Shown here piece after piece: positions 1-64,000 of a stretch of DNA of 64,000 nt. The first letter of the stretch is position 1; each line of letters opens with the position of its first letter. Source of the DNA: Roseateles saccharophilus (GTDB lineage: Bacteria; Pseudomonadota; Gammaproteobacteria; Burkholderiales; Burkholderiaceae_C). The notes below the pieces were generated by a model. The model ran no database searches, was not told the origin of the DNA, and saw nothing but the letters and a program-made list of their open reading frames with translations. The stretch covers positions 1 to 64,000 of the forward strand of contig NZ_SMBU01000006.1 in assembly GCF_004342485.1 (NCBI RefSeq), in the 5' to 3' direction. A program made the translations under genes and the position numbers.

Positions 1-76
1 CGGTCATGACGGCGCTGCCGTTCGCCTTGTAGCGCAACAACACCATCGTTTCTTCGCGAACGCCGGGCGCGGTCAT
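1..76 (-). CDS. Start of an unidentified protein, cut by the window edge
   Basis: Only the first 25 codons are inside the window. The ATG at 74-76 overlaps the TGA of the upstream gene (73-75) as ATGA, a typical translational-coupling arrangement, so both genes are probably in one operon. The visible peptide begins MTAPGVREETMVLLRY. It has no signal peptide or recognisable motif, and I cannot name a family from so short a piece. Confidence 0.45.
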   Translation of the reverse strand, partial: MTAPGVREETMVLLRYKANGSAVMT

Positions 77-663
77 GGGCCTGGGATGCTCTCAAGAAAG
101 CTCTGCAGCGCACCCAGGCCCGCCATCTGCGCGGGGCCGCGCATCAGCTTCAGCGTCTGGCGCAGCAGCGGCTTGCGGGTGAGCCGGTCCAGCGCCTCGC
201 CGACGGCCATCGTCAGCTCGATCTGCTGTTGGCGCGAGGCCGGCTCGCCGCAGGCCAGCCAGGCGTTGGCGTAGTCCTGGGCCGTGATGGCCGCCGAGGG
301 CAGGTGCTCGGCCATGCAGGTGTCCAGCCGCTCGGACAGGGCGTGCAGGCGCGCGAGCCGGGCGACGGTGTCGACGACCTCGTCGGGGAAGAGGCGGGTC
401 AGCGTCGGGATCACGCGGGCGAACTGGGCGTCGCGCTGCCGGTAGTCGTCGGGGCCGTAGAGCTCGTGCAGGAAGAAGCGCGTGGCCGCCTCGTAGCGTG
501 GGTGGGCCAGCAGGTCGGCATAGGTGTGGGCGAAGCGGCGCTGCTGCCAGGTCTTGAGGGCCTGCACGCGCGCCTCCAGGGCGGGGTCGGCGGCACGGCG
601 GGCGCGCTCGGCATCGACGGCGCGCAGCTCCTCCAGCAGGGATTCGGCACTCGGTTCTTGCAT
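73..663 (-). CDS. Conserved hypothetical protein, 196 aa
   Basis: A 196-residue soluble protein with no signal peptide or membrane segment, starting MQEPSAESLLEELRAVDAER. The central stretch FFLHELYGPDDYRQRDAQFA, about residues 68-87, is of a type I associate with a conserved hypothetical family in Burkholderiales whose function I do not know. The rest is mostly helical and rich in Arg and Ala. The ATG at 661-663 was chosen because upstream sequence in this frame belongs to the divergent neighbour. Its stop overlaps the start of the next minus-strand gene, suggesting co-transcription. It is divergent from the alpha/beta hydrolase gene at 700, with only 36 bp between them for both promoters. 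Confidence 0.75.
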   Translation of the reverse strand: MQEPSAESLLEELRAVDAERARRAADPALEARVQALKTWQQRRFAHTYADLLAHPRYEAATRFFLHELYGPDDYRQRDAQFARVIPTLTRLFPDEVVDTVARLARLHALSERLDTCMAEHLPSAAITAQDYANAWLACGEPASRQQQIELTMAVGEALDRLTRKPLLRQTLKLMRGPAQMAGLGALQSFLESIPGP

Positions 664-699
664 GGGACGCCGCAATTCTGCCCCGCTTAGACTGGGGCG

Positions 700-1563
700 A
701 TGAACGGGCGGCTGCAGAGGATCTGGGTGGTGCTGCGTCTGGCGCTCGCGCTGGCTGTGGGCTGGTGCGCCGGCTGGGCTTGGGGCCTGCTGACGCTGCT
801 GTTGCAGGGCGCCGTGCTGGCCTGCGGCTTCGTGCAACTGCGCTGGGTGAACCGGCCGGCGCCGAGCTGGGGCCAGCTGCTGCGGGCCTGGGCCGGCGAG
901 GTCGTCGCCAGCGAGCTGGCCTTCTCCTGGCGCCAGCCCTGGCGCGAATGGGCCGAGCCCGATCACCTGCCGGTCGGCGCCGAGGCCGGCGTGCTGCTGG
1001 TGCACGGCTTCGCCTGCAACCGCGGGCGCTGGAACGGCTGGATGGGGCGGCTGCGGGCCCAGGGCGTGGCCTTCGTCGCGCCGTCGCTGGAGCCGGCCTT
1101 CGGCAGCATCGACGCCTATGCCGACGAGATCGAGGCCGGCGTGCAAAGGCTCAAGGCCGTCACGGGGCGCATGCCGGTGCTGTGCGCCCACAGCATGGGC
1201 GGCCTGGCGCTGCGGGCCTGGTGGCGCCGCCACGGCGCGGGCCACCCGGCGCCGCATGCGATCACGCTGGGTTCGCCCCACCAGGGCACGCGCATGGCGG
1301 CGCTCGGCTTCGGCGTCAACGCGGCCCAGATGCGCCAGGGCAGTGACTGGCTGGCCGGGCTGCCGGGCCTACCCGATGTCGACTGCTTCTGGACGCCCTG
1401 CGACCAGGTCGTCAACCCGGCCGAAACGGCCATCCTGGCCGGTTCGCGCGCCCACCGCGTGGATGGCGTGGGCCATATGGGCCTCGTCCACGCGGACGAG
1501 GCCTGGCACTGTCTTCAGACCGCCTTGGCCGGCTCGTCCTTGAGCACGCCGCGGCGGATCTGA
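700..1563 (+). CDS. Alpha/beta hydrolase (lipase/esterase-like), membrane-anchored
   Basis: A 287-residue serine hydrolase. Two hydrophobic segments occupy about residues 8-50, so it is probably tethered to the inner membrane. The catalytic fold follows: the oxyanion region LLVHGFACNR, the nucleophile elbow AHSMGG (Ser about 165), an acidic residue in CDQVVNP, and the histidine in GVGHMGLV near the C-terminus. The substrate cannot be read from sequence; short acyl esters or lipids are likely for the family. The last 49 bases overlap the 3' end of hppD on the opposite strand, so the genes are convergent with interlocked stops. The C-terminal extension beyond the catalytic His is what creates this overlap. 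Confidence 0.85.
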   Translation: MNGRLQRIWVVLRLALALAVGWCAGWAWGLLTLLLQGAVLACGFVQLRWVNRPAPSWGQLLRAWAGEVVASELAFSWRQPWREWAEPDHLPVGAEAGVLLVHGFACNRGRWNGWMGRLRAQGVAFVAPSLEPAFGSIDAYADEIEAGVQRLKAVTGRMPVLCAHSMGGLALRAWWRRHGAGHPAPHAITLGSPHQGTRMAALGFGVNAAQMRQGSDWLAGLPGLPDVDCFWTPCDQVVNPAETAILAGSRAHRVDGVGHMGLVHADEAWHCLQTALAGSSLSTPRRI

Positions 1564-2654
1564 TCCAGCTCGATGCTCTCGAACAGGGCCTTGAAGTTGC
1601 CCTCGCCGAAGCCCTCGTTGCCCTTGCGCTGGATCAGCTCGAAGAAGATAGGCCCGATCACTTCCTTCGTGAAGATCTGCAGCAGCAGCTCGTTGTCGGC
1701 GCCCAGGTGGGTCGCGCCGTCGATCAGGATGCGCAGGCGGCGCAGCTCCTCGACCTTCTCGCCATGCTGGGGCAGGCGCTTGTCGATCAGGTCGAAATAG
1801 GTGTCGATGGTGTCCTGGAACACCACGCCGCCGTTCTTCATGCCCTCGACCGTGCCGTAGATGTCGGTCGTGCCCAGCGCGACGTGCTGGATGCCCTCGC
1901 CGTGATACAGGTCCAGGTACTCGGCGATCTGGCTCTTGTCGTCGCTGCTCTCGTTGATCGGGATGCGGATCTTGCCGCAGGGGCTGGTCATGGCCTTGCT
2001 CTTCAGGCCGGTCAGCTTGCCCTCGATGTCGAAATAGCGCACCTCGCGGAAGTTGAAGAAGCGCTCGTAGAACTCCGACCACTCCTTCATGCGGCCGCGG
2101 AAGACGTTGTGCGTCAGGTGGTCGATCTCGGTCAGACCGTGGCCCACGGGGTTGGCGTCCACCGGCTGGCCCTGCGCGTCCAGCAGCGGCACGAAGTCGA
2201 CGTCGTAGATGGCGATGTTGCCGATGGCGCCGGCCTTGGCGCCGCCCTTGCCCTGCCAGCGGTCGACGAAATAGATCAGCGAGTCGCCGATGCCCTTGAT
2301 GGCCGGGATGTTCAGCTCCATCGGGCCGGCCTTGTTGTCGAAGCCCCAGGCGCCCAGCTCCAGCGCGCGCTGGTAGGCCTGGGCAGCGTCCTGCACGCGG
2401 AAGGCGATGGCGCAGATCGACGGGCCGTGCAGGCGCGCGAAGCGCTGGGCGAAGGAGTCGGTCTCGGCGTTGATGATGAAGTTGACGCCGCCCTGGCGGT
2501 AGAGCGTCACGCGCTTGTGGCGGTGCTTGGCGACGGCCTTGAAGCCCATCGTCTCGAACAGAGCACCCAAAGCGGCCGGGTCCGGCGCGGCGAACTCGAT
2601 GAACTCGAAGCCGTCGGTGCCCATGGGGTTGTCCCAGGGAGTGAATTTCGCCAT
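1515..2654 (-). CDS. hppD: 4-hydroxyphenylpyruvate dioxygenase
   Basis: A 379-residue Fe(II) dioxygenase converting 4-hydroxyphenylpyruvate to homogentisate in tyrosine catabolism. Two vicinal-oxygen-chelate halves are visible. The metal ligands expected for the family are present: His in EIDHLTHN, His in GIQHVALGTTD, and Glu in PIFFELIQRKG near the C-terminus. The start MAKFTPWDNP was preferred because GGAGA lies 6 nt upstream; an upstream in-frame extension has no ribosome site. The divergent Lrp/AsnC gene at 2774 shares the 119-bp promoter region and is the obvious candidate regulator. No other homogentisate-pathway gene is inside the window. Confidence 0.96.
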   Translation of the reverse strand: MAKFTPWDNPMGTDGFEFIEFAAPDPAALGALFETMGFKAVAKHRHKRVTLYRQGGVNFIINAETDSFAQRFARLHGPSICAIAFRVQDAAQAYQRALELGAWGFDNKAGPMELNIPAIKGIGDSLIYFVDRWQGKGGAKAGAIGNIAIYDVDFVPLLDAQGQPVDANPVGHGLTEIDHLTHNVFRGRMKEWSEFYERFFNFREVRYFDIEGKLTGLKSKAMTSPCGKIRIPINESSDDKSQIAEYLDLYHGEGIQHVALGTTDIYGTVEGMKNGGVVFQDTIDTYFDLIDKRLPQHGEKVEELRRLRILIDGATHLGADNELLLQIFTKEVIGPIFFELIQRKGNEGFGEGNFKALFESIELDQIRRGVLKDEPAKAV

Positions 2655-2773
2655 GACTGTCTCCGCAAGCGATGAGGTGAAACCCAAAATTCTGCGGCGC
2701 AGCGGGCGCAGGTTTCATGCAATTCGCGGCGCGCTGATCTTCATCAACGCAGGAAAACTGCAGAATAGGGTGC

Positions 2774-3256
2774 ATGGAAGCCCCTATCGAGCTCGATGCC
2801 ATCGACCGCCGCATCCTGCGCGCGCTGCAGCAGGACGGCCGCGTCACCTACGACGCGCTGGCCGGCGAGGCCGGCCTGTCCTCGTCCGCCGTGCTGCGCC
2901 GCGTGCGCCGGCTGGAGGAGGCGGGCGTCATCGGCGGCTATGTCGCCCTCGTGCCGCCCGAGCGCGTCGGCCTGGGGCTGACGGCCTATCTGAACGTGCG
3001 GCTGGAGAAGCAGACCGACAACCCGCTGCGCAACCCGCGCGACCTGTTCCGCGCCGCCGTGCAGACCTGGCCCGAGGTGGTGGAGTGCGCGGCTCTGACC
3101 GGCGAGATGGACTATCTGCTGCGCGTGCTGGTGCAGGACATGCAGCACTACGCCCGTTTCATCAGCGACACGCTGCTCAAGCATCCCAGCGTGCAGGACT
3201 GCAAGACCAGCTTCGTGCTGGAGCGCCTGAAAAACACGACGGCCGTGCCGGTCTGA
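2774..3256 (+). CDS. Lrp/AsnC family transcriptional regulator
   Basis: A 160-residue regulator with an N-terminal winged helix-turn-helix (LDAIDRRILRALQQDGRVTY through LSSSAVLRRVRRLEEAGVI, about residues 7-55) and a C-terminal RAM/AsnC ligand domain (about 70-150, containing CAALTGEMDYLLRVLVQD). It is transcribed divergently from hppD, so it probably controls hppD in response to an aromatic amino acid or its keto-acid; the effector is inferred. A TAGAAT-like hexamer cannot be claimed, but GCAGAATAGG lies just upstream of the ATG and would fit a -10 close to the start. It ends in a 254-bp convergent gap holding a strong hairpin repeat. Confidence 0.9.
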   Translation: MEAPIELDAIDRRILRALQQDGRVTYDALAGEAGLSSSAVLRRVRRLEEAGVIGGYVALVPPERVGLGLTAYLNVRLEKQTDNPLRNPRDLFRAAVQTWPEVVECAALTGEMDYLLRVLVQDMQHYARFISDTLLKHPSVQDCKTSFVLERLKNTTAVPV

Positions 3257-3390
3257 GGCGCCTGCCGCGGCAGGCGCGCGCAGCGCCGCCGCCCATCCAG
3301 CGACTGCCATGGATCTGGCTTTGGCTTCGGCATCACATCGCTACGCGACATGAGCCTTCACCGAAGCGCAAGCGCTTTGCCAGTCCATCG

Positions 3391-3510
3391 GCAGTTGCCA
3401 AGGCCAACGGCCTTGACCTTCGCCAGGCACAAACAGTCCTCAGGACTGTTTGTGTCCGGGCTCAGCCCCCTTGAGGGGGGGAGGGCGGCCGTCAGGCCGT
3501 AGGGGGTGGG
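3391..3510. repeat. Intergenic hairpin repeat, family 1 copy A (also convergent terminator)
   Basis: Between two convergent genes. The core is a 12-bp perfect stem, CACAAACAGTCC at 3428-3439 pairing with 3443-3454 across a TCA loop. It is followed by a C5/G5 stem with a TTGA loop near 3467-3480. The same modules recur at about 59446-59605, and in part at 57563-57655; this copy is in the opposite orientation. Between copies A and C the big stem differs by one compensated base pair. It probably ends transcription from both sides. The preceding 130 bp (3257-3390) also contain imperfect CTTCGGC/GCCGAAG-type repeats but no gene. Confidence 0.75.
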
Positions 3511-4344
3511 TCAATCGAATTCGTGCAGCAGCTTGAGGGTGTGGGCTTCGCTGAGATTGAGCAGCTCGGCGATGTCGCGCAGGTCGTCCGGAACGGCGGC
3601 ATCGTCCCAGCCGCGTGCCGTGTGCCGTGCCAGGCGCGCGGCCAGGTGCACGCAGCGCACCTGCGGGTCGCGCTCGTGCTTGTCGCCGGTGATGCGGGTC
3701 AGCAGCTCGGGCAGGCGCCAGCGCTTCATCAGCCCCTGCTCCAGCTCGGCCAGCGTGATGCCCAGCACCTGGCGCTGGGCTACGGCGCTGCGCAGGTTGC
3801 GGTCGGCCTCCTGCAGCGTGGCCACCTGCAGCGCCAGGTCGGGCGCATTCACCCAGAGCAGCATCTCGGCGAAATCGTTCAGCAGTGCGGCGCTGTGGAT
3901 GATGGCGGCGTCGGGGTCGGCCCGGTGTGCGGCGAAGGCCAGCGCGTAGCGCGAGGAGCGCTCGGCGCGCTGCATGACGCGCGACAGGCCCAGCAGCGCC
4001 TCCTCGTGGTCGGCCAGCACGGCCTCCAGCGTCGGCTGCGGGCCGAAGTCGCGGAAGAAGGGGGTGATGCCCATCAGCACCAGCGCGGCCGTCACCGTCT
4101 CGGGGTCGGCCATCAGCCGGCCGCGCTTGAGCTCGTTGGCATGGGCCAGCACCTTGAGCGTCATCAGCGGGTCGGACGCGATCATCTCGCCCAGGCTGTG
4201 GGCGTCCACGTCGTCCTCGGTCGCGCGCAGATGCTCCAGCGCCTCGGCGGTCTCGGCCAGCACCGGAATCTCGGCGCTGGCAAAGGCCTCCACCCAGGCA
4301 TCCAGGCTGGGCAGGGGGGCGGTCAGGCGCAGGTGGTCGGGCAT
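3511..4344 (-). CDS. HDOD domain protein
   Basis: A 277-residue cytoplasmic protein whose body (about residues 15-215) matches the HDOD fold: a PVLAETAEAL start, IASDPLMTLKVLAHAN, an MGITPFFRDF helix, and HSAALLNDFAEMLLW. The last is where true HD phosphohydrolases carry HD; here the site is HSAALLND, typical of the non-catalytic HDOD class. Such proteins serve as signalling scaffolds, often near c-di-GMP or two-component genes. No second output domain is present. It is convergent with the Lrp gene and starts at an ATG with the previous gene 68 bp away. The role in this strain is unknown. Confidence 0.8.
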   Translation of the reverse strand: MPDHLRLTAPLPSLDAWVEAFASAEIPVLAETAEALEHLRATEDDVDAHSLGEMIASDPLMTLKVLAHANELKRGRLMADPETVTAALVLMGITPFFRDFGPQPTLEAVLADHEEALLGLSRVMQRAERSSRYALAFAAHRADPDAAIIHSAALLNDFAEMLLWVNAPDLALQVATLQEADRNLRSAVAQRQVLGITLAELEQGLMKRWRLPELLTRITGDKHERDPQVRCVHLAARLARHTARGWDDAAVPDDLRDIAELLNLSEAHTLKLLHEFD

Positions 4345-4412
4345 GATGACCCGATGCTAGGCCGATGCGGGGCCGCCCGCTCGTCGCAGGCGGCCCGGTT
4401 TTGCGGCTCAGT

Positions 4413-4652
4413 TCACAGCCTGCGCACGCCTTCCAGCCGGGCTCCCAGCTCGCCGTCGATGTAGAGCGCCCCTTCGGGTGCGCCGGCCTCGGCGTAGAAC
4501 TCCAGCGGGCCACGGGCGCGGCGGCGCCTGCGGTAGGCGGGCGAGAACACCAGCCGGAGCGCGCGCGCGGCGCGCTTGATGCGAGCCCAGCGCAAGGCCC
4601 AGGCGGCGTGGGTTTCGGCGGCGTCGGGGCCGCGCAATTCGATCAATCTCAT
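4413..4652 (-). CDS. Small basic protein, 79 aa, unknown
   Basis: The start MRLIELRGPDAAETHAAW was chosen because AAGGAGA lies 5 nt upstream of the ATG, a near-perfect ribosome site; a longer in-frame start has none. The protein is strongly basic in the middle (RWARIKRAARALRL and YRRRRRARG) and acidic later (FYAEAGAPEGALYIDGELGA). There is no signal peptide or membrane helix. I do not recognise the family. It lies downstream of another small protein on the same strand (4728-4919), with 75 bp between, and both may be read from the promoter near 5104-5139. Confidence 0.65.
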   Translation of the reverse strand: MRLIELRGPDAAETHAAWALRWARIKRAARALRLVFSPAYRRRRRARGPLEFYAEAGAPEGALYIDGELGARLEGVRRL

Positions 4653-4727
4653 GAGGGTCTCCTTGGGCAGCCGGCCGGCCCTCATCACATGGATCGAAGT
4701 GGATGAGGGGCGGGCGGCGCATGCGAT

Positions 4728-4919
4728 TCAGGGGCTGTCGTCGGGGAAGCGCTCGCGCAGCAGTCGTCGCAGGTCCAGGCGGGCCTGCTGGCGCTGGGTG
4801 CGCGCGTCGCTGGGGCTCTGATGGCGGCCGGCCTGGCGTTTCAGGGCCGGGGCCACCAGCGGATTGCGCGGCTTGCGCAGCTTCAGTTGCAGGGGGCGGG
4901 GAGAGATGAACTGGGGCAT
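4728..4919 (-). CDS. Small basic protein, 63 aa, unknown
   Basis: Begins MPQFISPRPLQLKLRKPRNP, with GGAG about 7 nt before the ATG. It is rich in Arg, Lys, Gln and Pro (RKPRNPLVAPALKRQAGRH, then RRLLRERFPDDSP), soluble, and without cysteines. The RKPRNPLV...KRQAGRH stretch is of a kind I recall from small hypothetical proteins of related genomes, but no function is known to me. A nucleic-acid or ribosome-associated role would fit the composition; this is inference only. It is preceded by a leader of about 185 nt in which I see no convincing gene. Confidence 0.6.
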   Translation of the reverse strand: MPQFISPRPLQLKLRKPRNPLVAPALKRQAGRHQSPSDARTQRQQARLDLRRLLRERFPDDSP

Positions 4920-5103
4920 GGTCTGCTCCGGTGGGCACCGCGCACGGGCGGCGGGCAATGCAGCGGCTCGACCCGGGAGGGGCCGGCGTTTGCGGCGATG
5001 GTTGGGGTGCCCGGGGTTCGCGCTCGAGACGAACGGGCCGGGCGGTCAGGGGCTCTTGGGGGTGCGACCTCGTCGGGATGCCGGGGGACTTCTGCATCGC
5101 GAC

Positions 5104-5139
5104 TTGCGCAAATGATAAACAAACGTTGATCTTGCGCAA
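5104..5139 (-). promoter_or_regulatory. Promoter framed by two TTGCGCAA palindromes
   Basis: The perfect palindrome TTGCGCAA occurs at 5104-5111 and again at 5132-5139, 28 bp apart, in an A/T-rich island unusual for this genome. On the minus strand the right copy overlaps a plausible -35 (TTGCGC). TATCAT follows 16 bp later as a -10, and the second palindrome sits directly after it. A dimeric repressor binding both would block this promoter, which points to the two small genes at 4919 and 4652. The DNA-binding protein encoded just upstream (5206-5790) is a candidate binder. Confidence 0.5.
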
Positions 5140-5205
5140 GCAGCTTTTATCCAACACCCCTAATCTGAGGAGTGGCCGCCGTCCAATGACGGATGCGAGG
5201 AAGGA

Positions 5206-5790
5206 TCAGCGCTTCTTGGATTTCAGCGGCGCAATGCCGGACTGCAGCCTGCGCCACTCGTCCAGTTCGGCCTGCGGGCTGGGCGCGGCCGGCTTGGCTG
5301 CGGTGCGCGGTGCCGGCTTGGGCTCGGGCGTCAGCACCTCGCCGAGCAGGTCCAGCAGCCGCGTGCGGGCGCGCTGCGGGTGGCGGCGGTAATAGGTCAG
5401 CACCAGGCCGATGATGAAGCGCTCGTCGTCGTCCTGCGGTGCGCTGGAGGATGCCTCGGCCGGTGCCGGTGCCGCGATCGGCGCGAGGGCGGCAGCCAGG
5501 CCGGACGCGGGCGCCGAGGCGGCCAGGCCGTGCTCGATGTCCATCCAGCCCGGCGGCTTGTGGCAGAGCTGCTCGAACTGGCGCGCCAGACGCTCGCCGA
5601 TCTGGCGCGAGCGGCCCTTGATCTGGCTCCAGTAGCTGGGCTGGATCTGCAGCTTTTCGGCGAAGCGCCGTTCCAGGCCACGCAGGGTGGCGGCATCGGG
5701 ATGTTTGACGGTGGCGCTGACGAACTCTTCGAACAGCCGCATCGCGTTGTCCAATCGGATCTGCGCGACGTCGCGGGGGGCGCTGGGCAT
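5206..5790 (-). CDS. CI-like helix-turn-helix protein, 194 aa
   Basis: The N-terminal half (about residues 10-75) reads like a Cro/CI-type domain: LERRFAEKLQIQPSYWSQIK, then RQIGERLARQFEQLCHKPPG followed by WMD. The GWMD ending after an IG...AR..E helix is a hallmark of many XRE/CI repressors. The rest is an Ala/Pro-rich linker and a C-terminal segment with DDDERFIIGLVLTYYRRHPQ, followed by a lysine-rich tail. No phage genes are nearby, so it seems a resident regulator. The ATG at 5790 is preferred over a TTG three codons upstream. It faces the promoter at 5104-5139 and may control it. Confidence 0.65.
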   Translation of the reverse strand: MPSAPRDVAQIRLDNAMRLFEEFVSATVKHPDAATLRGLERRFAEKLQIQPSYWSQIKGRSRQIGERLARQFEQLCHKPPGWMDIEHGLAASAPASGLAAALAPIAAPAPAEASSSAPQDDDERFIIGLVLTYYRRHPQRARTRLLDLLGEVLTPEPKPAPRTAAKPAAPSPQAELDEWRRLQSGIAPLKSKKR

Positions 5791-5859
5791 GGAGTGCAAT
5801 GATAAATGAGCGTTGCCCTCACGCCCCGCGTGCTCACCCTGGACGGCCCGGCGTGCCGC

Positions 5860-7917
5860 TCACTCGGCCTCGTCGCCCGCCTTGTAGGCCCCCATCAGCG
5901 TCGCCTGCGTGTTCGGCGGCACGGCCTCGTAGTGCGACAGCAGCAGCGTGTAGCGTCCCTGGCCGGCCGTCATCGCGTTCAGCCGCGTCTGGTAGCTGGT
6001 CAGCTCGGCCAGCGGTGCCAGGCCTTGCACGATGAGACTGCCCGGCACGGCGGCGCGGGTGCCGTTGACCTGACCGCGGCGCGAGGCGAGGTCGCCGGTG
6101 ATGTCGCCGATGCTGGCGTCGGGCGCCGTGATCTCGACCTGCACGATGGGCTCCAGCACCAGCGGCCGGGCCTCGCGCACGGCCTCGATCACGGCGCGCC
6201 GGCCGGCGGTGACGAAGGCAATTTCCTTGCTGTCCACCGAGTGGTGCTTGCCGTCGTAGACGACGACGCGCAGGTCCACCAGCGGGTAGCCGGCGATGAC
6301 GCCGCTGGCCAGCGCAGAGCGCACCCCCTTCTCGACGGCGGGCATGAACTGGCCCGGGATGGTGCCGCCCTTGACCGCGTCGACGAACTCGAAGCCCGCG
6401 CCGCGCTCCAGCGGCTCGATGCGCAGATAGACCTCGCCGAACTGGCCGGCACCGCCGCTCTGCTTCTTGTGGCGGTAATGGCCCTCGGCCGCTGCCGAGA
6501 CGGTCTCGCGGTAGGCGATGCGCGGCGGCTCGGTGACGATCTCGCCCTTGTAGAGCTCGCGCATGCGCTCAAGAAGCAGGCGCAGGTGCAGCTCGCCCAG
6601 GCCGTAGACCAGGGTCTGGTGCGTCTCGCCGGCCTGCTCGATGCGCAGGCAGGGGTCCTCGTCCACCAGCCGGGCCAGCACCTCCCAGAGCTTCTGCTCG
6701 TCGCCGCGCCGCGCCGGGCTGATGGCCAGGCCGTGCACCGGGGTCGGGAAGTCCAGCGGCTTCAGGAAGATGTGCTCGTCCTCCTGGGCATCGTGCAGCA
6801 CCGCGTCGAAGGCGATGTCGTCGACCTTGGCGACGGCGCAGAGGTCGCCGGGCAGGGCCTCGTCGATGTCGACGTGCCTGGCGCCCTGCAGCATGTAGAG
6901 GTGGCCGACGCGTATCGGCTTGCGCGCATGGCCGACGAAGAGCAGGCCGCCCTTGGCGATGCGGCCCTGGTGCACACGCAGCACGCCCATCTTGCCCAGA
7001 TAGGGGTCGGCGACGATCTTGAAGACATGGGCCAGCACATGGGCCGCCGGGTTGGGCGTGGCGGGGTAGGGTGCGGGCTCGGTGCCCTTGCCTTCCAGGA
7101 AGGGCGGTGGGTTGCCTTCGGCCGGGTTGGGCATCAGCGCCTCGATGACGCCCAGCAGCTCGGCGATGCCCGCGCCCGTCTTGGCCGAGCAGAAGCAGAC
7201 CGGGATCAGGTGGCCTTCGCGCAACGCCTGCTCCAGCGGCGCATGCAGCTCGCGCGGGTCGACGTCGCCATCGCTCAGGTAGCGGTCGACGAAGGCCGCG
7301 TCCACCTCGACGACCTGCTCCACCAGCGCCCGGTGCGCCTCGGTCACGGACGAAAAATCGGCCTCTCCCGAGGCCGCGAAGAAGCAGTCGGCGACGCGCT
7401 TGGCGCCGCTGGCCGGCAGGTTCAATGGCAGGCACTCCTTGCCGAAGACCTCGCGGATCTGGGCCAGCAGGCCGGGCAGGTCGGCATCGGGGCAGTCGAT
7501 CTTGTTGACGACGATGAGGCGCGTCAGGCCGCGCTCGCCGGCGGTGGTCAGCAGGCGCTGTGCCATCAGCTCGATGCCGTTGAGCGCGTTGATGACGACG
7601 ATGGCCGTGTCGGCCGCTTCCAGCGCCGGCAGGGCCTGGCCGACGAAGTCGGGCGCGCCGGGCGTGTCGATGGCGTGCACCCGGATGCCGCCATGCGTGA
7701 AATGCGCGAGGCCGGACTGCAGCGAGTGACCCAGGCGCTTCTCCAGCGGGTCGTGGTCGCTCACCGTGCTGCCGCGCTCGATGCTGCCGGCCTGCGGGAT
7801 GACGCCGGCATGGGCCAGCAGCGCGTCCAGCAGCAGGGTCTTGCCGGCCGCGGCCGGCCCGACCAGCGCGACCGTGCGGATGGTGCTCACTCTCGGATCA
7901 AGGTTTGTCTCGCTCAT
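5860..7917 (-). CDS. Elongation factor G-like GTPase paralogue
   Basis: 685 residues with the EF-G domain order: G domain about 1-275, domain II 290-380, III 390-465, IV 470-590, V 595-680. G1 is GPAAAGKT (canonical EF-G has AHIDAGKT), G3 is DTPGAPDF (canonical DTPGHVDF), and G4 is NKID. The catalytic switch-II histidine is therefore replaced by Ala, as in EF-G-like proteins that are not the main translocase. Start chosen for AGGAGG 6 nt upstream of the ATG. It stands alone, not next to rpsL/rpsG/tuf, which also says it is not the housekeeping fusA. Role unknown; a ribosome-associated factor is likely. Confidence 0.85.
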   Translation of the reverse strand: MSETNLDPRVSTIRTVALVGPAAAGKTLLLDALLAHAGVIPQAGSIERGSTVSDHDPLEKRLGHSLQSGLAHFTHGGIRVHAIDTPGAPDFVGQALPALEAADTAIVVINALNGIELMAQRLLTTAGERGLTRLIVVNKIDCPDADLPGLLAQIREVFGKECLPLNLPASGAKRVADCFFAASGEADFSSVTEAHRALVEQVVEVDAAFVDRYLSDGDVDPRELHAPLEQALREGHLIPVCFCSAKTGAGIAELLGVIEALMPNPAEGNPPPFLEGKGTEPAPYPATPNPAAHVLAHVFKIVADPYLGKMGVLRVHQGRIAKGGLLFVGHARKPIRVGHLYMLQGARHVDIDEALPGDLCAVAKVDDIAFDAVLHDAQEDEHIFLKPLDFPTPVHGLAISPARRGDEQKLWEVLARLVDEDPCLRIEQAGETHQTLVYGLGELHLRLLLERMRELYKGEIVTEPPRIAYRETVSAAAEGHYRHKKQSGGAGQFGEVYLRIEPLERGAGFEFVDAVKGGTIPGQFMPAVEKGVRSALASGVIAGYPLVDLRVVVYDGKHHSVDSKEIAFVTAGRRAVIEAVREARPLVLEPIVQVEITAPDASIGDITGDLASRRGQVNGTRAAVPGSLIVQGLAPLAELTSYQTRLNAMTAGQGRYTLLLSHYEAVPPNTQATLMGAYKAGDEAE

Positions 7918-7986
7918 CGTTACCTCCTCGGCGGCCCGGCCAGCGTAGAAGAAGCCGGCAGCGCCGGCAAGGGCAGAATCATTCGC

Positions 7987-9405
7987 ATGCAAGCACGACT
8001 CAGCGCCCTTGTCCTGGCCCTGCTGGCGGTCTCCGCCCAGGCCCAGCCTCTGCCCCAGGCCGCGCCCGCGGACGAGCTCAAGGCCATGCTGGCCGAGGTC
8101 AGCCCGCAGCGCATCGAGGCGCGCATCCGCAAGCTGGTGGGCTTCGGCACGCGGCACACGCTGTCCGACATTGGCTCCGACAGCCGCGGCATCGGTGCCG
8201 CGCGGCGCTGGATCACGAGCGAGATGATGGCCTGCGCCAAGGCCGCCGGCGGGCGGCTGCGGGTGGAGGAACAGAGCTTCATCGAGCCGGCCGGCCAGCG
8301 CGTGAACCAGCCGACCGAGCTTGTCAACGTCGTCGCGACGCTGCCGGGGCGGGGCGCGAGCAAGGGCCGCATGCTGGTCGTCAGCGGCCACTACGACTCG
8401 CGCAACAGCGACGTGATGGACTCGCTGGGCGAGTCCCCCGGCGCCAACGACGACGCCTCGGGCACGGCTGCCGTCATGGAGCTGGCCTGCGTGATGGCCC
8501 GGCACTCCTTCGACGCGACCCTGGTCTTCATGACCGTGCCCGGCGAGGAGCAGGGCCTGCTCGGTGCCGCGCAATGGGCGCGCGACGCGCGGGCCGAGGG
8601 CCTGAACGTCGAGGCCATGATTACCAACGACATCGTCGGCAGCCCGCGCGGCGACGCGGGCCAGGTCGATGCCAGGCGGCTGCGCCTGTTCGCCGACGGC
8701 CTGGACCCGTTGCTGCGCCTGCTGACCGCCGCCAACGCCAACCGCCCCGCCAGCCCGGCCGACCAGAAGGCCGTGGCCGCGATGCAGGCCGAGCTGCTGC
8801 CGCTGCTGCAGGCCGGCGGCGGCGAGGACCTGCCCACCCAGCAGCTCGGCCGCCACCTGAAGGCCGCGGCCGAGGCCGCCATGCCGGGCTTCACGGTGCA
8901 GCTGATCCAGCGCCGCGACCGCTATCTGCGCGGCGGCGACCACATCCCCTTCCTGGAGCGCGGCTATGCGGCCGTTCGCTTCACCGAGCCCTTCGAGAAC
9001 TTCGCCCACCAGCACCAGAACCCCAGGACCGAAAACGGCGTCGTGTTCGGCGACCTGCCCGAGTTCGTCGATTTTGGCTACGTGGCCGACGTCGCCCGCG
9101 CCAACCTCGCCGGTCTGGCCACGCTGGCCTGGGCGCCGGCGGCGCCCAGGGGCGTGAGGCTGGATGCCAGCGGTCTGACGAACGACACGACGCTGGAATG
9201 GCAGGCCAGCGACGACCCCGAGGTGGCCGGCTACCGCATCGTCTGGCGTGACGCCGGCGCGGCCACCTGGCAGCAGGCCAGCGACGTCGGCAGGACGACG
9301 CGCGCGACCCTGCCCGTCAGCAAGGACAACGTCATCTTCGGCGTGCAGGCCATCTCGAAGAAGGGCTATGCCAGCCTGGCCAGCTTTCCGCTGCCCAAGC
9401 GCTAG
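7987..9405 (+). CDS. Secreted M28 family zinc metallopeptidase
   Basis: 472 residues with a clear signal peptide (hydrophobic residues 5-17, cleavage after AQA about residue 20). The M28 catalytic set is visible in order: GHYDSRN (zinc His), GANDDASG (bridging Asp), PGEEQG (catalytic Glu pair), NDIVG (second zinc Asp), and a late His in HQHQNPRTE. The C-terminal region from about residue 385 looks like a fibronectin-like beta domain (EWQASDDPEVAGYRIVWRD). It probably trims peptides as an aminopeptidase in the periplasm or outside the cell. It is divergent from the EF-G-like gene, with 69 bp between. Confidence 0.9.
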   Translation: MQARLSALVLALLAVSAQAQPLPQAAPADELKAMLAEVSPQRIEARIRKLVGFGTRHTLSDIGSDSRGIGAARRWITSEMMACAKAAGGRLRVEEQSFIEPAGQRVNQPTELVNVVATLPGRGASKGRMLVVSGHYDSRNSDVMDSLGESPGANDDASGTAAVMELACVMARHSFDATLVFMTVPGEEQGLLGAAQWARDARAEGLNVEAMITNDIVGSPRGDAGQVDARRLRLFADGLDPLLRLLTAANANRPASPADQKAVAAMQAELLPLLQAGGGEDLPTQQLGRHLKAAAEAAMPGFTVQLIQRRDRYLRGGDHIPFLERGYAAVRFTEPFENFAHQHQNPRTENGVVFGDLPEFVDFGYVADVARANLAGLATLAWAPAAPRGVRLDASGLTNDTTLEWQASDDPEVAGYRIVWRDAGAATWQQASDVGRTTRATLPVSKDNVIFGVQAISKKGYASLASFPLPKR

Positions 9406-9488
9406 GAGTCTCGCGGCGTCACGACCCGCGGGTCAGCAGGCCAGCGCCGCGGGCTGGGCCGGGGCCCGGCGGGGTGTTTTGCGCGGGA

Positions 9489-9929
9489 TCAGTCGTCGTG
9501 GTGGCCGTGCCCATGGCCATGGCCGCGGCCCCGGTCGTGATCGCGCCAGTCGTCACGGTCGCGGTCGTGGCCCCGCCCGTCGCGCACGACGACGTTCTGT
9601 TGGTACCAGCCGTCCTGCACGAAATAGACCGGCGCACCGCAGGCGCCGTAGCGGTAGCAGTTGTGGCGCCAGTCGCGGCGCTGTTCCGGCGGCACCCACA
9701 GGTAGACGGGGTCGGCATAGACCGGCGGGCCGACGTAGACCGGCTGCGGCGCCACCAGGATGGGCTGCGGGTAGCGGCCGATGTCGACGCGGCCATAGAC
9801 GCCCGGCTGGCTGAAGCCGATGGAGACGCCGACGTCGGCCGCGCGTGCCGCGGGCAGGGCGGCCAGCCCAGCCAGCGCGACCAGGGGCGGGGCAAGCCAG
9901 CGGTGGGGGGAAGAGTGGCGGGTTGTCAT
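9489..9929 (-). CDS. Exported protein with His/Asp-rich tail, unknown
   Basis: 146 residues. The N-terminus is a signal peptide (cleavage near AARAAD, residue about 31). The mature part begins VGVSIGFSQPGVYGRVDIGR and continues with Tyr/Pro-rich segments (VYVGPPVYADPVYLWVPPEQ). It then has two cysteines (HNCYRYGACG) that could form a disulfide, and ends in a tail of alternating His, Asp, Gly and Arg likely to bind metal. The ATG at 9929 has AAGGAGA 7 nt upstream. Proteins of this design are common and uncharacterised in Burkholderiales; an envelope role is inferred. It may share the CTGTAGGAC-type element at 10017-10063 with the divergent signalling gene. Confidence 0.75.
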   Translation of the reverse strand: MTTRHSSPHRWLAPPLVALAGLAALPAARAADVGVSIGFSQPGVYGRVDIGRYPQPILVAPQPVYVGPPVYADPVYLWVPPEQRRDWRHNCYRYGACGAPVYFVQDGWYQQNVVVRDGRGHDRDRDDWRDHDRGRGHGHGHGHHDD

Positions 9930-9994
9930 CGAGTTCTCCTTGTCGTCGCGGTATTGCTGCGGCCTCCAGTGAACGCGAAGCCGGGCCGGCCGGT

Positions 9995-10063
9995 TGTCGG
10001 CCTGTGGCCGGCTTCGCTGTAGGACAGGCGGCGAAGCTGGGCGAATGCGGCCTTGTCCTACAG
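9995..10063. promoter_or_regulatory. CTGTAGGAC motif pair (inverted, 37-nt phase)
   Basis: CTGTAGGAC at 10017-10025 and its reverse complement GTCCTACAG at 10055-10063, the TGTAGGAC cores starting 37 nt apart. A related TGTCGGCC lies 23 nt upstream (9995-10002). The element lies in the divergent gap between the exported His-rich protein and the GGDEF-EAL gene. The same inverted pair with the same 37-nt offset is found at 37067-37113. It is likely a regulator binding site; the binder is not known. Confidence 0.55.
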
Positions 10064-10141
10064 GGCGGTGCCCGCCGGGCCGACGCCGGTTGCCAGGGCC
10101 GGCCGTCAAGCTAGCCATCCTTGGCATGGGAGCAAGATCCG

Positions 10142-12655
10142 ATGAGCGAACCCCTGCAGGCCGGCGCTGCCACGCAGCAGGCCCTGGCGCAGAACGCGCG
10201 CTTCCTGGAGCGCTGCAGCCGGCTGGCCGGCGTGGGTGCCTGGGAATGGCGGGCCGAGGCCGGGCAGCTGACGCTGTCGGACTCGGCCTGCGAACTGCTC
10301 GGCCTGCCTGCCGGCCGGGTGCCGACGCTGGCGGCGCTGCTGCAGCGCTTCGGCCCGGACGGCGCGGCCATGCTGGACGCGGCCCTGCAGCGCGCCGAGG
10401 TCGGCGGCCAGGGCTGGGACGTGGAGCTGCCTTGCAACGCGGGCGCGCGCGGCCGGCGCGTGCTGCGCGTCGTCGGCGGGCCGGACGGCGAAGGCGCCGA
10501 GCGTCGCGTCGGCGTCGTCATGCTGGACGTGACCGAGCCGGCCCAGGTGCGGGCCGAGCTGGAGCACACGCTCGAGCGCCTGGCCCTGGCCACGCACAGC
10601 GGCGGTATCGGCGTCTGGGAGCTGGACCTGCAGCCATCATCCCGCCAGGGCGAACTGGCCTGGGACGACGCGATGTGGCGGCTGCACGGCGAGGCGCCGC
10701 ATGGCCAGCAGGTCGACGCACGGCGCTGGCGCCTGCGCCTGCATCCGCAGGACCGCCGTGCCGCCACGCATGCCGTGGGCGCCGCGCTGCGCCCGGGCGG
10801 CGCGCCGCTGGAGGGCGAGTGGCGGGTCTGCTGGCCCGACGGCAGCCTGCGCGTGCTGCGCGCCTCGGGCCGCGTGCTGCGCGACGCCGCCGGCCGGCCG
10901 CTGCGCCTGTCGGGGGTCTGCTGGGACGTCAGCGAGGCGCGCCGCCTGCGCCAGCAGCTGGAGGAGCAGCACGAGCTGCTGGCGGTGACGCTGCAGTCCA
11001 TCGGCGACGCGGTGCTCACGACGGATGCCGCCGGCCGCGTGACCTGGCTCAACCCGGTGGCCCAGCGGCTGACGGGCTGGTCGGCCGCCGAGGCCCAGGG
11101 CCAGCCGGCCAGCCGCGTCTTCCTCGCCCAGAGCGAGGACGGCCGCAAGCCCCTGCCCGACCCGGTGCAGCGCTGCCTGACGACGGGCCGGCCCACCCAG
11201 CTGCCCGCCGGCGCCGTGCTGCTGGCCCGCGACGGCGGGCTGCGCGCGGTGGACGACTCGGTCGCCCCCATCCGCGATGCGGCCGGGCGCGTGCTCGGCG
11301 CCGTGCTGGTGTTCCGCGACGTGACCCAGCAGCGCCGCCAGTTCGACGAGATCCGCTGGCGCGCCAGCCACGACAGCCTGACCGGCCTCGTCAACCGCGC
11401 CGAGTTCGAGCAGCGCCTGGCGCGCGGCTTCGAGCGGGCCCGGCGCGACGGCAGCCAGCATGCGCTGCTGGCCTTCGACCTGGACCGCTTCAAGCTCGTC
11501 AACGACCACTGTGGCCATGCGGCCGGCGACGAGGTGCTGCGCGAGGTGGCGCAGCGGCTCGAGGCCGGCGTGCGCGGCCGCGACACGGTGGCGCGGCTGG
11601 GCGGCGACGAGTTCGCGGCCATCCTCGAGAACTGCTCGCTGGACGAGGCCCAGCGCGTCGCGCAGAAGCTCTGCGACACGATGGACCAGTACCGCTATGT
11701 GCATGGCGAGCAGCGCTTTCGCATCGGCGTGAGCATTGGCGTGGCGCCGCTGGACGGGCGCTGGCACGACGCCGACGCGGCCCTGCGCGAGGCCGACGCC
11801 TGCTGCATGACGGCCAAGGAGCAGGGGCGCAACCGCGTGCAGGTCTGGGCGCCCGACGATGCCGCGCTGCGCGCCCACCAGAGCGAGCATCGCTGGGTCA
11901 CGCGGCTGCAGCAGGCGCTGGATGAGGAGCGCTTCGAGCTGGACCTGCAACGCGTGTTGCCGGCCCAGGGGCCCGACGACGGCCGGCTGCGCGGCGAGCT
12001 GCTGCTGCGCTTGCGCGAGCGCGATGGCAGCCGCGTGCTGCCGGGCGCCTTCATGCCGGCGGCCGAGCGCTTCCACCTCGCGCCGCGGCTGGACCGCTGG
12101 GTGCTGCGCCAGGCCGTGGCCCTGCTGCACCGCACGGGCGAGCCGCCGATCGCGAGCCTGTCGGTCAATGTGTCGGCGCTGACGCTGCAGGATGCCGCCT
12201 ACCACCAGGAGGCCCGCACGCTGCTGCTCGGGCTCGGCCCGCAGCGCGCCTCGGCCCTGTGCCTGGAGATCACCGAGACGGCCGCCATCACCCAGCTCGG
12301 CGAGGCGGCCCGCTTCATCACGCAGATGCGCGCCCTGGGTGCGCGCATCGCGCTGGACGACTTCGGTGCCGGCTCGTCCTCCTACGGCCACCTGAAGGCG
12401 CTGCCGGTGGACCTGCTGAAGATCGACGGCCAGTTCGTGCGCGCGCTGATGACCGACCCGCTGGACCAGGCCGCCGTGCGCGGCTTCGTCGATGTGGCCC
12501 GCACGCTGGGCCTGACGACGGTGGCCGAGTGCGTGGAGACGCCCGAGGTGCTGCTGGAGCTGGTGCGCCTGGGCGTGGGCGAGGTGCAGGGCTTCCTGCT
12601 GCACCGCCCGCAGCCGCTGGCCGAGTTGCTGGCGGTGGCCAGGGAGGCCGCCTGA
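10142..12655 (+). CDS. PAS-GGDEF-EAL cyclic-di-GMP signalling protein
   Basis: 837 residues, no membrane segment. Three PAS-type sensory regions (about 20-125, 140-265 and 280-400) are followed by a GGDEF domain with intact LGGDEF (about residue 487). An inhibitory RGRD lies five residues before it. An EAL domain from about 590 reads ELLLRL at the EAL position and keeps the downstream metal/catalytic motifs (LEITETA, LDDFGAGSSS, LLKIDGQFV, VAECVETPE). Both synthesis and breakdown of c-di-GMP are therefore plausible. The ATG with GGGAG upstream (10142) was chosen. It probably senses a cytoplasmic signal or redox ligand through PAS; the ligand is not evident. The CTGTAGGAC pair lies 80 bp upstream. 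Confidence 0.92.
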   Translation: MSEPLQAGAATQQALAQNARFLERCSRLAGVGAWEWRAEAGQLTLSDSACELLGLPAGRVPTLAALLQRFGPDGAAMLDAALQRAEVGGQGWDVELPCNAGARGRRVLRVVGGPDGEGAERRVGVVMLDVTEPAQVRAELEHTLERLALATHSGGIGVWELDLQPSSRQGELAWDDAMWRLHGEAPHGQQVDARRWRLRLHPQDRRAATHAVGAALRPGGAPLEGEWRVCWPDGSLRVLRASGRVLRDAAGRPLRLSGVCWDVSEARRLRQQLEEQHELLAVTLQSIGDAVLTTDAAGRVTWLNPVAQRLTGWSAAEAQGQPASRVFLAQSEDGRKPLPDPVQRCLTTGRPTQLPAGAVLLARDGGLRAVDDSVAPIRDAAGRVLGAVLVFRDVTQQRRQFDEIRWRASHDSLTGLVNRAEFEQRLARGFERARRDGSQHALLAFDLDRFKLVNDHCGHAAGDEVLREVAQRLEAGVRGRDTVARLGGDEFAAILENCSLDEAQRVAQKLCDTMDQYRYVHGEQRFRIGVSIGVAPLDGRWHDADAALREADACCMTAKEQGRNRVQVWAPDDAALRAHQSEHRWVTRLQQALDEERFELDLQRVLPAQGPDDGRLRGELLLRLRERDGSRVLPGAFMPAAERFHLAPRLDRWVLRQAVALLHRTGEPPIASLSVNVSALTLQDAAYHQEARTLLLGLGPQRASALCLEITETAAITQLGEAARFITQMRALGARIALDDFGAGSSSYGHLKALPVDLLKIDGQFVRALMTDPLDQAAVRGFVDVARTLGLTTVAECVETPEVLLELVRLGVGEVQGFLLHRPQPLAELLAVAREAA

Positions 12656-12692
12656 GGCGGGCGCCCCCACTCGGCCTGCGGCCCCGGGCAGG

Positions 12693-13058
12693 CTAGCGCC
12701 GAGGTGCCAGGTCGGCGCGCAGCGGCTGCTGGCGGTCGCGGCCGGCGGCGGCCGGCGGCGGCAGTGGCGGCAGTGGCGGCGCGGCCTGGGCCACGACGGT
12801 GGAGGCGGCCCCGTCGGGCCGTGGCGCACTGCTGCCGTCCGCCACGGCGCGCAGCGTGACCTGCAGGCCGCGGGACAGCTGCGCCTGCCACAGCGCCAGC
12901 GTGTCGCCGGCCTTGTGCAGGGCGCTGCTGAGCTGCGCGTCCAGCGGTTGCGGGTCGTCGATGACGTCCAGGCCGGTGCTGGCCACCAGCGTGGCAATGG
13001 CGGCGACGAGGGCAGGCGCCTGCCAGCCGCCGGCGTGCCGGGACTTGGGGATTCGCAT
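12693..13058 (-). CDS. Small exported or membrane-anchored protein, unknown
   Basis: 121 residues starting MRIPKSRHAGGW, with GGAGG 5 nt before the ATG. A hydrophobic segment (about 13-30, APALVAAIATLVASTGL) acts as signal or anchor. The middle is ordinary (DAQLSSALHKAGDTLALWQA), and residues about 88-105 are proline-rich (PPLPPLPPP). I do not recognise it. A single CTGTAGGAC lies 116 bp upstream, in the gap to the histidine kinase gene. It is convergent with the GGDEF-EAL gene. Confidence 0.6.
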   Translation of the reverse strand: MRIPKSRHAGGWQAPALVAAIATLVASTGLDVIDDPQPLDAQLSSALHKAGDTLALWQAQLSRGLQVTLRAVADGSSAPRPDGAASTVVAQAAPPLPPLPPPAAAGRDRQQPLRADLAPRR

Positions 13059-13173
13059 GGGGTCCTCCAGACGGGCGGGTTCGAGAGCAGGCTGCCCGCA
13101 CGCCGGCGGGCAGCCCTGGCTTCCAGTCTGGATGGCGGCGCGCCCGCGGGCCGTCGGCCTGCGCAGGCTCGGC

Positions 13174-13182
13174 CTGTAGGAC
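13174..13182. promoter_or_regulatory. CTGTAGGAC motif
   Basis: Exact copy of the 9-mer, directly after the stop codon of the histidine kinase gene and upstream of the small exported protein (start 13058). GTCGGCCTG begins 21 nt before it, exactly as at 9996-10017, so about 30 bp of arrangement is shared between the two loci. Confidence 0.45.
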
Positions 13183-13183
13183 T

Positions 13184-14623
13184 TCAGGCCGCCGTCGCGG
13201 GGCCGGGCAGGTCGCCGGGCGCGGTGACGGCCGGCTCGTCCGGCGGCTCGGGCTCGGGCCGGCGGGGCAGGCGCGCCAGCACCAGCGTGCCGCGGCCCGG
13301 CGCGGACAGCAGCTGCAGCGTGCCGCCCAGGCTTTCGATGCGGTAGCGCATGCCCAGCAGGCCGTGGTGGCCGGCGCCGACGGCCTCGGGGTTGAAACCC
13401 TGGCCGTCGTCGCGGATGCTGAGCTGCAGCCAGCCCCCGCTCTCGTCGTTCGCCTCGCCGAGGGCCACGCGCACCTGCCGGGCCTGGGCATGGCGCAGCA
13501 CATTGGTCAGCGCCTCCTGCACGAGGCGGTACAGGGCCAGGCGGTCGGCGTCGTCGGTGGCGGTGTTGACGAGCTCCAGGTTGAGCTGCAGGCCGGAGCG
13601 CTGCGCGAACTCCTGGGTCAGGATCTCCAGCGCCGGGATCAGGCCGAGGTTGGACAGCACCGAGGGGCGCAGGTCCTCGATGATGCGGCGCTTCAGCGCG
13701 ATGCCCTGGTCGAGCAGCTCGCTCATGTGGCGCAGGCGCTCGTCGATCTCGGGCGCGGCGGTGCGCGTCATGCGGCGGATGCGGGCGACGTCGAGCTTGG
13801 CCGCCGTGAGCAGCGCGCCGAGCTCGTCGTGCAGCTCGCGCGCGAGGTGGGCGCGCTCGTCCTCGCGCACGGTCTGCAGGTGCTGGGCAAGCTCGGTCAG
13901 CTCGGCGGTGCGGTGCACGACCTCGCCGTCCAGCCGGTCGCGCTCGCGGGCCAGCGCCTGCGCGTACTCGCGCCGCGCCGCGTGCAGGGCCTCGTTGCGG
14001 CGCAGGAAGACGGCCAGGCCGAACAGGCTGAGCAGCGTCAGGCCGTGCACGCCGATGCGGCCATAGGTCAGCGAGCGGAACACGGCGTCGCGCTCGCGCG
14101 CGATCTGCACCAGCTCGTGGCGGTTCAGCTGCTCGACGGCGTCGCTGACCGCCTGCATCTTCTCGCGGCCGATGTCGGACTGCATCAGCCCCTGCCAGGC
14201 GTCGGTCGAGCCCTCGCGGTAGAGCTGCACGACGAGCTGCAGCTCGGACAGCTTCTCGTTGGCGCGCTGGGCCGCCTCGGCCACCAGGGCCTCCCACTCG
14301 GAGCTGGCGTACTGGCCGCGCAGGCGCGTCAGCGCGGCCGGCAGTTCGCGCTCGGCCAGCTTCAGCGGCGCGAGGTAGTCGTCGCGCCCGGTCAGCAGGA
14401 AGCCGCGTTGGGCGGTCTCGGCCTCGGTCAGCAGCTCGCGCAGGCGCAGGCCGTCGTTGCGGGCCTGGTGGCGGGCCTGGGACTGGGTCAGCGCCGCGTC
14501 GGCGCCCCAGAAGGCCGCCTCGCTGACGCCCATGACGGCCACCGCGGCCAGCGTGGCCAGGCCCAGCGCCAGGCCGCGATGGCGCCGCGCGCCCGCCAGC
14601 CAGGGGTCCAGGCGGTGCAGCAT
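13184..14623 (-). CDS. Sensor histidine kinase, CHASE3 and HisKA_3 type
   Basis: 479 residues. Transmembrane segments at about 16-38 and 193-212 enclose a CHASE3 periplasmic domain (LLTEAETAQRGFLLTGRDDY is its signature). A coiled coil leads to the NarX/DesK-type HisKA_3 site, ERAHLARELHDELG, with phospho-acceptor His265. The HATPase_c domain follows (LYRLVQEALTNVLRHAQARQ as N box, DDGQGF, GLLGMRYRIE). The C-terminus is a Pro/Glu tail. Kinases of this type pair with NarL/FixJ regulators; the one at 15865 is the natural partner, with the receiver-only protein at 14810 as a possible modulator. The signal is not evident. Confidence 0.93.
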   Translation of the reverse strand: MLHRLDPWLAGARRHRGLALGLATLAAVAVMGVSEAAFWGADAALTQSQARHQARNDGLRLRELLTEAETAQRGFLLTGRDDYLAPLKLAERELPAALTRLRGQYASSEWEALVAEAAQRANEKLSELQLVVQLYREGSTDAWQGLMQSDIGREKMQAVSDAVEQLNRHELVQIARERDAVFRSLTYGRIGVHGLTLLSLFGLAVFLRRNEALHAARREYAQALARERDRLDGEVVHRTAELTELAQHLQTVREDERAHLARELHDELGALLTAAKLDVARIRRMTRTAAPEIDERLRHMSELLDQGIALKRRIIEDLRPSVLSNLGLIPALEILTQEFAQRSGLQLNLELVNTATDDADRLALYRLVQEALTNVLRHAQARQVRVALGEANDESGGWLQLSIRDDGQGFNPEAVGAGHHGLLGMRYRIESLGGTLQLLSAPGRGTLVLARLPRRPEPEPPDEPAVTAPGDLPGPATAA

Positions 14624-14685
14624 GGGGGCTTCAGCTATCCGCGCCACATGGGCGGCGCCTGCGACGCTCGAAACCGGCGCATTGC

Positions 14686-14775
14686 GGGCCGAGCGCAGGG
14701 CCGCCCCAAGCCGGCCCGCGCTGGCGATGTGTTCGCGGTTCGAGGCCGCGAACATCGCCGCCCCCGCGGGGGGCG
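14686..14775. repeat. Intergenic hairpin repeat, family 2 copy D
   Basis: Lies upstream of the kinase gene. After GGGCCGAGCGC and CAAGCCGGCCCGCGC comes a stem in which GGCGATG and GTTCGCGG pair with CCGCGAAC and CATCGCC, then a C5/G6 hairpin. A copy at 42442-42532 has the same layout with compensatory changes in the stem (GCTTGCGG with CCGCAAGC). Read on the minus strand, both copies are open and would encode similar peptides, M(F/L)AAS then (R/K)HIA-like residues, but no ribosome site supports translation. Confidence 0.65.
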
Positions 14776-14809
14776 GACCAGCGCACCCGCTGGGCCGGGG
14801 GCGTCATAT

Positions 14810-15214
14810 TCAGGCCGCGGCCGGGCGCGGCGAGTCATGCTCGGCCAGCTCGGCGCAATAGGTGATCAGGTCGTCGAGCTCGTGGCTCTTGTCGAACACG
14901 CGTTCGGCCCCGAGGCTGGCGCAGCGGCGGCGCATCTCGTCGGTGGCGTAGTTCGTCAGCACGACACGGCGCGCCCGCACGCCCAGGCGCTGAGCGGCCT
15001 GCAACACCCCTAGGCCCGTGCCCGAGCGCAGGAAGACGTCGACGATGAAGAGGTCGGCATTGGCATTGGGGTCGCGGCTCATCCAGCGCACCGCGCCGGC
15101 CTCGTCGGGCACGGAGCCGACGACCTCGACCTGCGCCAGCTCCTCGAGCGTGGCCACCAGGTTCTCCAGGATCACCGGGCTGTCTTCGACGATGAAGGCT
15201 TTGAGTGCTGGCAT
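14810..15214 (-). CDS. Receiver-only response regulator
   Basis: 134 residues forming a single CheY-like receiver: acidic pocket VEDS (Glu10, Asp11), phospho-acceptor Asp59 in LFIVDVFLRSG, a Thr in VVLTNYA, and a Lys in VFDKSHELD. No output domain follows. Such proteins act as phosphate sinks or as connectors to other kinases. It sits upstream of the HisKA_3 kinase on the same strand, separated by the family-2 repeat, and probably takes phosphate from it. A palindromic CTGTAGGAC element is 95 bp upstream of its start. Confidence 0.9.
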   Translation of the reverse strand: MPALKAFIVEDSPVILENLVATLEELAQVEVVGSVPDEAGAVRWMSRDPNANADLFIVDVFLRSGTGLGVLQAAQRLGVRARRVVLTNYATDEMRRRCASLGAERVFDKSHELDDLITYCAELAEHDSPRPAAA

Positions 15215-15308
15215 GGCCCGACGCAAGGCAGCGAGGGAGGAGGGGATGGGGTGGGTGCAAGTATGAACCGCTTCGGCGCCGCGCCGCCCGGGTCGGCAGC
15301 CCATCGCG

Positions 15309-15327
15309 CTGTAGGACTTGTCCTAGG
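15309..15327. promoter_or_regulatory. Palindromic CTGTAGGAC element
   Basis: CTGTAGGAC, a TT spacer, then GTCCTAGG form a compact inverted repeat (TAGGAC paired with GTCCTA). It lies between the BON gene and the receiver gene, 95 bp upstream of the latter. This is the only copy where the two half-sites are adjacent, which suggests a dimeric binder. Confidence 0.55.
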
Positions 15328-15348
15328 CACGGGCGCCGGGCCCGGGGT

Positions 15349-15675
15349 TTACGAGGGGCGCACGACGATGCCGTTGCGCACGGCGACGACGCCCGAGGTC
15401 TCGCGGGCGAGCTTCTCGGCCGTCGCGCGCTCGTTCTCGCTCTTGGCGAAGCCGGACAGCTGCACCGTTCCCTTCAGCGTCTCGACGCTGATGGCCAGCG
15501 CGCTGACGGTGGGGTTGTCGGCGAACTTGGCCTTCACGCGGGTGGTCAGCGTCGCGTCGTCGAGGTAGGCGCCGACGCTCTCCTGGCTGCGCGTGACCGC
15601 GCAGCCGCCGGTGGCGGCCAGCGTGGCGGTGAGGGCGGTGGCGACGGCGAGGGTCAGGATGGGCTTGTTCGTCAT
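15349..15675 (-). CDS. BON domain envelope protein
   Basis: 108 residues. A signal peptide ends at a lipobox-like LAATGGC (Cys about 25), so it is probably a lipoprotein. The rest is one BON domain (LTTRVKAKFADNPTVSALAI through VVAVRNGIVV), a fold thought to bind phospholipid and typical of OsmY-like stress proteins. GGAGA lies 6 nt before the ATG. The upstream gap to the NarL-type regulator carries TGTCGGAC and CTGTAGGAC in direct repeat. Induction by the neighbouring two-component system is inferred from this context. Confidence 0.85.
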   Translation of the reverse strand: MTNKPILTLAVATALTATLAATGGCAVTRSQESVGAYLDDATLTTRVKAKFADNPTVSALAISVETLKGTVQLSGFAKSENERATAEKLARETSGVVAVRNGIVVRPS

Positions 15676-15771
15676 GGTGATCTCCTTTTGTGAAGAGGCA
15701 GCCGCGCAGGCCGCTGGCACGACTATCGCCGGCCGCCGCGGCGCACGGGATAGGCCCGCGGCGCGGCCCGG

Positions 15772-15801
15772 TGTCGGACGCGGCCGGCGCCGCTGTAGGA
15801 C
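15772..15801. promoter_or_regulatory. Direct-repeat CTGTAGGAC element
   Basis: TGTCGGAC (15772-15779) and TGTAGGAC (15794-15801) are in direct repeat with a 22-nt period, about two turns of DNA, so both would face the same side of the helix. They lie in the divergent gap between the BON gene (start 15675) and the NarL-type regulator gene (start 15865). Confidence 0.5.
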
Positions 15802-15864
15802 TGCGGCTATCGCGGCGGCGGCGCGGCGCTGCTACGCTGGCGTCCCCTGCCAATACCTCACGCC

Positions 15865-16512
15865 ATGATCCGAATCGGCATCGTCGACGACCACGCCATC
15901 GTGCGCACCGGCCTGCGCCAGTTCCTGTCCGACCACGTCGACCTGCGCGTCACCGGCGAGGGCGCGAGCGGCAAGGACGCCCTCGAGATGGCGCGCGGCG
16001 GCGAGGTGGACGTGCTGCTGCTCGACATCTCCATGCCCGACCAGAGCGGCGTGGACGCACTGGCGGCCATCAAGGCGCGCTTCCCCGAGCTGCCGGTGCT
16101 CATCCTGAGCGGCTTCCCCGAGGCGCACTACGCGACGACGCTGCTGCGCCAGGGCGCCAGCGGCTATCTGAACAAGGAATGCGACCCCGAGGAGATCGCC
16201 AACGCGATCCGCGTCGTCGTGCGCGGGCGGCGCTACATCAGCCCGGCCGTGGCCGAGCAGCTGGCCGACAGCGTCGTCGGCGGCACGCCCGGCGCGCCGC
16301 CCGACAAGCCGCTGCACGAGGCGCTGTCCGAGCGCGAGTTCCAGGTCTTCCTGCGACTGGCACAGGGCGAGACGGTGGGGCATATCGCCGAGGCGCTCTT
16401 CCTGAGCGTGAAGACGGTCAGCACCTACCGCACGCGCGTGCTCGAAAAGCTCAAGCTGCAGACCAACAGCGACCTGACCTACTACGCGCTGAAGAACGGG
16501 CTGATCCAGTAG
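15865..16512 (+). CDS. NarL/FixJ family response regulator
   Basis: 215 residues. The receiver domain (1-120) has the acidic pair DD (8-9), phospho-acceptor Asp54 in LLLDISMPD, and a Lys in YLNKECDPEE. The LuxR-type helix-turn-helix (about 150-210) reads LSEREFQVFLRLAQGETVGH, then IAEALFLSVKTVSTYRTRVL. It is the probable DNA-binding output of the CHASE3 kinase at 13184. The repeated CTGTAGGAC sites around this cluster are its most likely targets, and it may control its own promoter. That assignment is inferred, not shown. Confidence 0.93.
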   Translation: MIRIGIVDDHAIVRTGLRQFLSDHVDLRVTGEGASGKDALEMARGGEVDVLLLDISMPDQSGVDALAAIKARFPELPVLILSGFPEAHYATTLLRQGASGYLNKECDPEEIANAIRVVVRGRRYISPAVAEQLADSVVGGTPGAPPDKPLHEALSEREFQVFLRLAQGETVGHIAEALFLSVKTVSTYRTRVLEKLKLQTNSDLTYYALKNGLIQ

Positions 16513-16530
16513 CCCGCGGCGCTCAGGCCC

Positions 16531-16716
16531 TCATTCGCCGGCGGGCCTGCCGTCGTCGGGCACGTCGGCCAGCGTCCAGGGCTGGGCCGACTCGTAGCCG
16601 AGGGCCGCCTCCGCCGGCGTCGTGGCCGAGGCCCACCAGCGGCTCAATGTCGACCAGAGGCCGCGTGGAGCGGCCTCCGTGTCGGGCTGCTGGGGCGTGA
16701 AATCGTCATCGGCCAT
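16531..16716 (-). CDS. Small acidic protein, 61 aa, unknown
   Basis: Starts MADDDFTPQQPDTEAAPRG with GGAG 7 nt upstream of the ATG. It is acidic and Trp-rich (LWSTLSRWWASATTPAEAAL), without cysteines, signal peptide or a long hydrophobic stretch. It is convergent with the NarL-type regulator, 18 bp apart. I do not recognise it. A weak relative of the motif (TGTCGGAT at 16794-16801) lies 78 bp upstream, so it might belong to the same regulon. Confidence 0.55.
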   Translation of the reverse strand: MADDDFTPQQPDTEAAPRGLWSTLSRWWASATTPAEAALGYESAQPWTLADVPDDGRPAGE

Positions 16717-16865
16717 GGTCGGCTCCGGCTTGGGTCACGGCCCCAGCATGGCCGGCCCGGCGGGGCTTGCGAATCGGCGGGTGGCGATTCGGCGTGTCGG
16801 ATCAGGCTGACAAGGCCGCTCGGTTTCGCATGCGATCGACAGGCCGCTGGCCCACAATCCGGCGC

Positions 16866-17639
16866 GTGCGACGCCTCCTGCATCTGATCGCCGTGCTTGC
16901 CATCTGCACCGCCCCGGCCCTCGCCCGAGGCTGCGAGCTGCGCGTGCGTTGGAACCCGGACCCGCCCTTCAGCATGCGTGATGCGGACGGCCATCTCGTC
17001 GGGCTGCGGGTCGAACTGGCGGAACACACGCTGGAACGCATGGGCTGCCACGCGATCTGGGTCGAGCTGCCGTGGGCGCGGGCGCTGATCGAGCTCGAGG
17101 CCGGCCGGCTCGACATCCTGCAAGGCTCCGTGCGCCGGCCCGAACGGGAGGCCTATGCGCGCATGCTGGACGAGCCGTTCACGGTGAGCAACCGGCTCTA
17201 CGTCCGGACGGCCGACCGCGCGGCGTTCGGCTCGGCGAGCCGCCTCCAGCAAGCCTGGCGGCCGGGGCTGAAGCTGGGCGTGCAGATCGGTGTCGTGTAT
17301 GGCGCGGACTACGCCCAGATGTTGCTGGACGACAGGTTTCGCGCCGTGCTGACCCAGGCGCCGGTTCGCCGCAGCCTCTGGCAGATGCTGGACATCGGGC
17401 GGATCGACGCCGTGCTGGCCGATGAGGTGACGGCGCGCTGGGAGCTGGCCGAGCTGGGGCTCGGCGCCCGGGTGCAGCCCACGGCGGTGACGATGGGCGA
17501 AGCGCCTGCGCAGGTCATGTTCAGCCGGCGCTCGGTCGATCCGGCCCTGGTGGAGCGCTACCGCGAGGCGAGCGAGTCGCTGCGGCGGGACGGTTCCCTG
17601 GGGCGCATCCAGGGCAAGTATCTGGGCGATCCGGGCTGA
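16866..17639 (+). CDS. Periplasmic solute-binding protein, family 3-like
   Basis: 257 residues with a signal peptide (LLHLIAVLAICTAPALA). The mature part is a family-3 binding fold: CELRVRWNPDPPFSMRDADG, GLRVELAEHTLERMGC, a LDILQGSVRRPEREAYA hinge region, and a C-terminal LGRIQGKYLGD. A GTG start is preferred because it gives a normal signal peptide and CACAAT, a possible -10, lies just upstream; an in-frame ATG 36 nt earlier (16830) is the alternative. No ABC permease is next to it, so it may serve as a stand-alone sensor rather than a transporter subunit. The ligand, probably polar amino acid-like, is inferred from the family only. Confidence 0.8.
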   Translation: MRRLLHLIAVLAICTAPALARGCELRVRWNPDPPFSMRDADGHLVGLRVELAEHTLERMGCHAIWVELPWARALIELEAGRLDILQGSVRRPEREAYARMLDEPFTVSNRLYVRTADRAAFGSASRLQQAWRPGLKLGVQIGVVYGADYAQMLLDDRFRAVLTQAPVRRSLWQMLDIGRIDAVLADEVTARWELAELGLGARVQPTAVTMGEAPAQVMFSRRSVDPALVERYREASESLRRDGSLGRIQGKYLGDPG

Positions 17640-17645
17640 CGGGAT

Positions 17646-19238
17646 TCAACTCGCCAGCGCCGCGTCCAGGATCTGCGCCGCCCGCGGCACGGCCTGGGCG
17701 CCGAGCAGGCGGCCGTCGCCGCCGAAGCGCGTCGCGACGAAGGCGTCGGCCGCGATGGTGGACGACTGCTCGCGCATCAGCGCCGCCTGCGCGCACAGCA
17801 CCAGGCCCTGGGCGACCCGGCGGGCCTGGGCCTCCAGCGCGGCGGGGGCGCCGGTCAGCAGCTGGCGCAGCGACCGGGCCTCGGCCCGCACCGGCGCGTC
17901 GGGGCTGGCGGCGAATTCGTCCAGCAGCGCGAGCGCCACGTCGGGCTCGCGGGCCACGGCGCGCAGCACGTCCAGTGCCATCACATTGCCCGAGCCCTCC
18001 CAGATGGAATTGACCGGCGCCTCGCGGTAGAGCCGCGCCAGCACACCGTCCTCGACATAGCCGTTGCCGCCGAGCAGCTCCATCGCCTCGCCGCCGCATT
18101 CGATGGCGCGCTTGCAGACCCAGAGCTTGGCGGCCGGCGTCATCAGCCGCTGCCAGGCCGGCTCGGCGTTCTCGAAGCCGCGCGCCAGGCGCAGCATCAG
18201 CCGCATCGCGGCCTCGCTCTCCAGTGCGAGGTCGGCGAGCACCGTCTGCATCAGCGGCTGCTCGGCCAGCAGCCGGCCGAAGGCGCTGCGCTCGCGGGCG
18301 TTGTGCAGGGCCTGCACGAAGCCGGCGCGCAGCAGCGCGGCGCTGCCGATGACGCAGTTCAGCCGCGTGTAGCCGGCCATCTCGATCAGCGTCGGGATGC
18401 CGCGGCCCTCGTCGCCCAGGCGCTGGGCGAAGGCGCCGTGGAACTCGACCTCGCTGCTGGCGTTGCTGCGGTTGCCGAGCTTGTCCTTCAGGCGCATGAC
18501 CTGCATCGCGTTGCGCGCGCCGTCGGGCGTGTGGCGCGGCAGCCAGAAGCAGGTCGGGCCCGCCTCGGTGCGGGCCAGCACGAGATGGGCGTCGCTCGTC
18601 GGCGCCGAGAAGAACCATTTGTGGCCGGTGACGAGGTAGCTGCCGTCGGCCTGTTCGACGGCCGTGGTCTGCACGCGGCGCAGGTCGGAGCCGCCCTGCT
18701 TCTCGGTCATGCCCATGCCGACCCAGATCGAGGCCTTGTCGGCCAGCGGCAGGTCGCGCGGGTCGTGCTCGCGGCTGAAGAAGCGGGCCCGCAGCGGCGC
18801 GAACAGCTCGGGCTGCTTCTGCAGCACGGGAATGGCGGCCTGCGTCATCGTCGCCGGGCACAGCGAACCGGCCTCCACCTGGCCGTGCAGGTAGCAGCCG
18901 GCCGCGAAGGCGGCCCAGCGGCCGGGCGTGTCGGTGGCGAACACGTCGGCGACGAGGCCCTGGCGGCGGTACATCGCCAGCAGCGCATGCCAGCTCGGGT
19001 GGAAGTCCACCGCGTCGATGCGCCGGCCGCGCGCGTCGAGCTGGCGCAGCACGGGGCCGCTGCGGTTGGCGTCGCGCGCCAGCTGGGCGGTCTCAGCGCT
19101 GCCGAGTTCGGCGCCGTAGCGCGTCAGCGGCTCGACGGCCTGGGGCGCCTGCGCACGCAGCGCGGCCAGCAGGGCCGGGTCGGTGGCCAGCAGGTTGCGG
19201 CCGACCCATTCGTCGACGAGGTTGTCGGGCACAGTCAT
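17646..19238 (-). CDS. aidB: AidB-like acyl-CoA dehydrogenase family protein
   Basis: 530 residues matching the AidB branch. Landmarks are FHPSWHALLAMYR, QVEAGSLCPATMTQAA, GMGMTEKQGGSD, VTGHKWFFSAPTSDAH, DKLGNRSNASSEVEF, IECGGEAMELLGGNGYVEDG and REAPVNSIWEGSGN. AidB binds FAD and DNA and is part of the adaptive response to alkylation in E. coli; its enzymatic substrate is doubtful. The start codon overlaps the stop of the GGEQF-domain gene (TGATG), so it is the last gene of a creA, GGEQF-domain, aidB strand. Alternative: a dehydrogenase for a branched acyl-CoA. Confidence 0.9.
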   Translation of the reverse strand: MTVPDNLVDEWVGRNLLATDPALLAALRAQAPQAVEPLTRYGAELGSAETAQLARDANRSGPVLRQLDARGRRIDAVDFHPSWHALLAMYRRQGLVADVFATDTPGRWAAFAAGCYLHGQVEAGSLCPATMTQAAIPVLQKQPELFAPLRARFFSREHDPRDLPLADKASIWVGMGMTEKQGGSDLRRVQTTAVEQADGSYLVTGHKWFFSAPTSDAHLVLARTEAGPTCFWLPRHTPDGARNAMQVMRLKDKLGNRSNASSEVEFHGAFAQRLGDEGRGIPTLIEMAGYTRLNCVIGSAALLRAGFVQALHNARERSAFGRLLAEQPLMQTVLADLALESEAAMRLMLRLARGFENAEPAWQRLMTPAAKLWVCKRAIECGGEAMELLGGNGYVEDGVLARLYREAPVNSIWEGSGNVMALDVLRAVAREPDVALALLDEFAASPDAPVRAEARSLRQLLTGAPAALEAQARRVAQGLVLCAQAALMREQSSTIAADAFVATRFGGDGRLLGAQAVPRAAQILDAALAS

Positions 19239-20395
19239 CAGTCGGTTACCCCGGGTTCGGCCATCAGCTGCCCCTGGCCGGCGCGCCTGGCCTCGTAGAG
19301 CGCCGTCTCGGCGCGGCGCTGCAGGTCGGGCAGGCCGCGGTCGCCGGGGCGCAGCTTGCCCCAGCCGGCGCTGAAGCTCAGGGCCTGGCCCAGCGCGGCC
19401 GGCGCGCGTTCGGCCAGCGCGGCGCGCAGCCGCGCGTCCAGCGCGATCGGGCCCTCGGGCAGGCAGCGCGCCATCAGCACGCCGAACTGCTCGCCGCCCA
19501 GGCGGCCGGACAGGTCGCCCAGGCGCATCTGGGCCTGCACGCAGCTGGCGAACAGCGCCAGCGCGCGGTCGGCCATGTCGGGGCCGCGCTCGGCGAGCAG
19601 GGCCGGGAAGTTGTCGAGCTCGAAGACCATCAGCGCCAGCGGCTCGTCGTAGCGGCGCGCCATCGAGATCAGGTCGACCGAGCGCTTCGTGAAGGCCGCG
19701 GGGTCGTTCAGGCCGGTCAGCCCGTCGGTCTGGGCCAGCCGCGCGAGTTCGGCCTCGGTCTGGCTGCGCCAGGCCAGCAGCAGCATCGGTAGCAGCAGCA
19801 GCAGCGCGAGCTGGCCGGCCAGGCCGAGCGCCAGGTCGGGCCAGGCCGGGTCGCCCAGGGCCAGGCCGACGACGGCGGCGCGCCAGAGGATGGCGGCCAG
19901 CAGCGGCAACACGGCGATCAGGCCCAGCAGCCGCCAGCGCCGGTTGTTCAGGCCCTGCAGCACGCTGTCGTGGCCGGGCCGCTCCAGCAGCACGCCCAGC
20001 CAGGCGAGCTGGGCGACGATGACGACATCGGCCAGCGCCTGGGCGGCGGCGCGGTTGTTCCACAGCGCCGCGTGCATGGCGGCCAGCAGCATCGGCGCGG
20101 CCGTCATCAGGCGGCGGCCGGGCAGGGGCGAGAACCACTGCGCCAGCGCCCACCACAGCGCCGACAGGCCGGCGCTGATCGCGGCCAGGCCCAGCGTCTG
20201 CACGCCATGGGCCGCCAGCCGCCCGCCGAAGGCCGGGCTCAGCAGCGCCAGGCCCAGCGTCAGCACGACGAGGCCGCCCTGGGCCCAGCGCCCGCCGGTG
20301 TTGGCGTCGCGCCAGCCGATCAGCGTGATCAGCACCAGCGCCGCGGCCAGCGCCTGCATCGGCATCAGCGTGAACAGGGCCTCGGTGAAGCTCAT
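19238..20395 (-). CDS. Membrane GGDEF-domain protein with degenerate active site (GGEQF)
   Basis: 385 residues. The first 210 residues are hydrophobic, with about six membrane helices (for example [14 protein letters not shown] and [14 protein letters not shown]). The GGDEF domain starts at [13 protein letters not shown]. Its signature is GGEQF (about residue 298, codons GGC GGC GAG CAG TTC), so the conserved glutamate of the GG[DE]EF motif is glutamine. The inhibitory-site motif RLGD is retained five residues upstream. It is probably not an active cyclase but could bind c-di-GMP as a receptor. It overlaps creA upstream (ATGA) and aidB downstream (TGATG). Confidence 0.85.
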
Positions 20396-20862
20396 TTGCG
20401 AACAGGGATGGGGGTCTCTCTTGGCACGGGTACGGCCGTCACGCTGTTCTGCGGCGAGCCGTCGATGAGGCGGTCGGAATAGGTCAGGTAGACCAGGGTG
20501 TTGCGCGCCGGGTCCACCAGCCGCACGATGCGCAGCCGTTTGAAGACGAGGGAGATGCGTTCGCTGAACACCTCTTCCTGGTGGGGCAGGGGCTGGCCGA
20601 TCTGGATGGGCCCGACCTGGCGGCAGGCGATGGAGGCCTCGGACTTGTCCTCGGCGATGCCCAGGGCGCCCTTGATGCCGCCGGTCTTGGCGCGCGACAC
20701 ATAGCAGGCCACGCCCTGCACCTTGGGGTCGTCGTAGGCGTCGACGACGATCTTGTGGTCGGGGCCGATGAGCTTGAAGGCCGTGTCGACCGAGCCGACG
20801 GGCTCGGCCCGGGCCAGCGCCGTGGCGGCGAGCAGCAGGAGTAATAGGGCGGCTTGCTTCAT
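20392..20862 (-). CDS. creA: CreA family periplasmic protein
   Basis: 156 residues: signal peptide ([20 protein letters not shown]) and then a conserved CreA body, [53 protein letters not shown] and [20 protein letters not shown]. Two cysteines could form a disulfide in the periplasm. Length fits the family (about 155). The function of CreA is not established; the E. coli gene was named from its place in the cre locus. Here it is the first gene of an overlapping set with a GGEQF-domain protein and aidB. Confidence 0.92.
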
Positions 20863-20871
20863 CGGGCCAGT

Positions 20872-22002
20872 CTAAAGCGCACAGGCCGCGGCGGGCGCAG
20901 GGACGGGTGTCTGCCGGCCGGTGAAGCGCGGCGCCTCGGGCCGGCCGAGGTTGAAGTGGCTGAGCTGGTCGCTGCGCTGGTTGCAGACGTAGAGGTGATG
21001 GCCGGCGACACAGGCGCTGCGTGGGTAGCTGCCGTGCACCCAGTGGTGGTCCAGCAGGCGCGGGCCGTGGGCATGGGCCAGGGACAGCACGGCCAGGCTG
21101 TCGTGCAGGCGGTTCAGCGCATAGAGATGCCGGCCGCCCGGCGCGACCAGCAGGCCGGACGCATAGCTGGTGCCGGCGAAGCCGGCCGGCAGCACGGAGA
21201 TCTCGTCGCGTAGCTGCGGCCCGTCGGGCGTGAGCTCGACGGTGGACAGCGTGGACGACTCCTCCTGCAGCACATAGACCCAGCGCGGGTCGCGGGGATG
21301 GAAGGCGAAATGCCGCGGACCCGAGCCGGGGCTCAGGGCCAGCTCCTGCGCGCCGGCCTTGGGCGCGCCGGGACCGAGGGGCCAGACGAGCAGGCGGTCG
21401 CGGCCCAGGTCGGTGCCGAGCAGCCAGCGGCCGTCGGGGCTGGCCTGGATCATGTGGGCATGGGGCGCGTCGTGGCCACTGCTGGCCAGGCTGCCGGGCG
21501 GGCGCCTGGCGGCCTGCGGCGGGCCGGGGCGGCAGTCGGCGCCGCTGCAGCCGGGCCAGCCCTCGGCCTCGCCGAGACGGCCGTCGGGCTGCAGCGCCAG
21601 CGTGGCGAAGCGCGCGTCGCCGTAGTGCGCCACCCAGAGGCGCGCCGCGCCGAGGCCGAGGTGCACCGGGCCTCTGCCACCGCTGGGTTCGCGCTGCAGC
21701 AGCCGCAGGCCGCCGGCCTCGTCCTGGGCGTAGACGGCGATGTGGTCGCCGCCCTCCTCGGCCGCGTAGACGTGAGCGCCGCTGGCCGCCAGCCAGCTCG
21801 GGCTGTACGTATTGGGCGCCAGGCCCAACGGCTTCAAACCGCCATCGGCGGCGATGGCAAAGCTGTAGATGCCCTGGCCGGCCGGCGCATAGCAGCCGAC
21901 GTGCAGGAAGCGGGGCGAGGCGGTGGCGGCGGTGGCGGTGGCGGTGGCGGTGGCGGGCATCAGTCCGGTGGCGCAGAGGCTCAGCAGTTGGCGGCGTTGC
22001 AT
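20872..22002 (-). CDS. Lactonase-fold (6-phosphogluconolactonase-like) beta-propeller, exported
   Basis: 376 residues. It starts MQRRQLLSLCATGLMPATAT, a signal with RR followed by hydrophobic residues. Repeated blades follow: LHVGCYAPAGQGIYSFAIA, SPSWLAASGAHVYAAEEGGD, HAHMIQASPDGRWLLGTDLG, PGSGPRHFAFHPRDPRWVYV, ASGLLVAPGGRHLYALNRLH. This is the YbhE/Pgl-type seven-blade family, usually cytoplasmic lactonases or their exported relatives. The signal region has an Ala-Thr run encoded by GGTGGC tandem units. Its start overlaps the stop of the deaminase-like gene (TGATG). Substrate unknown. Confidence 0.85.
   Translation of the reverse strand: MQRRQLLSLCATGLMPATATATATAATASPRFLHVGCYAPAGQGIYSFAIAADGGLKPLGLAPNTYSPSWLAASGAHVYAAEEGGDHIAVYAQDEAGGLRLLQREPSGGRGPVHLGLGAARLWVAHYGDARFATLALQPDGRLGEAEGWPGCSGADCRPGPPQAARRPPGSLASSGHDAPHAHMIQASPDGRWLLGTDLGRDRLLVWPLGPGAPKAGAQELALSPGSGPRHFAFHPRDPRWVYVLQEESSTLSTVELTPDGPQLRDEISVLPAGFAGTSYASGLLVAPGGRHLYALNRLHDSLAVLSLAHAHGPRLLDHHWVHGSYPRSACVAGHHLYVCNQRSDQLSHFNLGRPEAPRFTGRQTPVPAPAAACAL
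21931..21954. repeat. Tandem GGTGGC hexamer repeat inside a signal peptide
   Basis: Four perfect GGTGGC units, with one further unit at 21922-21927 separated by GGC. On the coding (minus) strand they encode alternating Ala and Thr, giving MPATATATATAATAS. A unit gain or loss keeps the reading frame and would change only the length of the signal/linker segment. Confidence 0.8.
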
Positions 22003-23300
22003 CAGAACTGCGTCGTGATCGCGTCGACGACGCGGTCGTCCTCGTCGACGACGGCCATCCAGGCCCATTTGTCGAAGGTCGTGCAGGGGTGGGAGGGGCC
22101 CAGGGCCACGCGCTCGCCGACGGCCGGGCCGTCGCAGGTGGCCGGGTCCCAGCGCAGATAGGCGTGCTGGTCGTTCAGGCCGGTCACGCGCCAGGCCGCC
22201 GGCGCCGGCAGCCGCCGGCCGCCGTGCAGATGCCAGACCGGCAGCGGCCAGCCGGCGTCGAAGGACACATCACGCCGGCCGGCGTTCAGCAGGGCCAGGC
22301 CCGGCTCGGGGCAGGACAGCACCTGGGCCCAGACTTCCAGCGCCGGCTGCAGGCTGGGGGCGCCGAGCGGCGTGGCCATGCGCTCGTCCATCGCGTGCAT
22401 ATAGCGGCCATAGTGCTCATGGTCGTGGCAGACATAGCAGCCCGAGCGCAGCAGGCCCAGTCGGGGTGCCTGCCCCGGCCTGCCGGCCAGCACCGGCGCG
22501 ACGAGGTCGAAGAGCGCCGAGCCGCCGCCGCTGAGCCACAGCGGGCAGGCGTCGGCGTCGAGCAGGTTCTCGGCCTCGATGTCGGCCAGCAGGGCCTCGA
22601 CGCGCGCCTGCCATTGCTGCATCAGCGCGCGGTCGGGGTCACTCTCGCCCTTGACCTGCAGGCCCTCGTAGAAGCCGACGCCGCGCAGTCGCAGCGCCGG
22701 GTGGGCCTGGAGCGCCCGGGCCAGCGCCAGCGCCGGCCCGTGCTCGCGCAGACCGCAGCGGGAGCTGCCCAGCTCGATCAGCACGTCCAGCCGCGCCTCG
22801 CCGGCGCCGAGCCCGGCCCAGTACGCGGCGATCAGGTCGAGCTGGGCCTGCGAGTCGACGAAGAAGGCCAGCTCGGCGCCGGGGTGGCGCCGCCGCAGGT
22901 CCAGCAGCTCGGCCAGGTCGGCCGCGCCGACGAGCTGGTTGGCGATCAGCGCGCGCCGCGCGCCCGCGGCCAGGCCCAGGCGCAGCTGGTGCACATTGGC
23001 GAAGGTCAGGCCCCAGGCGCCGGCGTCGAGCTGGCGGCGGAACAGCTGCGGGCTCATCGTCGTCTTGCCATGCGGCGCGAGCTGCACGCCGTGCCGGGCC
23101 GCGAAGCCCTGCATCCAGGCGATGTTGTGGGCCAGGGCCTGCTGGCGCACGACGGCCAGCGGCGTGGGCAGCTCGGCGCCGCGCAGCGTCCAGCCGCGTT
23201 GCGCCACGTCGGCCAACGGCAGCGGCGGCTGCAGCGCCGGGAAGCCCTTCAGCCAGGGGCCGAGCCAGCCGGGGCGGGGGGTGTCGTCGTGGTGTTCCAT
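22002..23300 (-). CDS. D-serine deaminase-like PLP enzyme (DSD1/alanine racemase N-terminal family)
   Basis: 432 residues. An alanine-racemase-type N-terminal barrel carries the PLP lysine in LAPHGKTTMSPQLF (about residue 74). Substrate and PLP contacts include IELGSSRCGLR, GVGFYEGLQ and WLSGGGSALFD. The C-terminal D-serine-dehydratase-like domain ends with PSHPCTTFDKW, where His and Cys are the usual zinc ligands. It probably removes ammonia from, or cleaves, a D-hydroxy-amino acid such as D-serine or D-threonine. It is followed by the exported lactonase-like gene with a 1-nt overlap and preceded within 7 bp by the lipid kinase gene. Confidence 0.85.
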   Translation of the reverse strand: MEHHDDTPRPGWLGPWLKGFPALQPPLPLADVAQRGWTLRGAELPTPLAVVRQQALAHNIAWMQGFAARHGVQLAPHGKTTMSPQLFRRQLDAGAWGLTFANVHQLRLGLAAGARRALIANQLVGAADLAELLDLRRRHPGAELAFFVDSQAQLDLIAAYWAGLGAGEARLDVLIELGSSRCGLREHGPALALARALQAHPALRLRGVGFYEGLQVKGESDPDRALMQQWQARVEALLADIEAENLLDADACPLWLSGGGSALFDLVAPVLAGRPGQAPRLGLLRSGCYVCHDHEHYGRYMHAMDERMATPLGAPSLQPALEVWAQVLSCPEPGLALLNAGRRDVSFDAGWPLPVWHLHGGRRLPAPAAWRVTGLNDQHAYLRWDPATCDGPAVGERVALGPSHPCTTFDKWAWMAVVDEDDRVVDAITTQF

Positions 23301-23307
23301 GCCCGCA

Positions 23308-24213
23308 TCATCGTGCGTCCAGGCGTACGACGCCCAGTGCCCGCGGCAGCACGCGCACGGTGATGTCGCAGGCCGAGGGCAGCGGCTCGCCGTCCACGGC
23401 CAGCGGCACCGGCGCGGAGCTGGCGAGGTGCAGCGTGCGGAAGGCGCCGAGCGCGATGCGGCGATGGCGCAGGTGCTGGCCGCTGAGCAGCAGCGGCATC
23501 GTCGCCAGCGCGCCCAGCCGGCCGAAGGCACCGACGCGCAGCAGCTGCAACTGGCCGTCGTCGATGCGGGCGCCGGGCGCGGCCGGCATGCCGCTGCCAT
23601 AGGTCGGCGTGTTCAGGCTGGACGCGAACAGCAGCGGGCCCTCGTGCAGCAGCTCGCCGTCGGCCTCCACGCGCAGCGGATAGACGCGCAGTCGGCCGAC
23701 CGCGGCCAGCGTGGCCCACAGATAGCGCGGCTGGCCGCGCAGCCACTTCGGCGCCGCCTGGGCGCGGATCGCGATGGCGGCGTCGAAGCCGGCCGTCAGG
23801 CTGGACATGAAGAGCCGGCGGCCGCCCTCGGGCGTGACGACCTCGCCGAGGTCCATCGCATGCGCCGGCGCCCGCTGGACCCGGGCCAGCGCGGCCTGCC
23901 AGCCCAGGCCGGCGATGCCGAGCGCGCGCGCCAGGTCGTTGCCGGTGCCGCTGGGCAGCAGGGCCAGCTCCAGCCGGCGCTCGACGAGTGCGGGCAGCAG
24001 CTGGTGCACGGTGCCGTCGCCGCCCGCCACGAGCACGCGGCTGCCCTTGGGCAGGGCCAGCAGGCGCCGGCGCGCGCTGGCCACGTCATCGGGCAGCACC
24101 AGGGGCACATGGGGCAGGGCGGCGCGCAGCGGTGCGGCGAGGGCGGCGCAGCGGCCGTTGGCGGCATGCGGGTTCAGCAGGCACAGCGCCGGCGGCAGGG
24201 CAGGGACGTTCAC
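23308..24213 (-). CDS. Diacylglycerol kinase-type lipid kinase
   Basis: 301 residues from a GTG start (MNVPALPPALCLLNPHAANG). The kinase catalytic fold is clear: the NPHAANG loop, VLVAGGDGTVHQLLPAL, and LLPSGTGNDLARAL. The second domain includes DLGEVVTPEGG, SLNTPTYGSGMPAAPGARID and AVDGEPLPSACDI. The family (DagK/YegS/BmrU) phosphorylates diacylglycerol or related lipids at the membrane. An in-frame ATG lies 12 codons further upstream (24249), but the GTG gives the usual family N-terminus. It is divergent from a diguanylate cyclase gene. Confidence 0.88.
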   Translation of the reverse strand: MNVPALPPALCLLNPHAANGRCAALAAPLRAALPHVPLVLPDDVASARRRLLALPKGSRVLVAGGDGTVHQLLPALVERRLELALLPSGTGNDLARALGIAGLGWQAALARVQRAPAHAMDLGEVVTPEGGRRLFMSSLTAGFDAAIAIRAQAAPKWLRGQPRYLWATLAAVGRLRVYPLRVEADGELLHEGPLLFASSLNTPTYGSGMPAAPGARIDDGQLQLLRVGAFGRLGALATMPLLLSGQHLRHRRIALGAFRTLHLASSAPVPLAVDGEPLPSACDITVRVLPRALGVVRLDAR

Positions 24214-24331
24214 GCCGGCATTGGAGCCGCGCCGTGGCCCGCCCGCCATCGGCGCAGACCCTGGCGCAGCCCGCCCCGACCTGCCTACACTGGCCGCGGG
24301 GTTTTTCGACAACACAAAGAGGCCGCTGCGC

Positions 24332-25522
24332 ATGACGCTGGATGTGCCCACGCTGGTGCTGCTGCTGGTGCTCGGTTTCGGCCTGCTGACGCTGCAGCTG
24401 CGCCTGGCCGGGCGCGGTGCGCTGAACCGCGGCGAGTTGCGCAGCCTGGCCTGGTCGGGGCTGGCCTTCTGCGTCGGCTTCGCCTGCTTCGCGCTGCGGC
24501 CGGGGCTGCCGGCCTGGCTGGCCCTGCTGGGCGGCCACTGGCTGCTGATGCTGGGGCTGGCGGGTTTCGCGTCGGCCCTGTTCCGGCATCTGCTGAACCG
24601 CGGTCTGCCGGCCTGGCATCACGGGCTGCTGCTCGTCGCGGCACTGGCCGTGCCGGGCCTGCTGGAGGCGAGCGAGCCGGTGCGGGCGGCCGCGGTGTCG
24701 GCCGCGATGGCCGCGCTGCTGCTGCCGGCCACGGTGGTGGCGCTGCGCCGCGGCTGGCGCGGCGAGCTGTCGTTTCGCATCGTTGCGCTGATGCTGCTGC
24801 TGGCCAGCCTGGCGCTGTGGGCGCGCGTCGGCTTCGCGCTGTGGTGGCTGCGGGTGCAGCCGCAGCCGGCCGGGCCCTGGCAGGCGTGGAGCGAGACCCT
24901 CCTCATGCTGGCCTTCATGGCCGTGCTGGCGGCCGGCTTCGGCTTCGTGCTGGCGAGCTTCGAGCGCATGGCCAGCCAGATGCGCCAGCTCGCCAGCGTC
25001 GACGGCCTGACGGGTGCGATGAACCACAACACGACGGTGTCGCTGCTGGCCCATGCGTTGGAGCGCGGCCGGCGCGAGGGTCAGCCGGTGGGCTTCGCGA
25101 TGCTGGACCTGGACCATTTCAAGCGCGTCAACGACGAGCACGGCCATGTGGTCGGCGACCAGGTGCTGCGCGCCGTGGCGGCCTGCGCGCGGGCGCGACT
25201 GCGCGGCTCGGACGTGCTGGGCCGCCTGGGCGGCGAGGAGTTCGGCCTGGTGCTGCCGGCCACCGGCATCGCGGGCGCCCGGCATCTGGCCGACCAGGTG
25301 CGGCGGGCCGTCGAGGCGCTGGAGCTGCCGGGAGACGCCGGCCGCACGGTGCGCATCACGCTCTCTGCCGGCGTCGCCGAGGCCGCGCGCAGCGACACGC
25401 CGGAGACGCTGATGCACCTGGCCGACAAGGCCCTCTACCAGGCCAAGCAGCAGGGGCGCAACCGCGTCGTCGTGGCCGATGACTGGATGCGCAACTCGTC
25501 GCTGCAATCCGTCGTGAGTTGA
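24332..25522 (+). CDS. Membrane-bound diguanylate cyclase
   Basis: 396 residues. About six transmembrane helices fill residues 1-210 (LVLLLVLGFGLLTLQL to TLLMLAFMAVLAAGFGFVLA). A coiled linker (ASFERMASQMRQLASVDGLT) leads to a complete GGDEF domain with LGGEEF at about residue 299. The RGSD inhibitory site is five residues upstream, FAMLDLDHFKRVNDEHGH binds metal and guanine, and the C-terminus is QAKQQGRNRVVV. It should make c-di-GMP with product inhibition. The architecture parallels the degenerate GGEQF protein at 19238. It is divergent from the lipid kinase gene. Confidence 0.92.
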   Translation: MTLDVPTLVLLLVLGFGLLTLQLRLAGRGALNRGELRSLAWSGLAFCVGFACFALRPGLPAWLALLGGHWLLMLGLAGFASALFRHLLNRGLPAWHHGLLLVAALAVPGLLEASEPVRAAAVSAAMAALLLPATVVALRRGWRGELSFRIVALMLLLASLALWARVGFALWWLRVQPQPAGPWQAWSETLLMLAFMAVLAAGFGFVLASFERMASQMRQLASVDGLTGAMNHNTTVSLLAHALERGRREGQPVGFAMLDLDHFKRVNDEHGHVVGDQVLRAVAACARARLRGSDVLGRLGGEEFGLVLPATGIAGARHLADQVRRAVEALELPGDAGRTVRITLSAGVAEAARSDTPETLMHLADKALYQAKQQGRNRVVVADDWMRNSSLQSVVS

Positions 25523-25559
25523 GCCGGCCGGTGTTTCGGGCCGAGACTGGGCGAGGGGC

Positions 25560-26158
25560 TCAGCAAGACTCGTATTTCCAGTTGCGCGACTTGCCCTCGG
25601 CCAGCCACTCGACGGCCTGGGCGATGCGCCTGGCACGGGTCTCCTCGCGCTTGGCCTCCAGCACCCACTCCAGGTAGTCGCGCTGCTTGCCGGGCGGGAA
25701 GGCGTCGTAGTGCTGCCTTGCGGCCCGGACCTGGGCAAGGGCGGCGGCGAAGTCGGTGGGCATGTCGAGCCGGGGCCGGGCTTCGCGGCCGGGCTTGCGG
25801 GCACGCACCGCGCCGGCTTGCAGCAGCATCGCGGCGGCCTTGATGCTGCGGCGCAGCTCGGCGCGCGAGGGCAGGTCGGCCAGCGTCTGGATGCGGCCGA
25901 AGTCGCCCATCGCGCCTGCCTGGCCCGGTTCGGCACCCTCGCGCTCCCAGAAACCGAAGGCGCAATGGGCCTTGAAGGCCGACATGCCGGCCAGCAGCTT
26001 GCCGTCCAGCGTGAAGTGCGGCCGGCTCCACTTGATGGTTTCGACGACGCCGGGGCAGGCCGCGTGCACGTCCTCGCGCAGGCGTTCGAGGATGGGGCGG
26101 GCGAACTCGGGGGCGGCGGCCAGATAGGCGTCGATGCGCGGATCCAGCGTGGGCATGC

Positions 26159-26162
<4 letters not shown>
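25560..26162 (-). CDS. YdeI/OmpD-associated family protein with DUF1801-like domain
   Basis: 200 residues. The N-terminal DUF1801-like part (about 10-100) contains RLREDVHAACPGVVETIKWS, RPHFTLDGKLLAGMSAFKAH and CAFGFWERE. The C-terminal YdeI part contains DFAAALAQVRAARQHYDAFP, then PGKQRDYLEWVLEAKREETR and RRIAQAVEWLAEGKSRNWKY. These families are structurally related to iron-chaperone-like folds, but their function is not settled. Translation starts at an ATG overlapping the stop of the TMEM175 gene (ATGA), so the two are co-expressed. Confidence 0.85.
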
Positions 26163-26743
<581 letters not shown>

Positions 26744-26793
26744 TGAGACGAGTCTAGACTTTCGACTCCTGCCCGCTGCCTCCGGACTGACCC

Positions 26794-27801
26794 TTGCGAA
26801 GCCTGCTGCTGCCCCTGTTCTTCACCGCATCGGCGGCCATGGCCCAGGGGCTCTCGCCGGCGCCCGCGCTGACGCTGGAGCAACTGCCGCGCCCGACGAT
26901 GCCGCCCGGCGAGCGCGGGCCGGTCGTGCCCGCGCAGGTGGAGCGCTGGCGCGAGGAGGCCAGGGCGCTGGAGTACGGCGACGGCGTGAAGCGCGACGAG
27001 GTGGCCGCCGCCAAGCTCTATTGCCGCGCCGCCCGCTACGGCGACGCCGAGGCCCAGTACAGCCTGGGCTGGATGCTGACCAATGCGCGCGGCATCCAGC
27101 GCAACGACGCCGAGGCCGCCCACATGTTCGCTGCCGCGGCGGAACAGGGCATGAGCCAGGCGCAGAACATGCTGGACACGCTGGGCGGCACGCCGCTGGG
27201 CGACCCGCCACCCTGCCTGCGCCCGCCCGAGACCGACCCCGCCCCCGTGGTGCCCGCGCCGCCGCCATCCCCGCGTGGCGCCAGGCCGGTGTCGTTGTGG
27301 GCCGCGCTGCCGCTGCCGGCCAACGCGCCGCCGGCCATCGTCAGCTACGTGAAGCTGGTCGCGCCCGAGTACCAGCTCGCGCCCGCCCTGGTGCTGGCCG
27401 TGATGGCGCAGGAATCCAACTTCGACCCGCTGGCCGAGTCGCCGAAGAAGGCACAGGGCCTGATGCAGCTGATGCCCGAGACGGGCACGCGCTTCAACGT
27501 GCTGCGGCTGCGCGACCCGTCGCAGAACATCCGTGGCGGCATGGCCTATCTGCGCTGGCTGCTGGCCTATTACGAGGGCGACGTGCAGCTCGCGCTGGCT
27601 GCCTACAACGCCGGCGAGAAGGCCGTGGACCGCTACCTCGGCGTGCCGCCCTATGCCGAGACGCGGATGTACGTGCGCCGGATCATGGCCACCGTCGGCG
27701 GCCAGCGCCTGCACCCCTTCGACGCCCGCGTGACCGAGGCGTCGGCGATGTTGCAGCGGGTGAGGGCGGCGATGCAGGCCATCCAGGCCGGCAGGCGCTG
27801 A
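26794..27801 (+). CDS. Lytic transglycosylase with Sel1-like repeats
   Basis: 335 residues beginning at a TTG (MRSLLLPLFFTASAAMAQ, a clean signal peptide); no ATG fits. Residues about 50-130 form two Sel1/TPR-like repeats (AAKLYCRAARYGDAEAQYSL, AAHMFAAAAEQGMSQAQNML). After a Pro-rich linker comes a soluble-lytic-transglycosylase (SLT) domain: ALVLAVMAQESNFDPLAESP with catalytic Glu, KAQGLMQLMPETGTRFNV, NIRGGMAYLRWLLAYY and LAAYNAGEKAV. It cleaves peptidoglycan in the periplasm. Sel1 repeats suggest a partner protein. It is convergent with icmF, 6 bp apart. Confidence 0.9.
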   Translation: MRSLLLPLFFTASAAMAQGLSPAPALTLEQLPRPTMPPGERGPVVPAQVERWREEARALEYGDGVKRDEVAAAKLYCRAARYGDAEAQYSLGWMLTNARGIQRNDAEAAHMFAAAAEQGMSQAQNMLDTLGGTPLGDPPPCLRPPETDPAPVVPAPPPSPRGARPVSLWAALPLPANAPPAIVSYVKLVAPEYQLAPALVLAVMAQESNFDPLAESPKKAQGLMQLMPETGTRFNVLRLRDPSQNIRGGMAYLRWLLAYYEGDVQLALAAYNAGEKAVDRYLGVPPYAETRMYVRRIMATVGGQRLHPFDARVTEASAMLQRVRAAMQAIQAGRR

Positions 27802-27807
27802 ACGACG

Positions 27808-30800
27808 TTACATGCTGCGGCGGTACTGGCCGCCGACCTCGAACAGCGCGCCGGTGATCTGGCCCAGCGAGCACACGCGCACGGCGTCCATCAGCACATC
27901 GAACACATTGCGGTTCTCGATGACGGCCTGCTGCAGCCGGGCCAGCATCGCAGGCGCCTCGGCCGCATGGCGGGCGTGGAAGTCCGCCAGGCGGGACAGC
28001 TGCGACTGCTTCTCCTCGTCCGTCGAGCGCGCCAGCTCGATGTGCTCGGGCACCGTCTCGCCATGCGGGTTGCGGAAGGTATTGACGCCGATGATGGGGT
28101 ACTCGCCGGTGTGCTTGAGCATCTCGTAGTGCATCGACTCCTCCTGGATGCGGCCACGCTGGTAGCCGGTCTCCATCGCGCCGAGCACGCCGCCGCGTTC
28201 GCTGATGCGCTCGAACTCCGCCAGCACGGCCTCCTCGACCAGCTCGGTCAGCTCGTCGATGATGAAGGCGCCCTGCGACGGGTTTTCGTTCTTGGCCAGG
28301 CCCCACTCGCGGTTGATGATGAGCTGGATGGCCATCGCGCGGCGCACGCTGTCTTCCGTGGGCGTCGTGATCGCCTCGTCGAAGGCATTGGTGTGCAGCG
28401 AGTTGCAGTTGTCGTAGATCGCGATCAGCGCCTGCAGCGTCGTGCGGATGTCGTTGAAGGCGATCTCCTGCGCATGCAGGCTGCGGCCCGAGGTCTGCAC
28501 GTGGTACTTCAGCTTCTGTGAGCGCTCGTTGGCGCCGTACCGGTCGCGCATGGACACGGCCCAGATGCGGCGGGCGACGCGGCCCAGCACCGTGTACTCC
28601 GGGTCCATGCCGTTGCTGAAGAAGAAGCTCAGGTTGGGCGCGAAGTCGTCGATGTGCATGCCGCGCGCCAGATAGGCCTCGACGAAGGTGAAACCGTTGG
28701 ACAGCGTCAGCGCGAGCTGCGAGATCGGGTTCGCGCCGGCCTCGGCGATGTGATAGCCCGAGATGCTTACCGAGTAGAAGTTGCGCACGTTGTGGTGCAC
28801 GAAGAACTCGGCGATGTCGCCCATGACCTTCAGGCTGAACTCGGTCGAGAAGATGCAGGTGTTCTGGCCCTGGTCTTCCTTCAGGATGTCGGCCTGCACG
28901 GTGCCGCGCACATTGGCCAGCACCCAGTCCTTGATCTTGGCGGCCTCGTCGGCGGTGGGCTCGCGGCCGTTGTCGGCGCGGAACTTGGCCAGGTTCTGGT
29001 CGACGGCCGTGTTCATGAACATGGCGAGGATGGACGGCGCCGGTCCGTTGATCGTCATCGACACCGAGGTGCTGGGGTTGCACAGGTCGAAGCCGTCGTA
29101 GAGCACCTTCATGTCGTCCAGCGTCGCGATGCTGACGCCGGAGTTGCCGACCTTGCCGTAGATGTCGGGCCGCGGCGCGGGGTCGGCACCGTAGAGCGTG
29201 ACCGAGTCGAAGGCCGTGGACAGGCGCTTGGCCGGCATGCCCTCTGACACCAGCTTGAAGCGGCGGTTGGTGCGGAAGGCGTCGCCCTCGCCGGCGAACA
29301 TGCGGGTCGGGTCCTCGCCCTCGCGCTTGAAGGCGAACACGCCGGCCGCGTAGGGGAAGCTGCCGGGCACGTTCTCCAGCATCAGCCACTTCAGCAGCTC
29401 GCCATGGCATTCGTAGCCGGGCAGCACGACCTTGCGGATCTTGGTGCCGGACAGGCTTCTGGTGACCAGGGCCGTGCGGATCTCCTTGTCGCGGATCTTC
29501 ACGACGTACTCGTCGCCGGCATAGGCCTTGACCATGTCGGGCCACTGGGCCAGCAGTTGGCGGGCGTCGCCGTCGAGCCTGTTGCGGCGCTGCTCGGCCA
29601 GGTCGGCCAGCGCGGTGCGGGCGCCGTTCTTGTCGGGGTTGGCTGCCTCCAGCATCGCGCGGCTGGCTTCGAGCTGCTGGATCTCGCGGGCCAGGGCGGC
29701 CTGGCGGCGCGCGCGGCCCTTGTAGGCGCGCACCGTGTCGCTGATGTCGGCCAGATAGCGCACGCGTGCCGGCGGCACGATGGGCGTCTGGTGGGTGCTG
29801 TGGCGGGTGTGGACCGGGGGCAGGCGGCCCTCGCTCAGCTTGAGGCCCAGCTCGCCGAGGCGGGCCTTCAATGCCTGGTAAAGGGCGGTGACGCCGTCGT
29901 CATTGAAGCGGCTTGCCATCGTGCCGAACACGGGCATCGCGTCCGGCGACTGGCCAAACGCCTCGCGGTTGCGCTGCACCTGCTTGCTCACGTCGCGCAG
30001 CGCGTCCAGCGAGCCCTTGCGGTCGAACTTGTTGATGGCGACGAACTCGGCGAAGTCCAGCATGTCGATCTTCTCGAGCTGGCTGGCGGCGCCGAACTCG
30101 GGCGTCATCACATACATGGGCACGTTCACCAGCGGCACGATGGCCGCGTCACCCTGGCCGATGCCCGAGGTCTCGACGATGACGAGGTCGAAGCCCGCCA
30201 CCTTGGCCGCGGCGATGACGTCGGGCAGGGCCGGCGAGATCTCGGAGCCGAAGTCGCGCGTGGCCAGCGAGCGCATGAAGACGCGGGACCCCTGGCCCCA
30301 CGGCGAAATGGCGTTCATGCGGATGCGGTCGCCCAGCAGTGCGCCGCCGCTCTTGCGGCGCGACGGGTCGATGGAGATCAGTGCCACGCGCAGCTGGTCG
30401 CCCTGGTCCAGGCGCAGGCGGCGGATCAGCTCGTCGGTCAGGCTGGACTTGCCGGCGCCGCCGGTGCCGGTGATGCCGAGCACCGGCGTCTTGATGTCTT
30501 TGGCCTGCTCGCGCAGCGCGTCGACCAGCGCCGCGTCGGCCTTCTCGTTCTCGAGAGCCGTCAGCAGCTGGGCCAGCGAGCGCCAGGCGGCTTCGGAATG
30601 GCCGGTGATCGCGGACAGGGCCTTGGGCGCGTGCACGCTGAAGTCCTGGTCGGCCTTCATGACCATCTCGCCGATCATCCCTTGCAGGCCCATGCGCTGG
30701 CCGTCCTCGGGGCTAAAGATGCGCACGCCATGCTCGGCCAGCTCGCGGATTTCGGCCGGCACGATGACGCCGCCGCCGCCGCCGAAGACCTGGATATGGG

Positions 30801-31098
30801 CGCCGCCGCGCTCCTTCAGCAACTGCACCATGTACTTGAAATACTCGACATGGCCGCCCTGGTAGGAGCTGATGGCGATGCCCTGGGCGTCTTCCTGCAG
30901 TGCGGCGGTGACGACCTCGTCCACCGAGCGGTTGTGCCCGAGGTGGATGACCTCGGTGCCCATGCCCTGCAGGATGCGGCGCATGATGTTGATGGCGGCG
31001 TCATGCCCGTCGAACAGGCTGGCGGCGGTCACGAAACGGACCTTGTGGGTCGGGCGGTACTCGGCCAGCGCCTTGTAGTCGGCGGCGAGATCGGTCAT
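27808..31098 (-). CDS. icmF: Fused isobutyryl-CoA mutase (B12-dependent acyl-CoA mutase with G-protein chaperone)
   Basis: 1096 residues in the IcmF order: B12-binding domain (about 15-150, with [20 protein letters not shown], the lower-ligand histidine), a MeaB-like G-protein domain (about 190-440; P loop [17 protein letters not shown]), a linker, then the mutase barrel (about 540-1096, including [20 protein letters not shown] and [11 protein letters not shown]). It interconverts isobutyryl-CoA and n-butyryl-CoA, with possible activity on other branched acyl-CoAs. AAGGAGA precedes the ATG. A perfect palindrome of LiuR type sits 36 bp upstream, so it is probably repressed by the MerR-type regulator at 46030. 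Confidence 0.96.
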
Positions 31099-31133
31099 GG
31101 CTGTCTCCTTGCTTGGCCGCGATTTTAGGCGGC

Positions 31134-31155
31134 CAATTGACGTTAACGTCAATTG
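31134..31155. promoter_or_regulatory. LiuR-type operator upstream of icmF
   Basis: A perfect 22-bp palindrome: CAATTGACGTT followed immediately by its exact reverse complement AACGTCAATTG. The core TTGACGT-TA-ACGTCAA fits the operator of MerR-family LiuR, which controls branched-chain amino acid breakdown in proteobacteria. It lies between icmF and the divergent OPT gene (start 31247). A second site, TGACGTAAACGTCA, lies next to a LiuR-like gene at 46457-46470. Confidence 0.8.
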
Positions 31156-31246
31156 AGGTGATTTGAGGGTTATCAGGCTCTCGTCAGCCTGTGGCCTGCC
31201 GCGATGATGCGCACCTCGCCAGATCCGGCCATCTCCCTCTCGACGC

Positions 31247-33235
31247 ATGAGCACCTCATCGCCAAACCACACGCCCGAACTGGGCACCGAACTGACGCTG
31301 CGCGGCATCGTCCTCGGCATCCTCATCACCCTGGTCTTCACGGCCGCCAACGTCTATTTCGGCCTGAAGGCCGGCCTGACCTTCGCGACGTCGATCCCGG
31401 CCGCCGTCATCTCGATGGCGCTGTTGCGCAAGGCCGCCGGCAACTCGATCGGCGAGACCAATATCGTGCAGACCATCGCCTCGTCGGCGGGCACGCTGTC
31501 GTCCATCATCTTCGTGCTGCCCGGCCTGGTGATGATCGGCTGGTGGAGCGGCTTCCCCTACTGGATGTCGACGACGCTGTGCGCGCTGGGCGGCGTGCTG
31601 GGCGTCATGTACTCCATCCCGCTGCGGCGCGCGCTGGTCACGAACTCGCCGCTGCCCTATCCGGAGGGCGTGGCCTGCGCCGAGGTGCTCAAGATCGGCC
31701 ATGCCGCCGAGAGCGGCGAGAGCAGCCGCCAGGGCCTGGTGGCCATCGTCACCGGCGCTCTCGTGTCGGCGGGCTTCAGCGTCGTCGTCGCGACTCAGGT
31801 CTTCGCGGCCAACCTGGCGCAGTATTTCCGGCTGCCCGGCGGGGAGAAGAGCGGCAATGGACCCGCAACAGGCTATGACCTGAACTTCAGCTTCGCGTTG
31901 CTGGCCGTGGGCCATCTCGTCGGCCTGTGGGTGGGCATCGCCATCCTGGTCGGCGCGGCCATCGGCTGGCTGGGCGGCGTGCCCCTGCTGACCCAGGGCG
32001 TGGACGGCGCGGCCGAGGCCGTCGCGATGTTCGCCTGGAGCAAGAAGGTGCGCTTCATCGGCGCCGGCTGCATCGCCGTGGCCGCCATCTGGACGCTGGT
32101 CAAGCTGGCCAAACCCGTCGTCGCCGGCCTGCATTCGGCGGCCATGTCCGCCCGCGTTCGCAAGGCCGGCAAGGGCGACACGCTGCCGCGCAACGAGCGT
32201 GACATCCCCATCGGCACGGTGGGCCTCATCACGCTGGCCTGCATGCTGCCCATCGGCTTCATGCTGTCCAGCTTCGCGACCTCGGCCGGTTTGTCCGACC
32301 AGCTCGGCCTGCTGGTCGTCGGCGGCGTCGTCTACGTCGTGCTGATGAGCTTCTTCGTCGCCGCCGTCTGCGGCTATATGGCCGGCCTGATCGGCTCGTC
32401 CAACAGCCCGCTGTCGGGCGTGGGCATCCTGGTCGTCATCGGCGTGTCGCTGCTGCTGGCCCTGGTCGTCAAGCCGCTGCTGCCGGCCTCGACGGGCCAG
32501 GCCCTGGTGGCGTTCGCGTTGTTCGTCACGGCCGTCGTGTTCGCGGTGGCCACCATCTCCAACGACAACCTGCAGGACCTGAAGACCGGCCAACTGGTGG
32601 ACGCCACACCCTGGCGCCAGCAGGTGGCGCTGATCATCGGCGTGCTGGCCGGCGCTGTCGTCATCCCGCCGGTGCTGGACCTGCTGAACCAGGCCTATGG
32701 TTTTGCCGGCGCGCCCGGTGTGGACGCCAAGAAGGCGCTCGCCGCGCCGCAGGCCGCGCTGATCTCGGCGCTGGCCAAGGGCGTCATCCAGGGCGACCTG
32801 AACTGGAACCTGATCGGCATCGGCGCGGCCATCGGCGCGGCCTGCATCGTCGTCGACGAGGCGCTGAAGCGCTCGACCGCAGGCAAGGCCCATCTGGCGC
32901 CGCTGGCCGTGGGCCTGGGCATCTACCTGCCGATGAACAGCACGCTGACCATCGTCGTCGGCGCCGTGGCTGGCTGGCTGTTCGAGCGCGCCGCCGCGCG
33001 CCGTCGCGATGCCGAGGCCACCAAGCAGCTCGGCGTGCTGATGGCCTCGGGGCTGATCGTCGGCGAGAGCCTGCTCGGCGTCATCCTCGCGGCCGTCGTC
33101 GTGTTCTCGGGCAATGGCGCACCGCTCGCGCTGGTGGGCGACAGCTTCGCCACCTCCGGCCAGGTGCTGGGCTTCCTGGCCTTCGCCGGCATCGGCTTCG
33201 GGCTCTACCGCTGGCTGCTCAAGCCCCGCGGCTGA
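31247..33235 (+). CDS. OPT family oligopeptide transporter
   Basis: 662 residues, about 15-16 membrane helices. Family landmarks: [74 protein letters not shown] near the first third, and [20 protein letters not shown] in the centre. Prokaryotic OPT proteins take up oligopeptides or metal-siderophore compounds; which one cannot be told here. Its gene is divergent from icmF over a 148-bp region holding the LiuR-type palindrome, so it may be under the same control. Its last 31 bases overlap the 3' end of the MFS gene. Confidence 0.92.
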
Positions 33236-34461
33236 GGCTGCCCGCCCCCGCGCTGCAGCCGCCAGATCAGCAGGCCGACGACCAGCGTCGTGCCGATCAG
33301 CACATTGCCGACCCAGGGGAAGTGCTCCAGCCGGCCGTCCGGCGCGATGTGCACGATATGGCCGGACACCAGGGCCGCCAGGCCGCCGGCGAGCTGCTGC
33401 AGCGCCGCGTTGATGGCGCTGAAGGAGCCGCGCTGCTCGGGCGCCGGGATGCCGGCGACGATGACCTGCCAGGGCACCATGCGCGAGAAGATGCCGACGA
33501 ACAGCACCACGTTGATGAGGATCAGCAGGGCCAGCGGCGAGGGCCCGAGCCGGGTGTAGATCGCGACCATGGCGATGGTCAGCAGGCTGCCCGTGTAGAA
33601 CACCGGCAGCGGGCCGAGGCGGTCGGTCAGGCGGCCGACGGTCGGCGCGACGAACAGCGTGCTGATGCCGGTGACGAGGTAGACGAGGGGCAGGTGCTCC
33701 AGCGCGATGCCGACGTTGTGCACCGAGAAGGCGCTGGCGAAGGGCATGATCATGAAGCCGCCCGTCGTCAGCAGTGCCGTGATCGCGAAGGCCTGCAGGT
33801 GCCGGCCGTTGGCCACTGTGTGCAGCAGATGCCTGAAGGCGCTGCGGTCGTTGGGCAGGGCCAGATGGGCGTCCACCGGCTTCATGCGCCAGGCGATCAG
33901 CAGGCCGCCGAGAGCGCCGAAGGCGGCCAGCGCGATGAAGGGCGCATGCCAGTCCCAGTGCGTGGCCAGGAACAGACCGAAGGGCAGGCCCAGCACCTGG
34001 CTGGCCGCGAAGCCGCCCTGCAGCAGGCCCATCACGCGGCCGCGCAGCGCCGGCTCGAACAGGTCGGCCGTGATGGCCATGACGATGGAGCCGATGACGC
34101 CGCCGAACAGGCCGGTCACGATGCGCGCGAGCAGCAGCATCTCGAAGCTGCTCGCCAGGCCGCACCAGACCGTGCCGAGCAGGAAGCCCGCGTAAAAGAA
34201 CAGCAATAGCTTCTTGCGGTCGAAGCGGTCGGCGAAGCCGGCCGTCAGCAGGCCGGAGATGCCGGCGCTGAAGGCATAGGCCGACACGACGAGGCCGAAT
34301 TGCTGGGCCGTCATCGACAGCGCCGGCATGATCAGCGCGCCCAGTGGCGACATGATCATGAAGTCCAGGATGACGGCGAACTGCAGCAGCGTCAGCAGCG
34401 CCGTCGCGAAGCGCTGGTAGGGGCTGAGAACGGGCGGTGCGGAGGGCTGGGCGTCGGGCAT
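33205..34461 (-). CDS. MFS transporter
   Basis: 418 residues with 12 predicted membrane helices. The loop 2-3 motif of the major facilitator family appears as GFADRFDRKKLLLF (about 75-90), and the second-half counterpart as GRLTDRLGPLPVF. Helix 1 reads FAVILDFMIMSPLGALIMPA, the pattern of drug or sugar efflux members. The substrate cannot be inferred. It starts at an ATG with a short leader and is convergent with the OPT gene (31-bp overlap). It is divergent from a hypothetical gene at 34646, with a GTCCTACAG element between. Confidence 0.9.
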   Translation of the reverse strand: MPDAQPSAPPVLSPYQRFATALLTLLQFAVILDFMIMSPLGALIMPALSMTAQQFGLVVSAYAFSAGISGLLTAGFADRFDRKKLLLFFYAGFLLGTVWCGLASSFEMLLLARIVTGLFGGVIGSIVMAITADLFEPALRGRVMGLLQGGFAASQVLGLPFGLFLATHWDWHAPFIALAAFGALGGLLIAWRMKPVDAHLALPNDRSAFRHLLHTVANGRHLQAFAITALLTTGGFMIMPFASAFSVHNVGIALEHLPLVYLVTGISTLFVAPTVGRLTDRLGPLPVFYTGSLLTIAMVAIYTRLGPSPLALLILINVVLFVGIFSRMVPWQVIVAGIPAPEQRGSFSAINAALQQLAGGLAALVSGHIVHIAPDGRLEHFPWVGNVLIGTTLVVGLLIWRLQRGGGQPQPRGLSSQR

Positions 34462-34557
34462 GGTGGCGGGCCTTCGGTGAAGCGGCTGCGCAGTGTCGAT
34501 CGGCGGCGGTCAGTTCGTGGCAGCAGACTTCCGATTAGGGGGTGCCGACAGGCCCTT

Positions 34558-34566
34558 GTCCTACAG
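34558..34566. promoter_or_regulatory. CTGTAGGAC motif (complement orientation)
   Basis: GTCCTACAG, the reverse complement of CTGTAGGAC, followed by the hypothetical gene 80 bp downstream. CCGACAGGCCCTT precedes it, so a TGTCGG-like second half-site is present 15 nt away in the same orientation. Confidence 0.45.
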
Positions 34567-34645
34567 CGTGGCGCGTCTGCGGCCCACGCGCGCCCGGGGC
34601 GGCCGGGGCGAAATTCAGGGCAGCCACGTTCCGCGGAGTCGCGCC

Positions 34646-35104
34646 ATGAGCGCTGCCATGCCAAGCCAGCCCCCTTCGAACCCGGCCGCGCCGCTGCCGT
34701 CGATCTGCATCGTCGGCACCGCCGAGGCGCTGCAGCGCGCGCGCGCCGATCTTGCCGTGCTGGCCGACGCCCGCGTGGAGCTGCTCACCTGGTGCCTGGA
34801 CGCCGAGTTCGGCGAACCACCGCCCGCGGCGGACTGGGCCGATGCTCTCGTCGTGCTCAATGCCGACGCCTGGGCCGCGCCCAGCGGCTGCGCACGGTTG
34901 CAGGCGCTGCTGAAGATGGCCTGGCGCTGCGGCCGCACGGTAGCCCTGTGCGGCGAAGCGCTCAGCTCACTGCAGGTGCTGGGCTTCGCGCCCGACGTGC
35001 CGGCGGAGGCCGAAGGCCTCTTCCTTTGCCCCGACGGCCCCTGCGCCGCCACATTGCGCGAGTTTCTGGACGCGGTCTACGATCAGCCGCGCCGCAGGCG
35101 CTGA
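34646..35104 (+). CDS. Hypothetical protein, 152 aa
   Basis: Starts MSAAMPSQPPSNPAAP with GGAG about 8 nt upstream of the ATG. The body has an alternating beta/alpha look: PSICIVGTAEALQRARADLA, then WADALVVLNADAWA, RTVALCGEALSSLQVLGF and EAEGLFLCPDGPCAATLREF. This resembles a Rossmann-type or DJ-1/DsrE-like fold, but I cannot place it. No signal peptide. Its last 22 bases overlap the 3' end of the AsmA-like gene. A CTGTAGGAC-type site lies 80 bp upstream, placing it in the putative stress regulon. Confidence 0.6.
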   Translation: MSAAMPSQPPSNPAAPLPSICIVGTAEALQRARADLAVLADARVELLTWCLDAEFGEPPPAADWADALVVLNADAWAAPSGCARLQALLKMAWRCGRTVALCGEALSSLQVLGFAPDVPAEAEGLFLCPDGPCAATLREFLDAVYDQPRRRR

Positions 35105-37011
35105 ACGGCGGCGGCCGCGCCCGTGTTGCGCGGCCGGGGCGGTTCTTCGCAGCGCAGCGGCGGCAGTGCCTCGCCGGGGTCGACGAAGGCCAGCAGCGCG
35201 GCGGGTGGCGCCAACACGCCGAGCGCCGCCGCTGCAGCGGCGCGCCCGCCCAGGGCCCGGCCTTCCAGCGTGACGCTCGGCGCGGCCAGCCGGCCCTGCA
35301 CATGCAGCGGCGTGCGCAGCGTCAGCGGCGAGAAGTCCTTGGGCCGGGTGACGATGCGCAGGTCCAGGCTCTCGTCGGCGAGGCTGACGCGGCCGCCCAG
35401 CTCGATGCGGCTGTCGCTGCTGTCCAGCACGGCCGAGCGCGGCCTGAGCACGCCGCTGCGGAAGCGGCCGTCCAACAGCGCGCAGTCCAGCGGCAGGTTG
35501 CTGTCGCCGCGCAGCCACATGCCCAGGCCCTCGACGAGGTCCAGGCCCGCGGCCTCGGTCAGCAGATGCGACAGGCTGCCGTGCTCCAGGCGCAGGCGCA
35601 GCGGGCCGTCCAGGCTGCCGAGCAGTTCGGCGGTGCTACGGCCGTGGCCCTGCACGTCCAGCGCGGCGCGCAGGCGGCCGGTCAGCGGCTGGCGGCTGAG
35701 GCCCTTGAGCTGGGGCCGGAGCCACTGCTCCACGGCCAGGCCGTGGACGTCGGCGCGCGCCTGCCATTGCGGCGGGCTGGCGCGCGTATCCAGCCTTGCC
35801 GTGCCGGCCACCTCGCCGCCCGCGACGCCGGCGCTGAAGTTGTCCAGGCTCAGCACGCCGGCCTCGAGCAGCAGGCTGGCGTTGACTGGCGCGAGCGGCG
35901 CCAGGCTGGCGTTGCCGAGGTCGACTCGGCTCAGCGCGATGGTGACGCGTGCATCCATCGCGCCCAGCGCCGGCAGGTCCAGCGGCCTGTCGGGCAGCAC
36001 GCGGCCGGGCCGGCTTGGCGGGGTGTCGGTGCCGATGGCCGGCCCGAGGTCGGCCAGGCGCAGCGGCCCGCCGTGCAGCAGGCCGCTGAGCAGCGGGCGC
36101 GCGGGGCGGGTCGTGTCGAAGGCGAAGTCGCCGGCCAGCCGGCTGCCGCCAATGCGGGCGCGCACCTCGTCGAGCCGCCAGTGGCCAGCGGCATGCCGCA
36201 GCCAGCCGTCCAGCGCGAGGGGCGGCGTGTGCGGCAGCGTCAGGCCGAAGGGCCGGCCGACAGCGGCGAGCGAGCGGCCCTGCACGTGCAGGGCGCCGTC
36301 CAGCGCGCGTGCATCCAGCAGCGACGTGGCCGTACCGGCGAAGGAGATCCGACCGTCGCTCTGACTCAGCTCGGCCACGAGGCGCACCGGCGGCAGGCCG
36401 GCCTGCGGCGGCGACAGCAGGGCCAGGCCGGCGCTGGCCTCGGCCTTCAGCGCGAGCTGCTGGCCGCGCAGCCGGCCCTGCAGCGTGGCGCTCCAGCGGC
36501 CGTCGTCGGCGGTCTCGAAGCGGGTGTCGCCGAGCAGTTGCAGCGGCATGTCGTCCAGATGCGCCGTGCCGGCGCGGATGACGAGGTGGTCGATCCGCGG
36601 CAGCGGCGCGGGCCTGTCCTGCGGGCCGCCGGCCTGCAGCGGCCAGGGGCTGCGGCCGGCGGCGTCGCGCCGCCAGTCCAGTGTGAGGGCGGCGGCCTGC
36701 ACCAGGCGCAGCCGCAGGGGCGCGCCATGGCGCCAGGCCTCGATGTCGCGCCACTGCCAGGCCAGCGTGACGCCGCCGGCGTCCGCCAGGGTCTGGCCGT
36801 CGGCGGCGACGAGGCGCAGCCGCGGCGCCTCCAGCCGCGGGCGCCATAGCAGGTGCAGCCTGGCCCCCGCGTCCAATTGCAGGCCGAGGTCGGCGCGCTG
36901 CGCGAGCCTGGGCGCCAGGCCCGGCCAGCCGGCCAGGTCCAGGCTCACGGCGGCGAGTGCCGGCAGCAGCAGCAGCGCGCCGATGGCGACGGCGGACTTC
37001 GCATGCTTCAT
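35083..37011 (-). CDS. AsmA-like envelope protein
   Basis: 642 residues anchored by one N-terminal helix (AVAIGALLLLPALAAVSLDL). The body is a long series of beta strands typical of AsmA/TamB-like proteins, which span the periplasm and are linked to lipid transport and outer-membrane homeostasis. The C-terminal AsmA-2-like region includes GLDLVEGLGMWLRGDSNLPL, DCALLDGRFRSGVL, RIELGGRVSLADESLDLRI, and TPLHVQGRLAAPSV. The start MKHAKSAVAIG begins at 37011. It is divergent from the BON lipoprotein gene (37203), and the inverted CTGTAGGAC pair lies in their shared promoter region. Confidence 0.85.
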   Translation of the reverse strand: MKHAKSAVAIGALLLLPALAAVSLDLAGWPGLAPRLAQRADLGLQLDAGARLHLLWRPRLEAPRLRLVAADGQTLADAGGVTLAWQWRDIEAWRHGAPLRLRLVQAAALTLDWRRDAAGRSPWPLQAGGPQDRPAPLPRIDHLVIRAGTAHLDDMPLQLLGDTRFETADDGRWSATLQGRLRGQQLALKAEASAGLALLSPPQAGLPPVRLVAELSQSDGRISFAGTATSLLDARALDGALHVQGRSLAAVGRPFGLTLPHTPPLALDGWLRHAAGHWRLDEVRARIGGSRLAGDFAFDTTRPARPLLSGLLHGGPLRLADLGPAIGTDTPPSRPGRVLPDRPLDLPALGAMDARVTIALSRVDLGNASLAPLAPVNASLLLEAGVLSLDNFSAGVAGGEVAGTARLDTRASPPQWQARADVHGLAVEQWLRPQLKGLSRQPLTGRLRAALDVQGHGRSTAELLGSLDGPLRLRLEHGSLSHLLTEAAGLDLVEGLGMWLRGDSNLPLDCALLDGRFRSGVLRPRSAVLDSSDSRIELGGRVSLADESLDLRIVTRPKDFSPLTLRTPLHVQGRLAAPSVTLEGRALGGRAAAAAALGVLAPPAALLAFVDPGEALPPLRCEEPPRPRNTGAAAAVQRLRRG

Positions 37012-37066
37012 GTCGCCATGCTGGGCGCGCGCGGGCGGGGCCGGCGTGGGACGGCCGCGGCCGCGC

Positions 37067-37113
37067 CTGTAGGACGGGGCCGGCGGGCTGGCGTTGTCGG
37101 CCTGGTCCGACAG
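37067..37113. promoter_or_regulatory. CTGTAGGAC motif pair (inverted, 37-nt phase)
   Basis: CTGTAGGAC at 37067-37075 and GTCCGACAG at 37105-37113, with half-site cores (TGTAGGAC and GTCCGACA) starting 37 nt apart, as in the element at 10017-10063. It lies 90 bp upstream of the BON lipoprotein gene and 56 bp upstream of the AsmA-like gene. Confidence 0.5.
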
Positions 37114-37202
37114 GCGATCGGCGCCTGGGCCGAACACGGCCACCGCCGGCAGCGCCCAAATTGAAGCCATGGCCTCTGGCCCCACTGTTGAAAGGATGCC
37201 CG

Positions 37203-37565
37203 ATGAAACCGCTGACTCCCCCGATCCGATGGCCCCTGCTCGCCGTGCTGGTGCTGGCCTTGTCCGCCTGCGGCAGGCAGGACGACGACGATGAGCTGGG
37301 GGCCGCCACACGCCAGGACGCCACGGCTGCCGAGCGCGCGCAGGCCTCTGCCGACACGGCGATCACCGCCCGTGTCCGCACGGCCCTGGCCGCGGACGAG
37401 CAGCTGCGCGCGACGCAGATCACCGTCGACACCCGCAACGGCCAGGTCACGATGACCGGCGTGGTTCCGGATGCGCAGTCGCGTGAACGCGCGACGACCC
37501 TGGCCTCCGCCGTCGATGGCGTGAAGCTGATCAACAACCAGGTCGCGATCGGCCGGAGCGGTTGA
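37203..37565 (+). CDS. BON domain lipoprotein
   Basis: 120 residues. The signal peptide ends in the lipobox LSAC (Cys about 23), giving an acylated Cys followed by an acidic stretch (GRQDDDDELG). A helical spacer leads to one BON domain (ADTAITARVRTALAADEQLR, then TVDTRNGQVTMTGVVPD and VDGVKLINNQVAI). AAAGGA precedes the ATG. It is a second BON protein in the window, and like the one at 15349 it lies behind a CTGTAGGAC element. A rho-independent terminator follows 21 bp after the stop. Confidence 0.88.
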   Translation: MKPLTPPIRWPLLAVLVLALSACGRQDDDDELGAATRQDATAAERAQASADTAITARVRTALAADEQLRATQITVDTRNGQVTMTGVVPDAQSRERATTLASAVDGVKLINNQVAIGRSG

Positions 37566-37586
37566 GCCTGGCTTCGCCGGAAGAGA

Positions 37587-37614
37587 AAGGCGTCCCTCGC
37601 GGGCGCCTTTTTTC
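37587..37614 (+). terminator. Rho-independent terminator after the BON lipoprotein gene
   Basis: AGGCGTCCC, a TCGC loop, GGGCGCCT, then a run of six T. The stem has a single bulged T. This is the clearest intrinsic terminator in the window. It separates the BON gene from the ABC transporter genes. Confidence 0.85.
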
Positions 37615-37619
37615 TGAGT

Positions 37620-37647
37620 GATATCCCGACCGTGCGGTCGGTATATC
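37620..37647. promoter_or_regulatory. 28-bp inverted repeat operator before the ABC transporter genes
   Basis: GATATCCCGACCG at 37620-37632 faces CGGTCGGTATATC at 37635-37647, with 12 of 14 base pairs matching. The core CCGACCGTGCGGTCGG is of the type bound by TetR-family repressors. It lies 38 bp before the first permease gene, where a repressor would block transcription. No TetR-type gene is in the window. Confidence 0.7.
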
Positions 37648-37684
37648 GCCGATACCATCAGGCGCCCTCCACCCCGCGCCGCCC

Positions 37685-38722
37685 ATGGATCTCACGATTG
37701 CCGCCATCCTCGGCCTCGACGGCCTGACCAACGGGGCCATCTATGCCCTCGTGGCCCTGGCCCTGGTCCTCGTCTTCTCGGTCACCCGCGTCATCTTCAT
37801 CCCGCAGGGCGAGTTCGTCGCCTTCGGCGCGCTGACGCTGGCCGCGCTGCAGCTGGGCAAGGTGCCGGGCACCGTGTGGCTGCTGCTGATGATGGCCGTG
37901 GCGGCGGGGCTGCTGGACCTGGCCCAGGGCCTGCGCGAGCGCTGGCCCGCCGCGCGCCTCGTGCGCCGGCTGCTGGCCACGCTGGGCTTTCCGCTGGCGG
38001 TCTCGGGCGTCACGCACTGGCTGGCGCCGCAGCAGCCCGCGCTGCTCGTGCAGGTGGCGCTGACGCTTGGCCTCGTCACCGCGATGGGCCCGCTACTCTA
38101 CCGCCTGGCCTATCGCGCGCTGTCGGGGGCCAGCGTGCTGACGCTGCTCATCGTGTCGGTCGGCGTGCACTTCGCGCTGACCGGCGTGGGCCTGGTGTTC
38201 TTCGGCGCCGAGGGCTATCGCACGCCGGCCTTCTGGGACGCGCGCTTCGACATCGGCCCGCTGAGCCTCACCGGGCAGACGCTGATCATCTTCGGCGCCT
38301 CGGTGGCGCTGCTCCTCGGCATGGCCCTGTTCTTCGAGCGCACGCTGATGGGCAAGGCGCTGCGCGCCACGTCGGTCAACCGCACCGGCGCGCGGCTGAT
38401 GGGCATCTCGGGCGACGCGGCCGGCTCGCTCACCTTCACGCTGGCGGCCTTCATCGGCGCGCTGTCGGGCCTGCTGATCTCGCCGTCCACCACCATCTAC
38501 TACGACACCGGCTTCCTGATCGGCCTGAAGGGCTTCGTCGCCGCGGTGTTCGGCGGCCTGGCCAGCTTCCCGATGGCGCTCGGCGGCGCGATCGGCGTGG
38601 GCCTGATCGAGAGCTTCGGCTCCTTCTATGCCAGCGCGTTCAAGGAGGTCATCGTGTTCACGGTCATCCTCCCCGTGTTGTTGTGGCGGTCCTTCGTCGA
38701 CCCGCACCACGAGGAGCACTGA
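37685..38722 (+). CDS. Branched-chain amino acid-type ABC transporter permease (LivH-like)
   Basis: 345 residues, about nine membrane helices. Typical LivH features: [20 protein letters not shown], then the proline/glycine-rich [20 protein letters not shown] and the cytoplasmic EAA-like loop near [20 protein letters not shown]. The C-terminus includes [20 protein letters not shown]. It forms half the membrane channel with the fused LivM-LivG protein encoded next. The ATG at 37685 lies 38 bp after the inverted-repeat operator. The substrate could be leucine-type amino acids, amides or aromatic acids; family members vary. Confidence 0.92.
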
Positions 38723-38727
38723 TCGCC

Positions 38728-40503
38728 ATGAAGCGCTCCCATCTCGCGGCCGCCGCCGCCGTCCTGCTGCTCGCCCTGCCTTTCGCGCCGGTGCCGGACT
38801 TCTGGATCACGCAGCTCAACTACATCGGCCTGTTCTCCCTCGTAGTGCTCGGCCTCGTGCTGCTGACCGGCGTGGGCGGCCTAACCTCCTTCGGCCAGGC
38901 CGCCTTCGCCGGCGTGGGCGCCTATGCGACGGCCTATCTGACGACGGTGCTGGGCCTGTCGCCCTGGCTGGGCCTGGTCGCCGGGCTGGGCATCACCCTC
39001 GTGCTGGCCCTCGTAATCGGCGCGCTGACGCTGCGCATGTCGGGCCACTACCTGCCGCTGGCCACCATCTGCTGGTGCCTGGCGCTTTACTACCTCGTTG
39101 GCAACCTGGACGCCCTTGGCAAGTACGACGGCCTGCTCGGCCTGCCGGCGGTGACGCTGGGCGACTTCAGCTTCCAGAGCGAGCGCCGCATCTATCTGCT
39201 GATCTGGCTGGCCGCGCTGCTGGCGGCCCTGGGCGTGACGCGGCTGCTGGACTCGCGGCCGGGCCGCATCATGCGCGCGCTCAACACCAACCGCGGCGGC
39301 GGCTCCACCATGCCCGAGGCGATGGGCGCGTCCACCTTCCGCTACAAGTTGGTGATGTTCGTCGTCGCGGCGCTGCTGGCGTCCGTCTCGGGCTGGCTCT
39401 ACGCCCACATGCAGCGCAGCGTCAACCCCTCGCCCTTCGGCATCAAGTTCGGCATCGAATACCTGTTCATGGCCGTGCTGGGCGGCATTGGCACCGTGGG
39501 TGGCGCCTTCGCCGGCGCGGCTCTCGTGAAGCTGGCCGAGGACCAGCTGCAGGCCTGGCTGCCGGTCATCTTCGGCGGCTCGGGCAACTACGAGATCATC
39601 GTGTTCGGCGTCGTGCTGGTGCTGGTGCTGCGTTTCGCGCCCGATGGGCTGTGGCCGTTGATCGCGCGCTGGCTGCCGGCACGCGGCAGGCGGGCGGTGG
39701 ACGAGAACGCGCCACGCCTGAGCGCGCGCAGCCACCCCGAGGGTGGCGCCGCGCTGCTGGATGTGCGCAGGATCCGCAAGCAGTTCGGCGGGCTGGTGGC
39801 CGTCAACGACATCAGCTTTGCCATCCGTGCCGGCGACATCGTCGGCCTCATCGGCCCCAACGGTGCCGGCAAGAGCACGACCTTCAACCTCGTCTCCGGC
39901 GTGCTGCCGCTGACCGCCGGTGAGGTCAAGCTGCTGGGCCAGCGCGTGGACGGCCGCGGCAGCCGCGACATCGCGCGCGCCGGCCTCTCCCGCACCTTCC
40001 AGCATGTGAAGCTGGTGCCCGACATGACGGTGCTGGAGAACGTCGCCTTAGGCTGCTACCTGCGGACCCGCAGCGGCACCGCGGCCGCGATGCTGGGCCT
40101 GGACCGCGCCGAGGAAATGCAAGCCCGCGCCGAGGCCCTGCGCCAGCTGCGCCGCATCGGCCTGGCTGGGCAGGCCCACGAGCTGGCCGGCAACCTGGCG
40201 CTGGGCCCGCAGCGCCTCGTCGAGATCGCCCGCGCACTGGCCAGCGACCCCTCGCTGCTGCTGCTGGACGAGCCCGCCGCCGGCCTGCGCCACAAGGAGA
40301 AGGAGGCCCTCGCCGAGGTGCTGAAGCAGCTCAAGGCCGAGGGCCTGTCGCTGCTGCTCGTCGAGCACGACATGGACTTCGTCATGAAGCTGACCGACCG
40401 CATCGTCGTCATGGAGTTCGGTCGCCACCTGATGGAAGGCACGCCGGCCGAAGTGCAGGCCAGCCCCGCCGTGCGCGCGGCCTACCTGGGGGCGGACGAG
40501 TGA
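38728..40503 (+). CDS. Fused ABC permease-ATPase (LivM-LivG)
   Basis: 591 residues. Residues 1-320 are a LivM-like permease (TGVGGLTSFGQAAFAGVGAY, LALVIGALTLRMSGHYLPLA, YLFMAVLGGIGTVGGAFAGA). Residues about 345-590 are a LivG-like ATPase: Walker A GPNGAGKST, Q loop in AGLSRTFQHVKLVPDMTVLE, Walker B LLLLDEPAAG, H loop LLVEHDMDFV. The ABC signature reads LALGPQRLVEIARAL where LSxGQ is standard. Start 5 bp after the LivH stop. The fusion fixes the stoichiometry of one permease to one ATPase. The ATPase LivF gene follows, overlapping by 4 nt (GTGA). Confidence 0.93.
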   Translation: MKRSHLAAAAAVLLLALPFAPVPDFWITQLNYIGLFSLVVLGLVLLTGVGGLTSFGQAAFAGVGAYATAYLTTVLGLSPWLGLVAGLGITLVLALVIGALTLRMSGHYLPLATICWCLALYYLVGNLDALGKYDGLLGLPAVTLGDFSFQSERRIYLLIWLAALLAALGVTRLLDSRPGRIMRALNTNRGGGSTMPEAMGASTFRYKLVMFVVAALLASVSGWLYAHMQRSVNPSPFGIKFGIEYLFMAVLGGIGTVGGAFAGAALVKLAEDQLQAWLPVIFGGSGNYEIIVFGVVLVLVLRFAPDGLWPLIARWLPARGRRAVDENAPRLSARSHPEGGAALLDVRRIRKQFGGLVAVNDISFAIRAGDIVGLIGPNGAGKSTTFNLVSGVLPLTAGEVKLLGQRVDGRGSRDIARAGLSRTFQHVKLVPDMTVLENVALGCYLRTRSGTAAAMLGLDRAEEMQARAEALRQLRRIGLAGQAHELAGNLALGPQRLVEIARALASDPSLLLLDEPAAGLRHKEKEALAEVLKQLKAEGLSLLLVEHDMDFVMKLTDRIVVMEFGRHLMEGTPAEVQASPAVRAAYLGADE

Positions 40504-41231
40504 GCGCGCTGCTGGAAGTTGTCGACCTGCATGCCGGCTATGGCCGTGCGGAGGTGTTGCAAGGCCTGAGCTTCGCGGCGCCGGAGAAGAGCGTCGTCAC
40601 CGTCATCGGCCCCAACGGCGCGGGCAAGTCGACGCTGCTGGGCGCGCTGATGGGCTTGATCCCGTCGCGCAGCGCCACGCTGCGCTTTGCCGGCGAGGAC
40701 ATCGCCAGGCTGACGCTCGAAGAACGCGTCATGGCGGGCCTGGCCCTGGTGCCCGAGAAGCGCGAGCTGTTCGGAGCTATGAGCGTCGAGGACAACCTGC
40801 TGCTCGGCGGCTGGCGGCCCAAGAAGCTCGGCGATGGCCGCTGGCGCGATGGCCTGGAGAGCGTCTACGCGCGCTTCCCGCGGCTGAAGGAGCGCCGCGC
40901 CCAGGCGGCCGGCACTTTGTCCGGCGGCGAACGCCAGATGCTGGCGCTGGGTCGTGCATTGATGGGACAGCCCAAGCTCTTGATGCTGGACGAACCCAGC
41001 CTCGGCCTGGCGCCGCTGATCGTGCGCGAGATTTTTTCCATCGTCGAAGACCTGCGCGCCACCGGCGTCAGCATCCTGCTCGTCGAGCAGAACGCCCGCG
41101 CCGCGCTGCGCGTGGCCGACCACGGGCATGTGCTGGAGACGGGGGAGTTCGGACTCAGCGGGCCGGCGGATCAGCTGGCGGCGGACCCGCGGGTCATCGA
41201 GACGTATCTGGGGGCGGGACGCAAGGACTGA
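40500..41231 (+). CDS. ABC transporter ATP-binding protein (LivF-like)
   Basis: 243 residues, GTG start overlapping the previous stop by 4 nt. Full nucleotide-binding set: Walker A GPNGAGKST, the LivF-type VPEKRELFGAMSVEDNLLLG, signature LSGGERQMLALGRAL, Walker B LLMLDEPSLGLAPL, and the switch region ILLVEQNARAALRVADHGHV. It pairs with the ATPase half of the fused protein. The operon has no periplasmic binding protein gene in this window, so the receptor must be encoded elsewhere. A macrodomain gene starts 3 bp after its stop. Confidence 0.94.
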   Translation: MSALLEVVDLHAGYGRAEVLQGLSFAAPEKSVVTVIGPNGAGKSTLLGALMGLIPSRSATLRFAGEDIARLTLEERVMAGLALVPEKRELFGAMSVEDNLLLGGWRPKKLGDGRWRDGLESVYARFPRLKERRAQAAGTLSGGERQMLALGRALMGQPKLLMLDEPSLGLAPLIVREIFSIVEDLRATGVSILLVEQNARAALRVADHGHVLETGEFGLSGPADQLAADPRVIETYLGAGRKD

Positions 41232-41234
41232 GCA

Positions 41235-41747
41235 GTGGCAGCCGTTCTCCGGGCTCAGCAAGCCGACATCACGAAACTCTCGGTCGACGTGATCGTCAAT
41301 GCCGCCAATTCATCGCTGCTGGGCGGTGGTGGCGTGGACGGAGCGATTCACCGCGCCGCGGGGCCCGACCTTGTGCATGAATGCCGCCTTTTGGGTGGCT
41401 GCAAGACTGGCGAGGCCAAGCTCACGCGAGGTTATCGCCTGCCCGCTCGTCATATCGTCCACACCGTTGGCCCGGTGTGGCGGGGAGGCGCGCATGGCGA
41501 GGCTGAATTGCTGGCCGCCTGCTATCGGAACAGCCTGAGGCTGGCCGCCGCCAAGCAGGCGAGCACCGTGGCATTTCCGAGCATCAGCACGGGCATCTAC
41601 GGCTTCCCCATCGAGCAGGCCGCGCGCGTGGCTGTCGAGACGGTGCGCGTGGAACTTGCTGTCCACGCCAGCATTCAGGAGGTTGTGTTCTGCTGCTTCT
41701 CTGCTGAGGACCTGCGCGTCTACGAGGCGGCACTCACTGCACCGTGA
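41235..41747 (+). CDS. Macrodomain protein (O-acetyl-ADP-ribose deacetylase-like)
   Basis: 170 residues forming one macrodomain: [20 protein letters not shown] with the catalytic-type Asn, [45 protein letters not shown], and [20 protein letters not shown]. This is the YmdB/MacroD class, which removes O-acetyl-ADP-ribose or ADP-ribose from proteins or nucleic acid. GTG start 3 bp after livF; probably in the same mRNA as the transporter. The codon choice is less GC3-biased than in its neighbours (for example TCATCG, GTTATC), which may hint at separate origin. Confidence 0.9.
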
Positions 41748-41811
41748 ACTCCTGTCCGCCGCCAACGACGACCTCGTCCACTCCTTGGCCGACTTGGGCC
41801 AAGGCTGATCC

Positions 41812-42420
41812 TCAGCCGACGTCGCGCATCCAGACCAGCAACTTGTTGTTGGCCGGCATGTCCAGGCGCTCGCGCAGCCGCAGGCCGGCGGCTGCGGCCT
41901 GTTCGGCGACATCGCTCAGCCGGCGCAGGCCCCAGGCGGCGTTGCGTGCGCGCAGGTCGGCGTCGAAGGCGAGATTGCTCGGCGCCGTCGGCTCGCCGTC
42001 CACGATGTAGGGGCCGTAGGTGATGAGCAGGCCCTGCGGCGCCAGATGCCGCGCGGCGCCCTGTATCAGCCCCGTCGTGCAGGCCCAGGGCGCGATGTGG
42101 ATCATGTTGGCGCAGTAGATCGCGTCGACCTGGGCCGGAACCGAGGGCCAGGCGGCGTCGAGCACGTCCAGGGCGATCGGCGGCCGCACGCGCTCCAGGC
42201 CCTCGCACCAGGCCGAGATGGACGGCAGCGCCGCCGCGTCGAAATCGCTGGGCAGCCACCGCCAACCGGGCAGGCCGGCGCTGCAGAAGGCCGCGTGCTG
42301 GCCCGTGCCGCTGGCGATCTCCAGCAGCAGGCCTGTGGATGGCAGGATGCGCTGCAGGGCCGCCAGGATGGGCGGCCCGTTGCGCTCCGCGGCGGGGCTG
42401 TGGCGGCGGGGATCGGACAT
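41812..42420 (-). CDS. DUF938 SAM-dependent methyltransferase-like protein
   Basis: 202 residues of the DUF938 class. The SAM pocket begins [20 protein letters not shown] (GxGxG-like with SGTGQH), then [24 protein letters not shown] and [20 protein letters not shown]. The C-terminus is [20 protein letters not shown]. These are all signature stretches of the family. The methyl acceptor is not known. It is convergent with the macrodomain gene, 64 bp apart. Its upstream region holds the family-2 hairpin repeat, copy E. Confidence 0.9.
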
Positions 42421-42441
42421 GGCCGGAGATTGTGGTCCCTA

Positions 42442-42532
42442 GGGCCGAGCGCCGGACCGTTCCCAAGCCGGCCCGCGCCGGCGATGTGCTTGCGGCTCGA
42501 TGCCGCAAGCATCGCCGTCCCCTCGGGGACCG
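42442..42532. repeat. Intergenic hairpin repeat, family 2 copy E
   Basis: Second copy of the repeat at 14686-14775, same orientation. It shares GGGCCGAGCGC, CAAGCCGGCCCGCGC, and a stem GGCGATGT-GCTTGCGG / CCGCAAGC-ATCGCC. Relative to copy D the inner stem changed at two positions on each arm in a compensated way. A C4/G4 hairpin follows. It fills the gap between pirin and the DUF938 gene, with no gene in it. Confidence 0.65.
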
Positions 42533-42585
42533 CCCAGGCTTGCCTACGTTCAGCTGGGCAAGTCTGGGCGAGGGGCTCCGTCGCT

Positions 42586-43455
42586 TCATGCCAGCCGCCC
42601 CGCCTGGAAATCGCGCACGGCCTGCACCAGTTCGGCCTCGGTGTTCATCACGAAGGGGCCGTACTGCGCGATGGGCTCGCCCAGGGGCTTGCCGGCGATC
42701 AGCAGGGCCTTGGTCACCGTGTCGCCGGACTGCAGGCGCACGCCGTCGCTGCCCGGCGTGTTGGCGAGGATGGCCATGCGGCCGGTCGGCACGAGGCAGC
42801 CGCTCTCGAACTTCAGCCCGCCCTCGTAGACATAGACGAAGGCGTTGAACTCGGGCGGCAGTGCCTGCTCGAAGTGGGCGCCGGGCGCGAACTGCAGGTC
42901 CAGGTAGAGGGGCTCGGTGGCGTCACGCTGCACGGCGCCGGCCACGCCATGGCTCGCGCCGGCGATGACGCGCGCCTTGACGCCGTCGCGCTCGAACTCG
43001 GGCACCTCGGCGCCGGCGATGTCGCGGTACCAGGGCTCGCGCATCTTGTCCCTGGCAGGCAGGTTGAGCCAGAGCTGGAAGCCGGCCATGCGGCCCTCGT
43101 TCTGTTCCGGCGTCTCGCTGTGGATGACGCCGCGGCCGGCCGTCATCCACTGCACGCCGCCGTCCGAGATCAGGCCTTCATGCCCGGCCGAGTCGCGGTG
43201 GCGCATGCGGCCGGCGAGCATGTAGGTGATGGTCTCGAAGCCGCGGTGCGGGTGGTCGGGGAAGCCGGCGATGTAGTCGTCCGGGTTGTCCGTGCCGAAG
43301 GCGTCCAGCATCAGGAAGGGGTCCAGCCGGCGCTGCAGGTTCTGCGTCAGCACGCGGTTGAGCTTGACGCCGGCACCGTCGCTGGTCGGCTGGCCGGCGA
43401 CGAGGCGCTCGACCTCGCGCGGTTGGGTCAAAAGGGACGAAACGACGGTGCTCAT
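42586..43455 (-). CDS. Pirin family protein
   Basis: 289 residues of the two-cupin pirin family. The N-terminal cupin carries the metal site: FPDHPHRGFETITYML, then GGVQWMTAGRGVIHSETPE, with the His residues and Glu typical for Fe binding. The second cupin includes EFNAFVYVYEGGLKFESGCL. Some bacterial pirins oxidise quercetin-like flavonoids; others modulate pyruvate dehydrogenase. Here it is 10 bp downstream of azoR on the same strand, an arrangement often seen with quinone- or flavonoid-responsive LysR genes. Function is therefore likely stress or aromatic compound handling. Confidence 0.93.
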   Translation of the reverse strand: MSTVVSSLLTQPREVERLVAGQPTSDGAGVKLNRVLTQNLQRRLDPFLMLDAFGTDNPDDYIAGFPDHPHRGFETITYMLAGRMRHRDSAGHEGLISDGGVQWMTAGRGVIHSETPEQNEGRMAGFQLWLNLPARDKMREPWYRDIAGAEVPEFERDGVKARVIAGASHGVAGAVQRDATEPLYLDLQFAPGAHFEQALPPEFNAFVYVYEGGLKFESGCLVPTGRMAILANTPGSDGVRLQSGDTVTKALLIAGKPLGEPIAQYGPFVMNTEAELVQAVRDFQAGRLA

Positions 43456-43465
43456 GGCGATTTCC

Positions 43466-44080
43466 TCAGGCGGTCAGCAGTTCGGAGATTTGCGCGCGGG
43501 CGGCGCTCAGGCCGCGGTCGGCCGCTTCGGGGCCCATGTTCAGGCCTTCCGCGTAGATGAACTCCACGTCGGTCATGCCCAGGAAGGCCAGCACCGTGCG
43601 CAGATAGGACACGACCTGGTCGCGCGGCTGGTCGCGGTGGATGCCGCCGCGGCTGCTGACGACATAGACCTTCTTGCCGGTGACGAGGCCGACGGGGCCG
43701 CTCTCGCCATACTTGAAGGTCACGCCGGCGCGGGCGATCGCGTCGATCCAGTTCTTCAGCTGGGCGCTGATGCTGAAGTTGATCATCGGTGCGCCGATGA
43801 CGATGGCGTCGGCCGCGAACAGCTCGGCGATGAGCTGGTCGTTCAGTGCGACGCGTTCGGTCTGCTCGGGCGTGCGGGCATCGACGGGGGTGAACAGCGC
43901 GCCCAGGCCGGCTTCGTCGAGCACGGGCAGGGGGTTGACGGCGAAGTCGCGCACGGTGAGCGTGGCGGCGGGGTTGGCGGCGCGCAGGCCGGCGCTCAGT
44001 TCGTTGGCCAGGCGGGTGGACACCGAGCCCTGGTCGTCTTGCAGGCGGCGGGCGCTGGAGTTGATTTGCAGGATGTTCAT
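43466..44080 (-). CDS. azoR: FMN-dependent NADH-azoreductase
   Basis: 204 residues, the usual AzoR length. Phosphate-binding loop of [23 protein letters not shown], then [40 protein letters not shown], and [14 protein letters not shown]. AzoR reduces azo dyes and quinones with NADH and protects against thiol or quinone stress. It is the first gene of a unit with pirin and is divergent from a LysR regulator gene at 44197 that presumably senses the inducer. Confidence 0.94.
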
Positions 44081-44196
44081 CTGGGGTTCCTGGGAGGGGC
44101 GGTTGCGATGGACTGAACTCTAGGAGTCGCCAATCCATGTTGGAAGCCGTCGATTTGCATAAGATTGTTCCGTCATTGGATCAATAAGGCCGAATC

Positions 44197-45108
44197 ATGG
44201 AGTCTGACGCCGACGACCTGCTGCTGTTCGCCCGCGTGATGGAGGCCGGCAGCTTCAGCCGCGCCGCCGAGCGCGTGCGCTGGCCCAAGAGCACGGTGTC
44301 GCGGCGCATCGCGGCGCTGGAGGCGCGGCTGGGCGAGAAGCTGCTGCAGCGCACGACGCGCAAGCTCGCGCTGACCGACTTCGGCGCCGGCGTGCTGGAG
44401 CATGCGCGTGCCGTGGCTGCCGAAGTGGATGGCGCGCTGGCCCTGGCCCTGCACCGCCAGCAAAAGCCCAGTGGGCGCTTGCGCATCAGCATGCCGGCCG
44501 ACTTCGCGCAGAACGTGGCCGCGGGCATGCTGGCCGAGTTCGCGATCCAGTACCCCGAGGTGCTGCTGGAGCTGGACCTGACGCCACGGCGCGTGGACAT
44601 CGTCGGCGAGGGCTTCGACCTCGCCATCCGCATGGGCGATCTGCCCGAGGACAGCCAGCTCGCCGCGCGACGCCTGGCGACGACGCAGTGGGCGCTGTAT
44701 GCGGCGCCGGCCTATCTGGCGCGCGTCGGCGAGCCCTTGCTGCCGCAGGCGCTGGAGGCCATGCACGGCCTGATGCTGCTGAGCCGCAGCGGTGAGCCGC
44801 TGCCCTGGCGGCTGAGCCGCGAGGGCGGCGAGCCTGTCTTGGTGCGGCCCGTGCAGCGCACGCTGGCCAATGCGCCCAGCCTGCTGGCCCAACTGGCCGA
44901 GGCCGGCGTGGGCATTGCCGGCATCGACCGCCTGCTGGTCAGCGACGCGCTGCGCCTGGGGCGGCTGCAGCGCCTGATGCCGGACTGGCATCTGCCCGGC
45001 TCGATCGCCTGGGCCGTGTTCCCGGAGCGGCGGCTGATGCCGCTGCGCACCCGGGTGTTCCTGGAGGCGATGGCGGCCTTGCTGGACAGCTGCCCGACGC
45101 CGGGCTGA
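44197..45108 (+). CDS. LysR family transcriptional regulator
   Basis: 303 residues. Winged helix-turn-helix at the N-terminus (DDLLLFARVMEAGSFSRAAE, then RVRWPKSTVSRRIAALEARL and GEKLLQRTTRKLALTDFG) and a periplasmic-binding-like effector domain (LRISMPADFAQNVAAGMLAE, LDLTPRRVDIVGEGFDLAIR, MGDLPEDSQLAARRLATTQW). It is divergent from azoR, with 116 bp between, and most likely controls the azoR-pirin unit in response to a quinone or other electrophile (inferred). Confidence 0.92.
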   Translation: MESDADDLLLFARVMEAGSFSRAAERVRWPKSTVSRRIAALEARLGEKLLQRTTRKLALTDFGAGVLEHARAVAAEVDGALALALHRQQKPSGRLRISMPADFAQNVAAGMLAEFAIQYPEVLLELDLTPRRVDIVGEGFDLAIRMGDLPEDSQLAARRLATTQWALYAAPAYLARVGEPLLPQALEAMHGLMLLSRSGEPLPWRLSREGGEPVLVRPVQRTLANAPSLLAQLAEAGVGIAGIDRLLVSDALRLGRLQRLMPDWHLPGSIAWAVFPERRLMPLRTRVFLEAMAALLDSCPTPG

Positions 45109-45130
45109 GGCACGCCCGGGGCGGGCGCGC

Positions 45131-45898
45131 TCAGCCCTCGTCGCTGTTGAAGCTGATCTCGACCGCGGCGTCGCGCGGCTTGGGGATCGGGGCGAAGCGC
45201 CATTGCCGCACCGCGTCGATGGCCGCGCTACCCAGCCGGGCATGGCTGGCCTTGAGGACATGCACCTCGCCGACCTTGCCGTCGGGCTGGACCGTGAACT
45301 GCACCTGGGCGAAGCCGGTGCGGAAGCTCTGCGTCAGCAGCTGGCGCGGGATGATCGGGGCCACCTTGGACAGCAGCTGCAGCGGCACCTCCTCCTCGAC
45401 GGGAGCGGGCGGCGGCTCGACGGCCTTGGCCGCGGCGGCCAGTGGCGCGGCCGGCGCGGGCGTGGGTGGGGCGGAGGCGAGCAGCACCTGCGGCGCCTCG
45501 GGCTCGGTGGCAGCTGGGGCGGGAGCGGGGGTCTGGGCGACGGCGGGTTCGGGTGCCGGGCTGGGGGTGGCGGCGATCTGTGGGGCGGCCGGGGCTGGCG
45601 CAGGCGTCGGCGCCGGCCGGGGGGCTGCAGCGACGGGTGGCGCTGCCGCCTGCTTGCGCGCGACGGGTGCCGGCGCGGGCGCAGGGGCCGGCGTCTGGCG
45701 GTTGGCGCCCTTGTCGGCGTTGATCTTGATCCACTGGAAGACAGCGTCGGCCGCCTTCTGGGCGCGCTCCAGGCTGCCGTCGGCCTTGGGCGGGTCGGTG
45801 GCCTGGGCGCCGGCCGCCTGGCTCAGGCTCAGCAGGGCGCTCGCGAGGGCGGGCAGGGCAAGCGCCAATCTTGTGCGGCGCTGGGGTCCGAGTGTCAT
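45131..45898 (-). CDS. Exported protein with TonB C-terminal domain
   Basis: 255 residues. The N-terminus looks like a cleavable signal peptide (LALALPALASALLSLSQAAG, cleavage at AQA) rather than the permanent anchor of a true TonB. Residues about 68-165 are Pro/Ala-rich, the periplasm-spanning type. The C-terminal TonB-like fold (about 175-252) reads PIIPRQLLTQSFRTGFAQVQ, then VQPDGKVGEVHVL and AIDAVRQWRFAPIP. No exbB/exbD gene is nearby. It may therefore be a free TonB-fold protein, not an energy transducer. It is convergent with the LysR gene. Confidence 0.82.
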   Translation of the reverse strand: MTLGPQRRTRLALALPALASALLSLSQAAGAQATDPPKADGSLERAQKAADAVFQWIKINADKGANRQTPAPAPAPAPVARKQAAAPPVAAAPRPAPTPAPAPAAPQIAATPSPAPEPAVAQTPAPAPAATEPEAPQVLLASAPPTPAPAAPLAAAAKAVEPPPAPVEEEVPLQLLSKVAPIIPRQLLTQSFRTGFAQVQFTVQPDGKVGEVHVLKASHARLGSAAIDAVRQWRFAPIPKPRDAAVEISFNSDEG

Positions 45899-46029
45899 GA
45901 CTGCTCCACGGAGACGGGGCCGGCGTGTCGGTGTCCACGCGGCGGCCGAACTCTAGTCAAGCCCGGGGCAGGGTGACAGCGGGGTTTGCCCCGCCGGATG
46001 CGCGATTTAGAGCGCTCTGCTGGCAAACA

Positions 46030-46443
46030 TCACGTTTGGCCGAGCAGCACGCGGCAGCGCTTCTCGTGCTGCTGGATTTCCGCCAGCGTGACCTCGATGT
46101 CGTGGCGCTGCTGCTCCAGCTGCCCGCGGTGCTGGGCCAGGATGGCGAGGAAGGCGCGCAGCTGCGGCGCGGCGCTGGCCTGGCTGTCGTACATGTCGAC
46201 GAGCTGCTTGATCTCCTGCAGCGCCAGGCCCAGGCGCTTGCCGCGCAGCGTCAGCTTCAGCCGCGTGCGGTCGCGCGGCGTGTAGACGCGGTTGCGGCCC
46301 TTGCGGCCGGGCTCCAGCAGGCCCATGTCCTCGTAGAAGCGGATCGCGCGTGGCGTGATGTCGAACTCGGCGGCGAGCTCGGTGATCGTGTAGGTTGGCT
46401 GCGGGGCTTCGGTCGCGACGGTGACAGGGCGGCGGGGCGGCAT
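46030..46443 (-). CDS. liuR: MerR family regulator, LiuR type
   Basis: 137 residues. The MerR helix-turn-helix is YTITELAAEFDITPRAIRFY, then EDMGLLEPGRKGRNRVYTPR, ending in a long dimerisation helix (RGKRLGLALQEIKQLVDMYD and onward). This matches LiuR, the repressor of leucine/isovalerate and other branched-chain amino acid pathways. Its own promoter region holds TGACGTAAACGTCA at 46457-46470, so it probably autoregulates and controls the divergent MBL hydrolase gene. The same half-sites form the perfect palindrome before icmF. No cysteines of a metal sensor are present. The preceding gap to 45899 (131 bp) holds no gene. Confidence 0.88.
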   Translation of the reverse strand: MPPRRPVTVATEAPQPTYTITELAAEFDITPRAIRFYEDMGLLEPGRKGRNRVYTPRDRTRLKLTLRGKRLGLALQEIKQLVDMYDSQASAAPQLRAFLAILAQHRGQLEQQRHDIEVTLAEIQQHEKRCRVLLGQT

Positions 46444-46455
46444 GGCTAAACTGAG

Positions 46456-46471
46456 TTGACGTAAACGTCAG
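46456..46471. promoter_or_regulatory. LiuR-type operator between liuR and the MBL gene
   Basis: TTGACGTAAACGTCAG, with TGACGT and ACGTCA arms separated by AA. It lies 13-28 bp from the start codons of both divergent genes, so a bound protein would cover both promoters. It differs from the perfect palindrome at 31134-31155 only in the two centre bases and the outer flanks. Confidence 0.8.
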
Positions 46472-46483
46472 TCTAAGGCGGCT

Positions 46484-47542
46484 ATGGCCAACCCACGCGA
46501 ATCCGAACTCCACTATCCCCTGGGCGAAACCCTGCCCCAGCCCGGCGAGGCCCTGGATCTCGCGCCCGGGCTGCGCTGGGTGCGCATGGGCCTGCCCTTT
46601 GCGCTGGACCACATCAACCTGTGGCTGCTGCGCGACCGCATCGATGGCCGCGAGGGCTGGACCATCGTCGACTGCGGCATCGCCAGCGACGACACGCGCG
46701 CCAACTGGGAGAAAGTCTTCGCCGAGCGCCTGGACGGCCTGCCCGTGCTGCGCGTGATGGCGACGCATTTCCACCCCGACCACCTCGGGCTGGGCCACTG
46801 GCTGACGGAGAAGTGGAACTGCCGGCTGTGGATGAGCGCGACCGATTTCAACCTCGCGCGCCTGGCCAGCAGCTCGACGGTGGGCATGGGTGGCGCATCG
46901 GCGGCGGCCTTCTTCGGCAGCCACGGGCTGACCGACCCCGAGTCGCTGGACAAGATCCGCGCCCGCGCCGACTACTACCCCAAGATGGTGCCCGCCGTGC
47001 CGGCCAGCTACCGCCGCCTGATGGACGGCACGACGGTCGACATCGGCGGGCGCAGCTGGCGCTGCATCGCCGGCTACGGCCACGCGCCCGAGCACATCAG
47101 CCTGTTCTGTGAGGAGGCGAAGCTGCTGATCTCCGGCGACATGGTGCTGCCGCGCATCTCGACCAATGTCTCGGTCGTGGACGTCGAGCCCGAGGCCGAC
47201 CCGCTGACGCTGTATCTGGACTCGCTTGCGCGCTACCTGGAGCTGCCGGCCGACACGCTGGTGCTGCCGTCCCACGGCAAGCCCTTCACCGGCCTGCATG
47301 CGCGTGTCGACCAGCTGCGCGAACACCACGACGAGCGCCTGGCCGAGGTCGTGGCCGCCTGCGCCGCCCAGCCCACGCATGCGGCCGGCCTGCTCAACGT
47401 GCTGTTCAAGCGCAAGCTCGACCTGCACCAGACCACGTTCGCGATGGGCGAGGCGATCGCCCACCTGAACGCGCTGTGGCTGAAGGGCGAGCTCAGGCGT
47501 GAACTGGGCGCCGACGGCGTCTACCGCTTCTCGCTAGCCTGA
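46484..47542 (+). CDS. MBL-fold metallohydrolase
   Basis: 352 residues. The metallo-beta-lactamase motif is THFHPDHLGLGHW (HxHxDH), and further ligands are His in GYGHAPEHIS, Asp in LISGDMVLPRIS, and His in VLPSHGKPFTGLH. The C-terminal part, about 250-350, is a helical extension typical of hydrolases that act on thioesters or glutathione-type substrates. Its location next to liuR and its shared operator suggest a role in acyl-CoA or branched-chain amino acid metabolism. The exact thioester is unknown. A hairpin lies 10 bp after its stop. Confidence 0.9.
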   Translation: MANPRESELHYPLGETLPQPGEALDLAPGLRWVRMGLPFALDHINLWLLRDRIDGREGWTIVDCGIASDDTRANWEKVFAERLDGLPVLRVMATHFHPDHLGLGHWLTEKWNCRLWMSATDFNLARLASSSTVGMGGASAAAFFGSHGLTDPESLDKIRARADYYPKMVPAVPASYRRLMDGTTVDIGGRSWRCIAGYGHAPEHISLFCEEAKLLISGDMVLPRISTNVSVVDVEPEADPLTLYLDSLARYLELPADTLVLPSHGKPFTGLHARVDQLREHHDERLAEVVAACAAQPTHAAGLLNVLFKRKLDLHQTTFAMGEAIAHLNALWLKGELRRELGADGVYRFSLA

Positions 47543-47552
47543 ACAGCGGGGT

Positions 47553-47581
47553 CAAGCCCGAACGCATCGCGGTCGGGCTTG
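47553..47581 (+). terminator. Hairpin after the MBL gene
   Basis: CAAGCCCGA (47553-47561) pairs with TCGGGCTTG (47573-47581) over an 11-nt loop, 10 bp after the stop codon. No T-run follows, so it may be a weak terminator or an mRNA end-protecting hairpin. Confidence 0.5.
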
Positions 47582-47878
47582 GGGGGTGCGCCAGGTACGG
47601 GCCGACAGGCACGCCGCAGGGTAGTGCGGGTTGGGTCGCGGCGCGACACAACGACCCGGCGAACACCAAAGTGAAACGCCGCCGTGGATGCTCCAGCGGC
47701 GGCGTTCCGGCCTTGCGGTGGTACCCCTCACTCCCTGTGTGCGCCGGGTCAAGCCGGCTCGGGTACCTGTGGTGACAGCGTCGGGCGCAGTGTTGCTGAA
47801 CGTGAATGCACCGGCGTGACGCCCCTGCGGGAATATTCACAAGCAATCCATTGCAGCGGTCCCGGCTGAGCGGCCGAC
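47582..47878. other. 336-bp convergent gap with several hairpins, no gene seen (47543-47878)
   Basis: The gap between the MBL gene and the ygjP-type gene runs from 47543 to 47878. Besides the hairpin above and the terminator below, it holds GGGTCG / CGACCC (about 47634-47656), and GGTACCC at 47720-47726 pairing with GGGTACC at 47761-47767, enclosing CCGG / CCGG. I see no open reading frame with a ribosome site and no tRNA, tmRNA or SRP RNA motifs. An unannotated structured RNA is possible. Confidence 0.45.
47675..47706 (-). terminator. Minus-strand terminator for the ygjP-type operon
   Basis: AACGCCGCCG at 47675-47684 pairs with CGGCGGCGTT at 47697-47706, a ten-bp GC-rich stem over a 12-nt loop. 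Read on the minus strand the stem is followed by TTTCACTTT, so it should end the long minus-strand operon that begins at corC. It lies about 170 nt past the last stop. Confidence 0.6.
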
Positions 47879-48688
47879 TCACTGCACGACGATGGATTCC
47901 TCGCGCAGGGCCTCGCGTGAACGCTCGAAGTCGGGCAGCACGGAGCGCACCGTGTCCCAGAAGGCCGGGCTGTGGTTCATCTCGCGCAGATGGGCCAGTT
48001 CATGCGCCACCACGTAGTCGATGATGGCCGGCGCGAAGTGGATCAGGCGCCAGTTCAGCCGGATGCTGCCGTCGGCGCTGGCGCTGCCCCAGCGCGTCTG
48101 GGCCGAGGACAGGCGCAGCGACTTCATCGCCACGCCGAGCCGGTCGGCGAAATGCTGGCAGCGCGGCAGGAAATCCTCCCTGGCGCGGGCCTTCAGCCAG
48201 GCCTGGGCGAGGTCGCGCACCTGCTCGGCCGCGGCGCCGCTGGGCAGCGGCAGCCGCAGTTCGCGCGAGCTCGTGTCCCAGGTCACCTCGCGCACGAAGG
48301 GCGCGACGACCAGGGTCAGCGCCTCGCCGAGAAAGGGCAGTTGGCCGCCGTCCAGCCAGTCGATGCGTGCGGCCTGCATGCGCTGCTGGCGCTCGCGCTG
48401 CTCGACAAGCTTGCGCAATATCCATTCGCCCTTGTGGTGCAGAGCCCGCTCGATCTCGTTGATGGGCACCCAGCGCGGCGCGCTGACGCGCAGGCCCTGC
48501 GGCCCGACGACGAAGCCGATGGAGCGCCGGCGCGCGCGCTTGAGCTCGTAGCCGATGCGGTGCTGGCCCAGCCACAGCTCGCGCAGCGCCCGCGCCGCGC
48601 CGGGGTCGGCAGGCGTGATCTCGGGCGCCACGTCGAACAGCGACAGCTGGCTGTCCTGCAGGAGTGGGGCCGGGCGCTTGGCGGGCAT
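47879..48688 (-). CDS. YgjP-type zinc metallopeptidase
   Basis: 269 residues. The last third carries the catalytic zinc site, VVAHELAHLREMNHSPAFW (HExxH plus a downstream His), the YgjP/WssP motif. N-terminal parts include a GYELKRARRRSIGFVV stretch and VSAPRWVPINEIERALHHKG, and the central FADRLGVAMKSLRLSSAQTR followed by WGSASADGSIRLNWRLIHF. This is a full-length member. The natural substrate is unknown. It is the last gene of the minus-strand corC...plsC operon; start 11 bp downstream of the plsC stop. Confidence 0.88.
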   Translation of the reverse strand: MPAKRPAPLLQDSQLSLFDVAPEITPADPGAARALRELWLGQHRIGYELKRARRRSIGFVVGPQGLRVSAPRWVPINEIERALHHKGEWILRKLVEQRERQQRMQAARIDWLDGGQLPFLGEALTLVVAPFVREVTWDTSSRELRLPLPSGAAAEQVRDLAQAWLKARAREDFLPRCQHFADRLGVAMKSLRLSSAQTRWGSASADGSIRLNWRLIHFAPAIIDYVVAHELAHLREMNHSPAFWDTVRSVLPDFERSREALREESIVVQ

Positions 48689-48699
48689 GGAACTCGGCG

Positions 48700-49494
48700 T
48701 CAGTTCGGGGCGGTGTTGCCGGCGACGCTGGCGGGCGCAGAGGAGACGTAGGCCTCGGGGTCGAGGCGGTGCATTTCCGATTCGATCCAGTCCTTGACCT
48801 CCTGCATCAGCTCGGTCGGGTGGCGGCCCTCGGGGCGGATCTGACGGCCGATGGAGATGTCGACGACGCCGGGCTTCAGCAGGAAGCTCTTGCGTGGCCA
48901 GCAGCGGGCCGCGGTGGCGGCGATGGGCACGACGGGCAGGCCGGCCTCGATGGCCAGGCGGGTGCCGCCGCTCTTGTAGTCGCCCGCCTGGCCGCGCGGG
49001 ATGCGCGTGCCCTCGGGGAACATGATGACCCAGTTGCCCTGGCCGCCCAGGCGCTTGCCCTGGGTCAGCACCTTGTTCCAGGCCTCGGTGCGGCGGCCGC
49101 GGTCGATGTGGATCATGTCCATGCGCGCCATCGCCCAGCCGAAGAAGGGCACATAGAGCAGCTCGCGCTTGAACACATAGGCCAGCGGGTGGCTCAGCAG
49201 CGCCGGGTAGGCGAAGGTCTCCCAGGTGCTCTGGTGCTTGGACAGCAGCACGACGCCGGCGCGGCGGTCCGAGGCGGTCGGCAGGTTCTCCATGCCCTGG
49301 ATGCGCCAGCGCACGCCGCAGATGTAGCGGGCGCTCCAGATCGCGACCTTGAGCCAGCCGGCGCAGGCCCAGTAGACCGGGTCGCCGCGGCGGAAGATGG
49401 ACAGCAGCAGCACGCCGAGCGCCCAGGGAATGACCGTCACGATCAGCACGATGACGAAGATCAGCGAGCGGATGGCGCTCAGCAAGGTGGACAT
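48700..49494 (-). CDS. plsC: 1-acyl-sn-glycerol-3-phosphate acyltransferase
   Basis: 264 residues. A membrane helix (about 10-33, FVIVLIVTVIPWALGVLLLS) precedes the acyltransferase motifs: SKHQSTWE (HX4E instead of HX4D), RMDMIHIDRGRRTEAW, and IMFPEGTRIPRGQ. It acylates lysophosphatidate to phosphatidate in membrane lipid synthesis. Glu in place of Asp in the catalytic dyad is tolerated in related proteins of this order. Its ATG overlaps the gmhB stop by one base (TGATG), so the two are translationally coupled. Confidence 0.93.
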   Translation of the reverse strand: MSTLLSAIRSLIFVIVLIVTVIPWALGVLLLSIFRRGDPVYWACAGWLKVAIWSARYICGVRWRIQGMENLPTASDRRAGVVLLSKHQSTWETFAYPALLSHPLAYVFKRELLYVPFFGWAMARMDMIHIDRGRRTEAWNKVLTQGKRLGGQGNWVIMFPEGTRIPRGQAGDYKSGGTRLAIEAGLPVVPIAATAARCWPRKSFLLKPGVVDISIGRQIRPEGRHPTELMQEVKDWIESEMHRLDPEAYVSSAPASVAGNTAPN

Positions 49495-50144
49495 CAGTTC
49501 AGGTCTCCGGCCTGGGTATCGGGAGTCAAGGCTTCGCCGCGCTGCTCGGCAATGCGGCGGCGTTCTTCCTGGATCAGGGTTTCGGCAAAGCTCATCAGGT
49601 CGTCGTGCACGCGGGCGCCGGGCACCTGCACCAGCAGCCTGGCCAGTTCCTCGGCGCTGAGGCTGCCGAAGGGGCCGGTCAGCACGAGATGGGGCACGCA
49701 GCCGGCGTTCTGGGCCGTCAGCAGGTCGGTCAGCGACGCGCCGACCATGTGCACCGCGGCCAGTTCGACGTCGAAGCGCTCGCCGATCTGCTTGATGAGG
49801 CCGGGCAGGGGCTTGCGGCAGTCGCAGCCTTCCTCGGGCGTGTGCGGGCAGAAGAAGGCCGCGTCCAGGCGCCCGCCCTTCTCGGCCAGCAGCTGGTTCA
49901 GTCGCAGGTGCACCGCGTTCAGCGAGGCCATGTCGAGCAGGCCGCGGCCGATGCCGGCCTGGTTGGTGGCCAGCACGGTGTGCCAGCCGGCGTGGTTGAG
50001 CCGCGCGACGGCCTCCATTGCGTGGGGCAGCGGGTCGAGTTCCTCGGGCGCCTTGACGTGGTCGTCGCGGTAGCGGTTGAGCGTGCCGTCGCGCCCGAGG
50101 ATGACGAGCTTCATGCCATGAGCGTGTTCGGCGGCGCGCGGCAT
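49494..50144 (-). CDS. gmhB: GmhB-type HAD phosphatase with altered nucleophile
   Basis: 216 residues (206 from the internal ATG at 50114). It matches D-glycero-D-manno-heptose-1,7-bisphosphate 7-phosphatase: VLATNQAGIGRGLLDMASLN, the zinc loop CPHTPEEGCDCRKP, and MVGASLTDLLTAQNAG. Motif I of HAD phosphatases is normally DRDGT, where the first Asp is the nucleophile. Here it reads LGRDGTLN, so the nucleophile is Gly. The DNA reads GGG CGC GAC. It may be catalytically impaired, or may use another residue. It lies in the lnt-glyQS-plsC operon, next to glyS. The start at 50144 was chosen for closeness to the glyS stop (3 bp); it has no strong ribosome site. Confidence 0.85.
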   Translation of the reverse strand: MPRAAEHAHGMKLVILGRDGTLNRYRDDHVKAPEELDPLPHAMEAVARLNHAGWHTVLATNQAGIGRGLLDMASLNAVHLRLNQLLAEKGGRLDAAFFCPHTPEEGCDCRKPLPGLIKQIGERFDVELAAVHMVGASLTDLLTAQNAGCVPHLVLTGPFGSLSAEELARLLVQVPGARVHDDLMSFAETLIQEERRRIAEQRGEALTPDTQAGDLN

Positions 50145-50147
50145 GGC

Positions 50148-52295
50148 TCAGGCGGCGAGGCGCGACAGGTCGGCCACGCGGTTCATGGCGGCGTGCAGGC
50201 GGCCCAGCAGCGCGAGGCGGTTGGCGCGCAGGGCCGGGTCTTCGGCATTGACCATCACGTCGTCGAAGAAGGCATCGACCGGGCCTTTCAGCGCGGCCAG
50301 GGCCTTGAGCGAACCGGTGTAGTCATGCTGCTCGAACAGGCGGTCGGCGGCGGGCTGCACCTCGGCGATCGCCGCGGCGAGGGACTGCTCGGCGGCTTCC
50401 TTCAGCAGATCCTGGCTGATGGCCGTCGGCAGCTCGCCCTCGACCTTCTTCAGGATGTTGCCGACGCGCTTGTTCGCGGCGGCCAGCGACGCGGCCTCGG
50501 GCAGGGCTGCGAAGGCGCGCACGGCCTCCAGGCGCTTGGGCACGTCGCCCAGGCGCGTGGGCTGAAGCGCCAGCACCGCGTCGACCTCCTGGGCGCTGTA
50601 GCCCTGGTCGCGCAGGTTCACGGCCAGGCGGTCGGCGAAGAAGCCCAGCAGCGCCTGGCGCGTGTCCTGCGGGTGGGCGATCAGCTCGCCGAAGGCCGGC
50701 AGGGCCGCGTCGATCAACGCGGGCAGATCCAGCGGCAGGTTCTTCTCGACCAGGATGCGGATCACGCCCAGCGCGTGGCGGCGCAGCGCGAACGGGTCCT
50801 TGTCGCCGGTGGGCAGCTGGCCGATGCCGAACAGGCCCACCAGGGTCTCCAGCTTGTCGGCCAGCGCGACGACGGTGCCGGTGTGGTTGCGCGGCAGCGC
50901 ATCGCCGGCGAAGCGCGGCTTGTAGTGGTCCTCGATGGCGATGGCGACGCCGTCGCGCAGGCCCTCGTGGCGGGCGTAGTAGCCGCCCATGATGCCCTGC
51001 AACTCGGGGAACTCGCCGACCATGTCGGTCAGCAGGTCGCACTTGGCCAGCAGCGCGGCCTGCCGGACCTTGCTGTCCAGCACCTTGAACTCGTCGTCGG
51101 CCTCCACCGTGTAGGGCAGGGTCGCCATGCTGAGCTGGTTGACGATGACGTGCGCGATGGCCTGCACGCGCTCGGTGCGCTCGCCCTGCGAGCCCAGCTT
51201 GCCGTGGTAGACGACCTTGGCCAGGCCGGACAGGCGGTCTTCCAGCTTCTTCTTGCGGTCCTGGTCGAAGAAGAACTTGGCGTCGGCCAGGCGCGGGCGC
51301 ACGACGCGCTCGTTGCCGCCGGTCACGGCGCTGGCATCGGCCGGCGCGATATTGCTGACGACCAGGAAATGGCGCGTCAGTTTGCCGGCGGCGTCCAGCA
51401 GCGGGAAGTACTTCTGGTTGGCCTTCATCGTCAGGATGAGGCACTCCTGAGGCACGGCCAGGAACTCGGCCTCGAAGGCGCAGGTCAGCACGTTGGGGCG
51501 CTCGACCAGGGCCGTGACCTCGTCCAGCAGGGCCTCGTCGTCAATCGGCGTCAGGCCCAGCGCGTCGGCATTGCGCTTGAGCTGGCGTGCGATCTCGGCG
51601 CGGCGCTCGGCAAAACTGGCGATGACGGCGCCTTGCTCGCGCAGCTGCGTTGCATAGCTGTCGGCGGACTCGATGCTGATCGTGGCCTGCGTGGCCTCGA
51701 AGCGGTGGCCCTGCGTCGTGCGGCCGGACGCCAGGCCCAGGGCCTGGAGAGCAACGACCTCAGTGCCGTGCAGCGCGACCAGGCCATGTGCCGGGCGCAC
51801 GAACTTCACGTCAGTCCAGCCGTCGGCCAACTGGTAGCTCATGACCTTGGGGATGGGCAGCCTGGCCAGCGTCTCGTCCAGCGCCTTCTGCAGGCCCTGG
51901 GCCAACGTCGCGCCGGGCTGAACGCTGTCCCAGAACAGGGCTTCGGCCTTGCCGTCGGGCTGGCGCTTCAGTTGCGGCACGACCTCGGGGCCGGCGCCGA
52001 GCGACGCGAGCTTCTTCAACAGCGCGGGCGTGGGCTGGCCGTCGGCGGTCAGGGCCACGGCGACGGGCATCAGCTTCTGCTGCACGGCCTTGTCGGCGGC
52101 CTTGGCCGCGACGCCGGCGACATGCACGCCGAGGCGGCGCGGCGAGGCGAAGGACTGTGCAACGCAGGCATCGCCGGCAAGGCCTTCGAGGCGCAACACG
52201 GCGACCAGAACGCGGGCGAAGTCCTCGCCCAGCTTCTTCAGCGCCTTCGGGGGCAGCTCTTCGACAAACAGTTCAACGAGCAGATTCGTTGTCAT
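50148..52295 (-). CDS. glyS: Glycine-tRNA ligase beta subunit
   Basis: 715 residues, close to the family length of about 690-720. Start LLVELFVEELPPKALKKLGE; conserved stretches include LVALHGTEVVALQA, CLILTMKANQKYFPLLD, the GNERVVRPRLADAKFFFDQD block, and DPFALRRHALGVIRILVE. It forms the alpha2-beta2 synthetase with GlyQ and contains the tRNA anticodon-binding part. The ATG overlaps the glyQ stop (TGATG). It lies between glyQ and gmhB. Confidence 0.97.
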   Translation of the reverse strand: MTTNLLVELFVEELPPKALKKLGEDFARVLVAVLRLEGLAGDACVAQSFASPRRLGVHVAGVAAKAADKAVQQKLMPVAVALTADGQPTPALLKKLASLGAGPEVVPQLKRQPDGKAEALFWDSVQPGATLAQGLQKALDETLARLPIPKVMSYQLADGWTDVKFVRPAHGLVALHGTEVVALQALGLASGRTTQGHRFEATQATISIESADSYATQLREQGAVIASFAERRAEIARQLKRNADALGLTPIDDEALLDEVTALVERPNVLTCAFEAEFLAVPQECLILTMKANQKYFPLLDAAGKLTRHFLVVSNIAPADASAVTGGNERVVRPRLADAKFFFDQDRKKKLEDRLSGLAKVVYHGKLGSQGERTERVQAIAHVIVNQLSMATLPYTVEADDEFKVLDSKVRQAALLAKCDLLTDMVGEFPELQGIMGGYYARHEGLRDGVAIAIEDHYKPRFAGDALPRNHTGTVVALADKLETLVGLFGIGQLPTGDKDPFALRRHALGVIRILVEKNLPLDLPALIDAALPAFGELIAHPQDTRQALLGFFADRLAVNLRDQGYSAQEVDAVLALQPTRLGDVPKRLEAVRAFAALPEAASLAAANKRVGNILKKVEGELPTAISQDLLKEAAEQSLAAAIAEVQPAADRLFEQHDYTGSLKALAALKGPVDAFFDDVMVNAEDPALRANRLALLGRLHAAMNRVADLSRLAA

Positions 52296-53227
52296 CACGC
52301 GGCCGCCTTCTTGCTGTGCTTCAGTTCGATCTGCGCGATCACGTCGTCCGCCCAGGCCTTGGGCGCCATCGGGAAGCCCAGGCGCGCGCGGCTGTCGAGA
52401 TAGCTCTGCGCGACGGCGCGCGCCAGGTTGCGGATGCGGCCGATGTAGGCGGCGCGCTCGGTCACGCTGATCGCGCCGCGGGCGTCCAGCAGGTTGAAGC
52501 TGTGGCCGGCCTTCAGCAGCTGCTCGTAGGCGGGCAGGGCGAGCTGCTGTTCCATTAGGTGCTTGCTCTGCTTTTCATGTGCGGCGAAGGCGCCGAGCAG
52601 GAAGTCCACGTCGCTGTGCTCGAAGTTGTAGGTCGACTGCTCGACCTCGTTCTGGTGGAACACGTCGCCATAGCTCAGACCGTCGGTGTAGACGAGGTCG
52701 TAGACCGATTCCTTGCCCTGCAGATACATGGCCAGGCGCTCCAGGCCGTAGGTGATCTCGCCGGTGATGGGCTTGCAGTCGATGCCGCCAACCTGCTGGA
52801 AGTAGGTGAACTGGGTCACCTCCATGCCGTTCAGCCACACCTCCCAGCCCAGGCCCCAGCAGCCGAGGGTGGGGTTCTCCCAGTCGTCCTCGACGAAGCG
52901 CACGTCGTTCTTCTTCAGGTCGAAGCCCAGGGCCTCCAGCGAGCCGAGATAGAGCTCGAGGATGTTGGCCGGCGCGGGCTTGAGCACCACCTGGTATTGG
53001 TAGTAGTGCTGAAGGCGGTTGGGGTTCTCGCCGTAGCGGCCGTCCTTGGGGCGGCGGCTGGGCTGCACATAGGCGGCCTTCCAGGGCTCGGGGCCGAGGG
53101 CGCGCAGGAAGGTGGCCGTGTGGCTGGTGCCGGCGCCGACCTCCATGTCATAGGGCTGGAGCAGGGCGCAGCCCTGTTTGGACCAATAGTCCTGAAGCGT
53201 CAGGATGATTTGCTGGAAGGTCAGCAT
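52295..53227 (-). CDS. glyQ: Glycine-tRNA ligase alpha subunit
   Basis: 310 residues. The sequence [60 protein letters not shown], and [20 protein letters not shown] is diagnostic for GlyQ, the catalytic subunit of the bacterial alpha2-beta2 enzyme. It is the first synthetase gene; glyS overlaps its stop codon. It begins 29 bp after the stop of lnt, so it is likely read from the same transcript. Confidence 0.98.
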
Positions 53228-53256
53228 GGGGGAGCAGGCAAAAGGGGTGGCCGATT

Positions 53257-54708
53257 CTATGAGGCGGCCCTGCGCAGCCCCAGCAGCGCCAGCAGCGCGA
53301 GGCCCCACAGCGGCCACAGGCCCAGCGCAGCCAGCCAGCGGGCGTAGGGCGTGGTGCCCGTGCGGCCTTCGACTTCGGCCTCCAGCACGCCGCGCACCAG
53401 CGGTGGCAGGCGTGCCGTGACGAGGCCGCGGTGGTCGACGACGGCGGTCGCGCCGGTGTTGGTCGAGCGCACGACGGGGCGCTGGAATTCGCGGGCCCGC
53501 ATCTGCGAGAACTGCAGGTGCTGGTCCTGGATCATCACGGTGCCGAACCAGGCCAGGTTGCTGACGTTGACGAACATCGTCGCCGCCAGCGGCCCCGAGT
53601 CAGAAACAGAGCTCTGCACCACGTCCTCGCCGAACAGGTCCTCGTAGCAGATCAGCGGCCGCAGGCGCTGGCCAGCCACGGCCCAGGGGCGCTGGTGGTC
53701 GCCGCGGGCCTGGTCGTCCAGCGGGATGTTCATCGCATGCACGAACCAGCCAAAGCCCGGCGGGATGAATTCGCCGAAGGGCAGCAGGTGGTGCTTGCCG
53801 TAGTGGTAGTCACTGCCGAGTGCGACCACGGAGTTGATGAAGCCGTCGTGCTCGTTGCCGAGGAAGGTGCCGAGCAGGGCTGGGCGTTCGGGGCGGGACA
53901 GGCGCTCCAGCGTCGCCCGGTCCAGCTCGGCCAGCGGCAGCGGTACGACGGATTCGGGCGTGATGACGACCCGACCGCGGGCGGATTCGATGAGTCCGGC
54001 CAGGGTCTCCAGGTTGGCGGAGAAGCGCTCGGGGTCGAACTTCTGGTCCTGCGGGATGCTGGGCTGCACCAGGGACACGGCCAGCCTGCCGGTGGAGGTC
54101 GTGAATTCCTGCGGCAGCAGCAGGCCGGCGAGCGGAATCAGCAGTGCGGGCACGGCCCAGGCCAGTGTGCCGCGCCTGAGCCAGACCAGGCCTGCGGCGG
54201 CCAGCGCGGCCAGCGCGCAGATGCCGTAGACGCCCACCCAGGGCGCCCAGCCGGCCAGCGGGCCGACGCTGTGGGCGTAGCCGGAGGCGATCCACGGGAA
54301 GCCGCTGAACCATGTCGCCCGCGCCAGCTCGGCCAGCAGCCAGGCCGGCACGAAGGCCAGTACGCGCCGGCGCCCGGGCGCGATCCAGCGGGCGGCGAGG
54401 CCCAGGGCGAGCGCGTAGTAGCCGCTCAGGAAGGCGGCCAGCAGGCCGACCGCGAGCGCGGCGGCGACCCAGGGGATGCCGCCGAACTGATGCATGCTGA
54501 TGTGCAGCCACCACAGGCCCGAGGCCAGCCAGCCGAAGCCGAACAGCGCGCCGGCCAGCGCCGCGCGCCGCGGCGTGGCCGCCTCGGCGACGGCGAACAG
54601 CAGCGCCAGCGCGGCGATCTGCAGCCACCAAGCCCCGGTGGGGGCGAAGGCGGCCGTGTGCAGCAGGCCCGCGACCAGCGCGAGGGCCGCGGCTTTCGCG
54701 CCGCTCAC
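53257..54708 (-). CDS. lnt: Apolipoprotein N-acyltransferase
   Basis: 483 residues. About six N-terminal membrane helices are followed by the periplasmic nitrilase-type domain. The catalytic triad is visible: Glu in [11 protein letters not shown], Lys in [15 protein letters not shown], and Cys in [10 protein letters not shown]. One C-terminal helix ends the protein. It adds the third acyl chain to lipoproteins at the inner membrane. The GTG start overlaps the stop of corC by 4 nt (GTGA). The corC-lnt pair is widely conserved, here extended by glyQS. Confidence 0.95.
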
Positions 54709-55586
54709 GCGGCGGTCTCGTCTGCGGGCGCGCGCGTGACCTTGAACCAGCGCACCGCGCCGCCGCGGGTCAGCATGACGGCGAAGTTCAGGTCGGCGAT
54801 GCGCACGGTCTCGCCGCGCCTGGGCACGCGGCCGTGCTCGTGGGCCACCAGGCCGCCGATGGTGTCGAAGTCGTTGTCCGGCAGTGCGATGCCGAAACTG
54901 CCGTTGACGGCGGCGATGCTGGCATCGCCCGCCACCCGCTGGCTGCCGTCGGCCAGCGTGTAGATGCCGGTGTCGGAGGGCTGTTCGTCGAACTCGTCCT
55001 CGATCTCGCCGACGATCTCCTCCAGCACGTCCTCGATGGTGATGAGGCCGGCCGTGTTGCCGAATTCGTCGATGACGATGGCCAGGTGGCTGCGGTTGGC
55101 GCGGAAGTCGCGCAGCAGCTCGTTCAGGCCCTTGCTCTCGGGCACGAAGACCGTGGGGCGCAGCAGCGCGCGAAGGTTCAGCTCGGGTGCGCGCTGCATC
55201 TTCAGCAGGTCCTTGGCGAGCAGGATGCCGATGATGTTGTCGCGGCCGTCTTCGTAGACGGGAAAGCGCGAGTGGCCGCTGTCGATGACGATGCCCAGCA
55301 GCTCGTCGTAGGGCGCGGCGATGTCCAGCAGGTCCATGCGGGGGGCCGCCACCATCGCGTCGCCGGCCGACAGCTCGGCCATGCGCAGCACGCCCTCCAG
55401 CATCTGGCGCGATTCGGGCTCGATCAGCTCGCGCTGCTCGGCATCGGCCAGGGTTTCGATCAGTTCGGTCTTGGAGTCGGGGCCGGGGTGTAGAAACTCC
55501 AGCATGCGCTCCAGCAGGCTGCGCGCCTCGGGCGGTTGTTTGGCGGCCCCGCGGGCTGGGGGCCGGCCTGAATGCGGTTCGCTCAA
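54705..55586 (-). CDS. corC: CorC-type CBS-domain transporter-associated protein
   Basis: 293 residues from a TTG start (MSEPHSGRPPARGAAKQPPE). Two CBS domains fill about 70-200: MVAAPRMDLLDIAAPYDELL, SGHSRFPVYEDGRDNIIGIL, VPESKGLNELLRDFRANRSH, and VIDEFGNTAGLITIEDVLEE. The C-terminal CorC/HlyC domain (about 215-280) follows, with DDNDFDTIG-like LPDNDFDTIGGLVAHEHGRV. CorC binds ATP/Mg2+ signals and is tied to Mg2+/Co2+ efflux. It is first in the lnt-glyQS strand. The 114-bp gap to cobW is divergent; TTGACA at 55637-55642 could be a -35 for cobW. Confidence 0.92.
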   Translation of the reverse strand: MSEPHSGRPPARGAAKQPPEARSLLERMLEFLHPGPDSKTELIETLADAEQRELIEPESRQMLEGVLRMAELSAGDAMVAAPRMDLLDIAAPYDELLGIVIDSGHSRFPVYEDGRDNIIGILLAKDLLKMQRAPELNLRALLRPTVFVPESKGLNELLRDFRANRSHLAIVIDEFGNTAGLITIEDVLEEIVGEIEDEFDEQPSDTGIYTLADGSQRVAGDASIAAVNGSFGIALPDNDFDTIGGLVAHEHGRVPRRGETVRIADLNFAVMLTRGGAVRWFKVTRAPADETAA

Positions 55587-55700
55587 GGGGAGCAGTCAGG
55601 GTATTGCGGAAGGGACAGAATAGCCGATTGATTTGACAAGACCTTGTCCCGGGGCGCCCAGTCCCCATATCCGCTGCTTTCTCGAAAATCGGTCCCCATC

Positions 55701-56753
55701 ATGTCCAAGCCCCAAGGCCTCATCCCCGCGACCATCCTGACCGGCTTCCTCGGCGCCGGCAAAACCACCCTGCTCAAGCGTGTGCTGACCGAGGCCCACG
55801 GCCAGAAGATCGCCGTCATCGAGAACGAGTTCGGCGAGGAGAACATCGACACCGACATCCTCGTGTCCGACACCAACGAGCAGATCATCCAGATGAGCAA
55901 CGGCTGCGTCTGCTGCACCATCCGCGAGGACCTGCGCACGACGCTGTCCGACCTGGCCGCCAAGCGCCGCAAGGGCGAACTGGACTTCGAGCGCGTCGTC
56001 ATCGAGACCACCGGCCTGGCCGACCCCGGCCCCGTGGCCCAGACCTTCTTCATGGACGACGAGATCGCCGAGGCCTATCTGCTGGACTCGGTGCTGACGC
56101 TGGTGGACGCCAAGCACGCCGACACGCAGCTCGATACCCGCCAGGAAGCGCGCATGCAGGTGGGCTTTGCCGACCAGATCTTCATCAGCAAGAGCGACCT
56201 GGTCGAGCCGGCCGCCGTCGAGGCGCTTGTGCACCGCATCAAGCACATGAACCCGCGTGCGCCCATCCAGACCGCCCATTTCGGCGAGGTGGCGCTCAGC
56301 AAGGTGTTCGACCTGCGCGGCTTCAACCTGAACGCCAAGCTGGAGATCGACCCCGATTTCCTCAACGCGGATGAGCACGATCATGACCACCACCACCATG
56401 ATCACGACCATGAGCATGGCGAGCACTGCGACCACCCGCATCACCACCATCACGATGACGACGTGAAGAGCTTCGTGTTCCGCTCGGAGAAGCCCTTCAA
56501 CCCGGCCAAGCTGGAGGATTTCCTCGGTGCCATCGTGCAGGTCTACGGCCCCAAGATGCTGCGCTACAAGGGCGTGCTGAACATGAAGGGCACCGACAAG
56601 AAGGTGATCTTCCAGGGCGTGCATCAGATGATGGGTTCCGATCTCGGCCCGAAATGGATGCCGGGCGAGAAAAAGCAGAGCAAGATGGTGTTCATTGGCA
56701 TCGATCTACCGAAGGAAGTGCTGATGCAAGGTCTGGAAGGCTGCCTGGTGTGA
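55701..56753 (+). CDS. CobW/COG0523 family GTP-binding metallochaperone
   Basis: 350 residues of the G3E GTPase family: Walker A GFLGAGKTT, the metal-binding CxCC motif in SNGCVCCTIR, ETTGLADPGPVAQ, and base-specifying SKSD. A loop of about residues 231-258 is loaded with His and Asp (HDHDHHHHDHDHEHGEH and more), typical of Zn/Co/Ni carriers. The CobW C-terminal domain ends at KMVFIGIDLPKEVLMQGLEG. It is followed 157 bp later by dksA. In other bacteria such genes supply zinc when it is scarce; no cob genes are nearby, so a zinc role is more likely than cobalamin synthesis. Confidence 0.93.
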   Translation: MSKPQGLIPATILTGFLGAGKTTLLKRVLTEAHGQKIAVIENEFGEENIDTDILVSDTNEQIIQMSNGCVCCTIREDLRTTLSDLAAKRRKGELDFERVVIETTGLADPGPVAQTFFMDDEIAEAYLLDSVLTLVDAKHADTQLDTRQEARMQVGFADQIFISKSDLVEPAAVEALVHRIKHMNPRAPIQTAHFGEVALSKVFDLRGFNLNAKLEIDPDFLNADEHDHDHHHHDHDHEHGEHCDHPHHHHHDDDVKSFVFRSEKPFNPAKLEDFLGAIVQVYGPKMLRYKGVLNMKGTDKKVIFQGVHQMMGSDLGPKWMPGEKKQSKMVFIGIDLPKEVLMQGLEGCLV

Positions 56754-56910
56754 TGTTTTCGGCCCCCGCGAGCCCTGCTTTCGGGGGGCGGCAGACGCAT
56801 AGATCCGCATGGCTACAATCCGCCGCGCTCAAAATCGGGCTGCCGGTTGAAAAGCAGTGGGATCAAGGTCTGACACCGCACCGATGCACACCCAGAGCGA
56901 GGAGATGACT

Positions 56911-57558
56911 GTGAGCAAGACCCCGGCCCCCAAAACCGCCGCCGCACCCACCAAGGGCGCGAAGACGGCTGCCAAGTCCGAAGCGGACGTGGCGACGCTC
57001 GACGCTCCGGCGCCGAGCAACCGCTTTGCCGACCGCTTTGCTCCGCCCAAACCTCCCGTGCGTGGCGCGGCGGTGGCCGACGAGGCACCGCGCGTCGCGG
57101 CCAAGGGCGACCCCAAGCTGGTCAATGCCTGGAAGACCAAGTCCGGCGCGGAGCTGACGGACGCCGAAGTTCTGGCCATGCCGGACTCGGAGTACATGAA
57201 CGCCAAGCAGGTCGAGTTCTTCCGCGCCAAGCTCACCGAGCTGAAGGACGGCGTGCTGTCCAACGCCGGCGAGACGACCGAGCACCTGCGCGAGGACACC
57301 ACCATCGTCCCCGACCCGGCCGACCGCGCCACCATCGAGGAAGAGCACGCGCTGGAGCTGCGCACCCGCGACCGCGAGCGCAAGCTGCTGAAGAAGATCG
57401 TGCAGTCCATCGCGCGCCTGGACAGCGGCGACTACGGCTACTGCGACGAGACCGGCGAACCCATCGGCCTGGGCCGCCTGATCGCCCGCCCGACCGCCAC
57501 GCTGTCTCTCGAGGCCCAGCAGCGCCGCGAGCTCAAGCAGAAGATGTTCGGCGATTGA
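56911..57558 (+). CDS. dksA: DksA-type RNA polymerase-binding factor without a Cys4 zinc site
   Basis: 215 residues from a GTG start with GAGGAG six bases upstream; an upstream in-frame ATG exists (56884). The N-terminal 70 residues are an Ala/Pro/Lys tail. The DksA coiled coil is QVEFFRAKLTELKDGVLSNA to DRERKLLKKIVQSIARLDSG. The globular end reads DYGYCDETGEPIGLGRLIAR, then PTATLSLEAQQRRELKQKM. Only one of the four usual zinc cysteines is left, so zinc-independent folding is expected. DksA works with ppGpp on RNA polymerase. A long N-terminal tail is normal in this order. Confidence 0.93.
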   Translation: MSKTPAPKTAAAPTKGAKTAAKSEADVATLDAPAPSNRFADRFAPPKPPVRGAAVADEAPRVAAKGDPKLVNAWKTKSGAELTDAEVLAMPDSEYMNAKQVEFFRAKLTELKDGVLSNAGETTEHLREDTTIVPDPADRATIEEEHALELRTRDRERKLLKKIVQSIARLDSGDYGYCDETGEPIGLGRLIARPTATLSLEAQQRRELKQKMFGD

Positions 57559-57562
57559 AATG

Positions 57563-57655
57563 GCCCATCCCCTACCGGCTTCGCCGGCCCCCTCAAGGGG
57601 GCGCTGCCAGTGGCCCGGCAAAGCCGGTTCCACGGCAGCCGCTGGGTAATACCCC
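57563..57655. repeat. Intergenic hairpin repeat, family 1 copy B (short form)
   Basis: In the gap after dksA. Contains CCCCTACCGGC-TTC-GCCGG, CCCCC-TCAA-GGGGG, and CCGGC-AAA-GCCGG stems in sequence. It is the same layout as copy C at 59446-59605, but without the long insert that carries the CACAAAGAGTCC stem. Some of these hairpins may terminate dksA. Confidence 0.7.
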
Positions 57656-57684
57656 CGCTTAGTCGAAAGAGGGATATTCCAGAC

Positions 57685-59445
57685 ATGTCCGAATCCAAGC
57701 CCGCAGACCCCAAGGAAGGCGACAGCTTCTTCCGCAAGGTGGCGCGCTTCGTCGCCAACCCGACGACGGACTGGGCGGAGATCAACTCGCGCCAGGACGA
57801 CCCCGAGGGCGACCTCGCCAAGGCCGAGCTGCGCGCGATGGTCGAGCGCAAGCGCCGCAACGACTTCGTGCGCAAGCGCGAGCTCGACATGCTGCGCCGC
57901 ATCCGCCGCGAGGGCCTGACGCCCGAGCAGCTCGCCGCGCTGGCCTCGTCGCCGTCGCGGATGGGCGACGACGAGCGCATCAGCGAGCCCAACTCCAAGA
58001 TCGATCTCGGCGTGAAGGCCAAGATCGACGAGATCGAGCAGCAGATGGTGGGCGAGAGCTTTGCGACGACGCAGGCCGTGCCCAAGCACCAGCCCGGCTT
58101 CTTCGAGACCAGCACGCGGCCCGCGGCCTTCGCGCCGACCGTGGCCGTGCCGCCGGGCATGGAGGCGGGCGGGCGCGTCAGCGAGTTCTCCAGCCCCCAG
58201 GAGGTCGAGCGCCTGTCGGCGCCGACGCCGCCCGCGGCCGTCACGATGGGCGCGGCCATCCCGCCGCTGTCGGACGCGCCGCCCAGCAGACTGCCCGAGC
58301 TGCCGCAGCTGGACATGCCGCTGTCCTTCACGCTGGCGGACTCCACCGCCCCTGTCGAGGTGCAGGAGGTCGTGCACGATCCCGAGCTCGACGAGGCCGT
58401 CATCGCCTTCGCCAACGCCGACTACGAGACCAGCGAGCGCGCGCTGACCGAACTCGTGCGCCCGGGCGGCAGCCGCAACCTGCACGGCGAGACCTGGCTG
58501 GTGCTGTTCGATCACTACCGTGCCACCGGCGCCCAGGGCAAGTTCGAGGCGCTGGCCGTCGAGTACGCCCAGCAGTTCGGCCTGTCGGCGCCACAGTGGT
58601 TCTCGATGCCCAAGCTGGTCGCCGAATCGGCGCGCCAGGCCGGCCGCTCGCCGATGGCCAAGGGCAGCCAGGTCAGCTGGACGGCGCCCGCCACGCTGAC
58701 CGCCGACGACGTGGCCCTTCTGCAAAAGCGCGCCGAGACCCTGCCCATGCCCTGGGTCTTCGACTGGAATGCGCTGGACGAGGTCGAGATCGACGCCGCC
58801 ATCCAGATGCGCCAGCTGTTCCGCCAGTGGGCCCAGCAGCAGGTCGACCAGCGCTGGGTCGGCGGCGACCGCTTCCTGAACCAGTTGAAGGAGCTCGCCC
58901 CCGTCGGCGAGCGCGACACCGACCCGGCGCTATGGATGCTGCGTCTGGAGGCGCTTCGCCTGGCCAACCGGCCCGACCAGTTCGACGAGGCCGCCATCGA
59001 CTACTGCGTGACCTACGAGGTCTCGCCGCCGTCCTGGGAGCGCGCGAAGTGCCGCGTGCGCGTCGGCGCCAACGGCAGCTCGACCAACAGCCCCGCGACC
59101 AGCTCGATGCAGGCCGATGCGCAGTCGACCTTCCTGGACACCGATGTGCAGGATGCGGCCAACCGGGCCGTCCAGCTCGAGCTGATGGGCCAGCTCAGCG
59201 GCGACATCTCGGAGAACCTGCGCGTGATGTCCGGCGAGGTCGGCGAGGCCAGCCTCATCAACATCTCCTGCACCAAGCTGATCCGCCTGGACTTCATGGC
59301 GGCGGGCGACCTGCTGAACTGGGTGCTGTCGCGCCGCAGCGAGAACCGCATGGTCGTCTTCACCGACGCCCACCGCCTGGTCGCGCTGTTCTTCGGCGCG
59401 ATGGGCATCAACGAGCACGCGAAGGTGAAGGTCCGGATCAACTAG
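57685..59445 (+). CDS. Large STAS-domain protein of unknown role
   Basis: 586 residues, soluble. The N-terminus (SESKPADPKEGDSFFRKVAR, FVANPTTDWAEINSRQDDPE) is conserved in Burkholderiales, and a Pro-rich linker (about 130-220) follows. A helical TPR-like part (DEAVIAFANADYETSERALT and ALAVEYAQQFGLSAPQWFSM) leads to a C-terminal STAS-like fold (about 480-580) containing QLSGDISENLRVMS, EVGEASLINISCTKLIRLDF and MVVFTDAHRLVALFFGAMGI. STAS domains bind nucleotides or partner proteins. Function unknown. It stands between dksA and hslVU, with repeat elements on both sides. Confidence 0.85.
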   Translation: MSESKPADPKEGDSFFRKVARFVANPTTDWAEINSRQDDPEGDLAKAELRAMVERKRRNDFVRKRELDMLRRIRREGLTPEQLAALASSPSRMGDDERISEPNSKIDLGVKAKIDEIEQQMVGESFATTQAVPKHQPGFFETSTRPAAFAPTVAVPPGMEAGGRVSEFSSPQEVERLSAPTPPAAVTMGAAIPPLSDAPPSRLPELPQLDMPLSFTLADSTAPVEVQEVVHDPELDEAVIAFANADYETSERALTELVRPGGSRNLHGETWLVLFDHYRATGAQGKFEALAVEYAQQFGLSAPQWFSMPKLVAESARQAGRSPMAKGSQVSWTAPATLTADDVALLQKRAETLPMPWVFDWNALDEVEIDAAIQMRQLFRQWAQQQVDQRWVGGDRFLNQLKELAPVGERDTDPALWMLRLEALRLANRPDQFDEAAIDYCVTYEVSPPSWERAKCRVRVGANGSSTNSPATSSMQADAQSTFLDTDVQDAANRAVQLELMGQLSGDISENLRVMSGEVGEASLINISCTKLIRLDFMAAGDLLNWVLSRRSENRMVVFTDAHRLVALFFGAMGINEHAKVKVRIN

Positions 59446-59605
59446 CCCAACCCCCTACCGGCTGACGCCGTGCCAAGGCCAGAGGCCTTGGCCTTCGGCA
59501 GGCACAAAGAGTCCTCAGGACTCTTTGTGTCCGGCCTCAGTCCCCTCAAGGGGGCACTGCCGACGGCCCGGCAAAGCCGGTTCCGTGGCAGTCACCGGGT
59601 AAGTC
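59446..59605. repeat. Intergenic hairpin repeat, family 1 copy C (long form)
   Basis: Between the STAS-domain gene and hslV. It begins CCCCCTACCGGCTGACGCC, continues with a CCAAGGCC/GGCCTTGG stem, then a 12-bp stem CACAAAGAGTCC (59503-59514) with GGACTCTTTGTG (59518-59529) and TCA loop, CCCC-TCAA-GGGG, and CCGGC-AAA-GCCGG. Copy A has CACAAACAGTCC with GGACTGTTTGTG, so one base pair (G-C to C-G) was swapped with its partner. A likely terminator for the STAS-domain gene. hslV starts 70 bp later. Confidence 0.75.
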
Positions 59606-59674
59606 GAAGGGGCATGAAGGTTCGGTGCAACGCCAACCTTGCGAAACTTCGGCCGAACCTCATCTGGAACGGCT

Positions 59675-60241
59675 ATGTCTTCTGATTCCTCTTCCGCCGT
59701 CTACCACGGCACCACCATCGTCTCGGTGCGCCGCCAGACGCCCACCGGCTGGCAGGTCGCCATCGGTGGCGATGGCCAGGTCACGCTGGGCAACACCATC
59801 GTCAAGGCCAGCGCGCGCAAGGTGCGCAAGCTCTACCGCGAGCAGGTGCTGGCCGGCTTTGCGGGCGCGACGGCCGATGCCTTCACGCTGTTCGAGCGCT
59901 TCGAGGCCAAGCTGGAAAAGCATCAGGGCCACCTCGTGCGTGCCGCCGTCGAGCTGACGCGCGACTGGCGCACCGACCGCGTGCTGCGCCGCCTCGAGGC
60001 CATGCTGGCCGTGGCCGACAAGAGCGCGTCGCTGATCATCACCGGCAATGGCGATGTGCTCGAGCCCGAGCAGGGCATCGTCGCCATCGGCTCGGGCGGC
60101 CCCTTCGCCCAGGCCGCTGCCAAGGCGCTGCTCAACCACAGCGAACTCTCCGCCGCCGACATCGTCAAGCGTTCACTGGAGATCGCCGGCGAGATCTGCA
60201 TCTACACCAACCAGAACCACACGATCGAGACCCTGGAATGA
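59675..60241 (+). CDS. hslV: ATP-dependent protease subunit HslV
   Basis: 188 residues. After a short propeptide ([12 protein letters not shown]) the mature enzyme begins [20 protein letters not shown], so the catalytic Thr follows Gly. Further family stretches: [80 protein letters not shown]. HslV forms a double hexamer with HslU. A promoter is likely in the 69 bp after repeat C. The hslU gene overlaps its stop (ATGA). Confidence 0.98.
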
Positions 60242-61551
60242 GCAGCATGACGCCCCAAGAGATCGTGTCGGAGCTGGACCGCCACATCGTCGGTCAGCAG
60301 GCGGCCAAGCGCGCCGTCGCCATCGCGATGCGCAACCGCTGGCGCCGCCAGCAGGTCGACGAGAAGCTGCGCGCCGAGATCACGCCCAAGAACATCCTGA
60401 TGATCGGGCCGACCGGCGTCGGCAAGACCGAGATCGCGCGCCGCCTGGCGCGGCTGGCCGGCGCGCCCTTCATCAAGGTCGAGGCCACCAAGTTCACCGA
60501 GGTGGGCTATGTCGGCAAGGACGTCGACTCCATCGTGCGCGACCTCGTCGAGGTGGCCGTGAAGCAGGAGCGCGAGGCCGCGATGCGGCGCTGCCAGACG
60601 CGCGCCGAGGACGCCGCCGAGGAGCGCATCCTGGACGCGCTGCTGCCCGGCTCCGAGCCCGACAACGCGACGCGCCAGAACTTCCGCAAGAAGCTGCGCG
60701 AGGGCCAGCTCGACGACAAGGACATCGAGCTCGATCTCGCCGCGCCCCGGCCCAGCCTGGAGGTGCTGACGCCCTTCGGCAACCAGCCCGGCATGGAGGA
60801 CATGGCCGAGCAGCTCAAGGGACTGTTCGGCCAGATCGGCGCCGGCCAGAAGAAGACCCGCAAGCTCAAGATCGCCGAGGCCTTGCGGCTGCTGGTGGAC
60901 GAGGAGGCCGCCAAGCTCGTCAACGAGGAGGAGATGCGTGCCGCGGCGCTGACGAACGCGCAGGAGATGGGCATCGTCTTCATCGACGAGATCGACAAGG
61001 TCGCGTCGCGCCAGGAGGGCGGCGGCGCCGAGGTGTCGCGCCAGGGCGTGCAGCGCGACCTGCTGCCGCTGGTGGAGGGCACGACCGTGTCCACCAAGTA
61101 CGGCCTCGTGAAGACCGACCACATCCTCTTCATCGCCAGCGGCGCCTTCCACCTCGCCAAGCCCAGCGACCTGATTCCCGAGCTGCAGGGCCGGCTACCG
61201 ATCCGCGTCGAGCTGGACTCGCTGTCGGTGGCCGATTTCGAGGCCATCCTGACCAGCACGCATGCGAGCCTCGTCAAGCAGTATCAGGCCCTGCTGGCGA
61301 CCGAGGGCGTCACGCTGGAGCTGCAGCCCGATGCCGTGCGGCGCGTGGCGCAGATCGCCTTCGAGGTCAATGAGCGCACCGAGAACATCGGCGCGCGGCG
61401 CCTCGCGACGGTGATGGAGAGGCTGCTGGACGAGATCAGCTTCGAGGCGCCCAACCGCGCCGGCCAGACCCTGTCGCTGGACGCCGCCGCTGTCGAGGCC
61501 AGGCTGGGTGCACTGGCGGCCAACGAAGACCTGTCGCGCTTCATCCTTTGA
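60238..61551 (+). CDS. hslU: HslU, ATPase of the HslUV protease
   Basis: 437 residues, the standard length. N-domain [20 protein letters not shown], Walker [29 protein letters not shown], an intermediate I-domain (about 105-240), Walker [10 protein letters not shown], then [20 protein letters not shown], and the sensor region [20 protein letters not shown]. The C-terminus [10 protein letters not shown] inserts into HslV. It unfolds and feeds substrates to HslV. Translationally coupled to hslV. Confidence 0.98.
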
Positions 61552-61595
61552 GCTGCCGCAAGCCCTGCCGGCGCCGGCGGCGCTAGCCTCGCTGG

Positions 61596-62369
61596 ATGCC
61601 GGTTCAGCCTTCGTCGCGCGCCTGGGGCCTGGCCCGCCCCACGGGCATGAATACCGCTGCCAGCCGCGCCGAGGTGCGCTGGCGCTGGCCCGTGCTGGCC
61701 GCGCTGCTGGCGACCATCCCGGCCTTCTACATCGAGCTGCTGGAGCAACTGCCCACGCCGCTCGCCACCGGCCTGTACCTGACCGCGGCCGCCGCGCTGG
61801 CCGGGGCGCTGTGGCAGACGGCCCGGCACCTGGACCACCCGTCCCAGCACCTGCGCCGCAACGGCCTGGACATCGCGTTGATCGTCGGCTTCGTGCTGGC
61901 GGCGCTGCTTCCGGCCAGCGTCGGCTCGCCGCTCAGTCTCGGTCTGCGCCTGGCCGTGGCCCTGCTCAGCCTGGTGCGCATGGTCTGGTCGCTGCGGCCC
62001 TGGATCACGCGCGGCGGCCTGGCCTATCTGCTGATCCTGGCCCTGGCCGTGCTGTGCTTCTGCGGCGTCGGCTTCTGGGTGCTGGAGCCGAGCGTCAAGT
62101 CCCTCGGCGATGGCCTGTGGCTCGCGTTCACGACGGCCGCCACCGTCGGCTACGGCGACGTCGTGCCCACGACGCCGGCCGCCAAGATCTTTGCCGTGTT
62201 CGTCGTGCTGCTCGGCTATGCCGTGCTGTCCCTCGTCACGGCGGCCATCGCGGCGATGTGGGTCGAGACCGCTGAGCGCCGCATCGAGCACGAGATCCTG
62301 CGCGACCTGCACCGGCAGGTGCGAGCGCTGCGCGAGGAGATCGCCGCGATGCGCCGCGAACGCCGCTGA
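61596..62369 (+). CDS. Two-pore-loop-free potassium channel protein, voltage-sensor-like
   Basis: 257 residues (240 if the ATG at 61647 is used). About five to six membrane helices; the ion-conducting part reads WLAFTTAATVGYGDVVPTTP, with the TVGYGD selectivity filter of K+ channels. An upstream helix has basic residues (LVRMVWSLRPW), like an S4-type region. The C-terminal coil is RRIEHEILRDLHRQVRALRE. It probably forms a tetrameric potassium channel at the inner membrane. Convergent with the coaX strand. The exact start is uncertain; neither candidate has a strong ribosome site. Confidence 0.88.
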   Translation: MPVQPSSRAWGLARPTGMNTAASRAEVRWRWPVLAALLATIPAFYIELLEQLPTPLATGLYLTAAAALAGALWQTARHLDHPSQHLRRNGLDIALIVGFVLAALLPASVGSPLSLGLRLAVALLSLVRMVWSLRPWITRGGLAYLLILALAVLCFCGVGFWVLEPSVKSLGDGLWLAFTTAATVGYGDVVPTTPAAKIFAVFVVLLGYAVLSLVTAAIAAMWVETAERRIEHEILRDLHRQVRALREEIAAMRRERR

Positions 62370-62410
62370 ATTTGCCCCCCCCGGCCCAGCGCGTAAGCTG
62401 GTCCGGGGCT

Positions 62411-62557
62411 TCACTGCAACGGGGCCTGCGCGCTGCCGGTCCAGCGCAGCAGCTGCATCAGCGACGGCGCCTGGGTCTTGCCCAGCAGGTGGCGCACATG
62501 GCTGCGCAGCGTCGACAGCTGCAGGCACGGATGCCGCGCCGCATGCTCGACCGTCAT
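62411..62557 (-). pseudogene. 48-residue helix-turn-helix fragment (LuxR-like C-terminus)
   Basis: The 48-residue frame begins MTVEHAARHPCLQLSTLRSH and continues VRHLLGKTQAPSLMQLLRW. The LSTLRSHVRHLLGKT core resembles the recognition helix and following helix of LuxR-type DNA-binding domains, but the first half of the domain and any sensor domain are missing. Its ATG lies two bases after the coaX stop. It is likely a decayed remnant; a tiny functional protein cannot be excluded. The rest of the 190-bp gap holds only a C-run and a GGCCCAGC stretch. Confidence 0.5.
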
Positions 62558-62559
62558 GC

Positions 62560-63324
62560 TCAGCGCGGCGCCGCCTGCAGCGCCAGCAGGCCGTCGAAGA
62601 TCAGGCCCTCGATGAGCTCGTGGGGCGCGTCCAGCGCCGGCGCCACCTTCCAGCCTGCGCCGCCCGTCATCAGCAGCAGCGGCGCGCGGCCCTCGCGCTG
62701 GGTCAGCAGGCGGTGCATGCGCTCGATGGCGCCGGTGATGGCGAAGGTGCCGCCGGTCGTCAGCGCGTCGCTGGTGTTGGTGGGGAACTCGCGCACCTCG
62801 CCGGTGGGCACGCGCAGGCCGGCCGTGCCGCCCTCAAGCGCGCGCAGCATGATGCCGTGGCCCGGCAGGATCAGGCCGCCGAGGAACTGCCCGTCGCTGG
62901 AGAGGGCGTCCACCGTCACCGCGGTGCCGATCATCACGGTCAGCACCGGGCCGTCGAAGCCGCGTTTCTTCGCATGGGCATGGGCGCCGATGACGGCCAC
63001 CCAGCGGTCGGCGCCCAGGCGCGTGGGATGGTCGTAGCCGTTGCGCACGCCGGCGGCCTCGGCCGCGGGCACGACCCAGCGGGGGCTGAGGTCCCAGTGC
63101 TCCATCTGCTCCTCGACGCGGCGGCGCACCGCGTCGCCGGCCACGTTGCTGCCCAGGATGCGTGTCGGCGGGGCCAGTCCTTGCCAATCCTCGTCGGCCA
63201 GGCGGTCGATGTTTTCCAGGAAGACTGCGCCGTGCTGCAGCGGCGGGCTGCCGGGCTCGGCGTCGGTGGCATAGACGGCCCACTTCAGCCGGGTGTTGCC
63301 GATGTCGATGGCCAGAAAGCTCAT
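62560..63324 (-). CDS. coaX: Type III pantothenate kinase
   Basis: 254 residues. Phosphate loop [17 protein letters not shown], the catalytic region [20 protein letters not shown], the acidic core [40 protein letters not shown], and [16 protein letters not shown]. CoaX makes 4'-phosphopantothenate, the first step of CoA synthesis, and needs a monovalent cation. No birA is directly upstream here; the gene is divergent from the chemoreceptor gene at 63445. The 48-residue HTH frame follows its stop. Confidence 0.96.
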
Positions 63325-63444
63325 GGTGGGCTGTGCCGTGAACGATGCCGCGAGCCTACCAGCAGGTTTTCGCTGTTCCGCCAGGGTTTCTGCTTCAATC
63401 GAACGCTGCCTGCGCCAGCGCAATACACAAACCAGGAGACTCCC

Positions 63445-64000
63445 ATGCTGCGTCGTCTGCGTATCCAGGCCCGTCTGTGGCTCGCCTTCGGCCTCATCCT
63501 CGCGATGACGGCGCTGCTGGTGATCGTGGGCGGCTTCGGGCTGAACGTGGCGCAGCAGGCCATCCACGGCATCACGCAGAAGCTCATCCCGGCCTCCAAT
63601 GTCACCGTTGCCGGGCGCGGCCATCTGCTGCAGAGCAAGACGGCCACGTCCACGCTGGTGGCCTCCATCTTCAACAAGGAAGGCACGGCCCGCGCCAGGA
63701 AGGAGTGGGACGCCGCCCAGGCGGGCCTGGACAAGGCCATGGACGACTTCGGCGCCATGACGGCCGAGGACAAGGGCCGCGAGTCGCTGGCCAAGTTCCG
63801 CAGCCTGATGGCCGACTACCGCAAGGCCGTCAGGCCCGTGGTGGACAAGCTCGTGGCCGACGGCTACCCCGACGCCCAGGCCGCCTTCGAGGACATGAAG
63901 GCCGCCGATGCCGCCTACGACCCGGCGCTGGCCATGCTCAATGGCATCGAGGGCGACCTGAAGAAGCGCGGCGACGAGGTCTTCACCAAGGTCGACGGCA
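63445..64000 (+). CDS. Methyl-accepting chemotaxis protein, N-terminal part (cut by the window edge)
   Basis: 185 codons are inside the window. The start [20 protein letters not shown] has AGGAG eight bases upstream and forms the first membrane helix (about 11-35, with [12 protein letters not shown]). The visible periplasmic part is helical and matches a four-helix-bundle sensor ([60 protein letters not shown]). The HAMP and signalling domains would be beyond position 64000. The ligand is unknown. Confidence 0.8.

Follow-up and report, generated by a model that had tools for sequence, protein, structure and literature searches.

Distribution of the repeated 9-mer

Why a 9-mer, CTGTAGGAC, recurs between the genes of a 64,000-nucleotide stretch of the Roseateles saccharophilus genome (the window), and which protein might read it, are the questions raised by this locus. 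The exact copies were located at 10017 (+), 10055 (-), 13174 (+), 15309 (+), 15793 (+), 34558 (-) and 37067 (+), and all seven were intergenic in the 64-kb window when the open frames were taken as genes, in agreement with the preliminary description. The chance level had been put there at about 0.3 copies; the excess was found to be even larger, as 100 dinucleotide-preserving shuffles of the window gave a mean of 0.06 copies and a maximum of 2. When one mismatch to the 9-mer was allowed, 17 matches were observed against 5.99 expected, and one of these, CTGTCGGAC at 37105 (-), is the eighth member of the element described below. The scan of the whole genome (5.77 Mb in 108 contigs) returned 18 exact copies, 7 of them within the window. 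Among the 11 outside it, 6 lay within long open frames and 5 were apparently intergenic or upstream of genes. Intergenic placement is not exclusive for the bare 9-mer genome-wide, and the even spread over coding and intergenic DNA that had been named as evidence against a regulon holds in part, for these outside copies of the 9-mer. The bare 9-mer was therefore rejected as the unit, also because a longer element accounts for the direction and spacing.

A directional composite element precedes eight genes

Read on the other strand, CTGTAGGAC is GTCCTACAG, which makes up the upstream portion of a longer conserved element with the layout GTCCTACA-N16/17-CCGAC-N20/22-(-10-like hexamer). This common and precisely placed element precedes eight genes of the window. 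The distance from the start of GTCCTACA to the hexamer is 52 bp in seven of the eight promoters and 49 bp in one. The elements and the genes that they face are as follows.

9968–10025, minus strand: element of the His-rich exported protein gene (9489–9929, minus strand; no Pfam or NCBIfam match); GTCCTACA 10018–10025, CCGAC 9996–10000, hexamer TTCACT 9968–9973
10055–10112, plus strand: element of the PAS-PAS-GGDEF-EAL c-di-GMP protein gene (10142–12655, plus strand; Pfam); GTCCTACA 10055–10062, CCGAC 10080–10084, hexamer CAAGCT 10107–10112
13125–13182, minus strand: element of the small exported protein gene (12693–13058, minus strand; no Pfam or NCBIfam match); GTCCTACA 13175–13182, CCGAC 13153–13157, hexamer CAGACT 13125–13130
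15260–15327, minus strand: element of the lone receiver-domain protein gene (14810–15214, minus strand; Pfam); near-palindrome CCTAGGACAAGTCCTACA 15310–15327, hexamer CATACT 15260–15265 at the same 52-bp distance
15747–15801, minus strand: element of the first BON-domain protein gene (15349–15675, minus strand; Pfam, weak OsmY-model match below cut-off); GTCCTACA 15794–15801, CCGAC 15773–15777 (spacing 16), hexamer TATCCC 15747–15752, 49 bp from the GTCCTACA start
34558–34615, plus strand: element of a hypothetical protein gene (152 aa; 34646–35104, plus strand; no Pfam or NCBIfam match, relatives in 14 congeners); GTCCTACA 34558–34565, CCCAC 34583–34587, hexamer GAAATT 34610–34615
37018–37075, minus strand: element of the AsmA-family protein gene (35083–37011, minus strand; Pfam); GTCCTACA 37068–37075, CCCAC 37046–37050, hexamer CAGCAT 37018–37023
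37105–37162, plus strand: element of the second, lipoprotein-like BON-domain protein gene (37203–37565, plus strand; Pfam); GTCCGACA 37105–37112, CCGAA 37130–37134, hexamer CAAATT 37157–37162

The fuller form of the box around GTCCTACA is TGTMGG-N6-CCTACA, with a palindrome partner of at least 4 of 6 matches in only three of the eight window sites. The element of the lone receiver gene is without a good CCGAC block. The two blocks are spaced by 22–23 bp and the second would end near -34 if the hexamer is a -10 box, a geometry in which each block could be occupied by a dimer.

The direction of the element names the predicted targets, which are the His-rich exported, GGDEF-EAL, small exported, lone receiver, two BON, hypothetical and AsmA-like proteins. 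All of these had been listed in the preliminary description and were kept. The NarL-type regulator gene, also listed there, was dropped as a target of the 15793 copy, since the directional element assigns that copy to the BON gene at 15349–15675 (minus strand). Upstream of the BON gene the element was found in 14 of 15 orthologous regions, whereas none of 17 regions upstream of regulator orthologs had it pointing toward the regulator gene. The regulator as target was rejected for the activating direction; this copy may still affect the regulator gene by way of the divergent BON promoter.

Conservation of the element in congeners

Of 143 orthologous upstream regions, 54 carried the strict element; 100 permuted consensuses gave 1.1 on average and at most 5. 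Between orthologs as well as between copies, the spacers diverge while the blocks and their spacing are kept. The element was found in 12/12 congener upstream regions of the small exported protein gene, 14/15 of the first BON gene, 13/15 congener rows of the GGDEF-EAL gene (one row being without upstream DNA) and 7/20 rows of the AsmA-like gene, which are all 7 rows with usable upstream DNA. Similarly, the receiver promoter showed TAGGA-N4-TCCTACA in 16 of 17 regions, 14 of these 16 having the hexamer at 52 bp. The promoter of the hypothetical gene at 34646 scored 0/14 by the strict rule; GTCCTAC[AG] followed after 44 bp by NANNNT was present in 14/14 congeners, with a related second block in 10/14. 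The second BON promoter scored 0/1 by the strict rule, with similar stretches in several of five congener regions, and the His-rich promoter had the element in only 7/15. Absence from the same promoters of relatives, which had been named as evidence against a regulon, was thus not seen for most promoters, the His-rich promoter being the partial case. The same directional element stands before the member genes and is kept in relatives, more weakly for the His-rich and second BON genes, and this supports the earlier claim of a regulon with an envelope or stress flavour.

In the own genome, relaxed patterns did not separate from their controls, and a full regulon was therefore not listed. The composite with three mismatches matched 437 times and its reversed control 422 times; for GTCCKACR-N16/17-CYSAC the numbers were 14 and 17. 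In 60 relatives, GTCCTACAG-N13/15-GSCCGAC gave 18 matches against 16 for the control (16 versus 5 inside the genus and 2 versus 11 outside it).

The neighbouring regulator and the occurrence of the element in the family

Two genes of the window encode the candidate signalling proteins.

13184–14623, minus strand: CHASE3 sensor histidine kinase (HisKA_3), proposed partner (Pfam; beside the regulator in congener loci)
15865–16512, plus strand: NarL/FixJ-type response regulator, proposed binder (Pfam; orthologs in congeners; co-occurrence with the element)

The protein encoded at 15865–16512 is classed from its sequence as a NarL/FixJ-type response regulator, as both the N-terminal receiver (Response_reg, 91.4 bits, cut-off 30.2) and the C-terminal GerE/LuxR helix-turn-helix (GerE, 55.6 bits, cut-off 23.5) exceeded their thresholds. 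Its best NCBIfam match was the GacA/UvrY family with 175.2 bits, below the curated GacA/UvrY/SirA cut-off of 280; the scores for EvgA (88.4 versus 251 bits) and RcsB (59.1 versus 235 bits) were also below the family cut-offs, and the BvgA family model did not appear among the 25 best NCBIfam matches. Orthologs with 93–98% identity were found in 17 of 19 congeners, and nine congeners additionally have a paralog of 82–85%, which could share the element sites. No element site was found in the two congeners that lack the regulator, but they are also without relatives of the two tested target proteins and carry little weight for the tie between regulator and element.

Of 71 more distant loci, 52 contained the element, with 67 sites in all, and 19 were without its strict form; 200 permuted consensuses averaged 2.0 loci and 2.0 sites (maxima 19 and 20). 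TANNNT occurred at offset 22 in 32 of 58 N17 sites, whereas any other offset from 8 to 39 gave at most 4; the hexamer at these loci reads TANANT, and the palindrome partner was where expected in 35 of the 67 sites.

Genomes were sampled from the family to which Pelomonas, Roseateles, Hydrogenophaga, Rubrivivax, Ideonella and related genera belong, and 127 of the 250 had the regulator. The strict element was present in 45 of the 127 genomes with the regulator and in 2 of the 123 without it (Fisher p 2.5e-13); the genomes without the regulator may be smaller or lower in GC, which could reduce chance matches, and the reversed-pattern control leans slightly that way (9 genomes with versus 3 without, p 0.14). 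When only genomes holding a homolog of the BON target were compared, the element was found in 43 of 110 with and 0 of 29 without the regulator (p 6.5e-6). Distant regulators of other families (48–52% identity), taken as negative control, gave 1, 0 and 0 loose matches, which are too few to mean much. In other genomes, the genes after the element encode CsbD, DUF1328, ferritin-like, OmpA and BON proteins.

Candidate explanations of the element

The co-occurrence argues for the NarL-type regulator, which the preliminary description had put forward for binding tests, as the likely activator. With the element, its fixed geometry, direction and conservation and its tie to the regulator gene as the observed basis, the element is probably the site of the NarL/GacA-type regulator encoded at 15865–16512, which would activate envelope and stress genes. 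Another regulator of the NarL/FixJ family, encoded outside this locus, might bind the element instead, the neighbouring one being only linked to it. The genome does encode three further regulators of the same type (E below 1e-30, 40–45% identity), and the tie is loose in distant genera, as 82 of the 127 regulator-bearing genomes are without the strict element. However, the element is associated with this very regulator (45/127 versus 2/123), and it clusters around the regulator gene, with 38 of the 52 sites in the genus and 24 of the 73 in the family no more than 10 kb away, which makes another binder unlikely.

The conserved hexamer at a fixed distance would also suit a promoter of an alternative sigma factor with GTCCTACA or CCGAC as its -35 box. 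The gap between CCGACA and the hexamer is 21 bp, too far for a usual -35/-10 pair, and GTCCTACA lies still further up; the hexamer, TANANT in distant loci, resembles an ordinary sigma-70 -10 box, and the palindromic form at the receiver promoter fits a dimeric activator, so that we regard such a promoter as very improbable. Least credible of all is that the copies are a dispersed repeat or the remains of a mobile element and play no part in regulation. Such copies would be short, exact and, in the window, all intergenic as observed, but there are 18 copies genome-wide, the spacers vary among copies and orthologs while blocks and spacing stay, and the copies face a gene with the hexamer at a fixed offset.

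Proposed mechanism and comparison with known systems

For activation by the regulator at 15865–16512, we propose that the CHASE3 sensor kinase (13184–14623) would phosphorylate it. With the hexamer taken as the -10 box, one regulator dimer would occupy the box around GTCCTACA, its centre lying at about -65.5. A second would sit about 23 bp downstream on the same helix face, where it would cover the CCGACA half-site at about -42.5 and border directly on the -35 region. The second dimer would recruit RNA polymerase to promoters that have a -10 box and are without a good -35 box (class II activation). At the receiver promoter, a single near-palindrome at the same distance would replace the two-part arrangement.

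This proposed arrangement resembles that of the BvgA promoters of Bordetella. The kinase of the BvgA system is the large BvgS, whereas that proposed here is a simple CHASE3 kinase, and the targets differ. In the accessible part of PMC7250471, BvgA dimers are spaced at 22 bp and the last of them lies directly against the -35 region; such tandem dimers, about 22–23 bp apart, would have their counterpart here in the element geometry. The half-site TCCTA in an inverted repeat of 14 bp is a further resemblance: the primary site of Pfha reads TAAGAAATTTCCTA (PMC7250471), and the receiver promoter here has TAGGACAAGTCCTA. The box design is also like that of GacA/UvrY/SirA, with TGTAAG-N6-CTTACA as the GacA box in the accessible text of PMC4950607 and TGTMGG-N6-CCTACA here; unlike the GacA sites described there, which lie upstream of small RNA genes, the predicted targets here are protein genes with a near-promoter site.

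In enteric bacteria, EvgA and RcsB are response regulators of the GerE type that serve in osmotic, acid or envelope stress. The PDB matches include EvgA, and both BON proteins weakly match the OsmY model, whereas the regulator at 15865–16512 stays under the family cut-offs (EvgA 88 of 251 bits, RcsB 59 of 235). The EvgA binding sequence was not found in the literature searched. Among the best matches of the literature searches, no description of the element or regulon was found, and a search on two 8-mers found, among its best matches, no bacterial promoter of this kind. The literature searched held no matching description of BON, CsbD, DUF1328 or CHASE3 linked with regulators. PMC5192318 concerns, in its accessible part, a different four-gene Burkholderia operon.

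Implications for the family

The short motif becomes a testable promoter code of two blocks and a hexamer at fixed distances, with a candidate regulator and kinase named. For genes that are poorly understood, such as those of BON, CsbD and DUF1328 proteins and of a small protein family that no Pfam model matches, this code suggests a class of function. Likely regulon members near the regulator would be readable from sequence in environmental bacteria. More tentatively, the two-component system is possibly a family-wide master switch of the envelope and osmotic or drying stress response, in which one promoter code with the 52-bp rule would gather BON/OsmY-like, CsbD, DUF1328, ferritin-like, OmpA and c-di-GMP genes, and the lone receiver with its near-palindromic site would be a built-in feedback. 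If true, this system would take the part that RpoS, Rcs or an ECF sigma factor plays in other bacteria.

A longer element precedes the predicted target genes

The preliminary description reported seven exact copies of a 9-mer in the window, all intergenic and well above chance expectation, and both points were confirmed (shuffle mean 0.06). Genome-wide, the 9-mer occurs 18 times in 5.77 Mb, with seven copies inside the 64-kb window. Among the 11 copies outside, five are apparently intergenic or upstream of genes and six lie in long open frames (one of which we take to be ribosomal protein L20-like), so the bare 9-mer is not a clean marker. As judged from the sequence, the real unit is a longer element in the opposite orientation. 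When the one-mismatch copy at 37105 was counted as the eighth, CCGAC was found 16–17 bp downstream of GTCCTACA, the 8-bp block read on the opposite strand, in 7/8 copies (4 exact, 3 with one mismatch), followed in these seven by the −10-like hexamers TTCACT, CAAGCT, CAGACT, TATCCC, GAAATT, CAGCAT and CAAATT. The divergent regions 10017/10055 and 37067/37105 contain two copies each, one per outward-facing gene. The distance from the start of GTCCTACA to the hexamer is 49 bp in the first BON promoter. The lone receiver promoter lacks a good second block and bears the near-palindrome CCTAGGACAAGTCCTACA, and its CATACT lies 52 bp from the start of GTCCTACA, equal to the distance in six promoters with 17-bp spacing (N17).

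Features of the cluster
5806–9405, 1199-aa open frame adjoining the cluster
13184–14623 (−), CHASE3 sensor kinase
14810–15214, lone receiver gene
15260–15327, near-palindromic site of the set, belonging to the lone receiver gene
15865–16512 (+), NarL/FixJ-type response regulator

The long frame at 5806–9405 matches congeners, at several loci in two pieces and in different frames, and the true gene may therefore differ from it.

Conservation within and beyond the genus

The genus takes in Pelomonas and Roseateles species, and a regulator ortholog was present at 93–98% in 17/19 congeners. Upstream regions were scanned on the gene's strand for GTCCTACA and CCGAC 16–18 bp apart, each allowed a single mismatch; 54/143 rows matched, against a mean of 1.1 and a maximum of 5 for 100 permuted consensuses.

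Congener upstream regions matching the rule
BON: 14/15
GGDEF-EAL: 13/15 (one row without DNA)
Small exported: 12/12
AsmA-like: 7/20 (7/7 usable; upstream DNA cut off or misplaced in 13 rows)
His-rich: 7/15
Receiver: 1/17
Hypothetical: 0/14
Second BON: 0/1
Kinase: 0/17
Regulator: 0/17

The receiver and hypothetical promoters are each kept in their own form of the element. The receiver promoter carries TAGGA-N4-TCCTACA in 16/17 congeners, 14 of these 16 having the hexamer 52 bp away, and the hypothetical promoter carries GTCCTAC[AG] followed after 44 bp by NANNNT in 14/14, with a related second block in 10/14.

More distant loci were taken as the best 80 named loci of a larger set, from an alignment of 13 regulators, and include Hydrogenophaga, Rubrivivax, Sphaerotilus, Ideonella, Aquabacterium, Leptothrix, Rhizobacter, Methylibium and Azohydromonas. 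Nine loci with regulators at 92–98% were left out, and among the 71 scanned there remain some Pelomonas/Roseateles records whose regulators are more distant. Exact GTCCTACA with CCGAC (at most one mismatch) at 16–18 bp was found in 52/71 of these best-listed loci, giving 67 sites, and was not found in 19/71; 200 permuted consensuses on the same loci reached a mean of 2.0 and a maximum of 19 loci, and in every case fewer than 67 sites. Of the offsets 8 to 39, TANNNT occupied only four in the 58 N17 sites: 22 (32 sites), 20 (4), 8 (2) and 23 (1). Outside the search blocks, the profile was strongest at TANANT and at the A following CCGAC, and a weaker TCGGC lay upstream. TGTMGG at the position expected for the palindrome TGTMGG-N6-CCTACA reached at least 4/6 matches in 35/67 distant sites (the second peak, at offset −1, comes from the fixed block) and in only 3/8 window sites. 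A stricter-letter pattern gave 16 matches versus 5 for the control in the genus and 2 versus 11 in 40 genomes outside it, which fits either a code that has drifted from genus to genus or, at that distance, a signal submerged in chance matches; matches to relaxed patterns were swamped by chance.

Genes downstream of the element

Downstream proteins in other genera were picked by a rough open-frame heuristic, which gave a frame for 65/67 sites. They clustered as BON (19), CsbD (6), DUF1328 (6), a small family without Pfam match (6, one reading differently), receivers (4), ferritin-like (4), OmpA (4) and thioesterase-like (2), the remainder being pairs or singles; Pfam names come from one representative each, and BON and receiver names from matches to window proteins. 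Outside the window, the own genome has sites before a BON protein (locus L005) and a 119-aa protein without Pfam match (L008), relatives of which also follow a site in five congener loci, all five retrieved with this very pattern. The Pfam-less small family (about 94–164 aa, with a motif like LSTPLTVVVRA...LALVIPRSRC) recurs after the element at L008, L013, L014, L016, L018, L027, L192, L193, L201, L204 and L232, starting ~65 bp after GTCCTACA, which makes these genes almost leaderless. In two congeners (L095, L106) the gene after the element encodes a glycine-rich, lipoprotein-like secreted protein, presumably resembling a CAP/SCP-domain protein.

Association with the regulator and proposed mechanism

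The strict element (GTCCTACA-N16/17-CCGACA) was sought in 250 family genomes, with regulator presence set at E of at most 1e-75. It was found in 45/127 genomes with the regulator versus 2/123 without (p 2.5e-13), and was not found in 82/127 regulator-bearing genomes; the reversed-pattern control gave 9 versus 3 genomes (p 0.14). Among genomes with a BON-target homolog, the counts were 43/110 versus 0/29 (p 6.5e-6). GC content and genome size may confound this association. Sites within 10 kb of the regulator made up 24/73 in the family and 38/52 in the genus, where the reversed control gave 22 matches in the same 20 genomes. No site was found in the two congeners without the regulator, but neither genome yielded a relative of the second BON protein or of the hypothetical protein, which makes this pair weak evidence. 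By association, the product of 15865–16512 is the predicted binder of the element.

A second regulator, with 82–85% identity to this product, occurs in nine congeners (L077–L085) and not in the window's own genome; its loci mostly adjoin BON or receiver homologs, and a loose rule, run without a control, gave at least one site in 9/9. The lone receiver protein might antagonize the regulator or serve as a phosphate sink.

If the hexamer is taken as the −10, GTCCTACA would lie at −64 to −57 and CCGACA at −39 to −34, with box centres near −65.5 and −42.5. This putative two-box layout resembles that of BvgA, whose dimers are placed every 22 bp with the last abutting the −35 (PMC7250471), and the box resembles the GacA box design (PMC4950607). 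The best NCBIfam match of the regulator is the GacA/UvrY family, under the family cut-off, and a CHASE3 domain is present in the kinase. Because of the BvgA-like layout, the GacA-like box and the GacA/UvrY match, we propose that a pair of phosphorylated regulator dimers would bring about class II activation.
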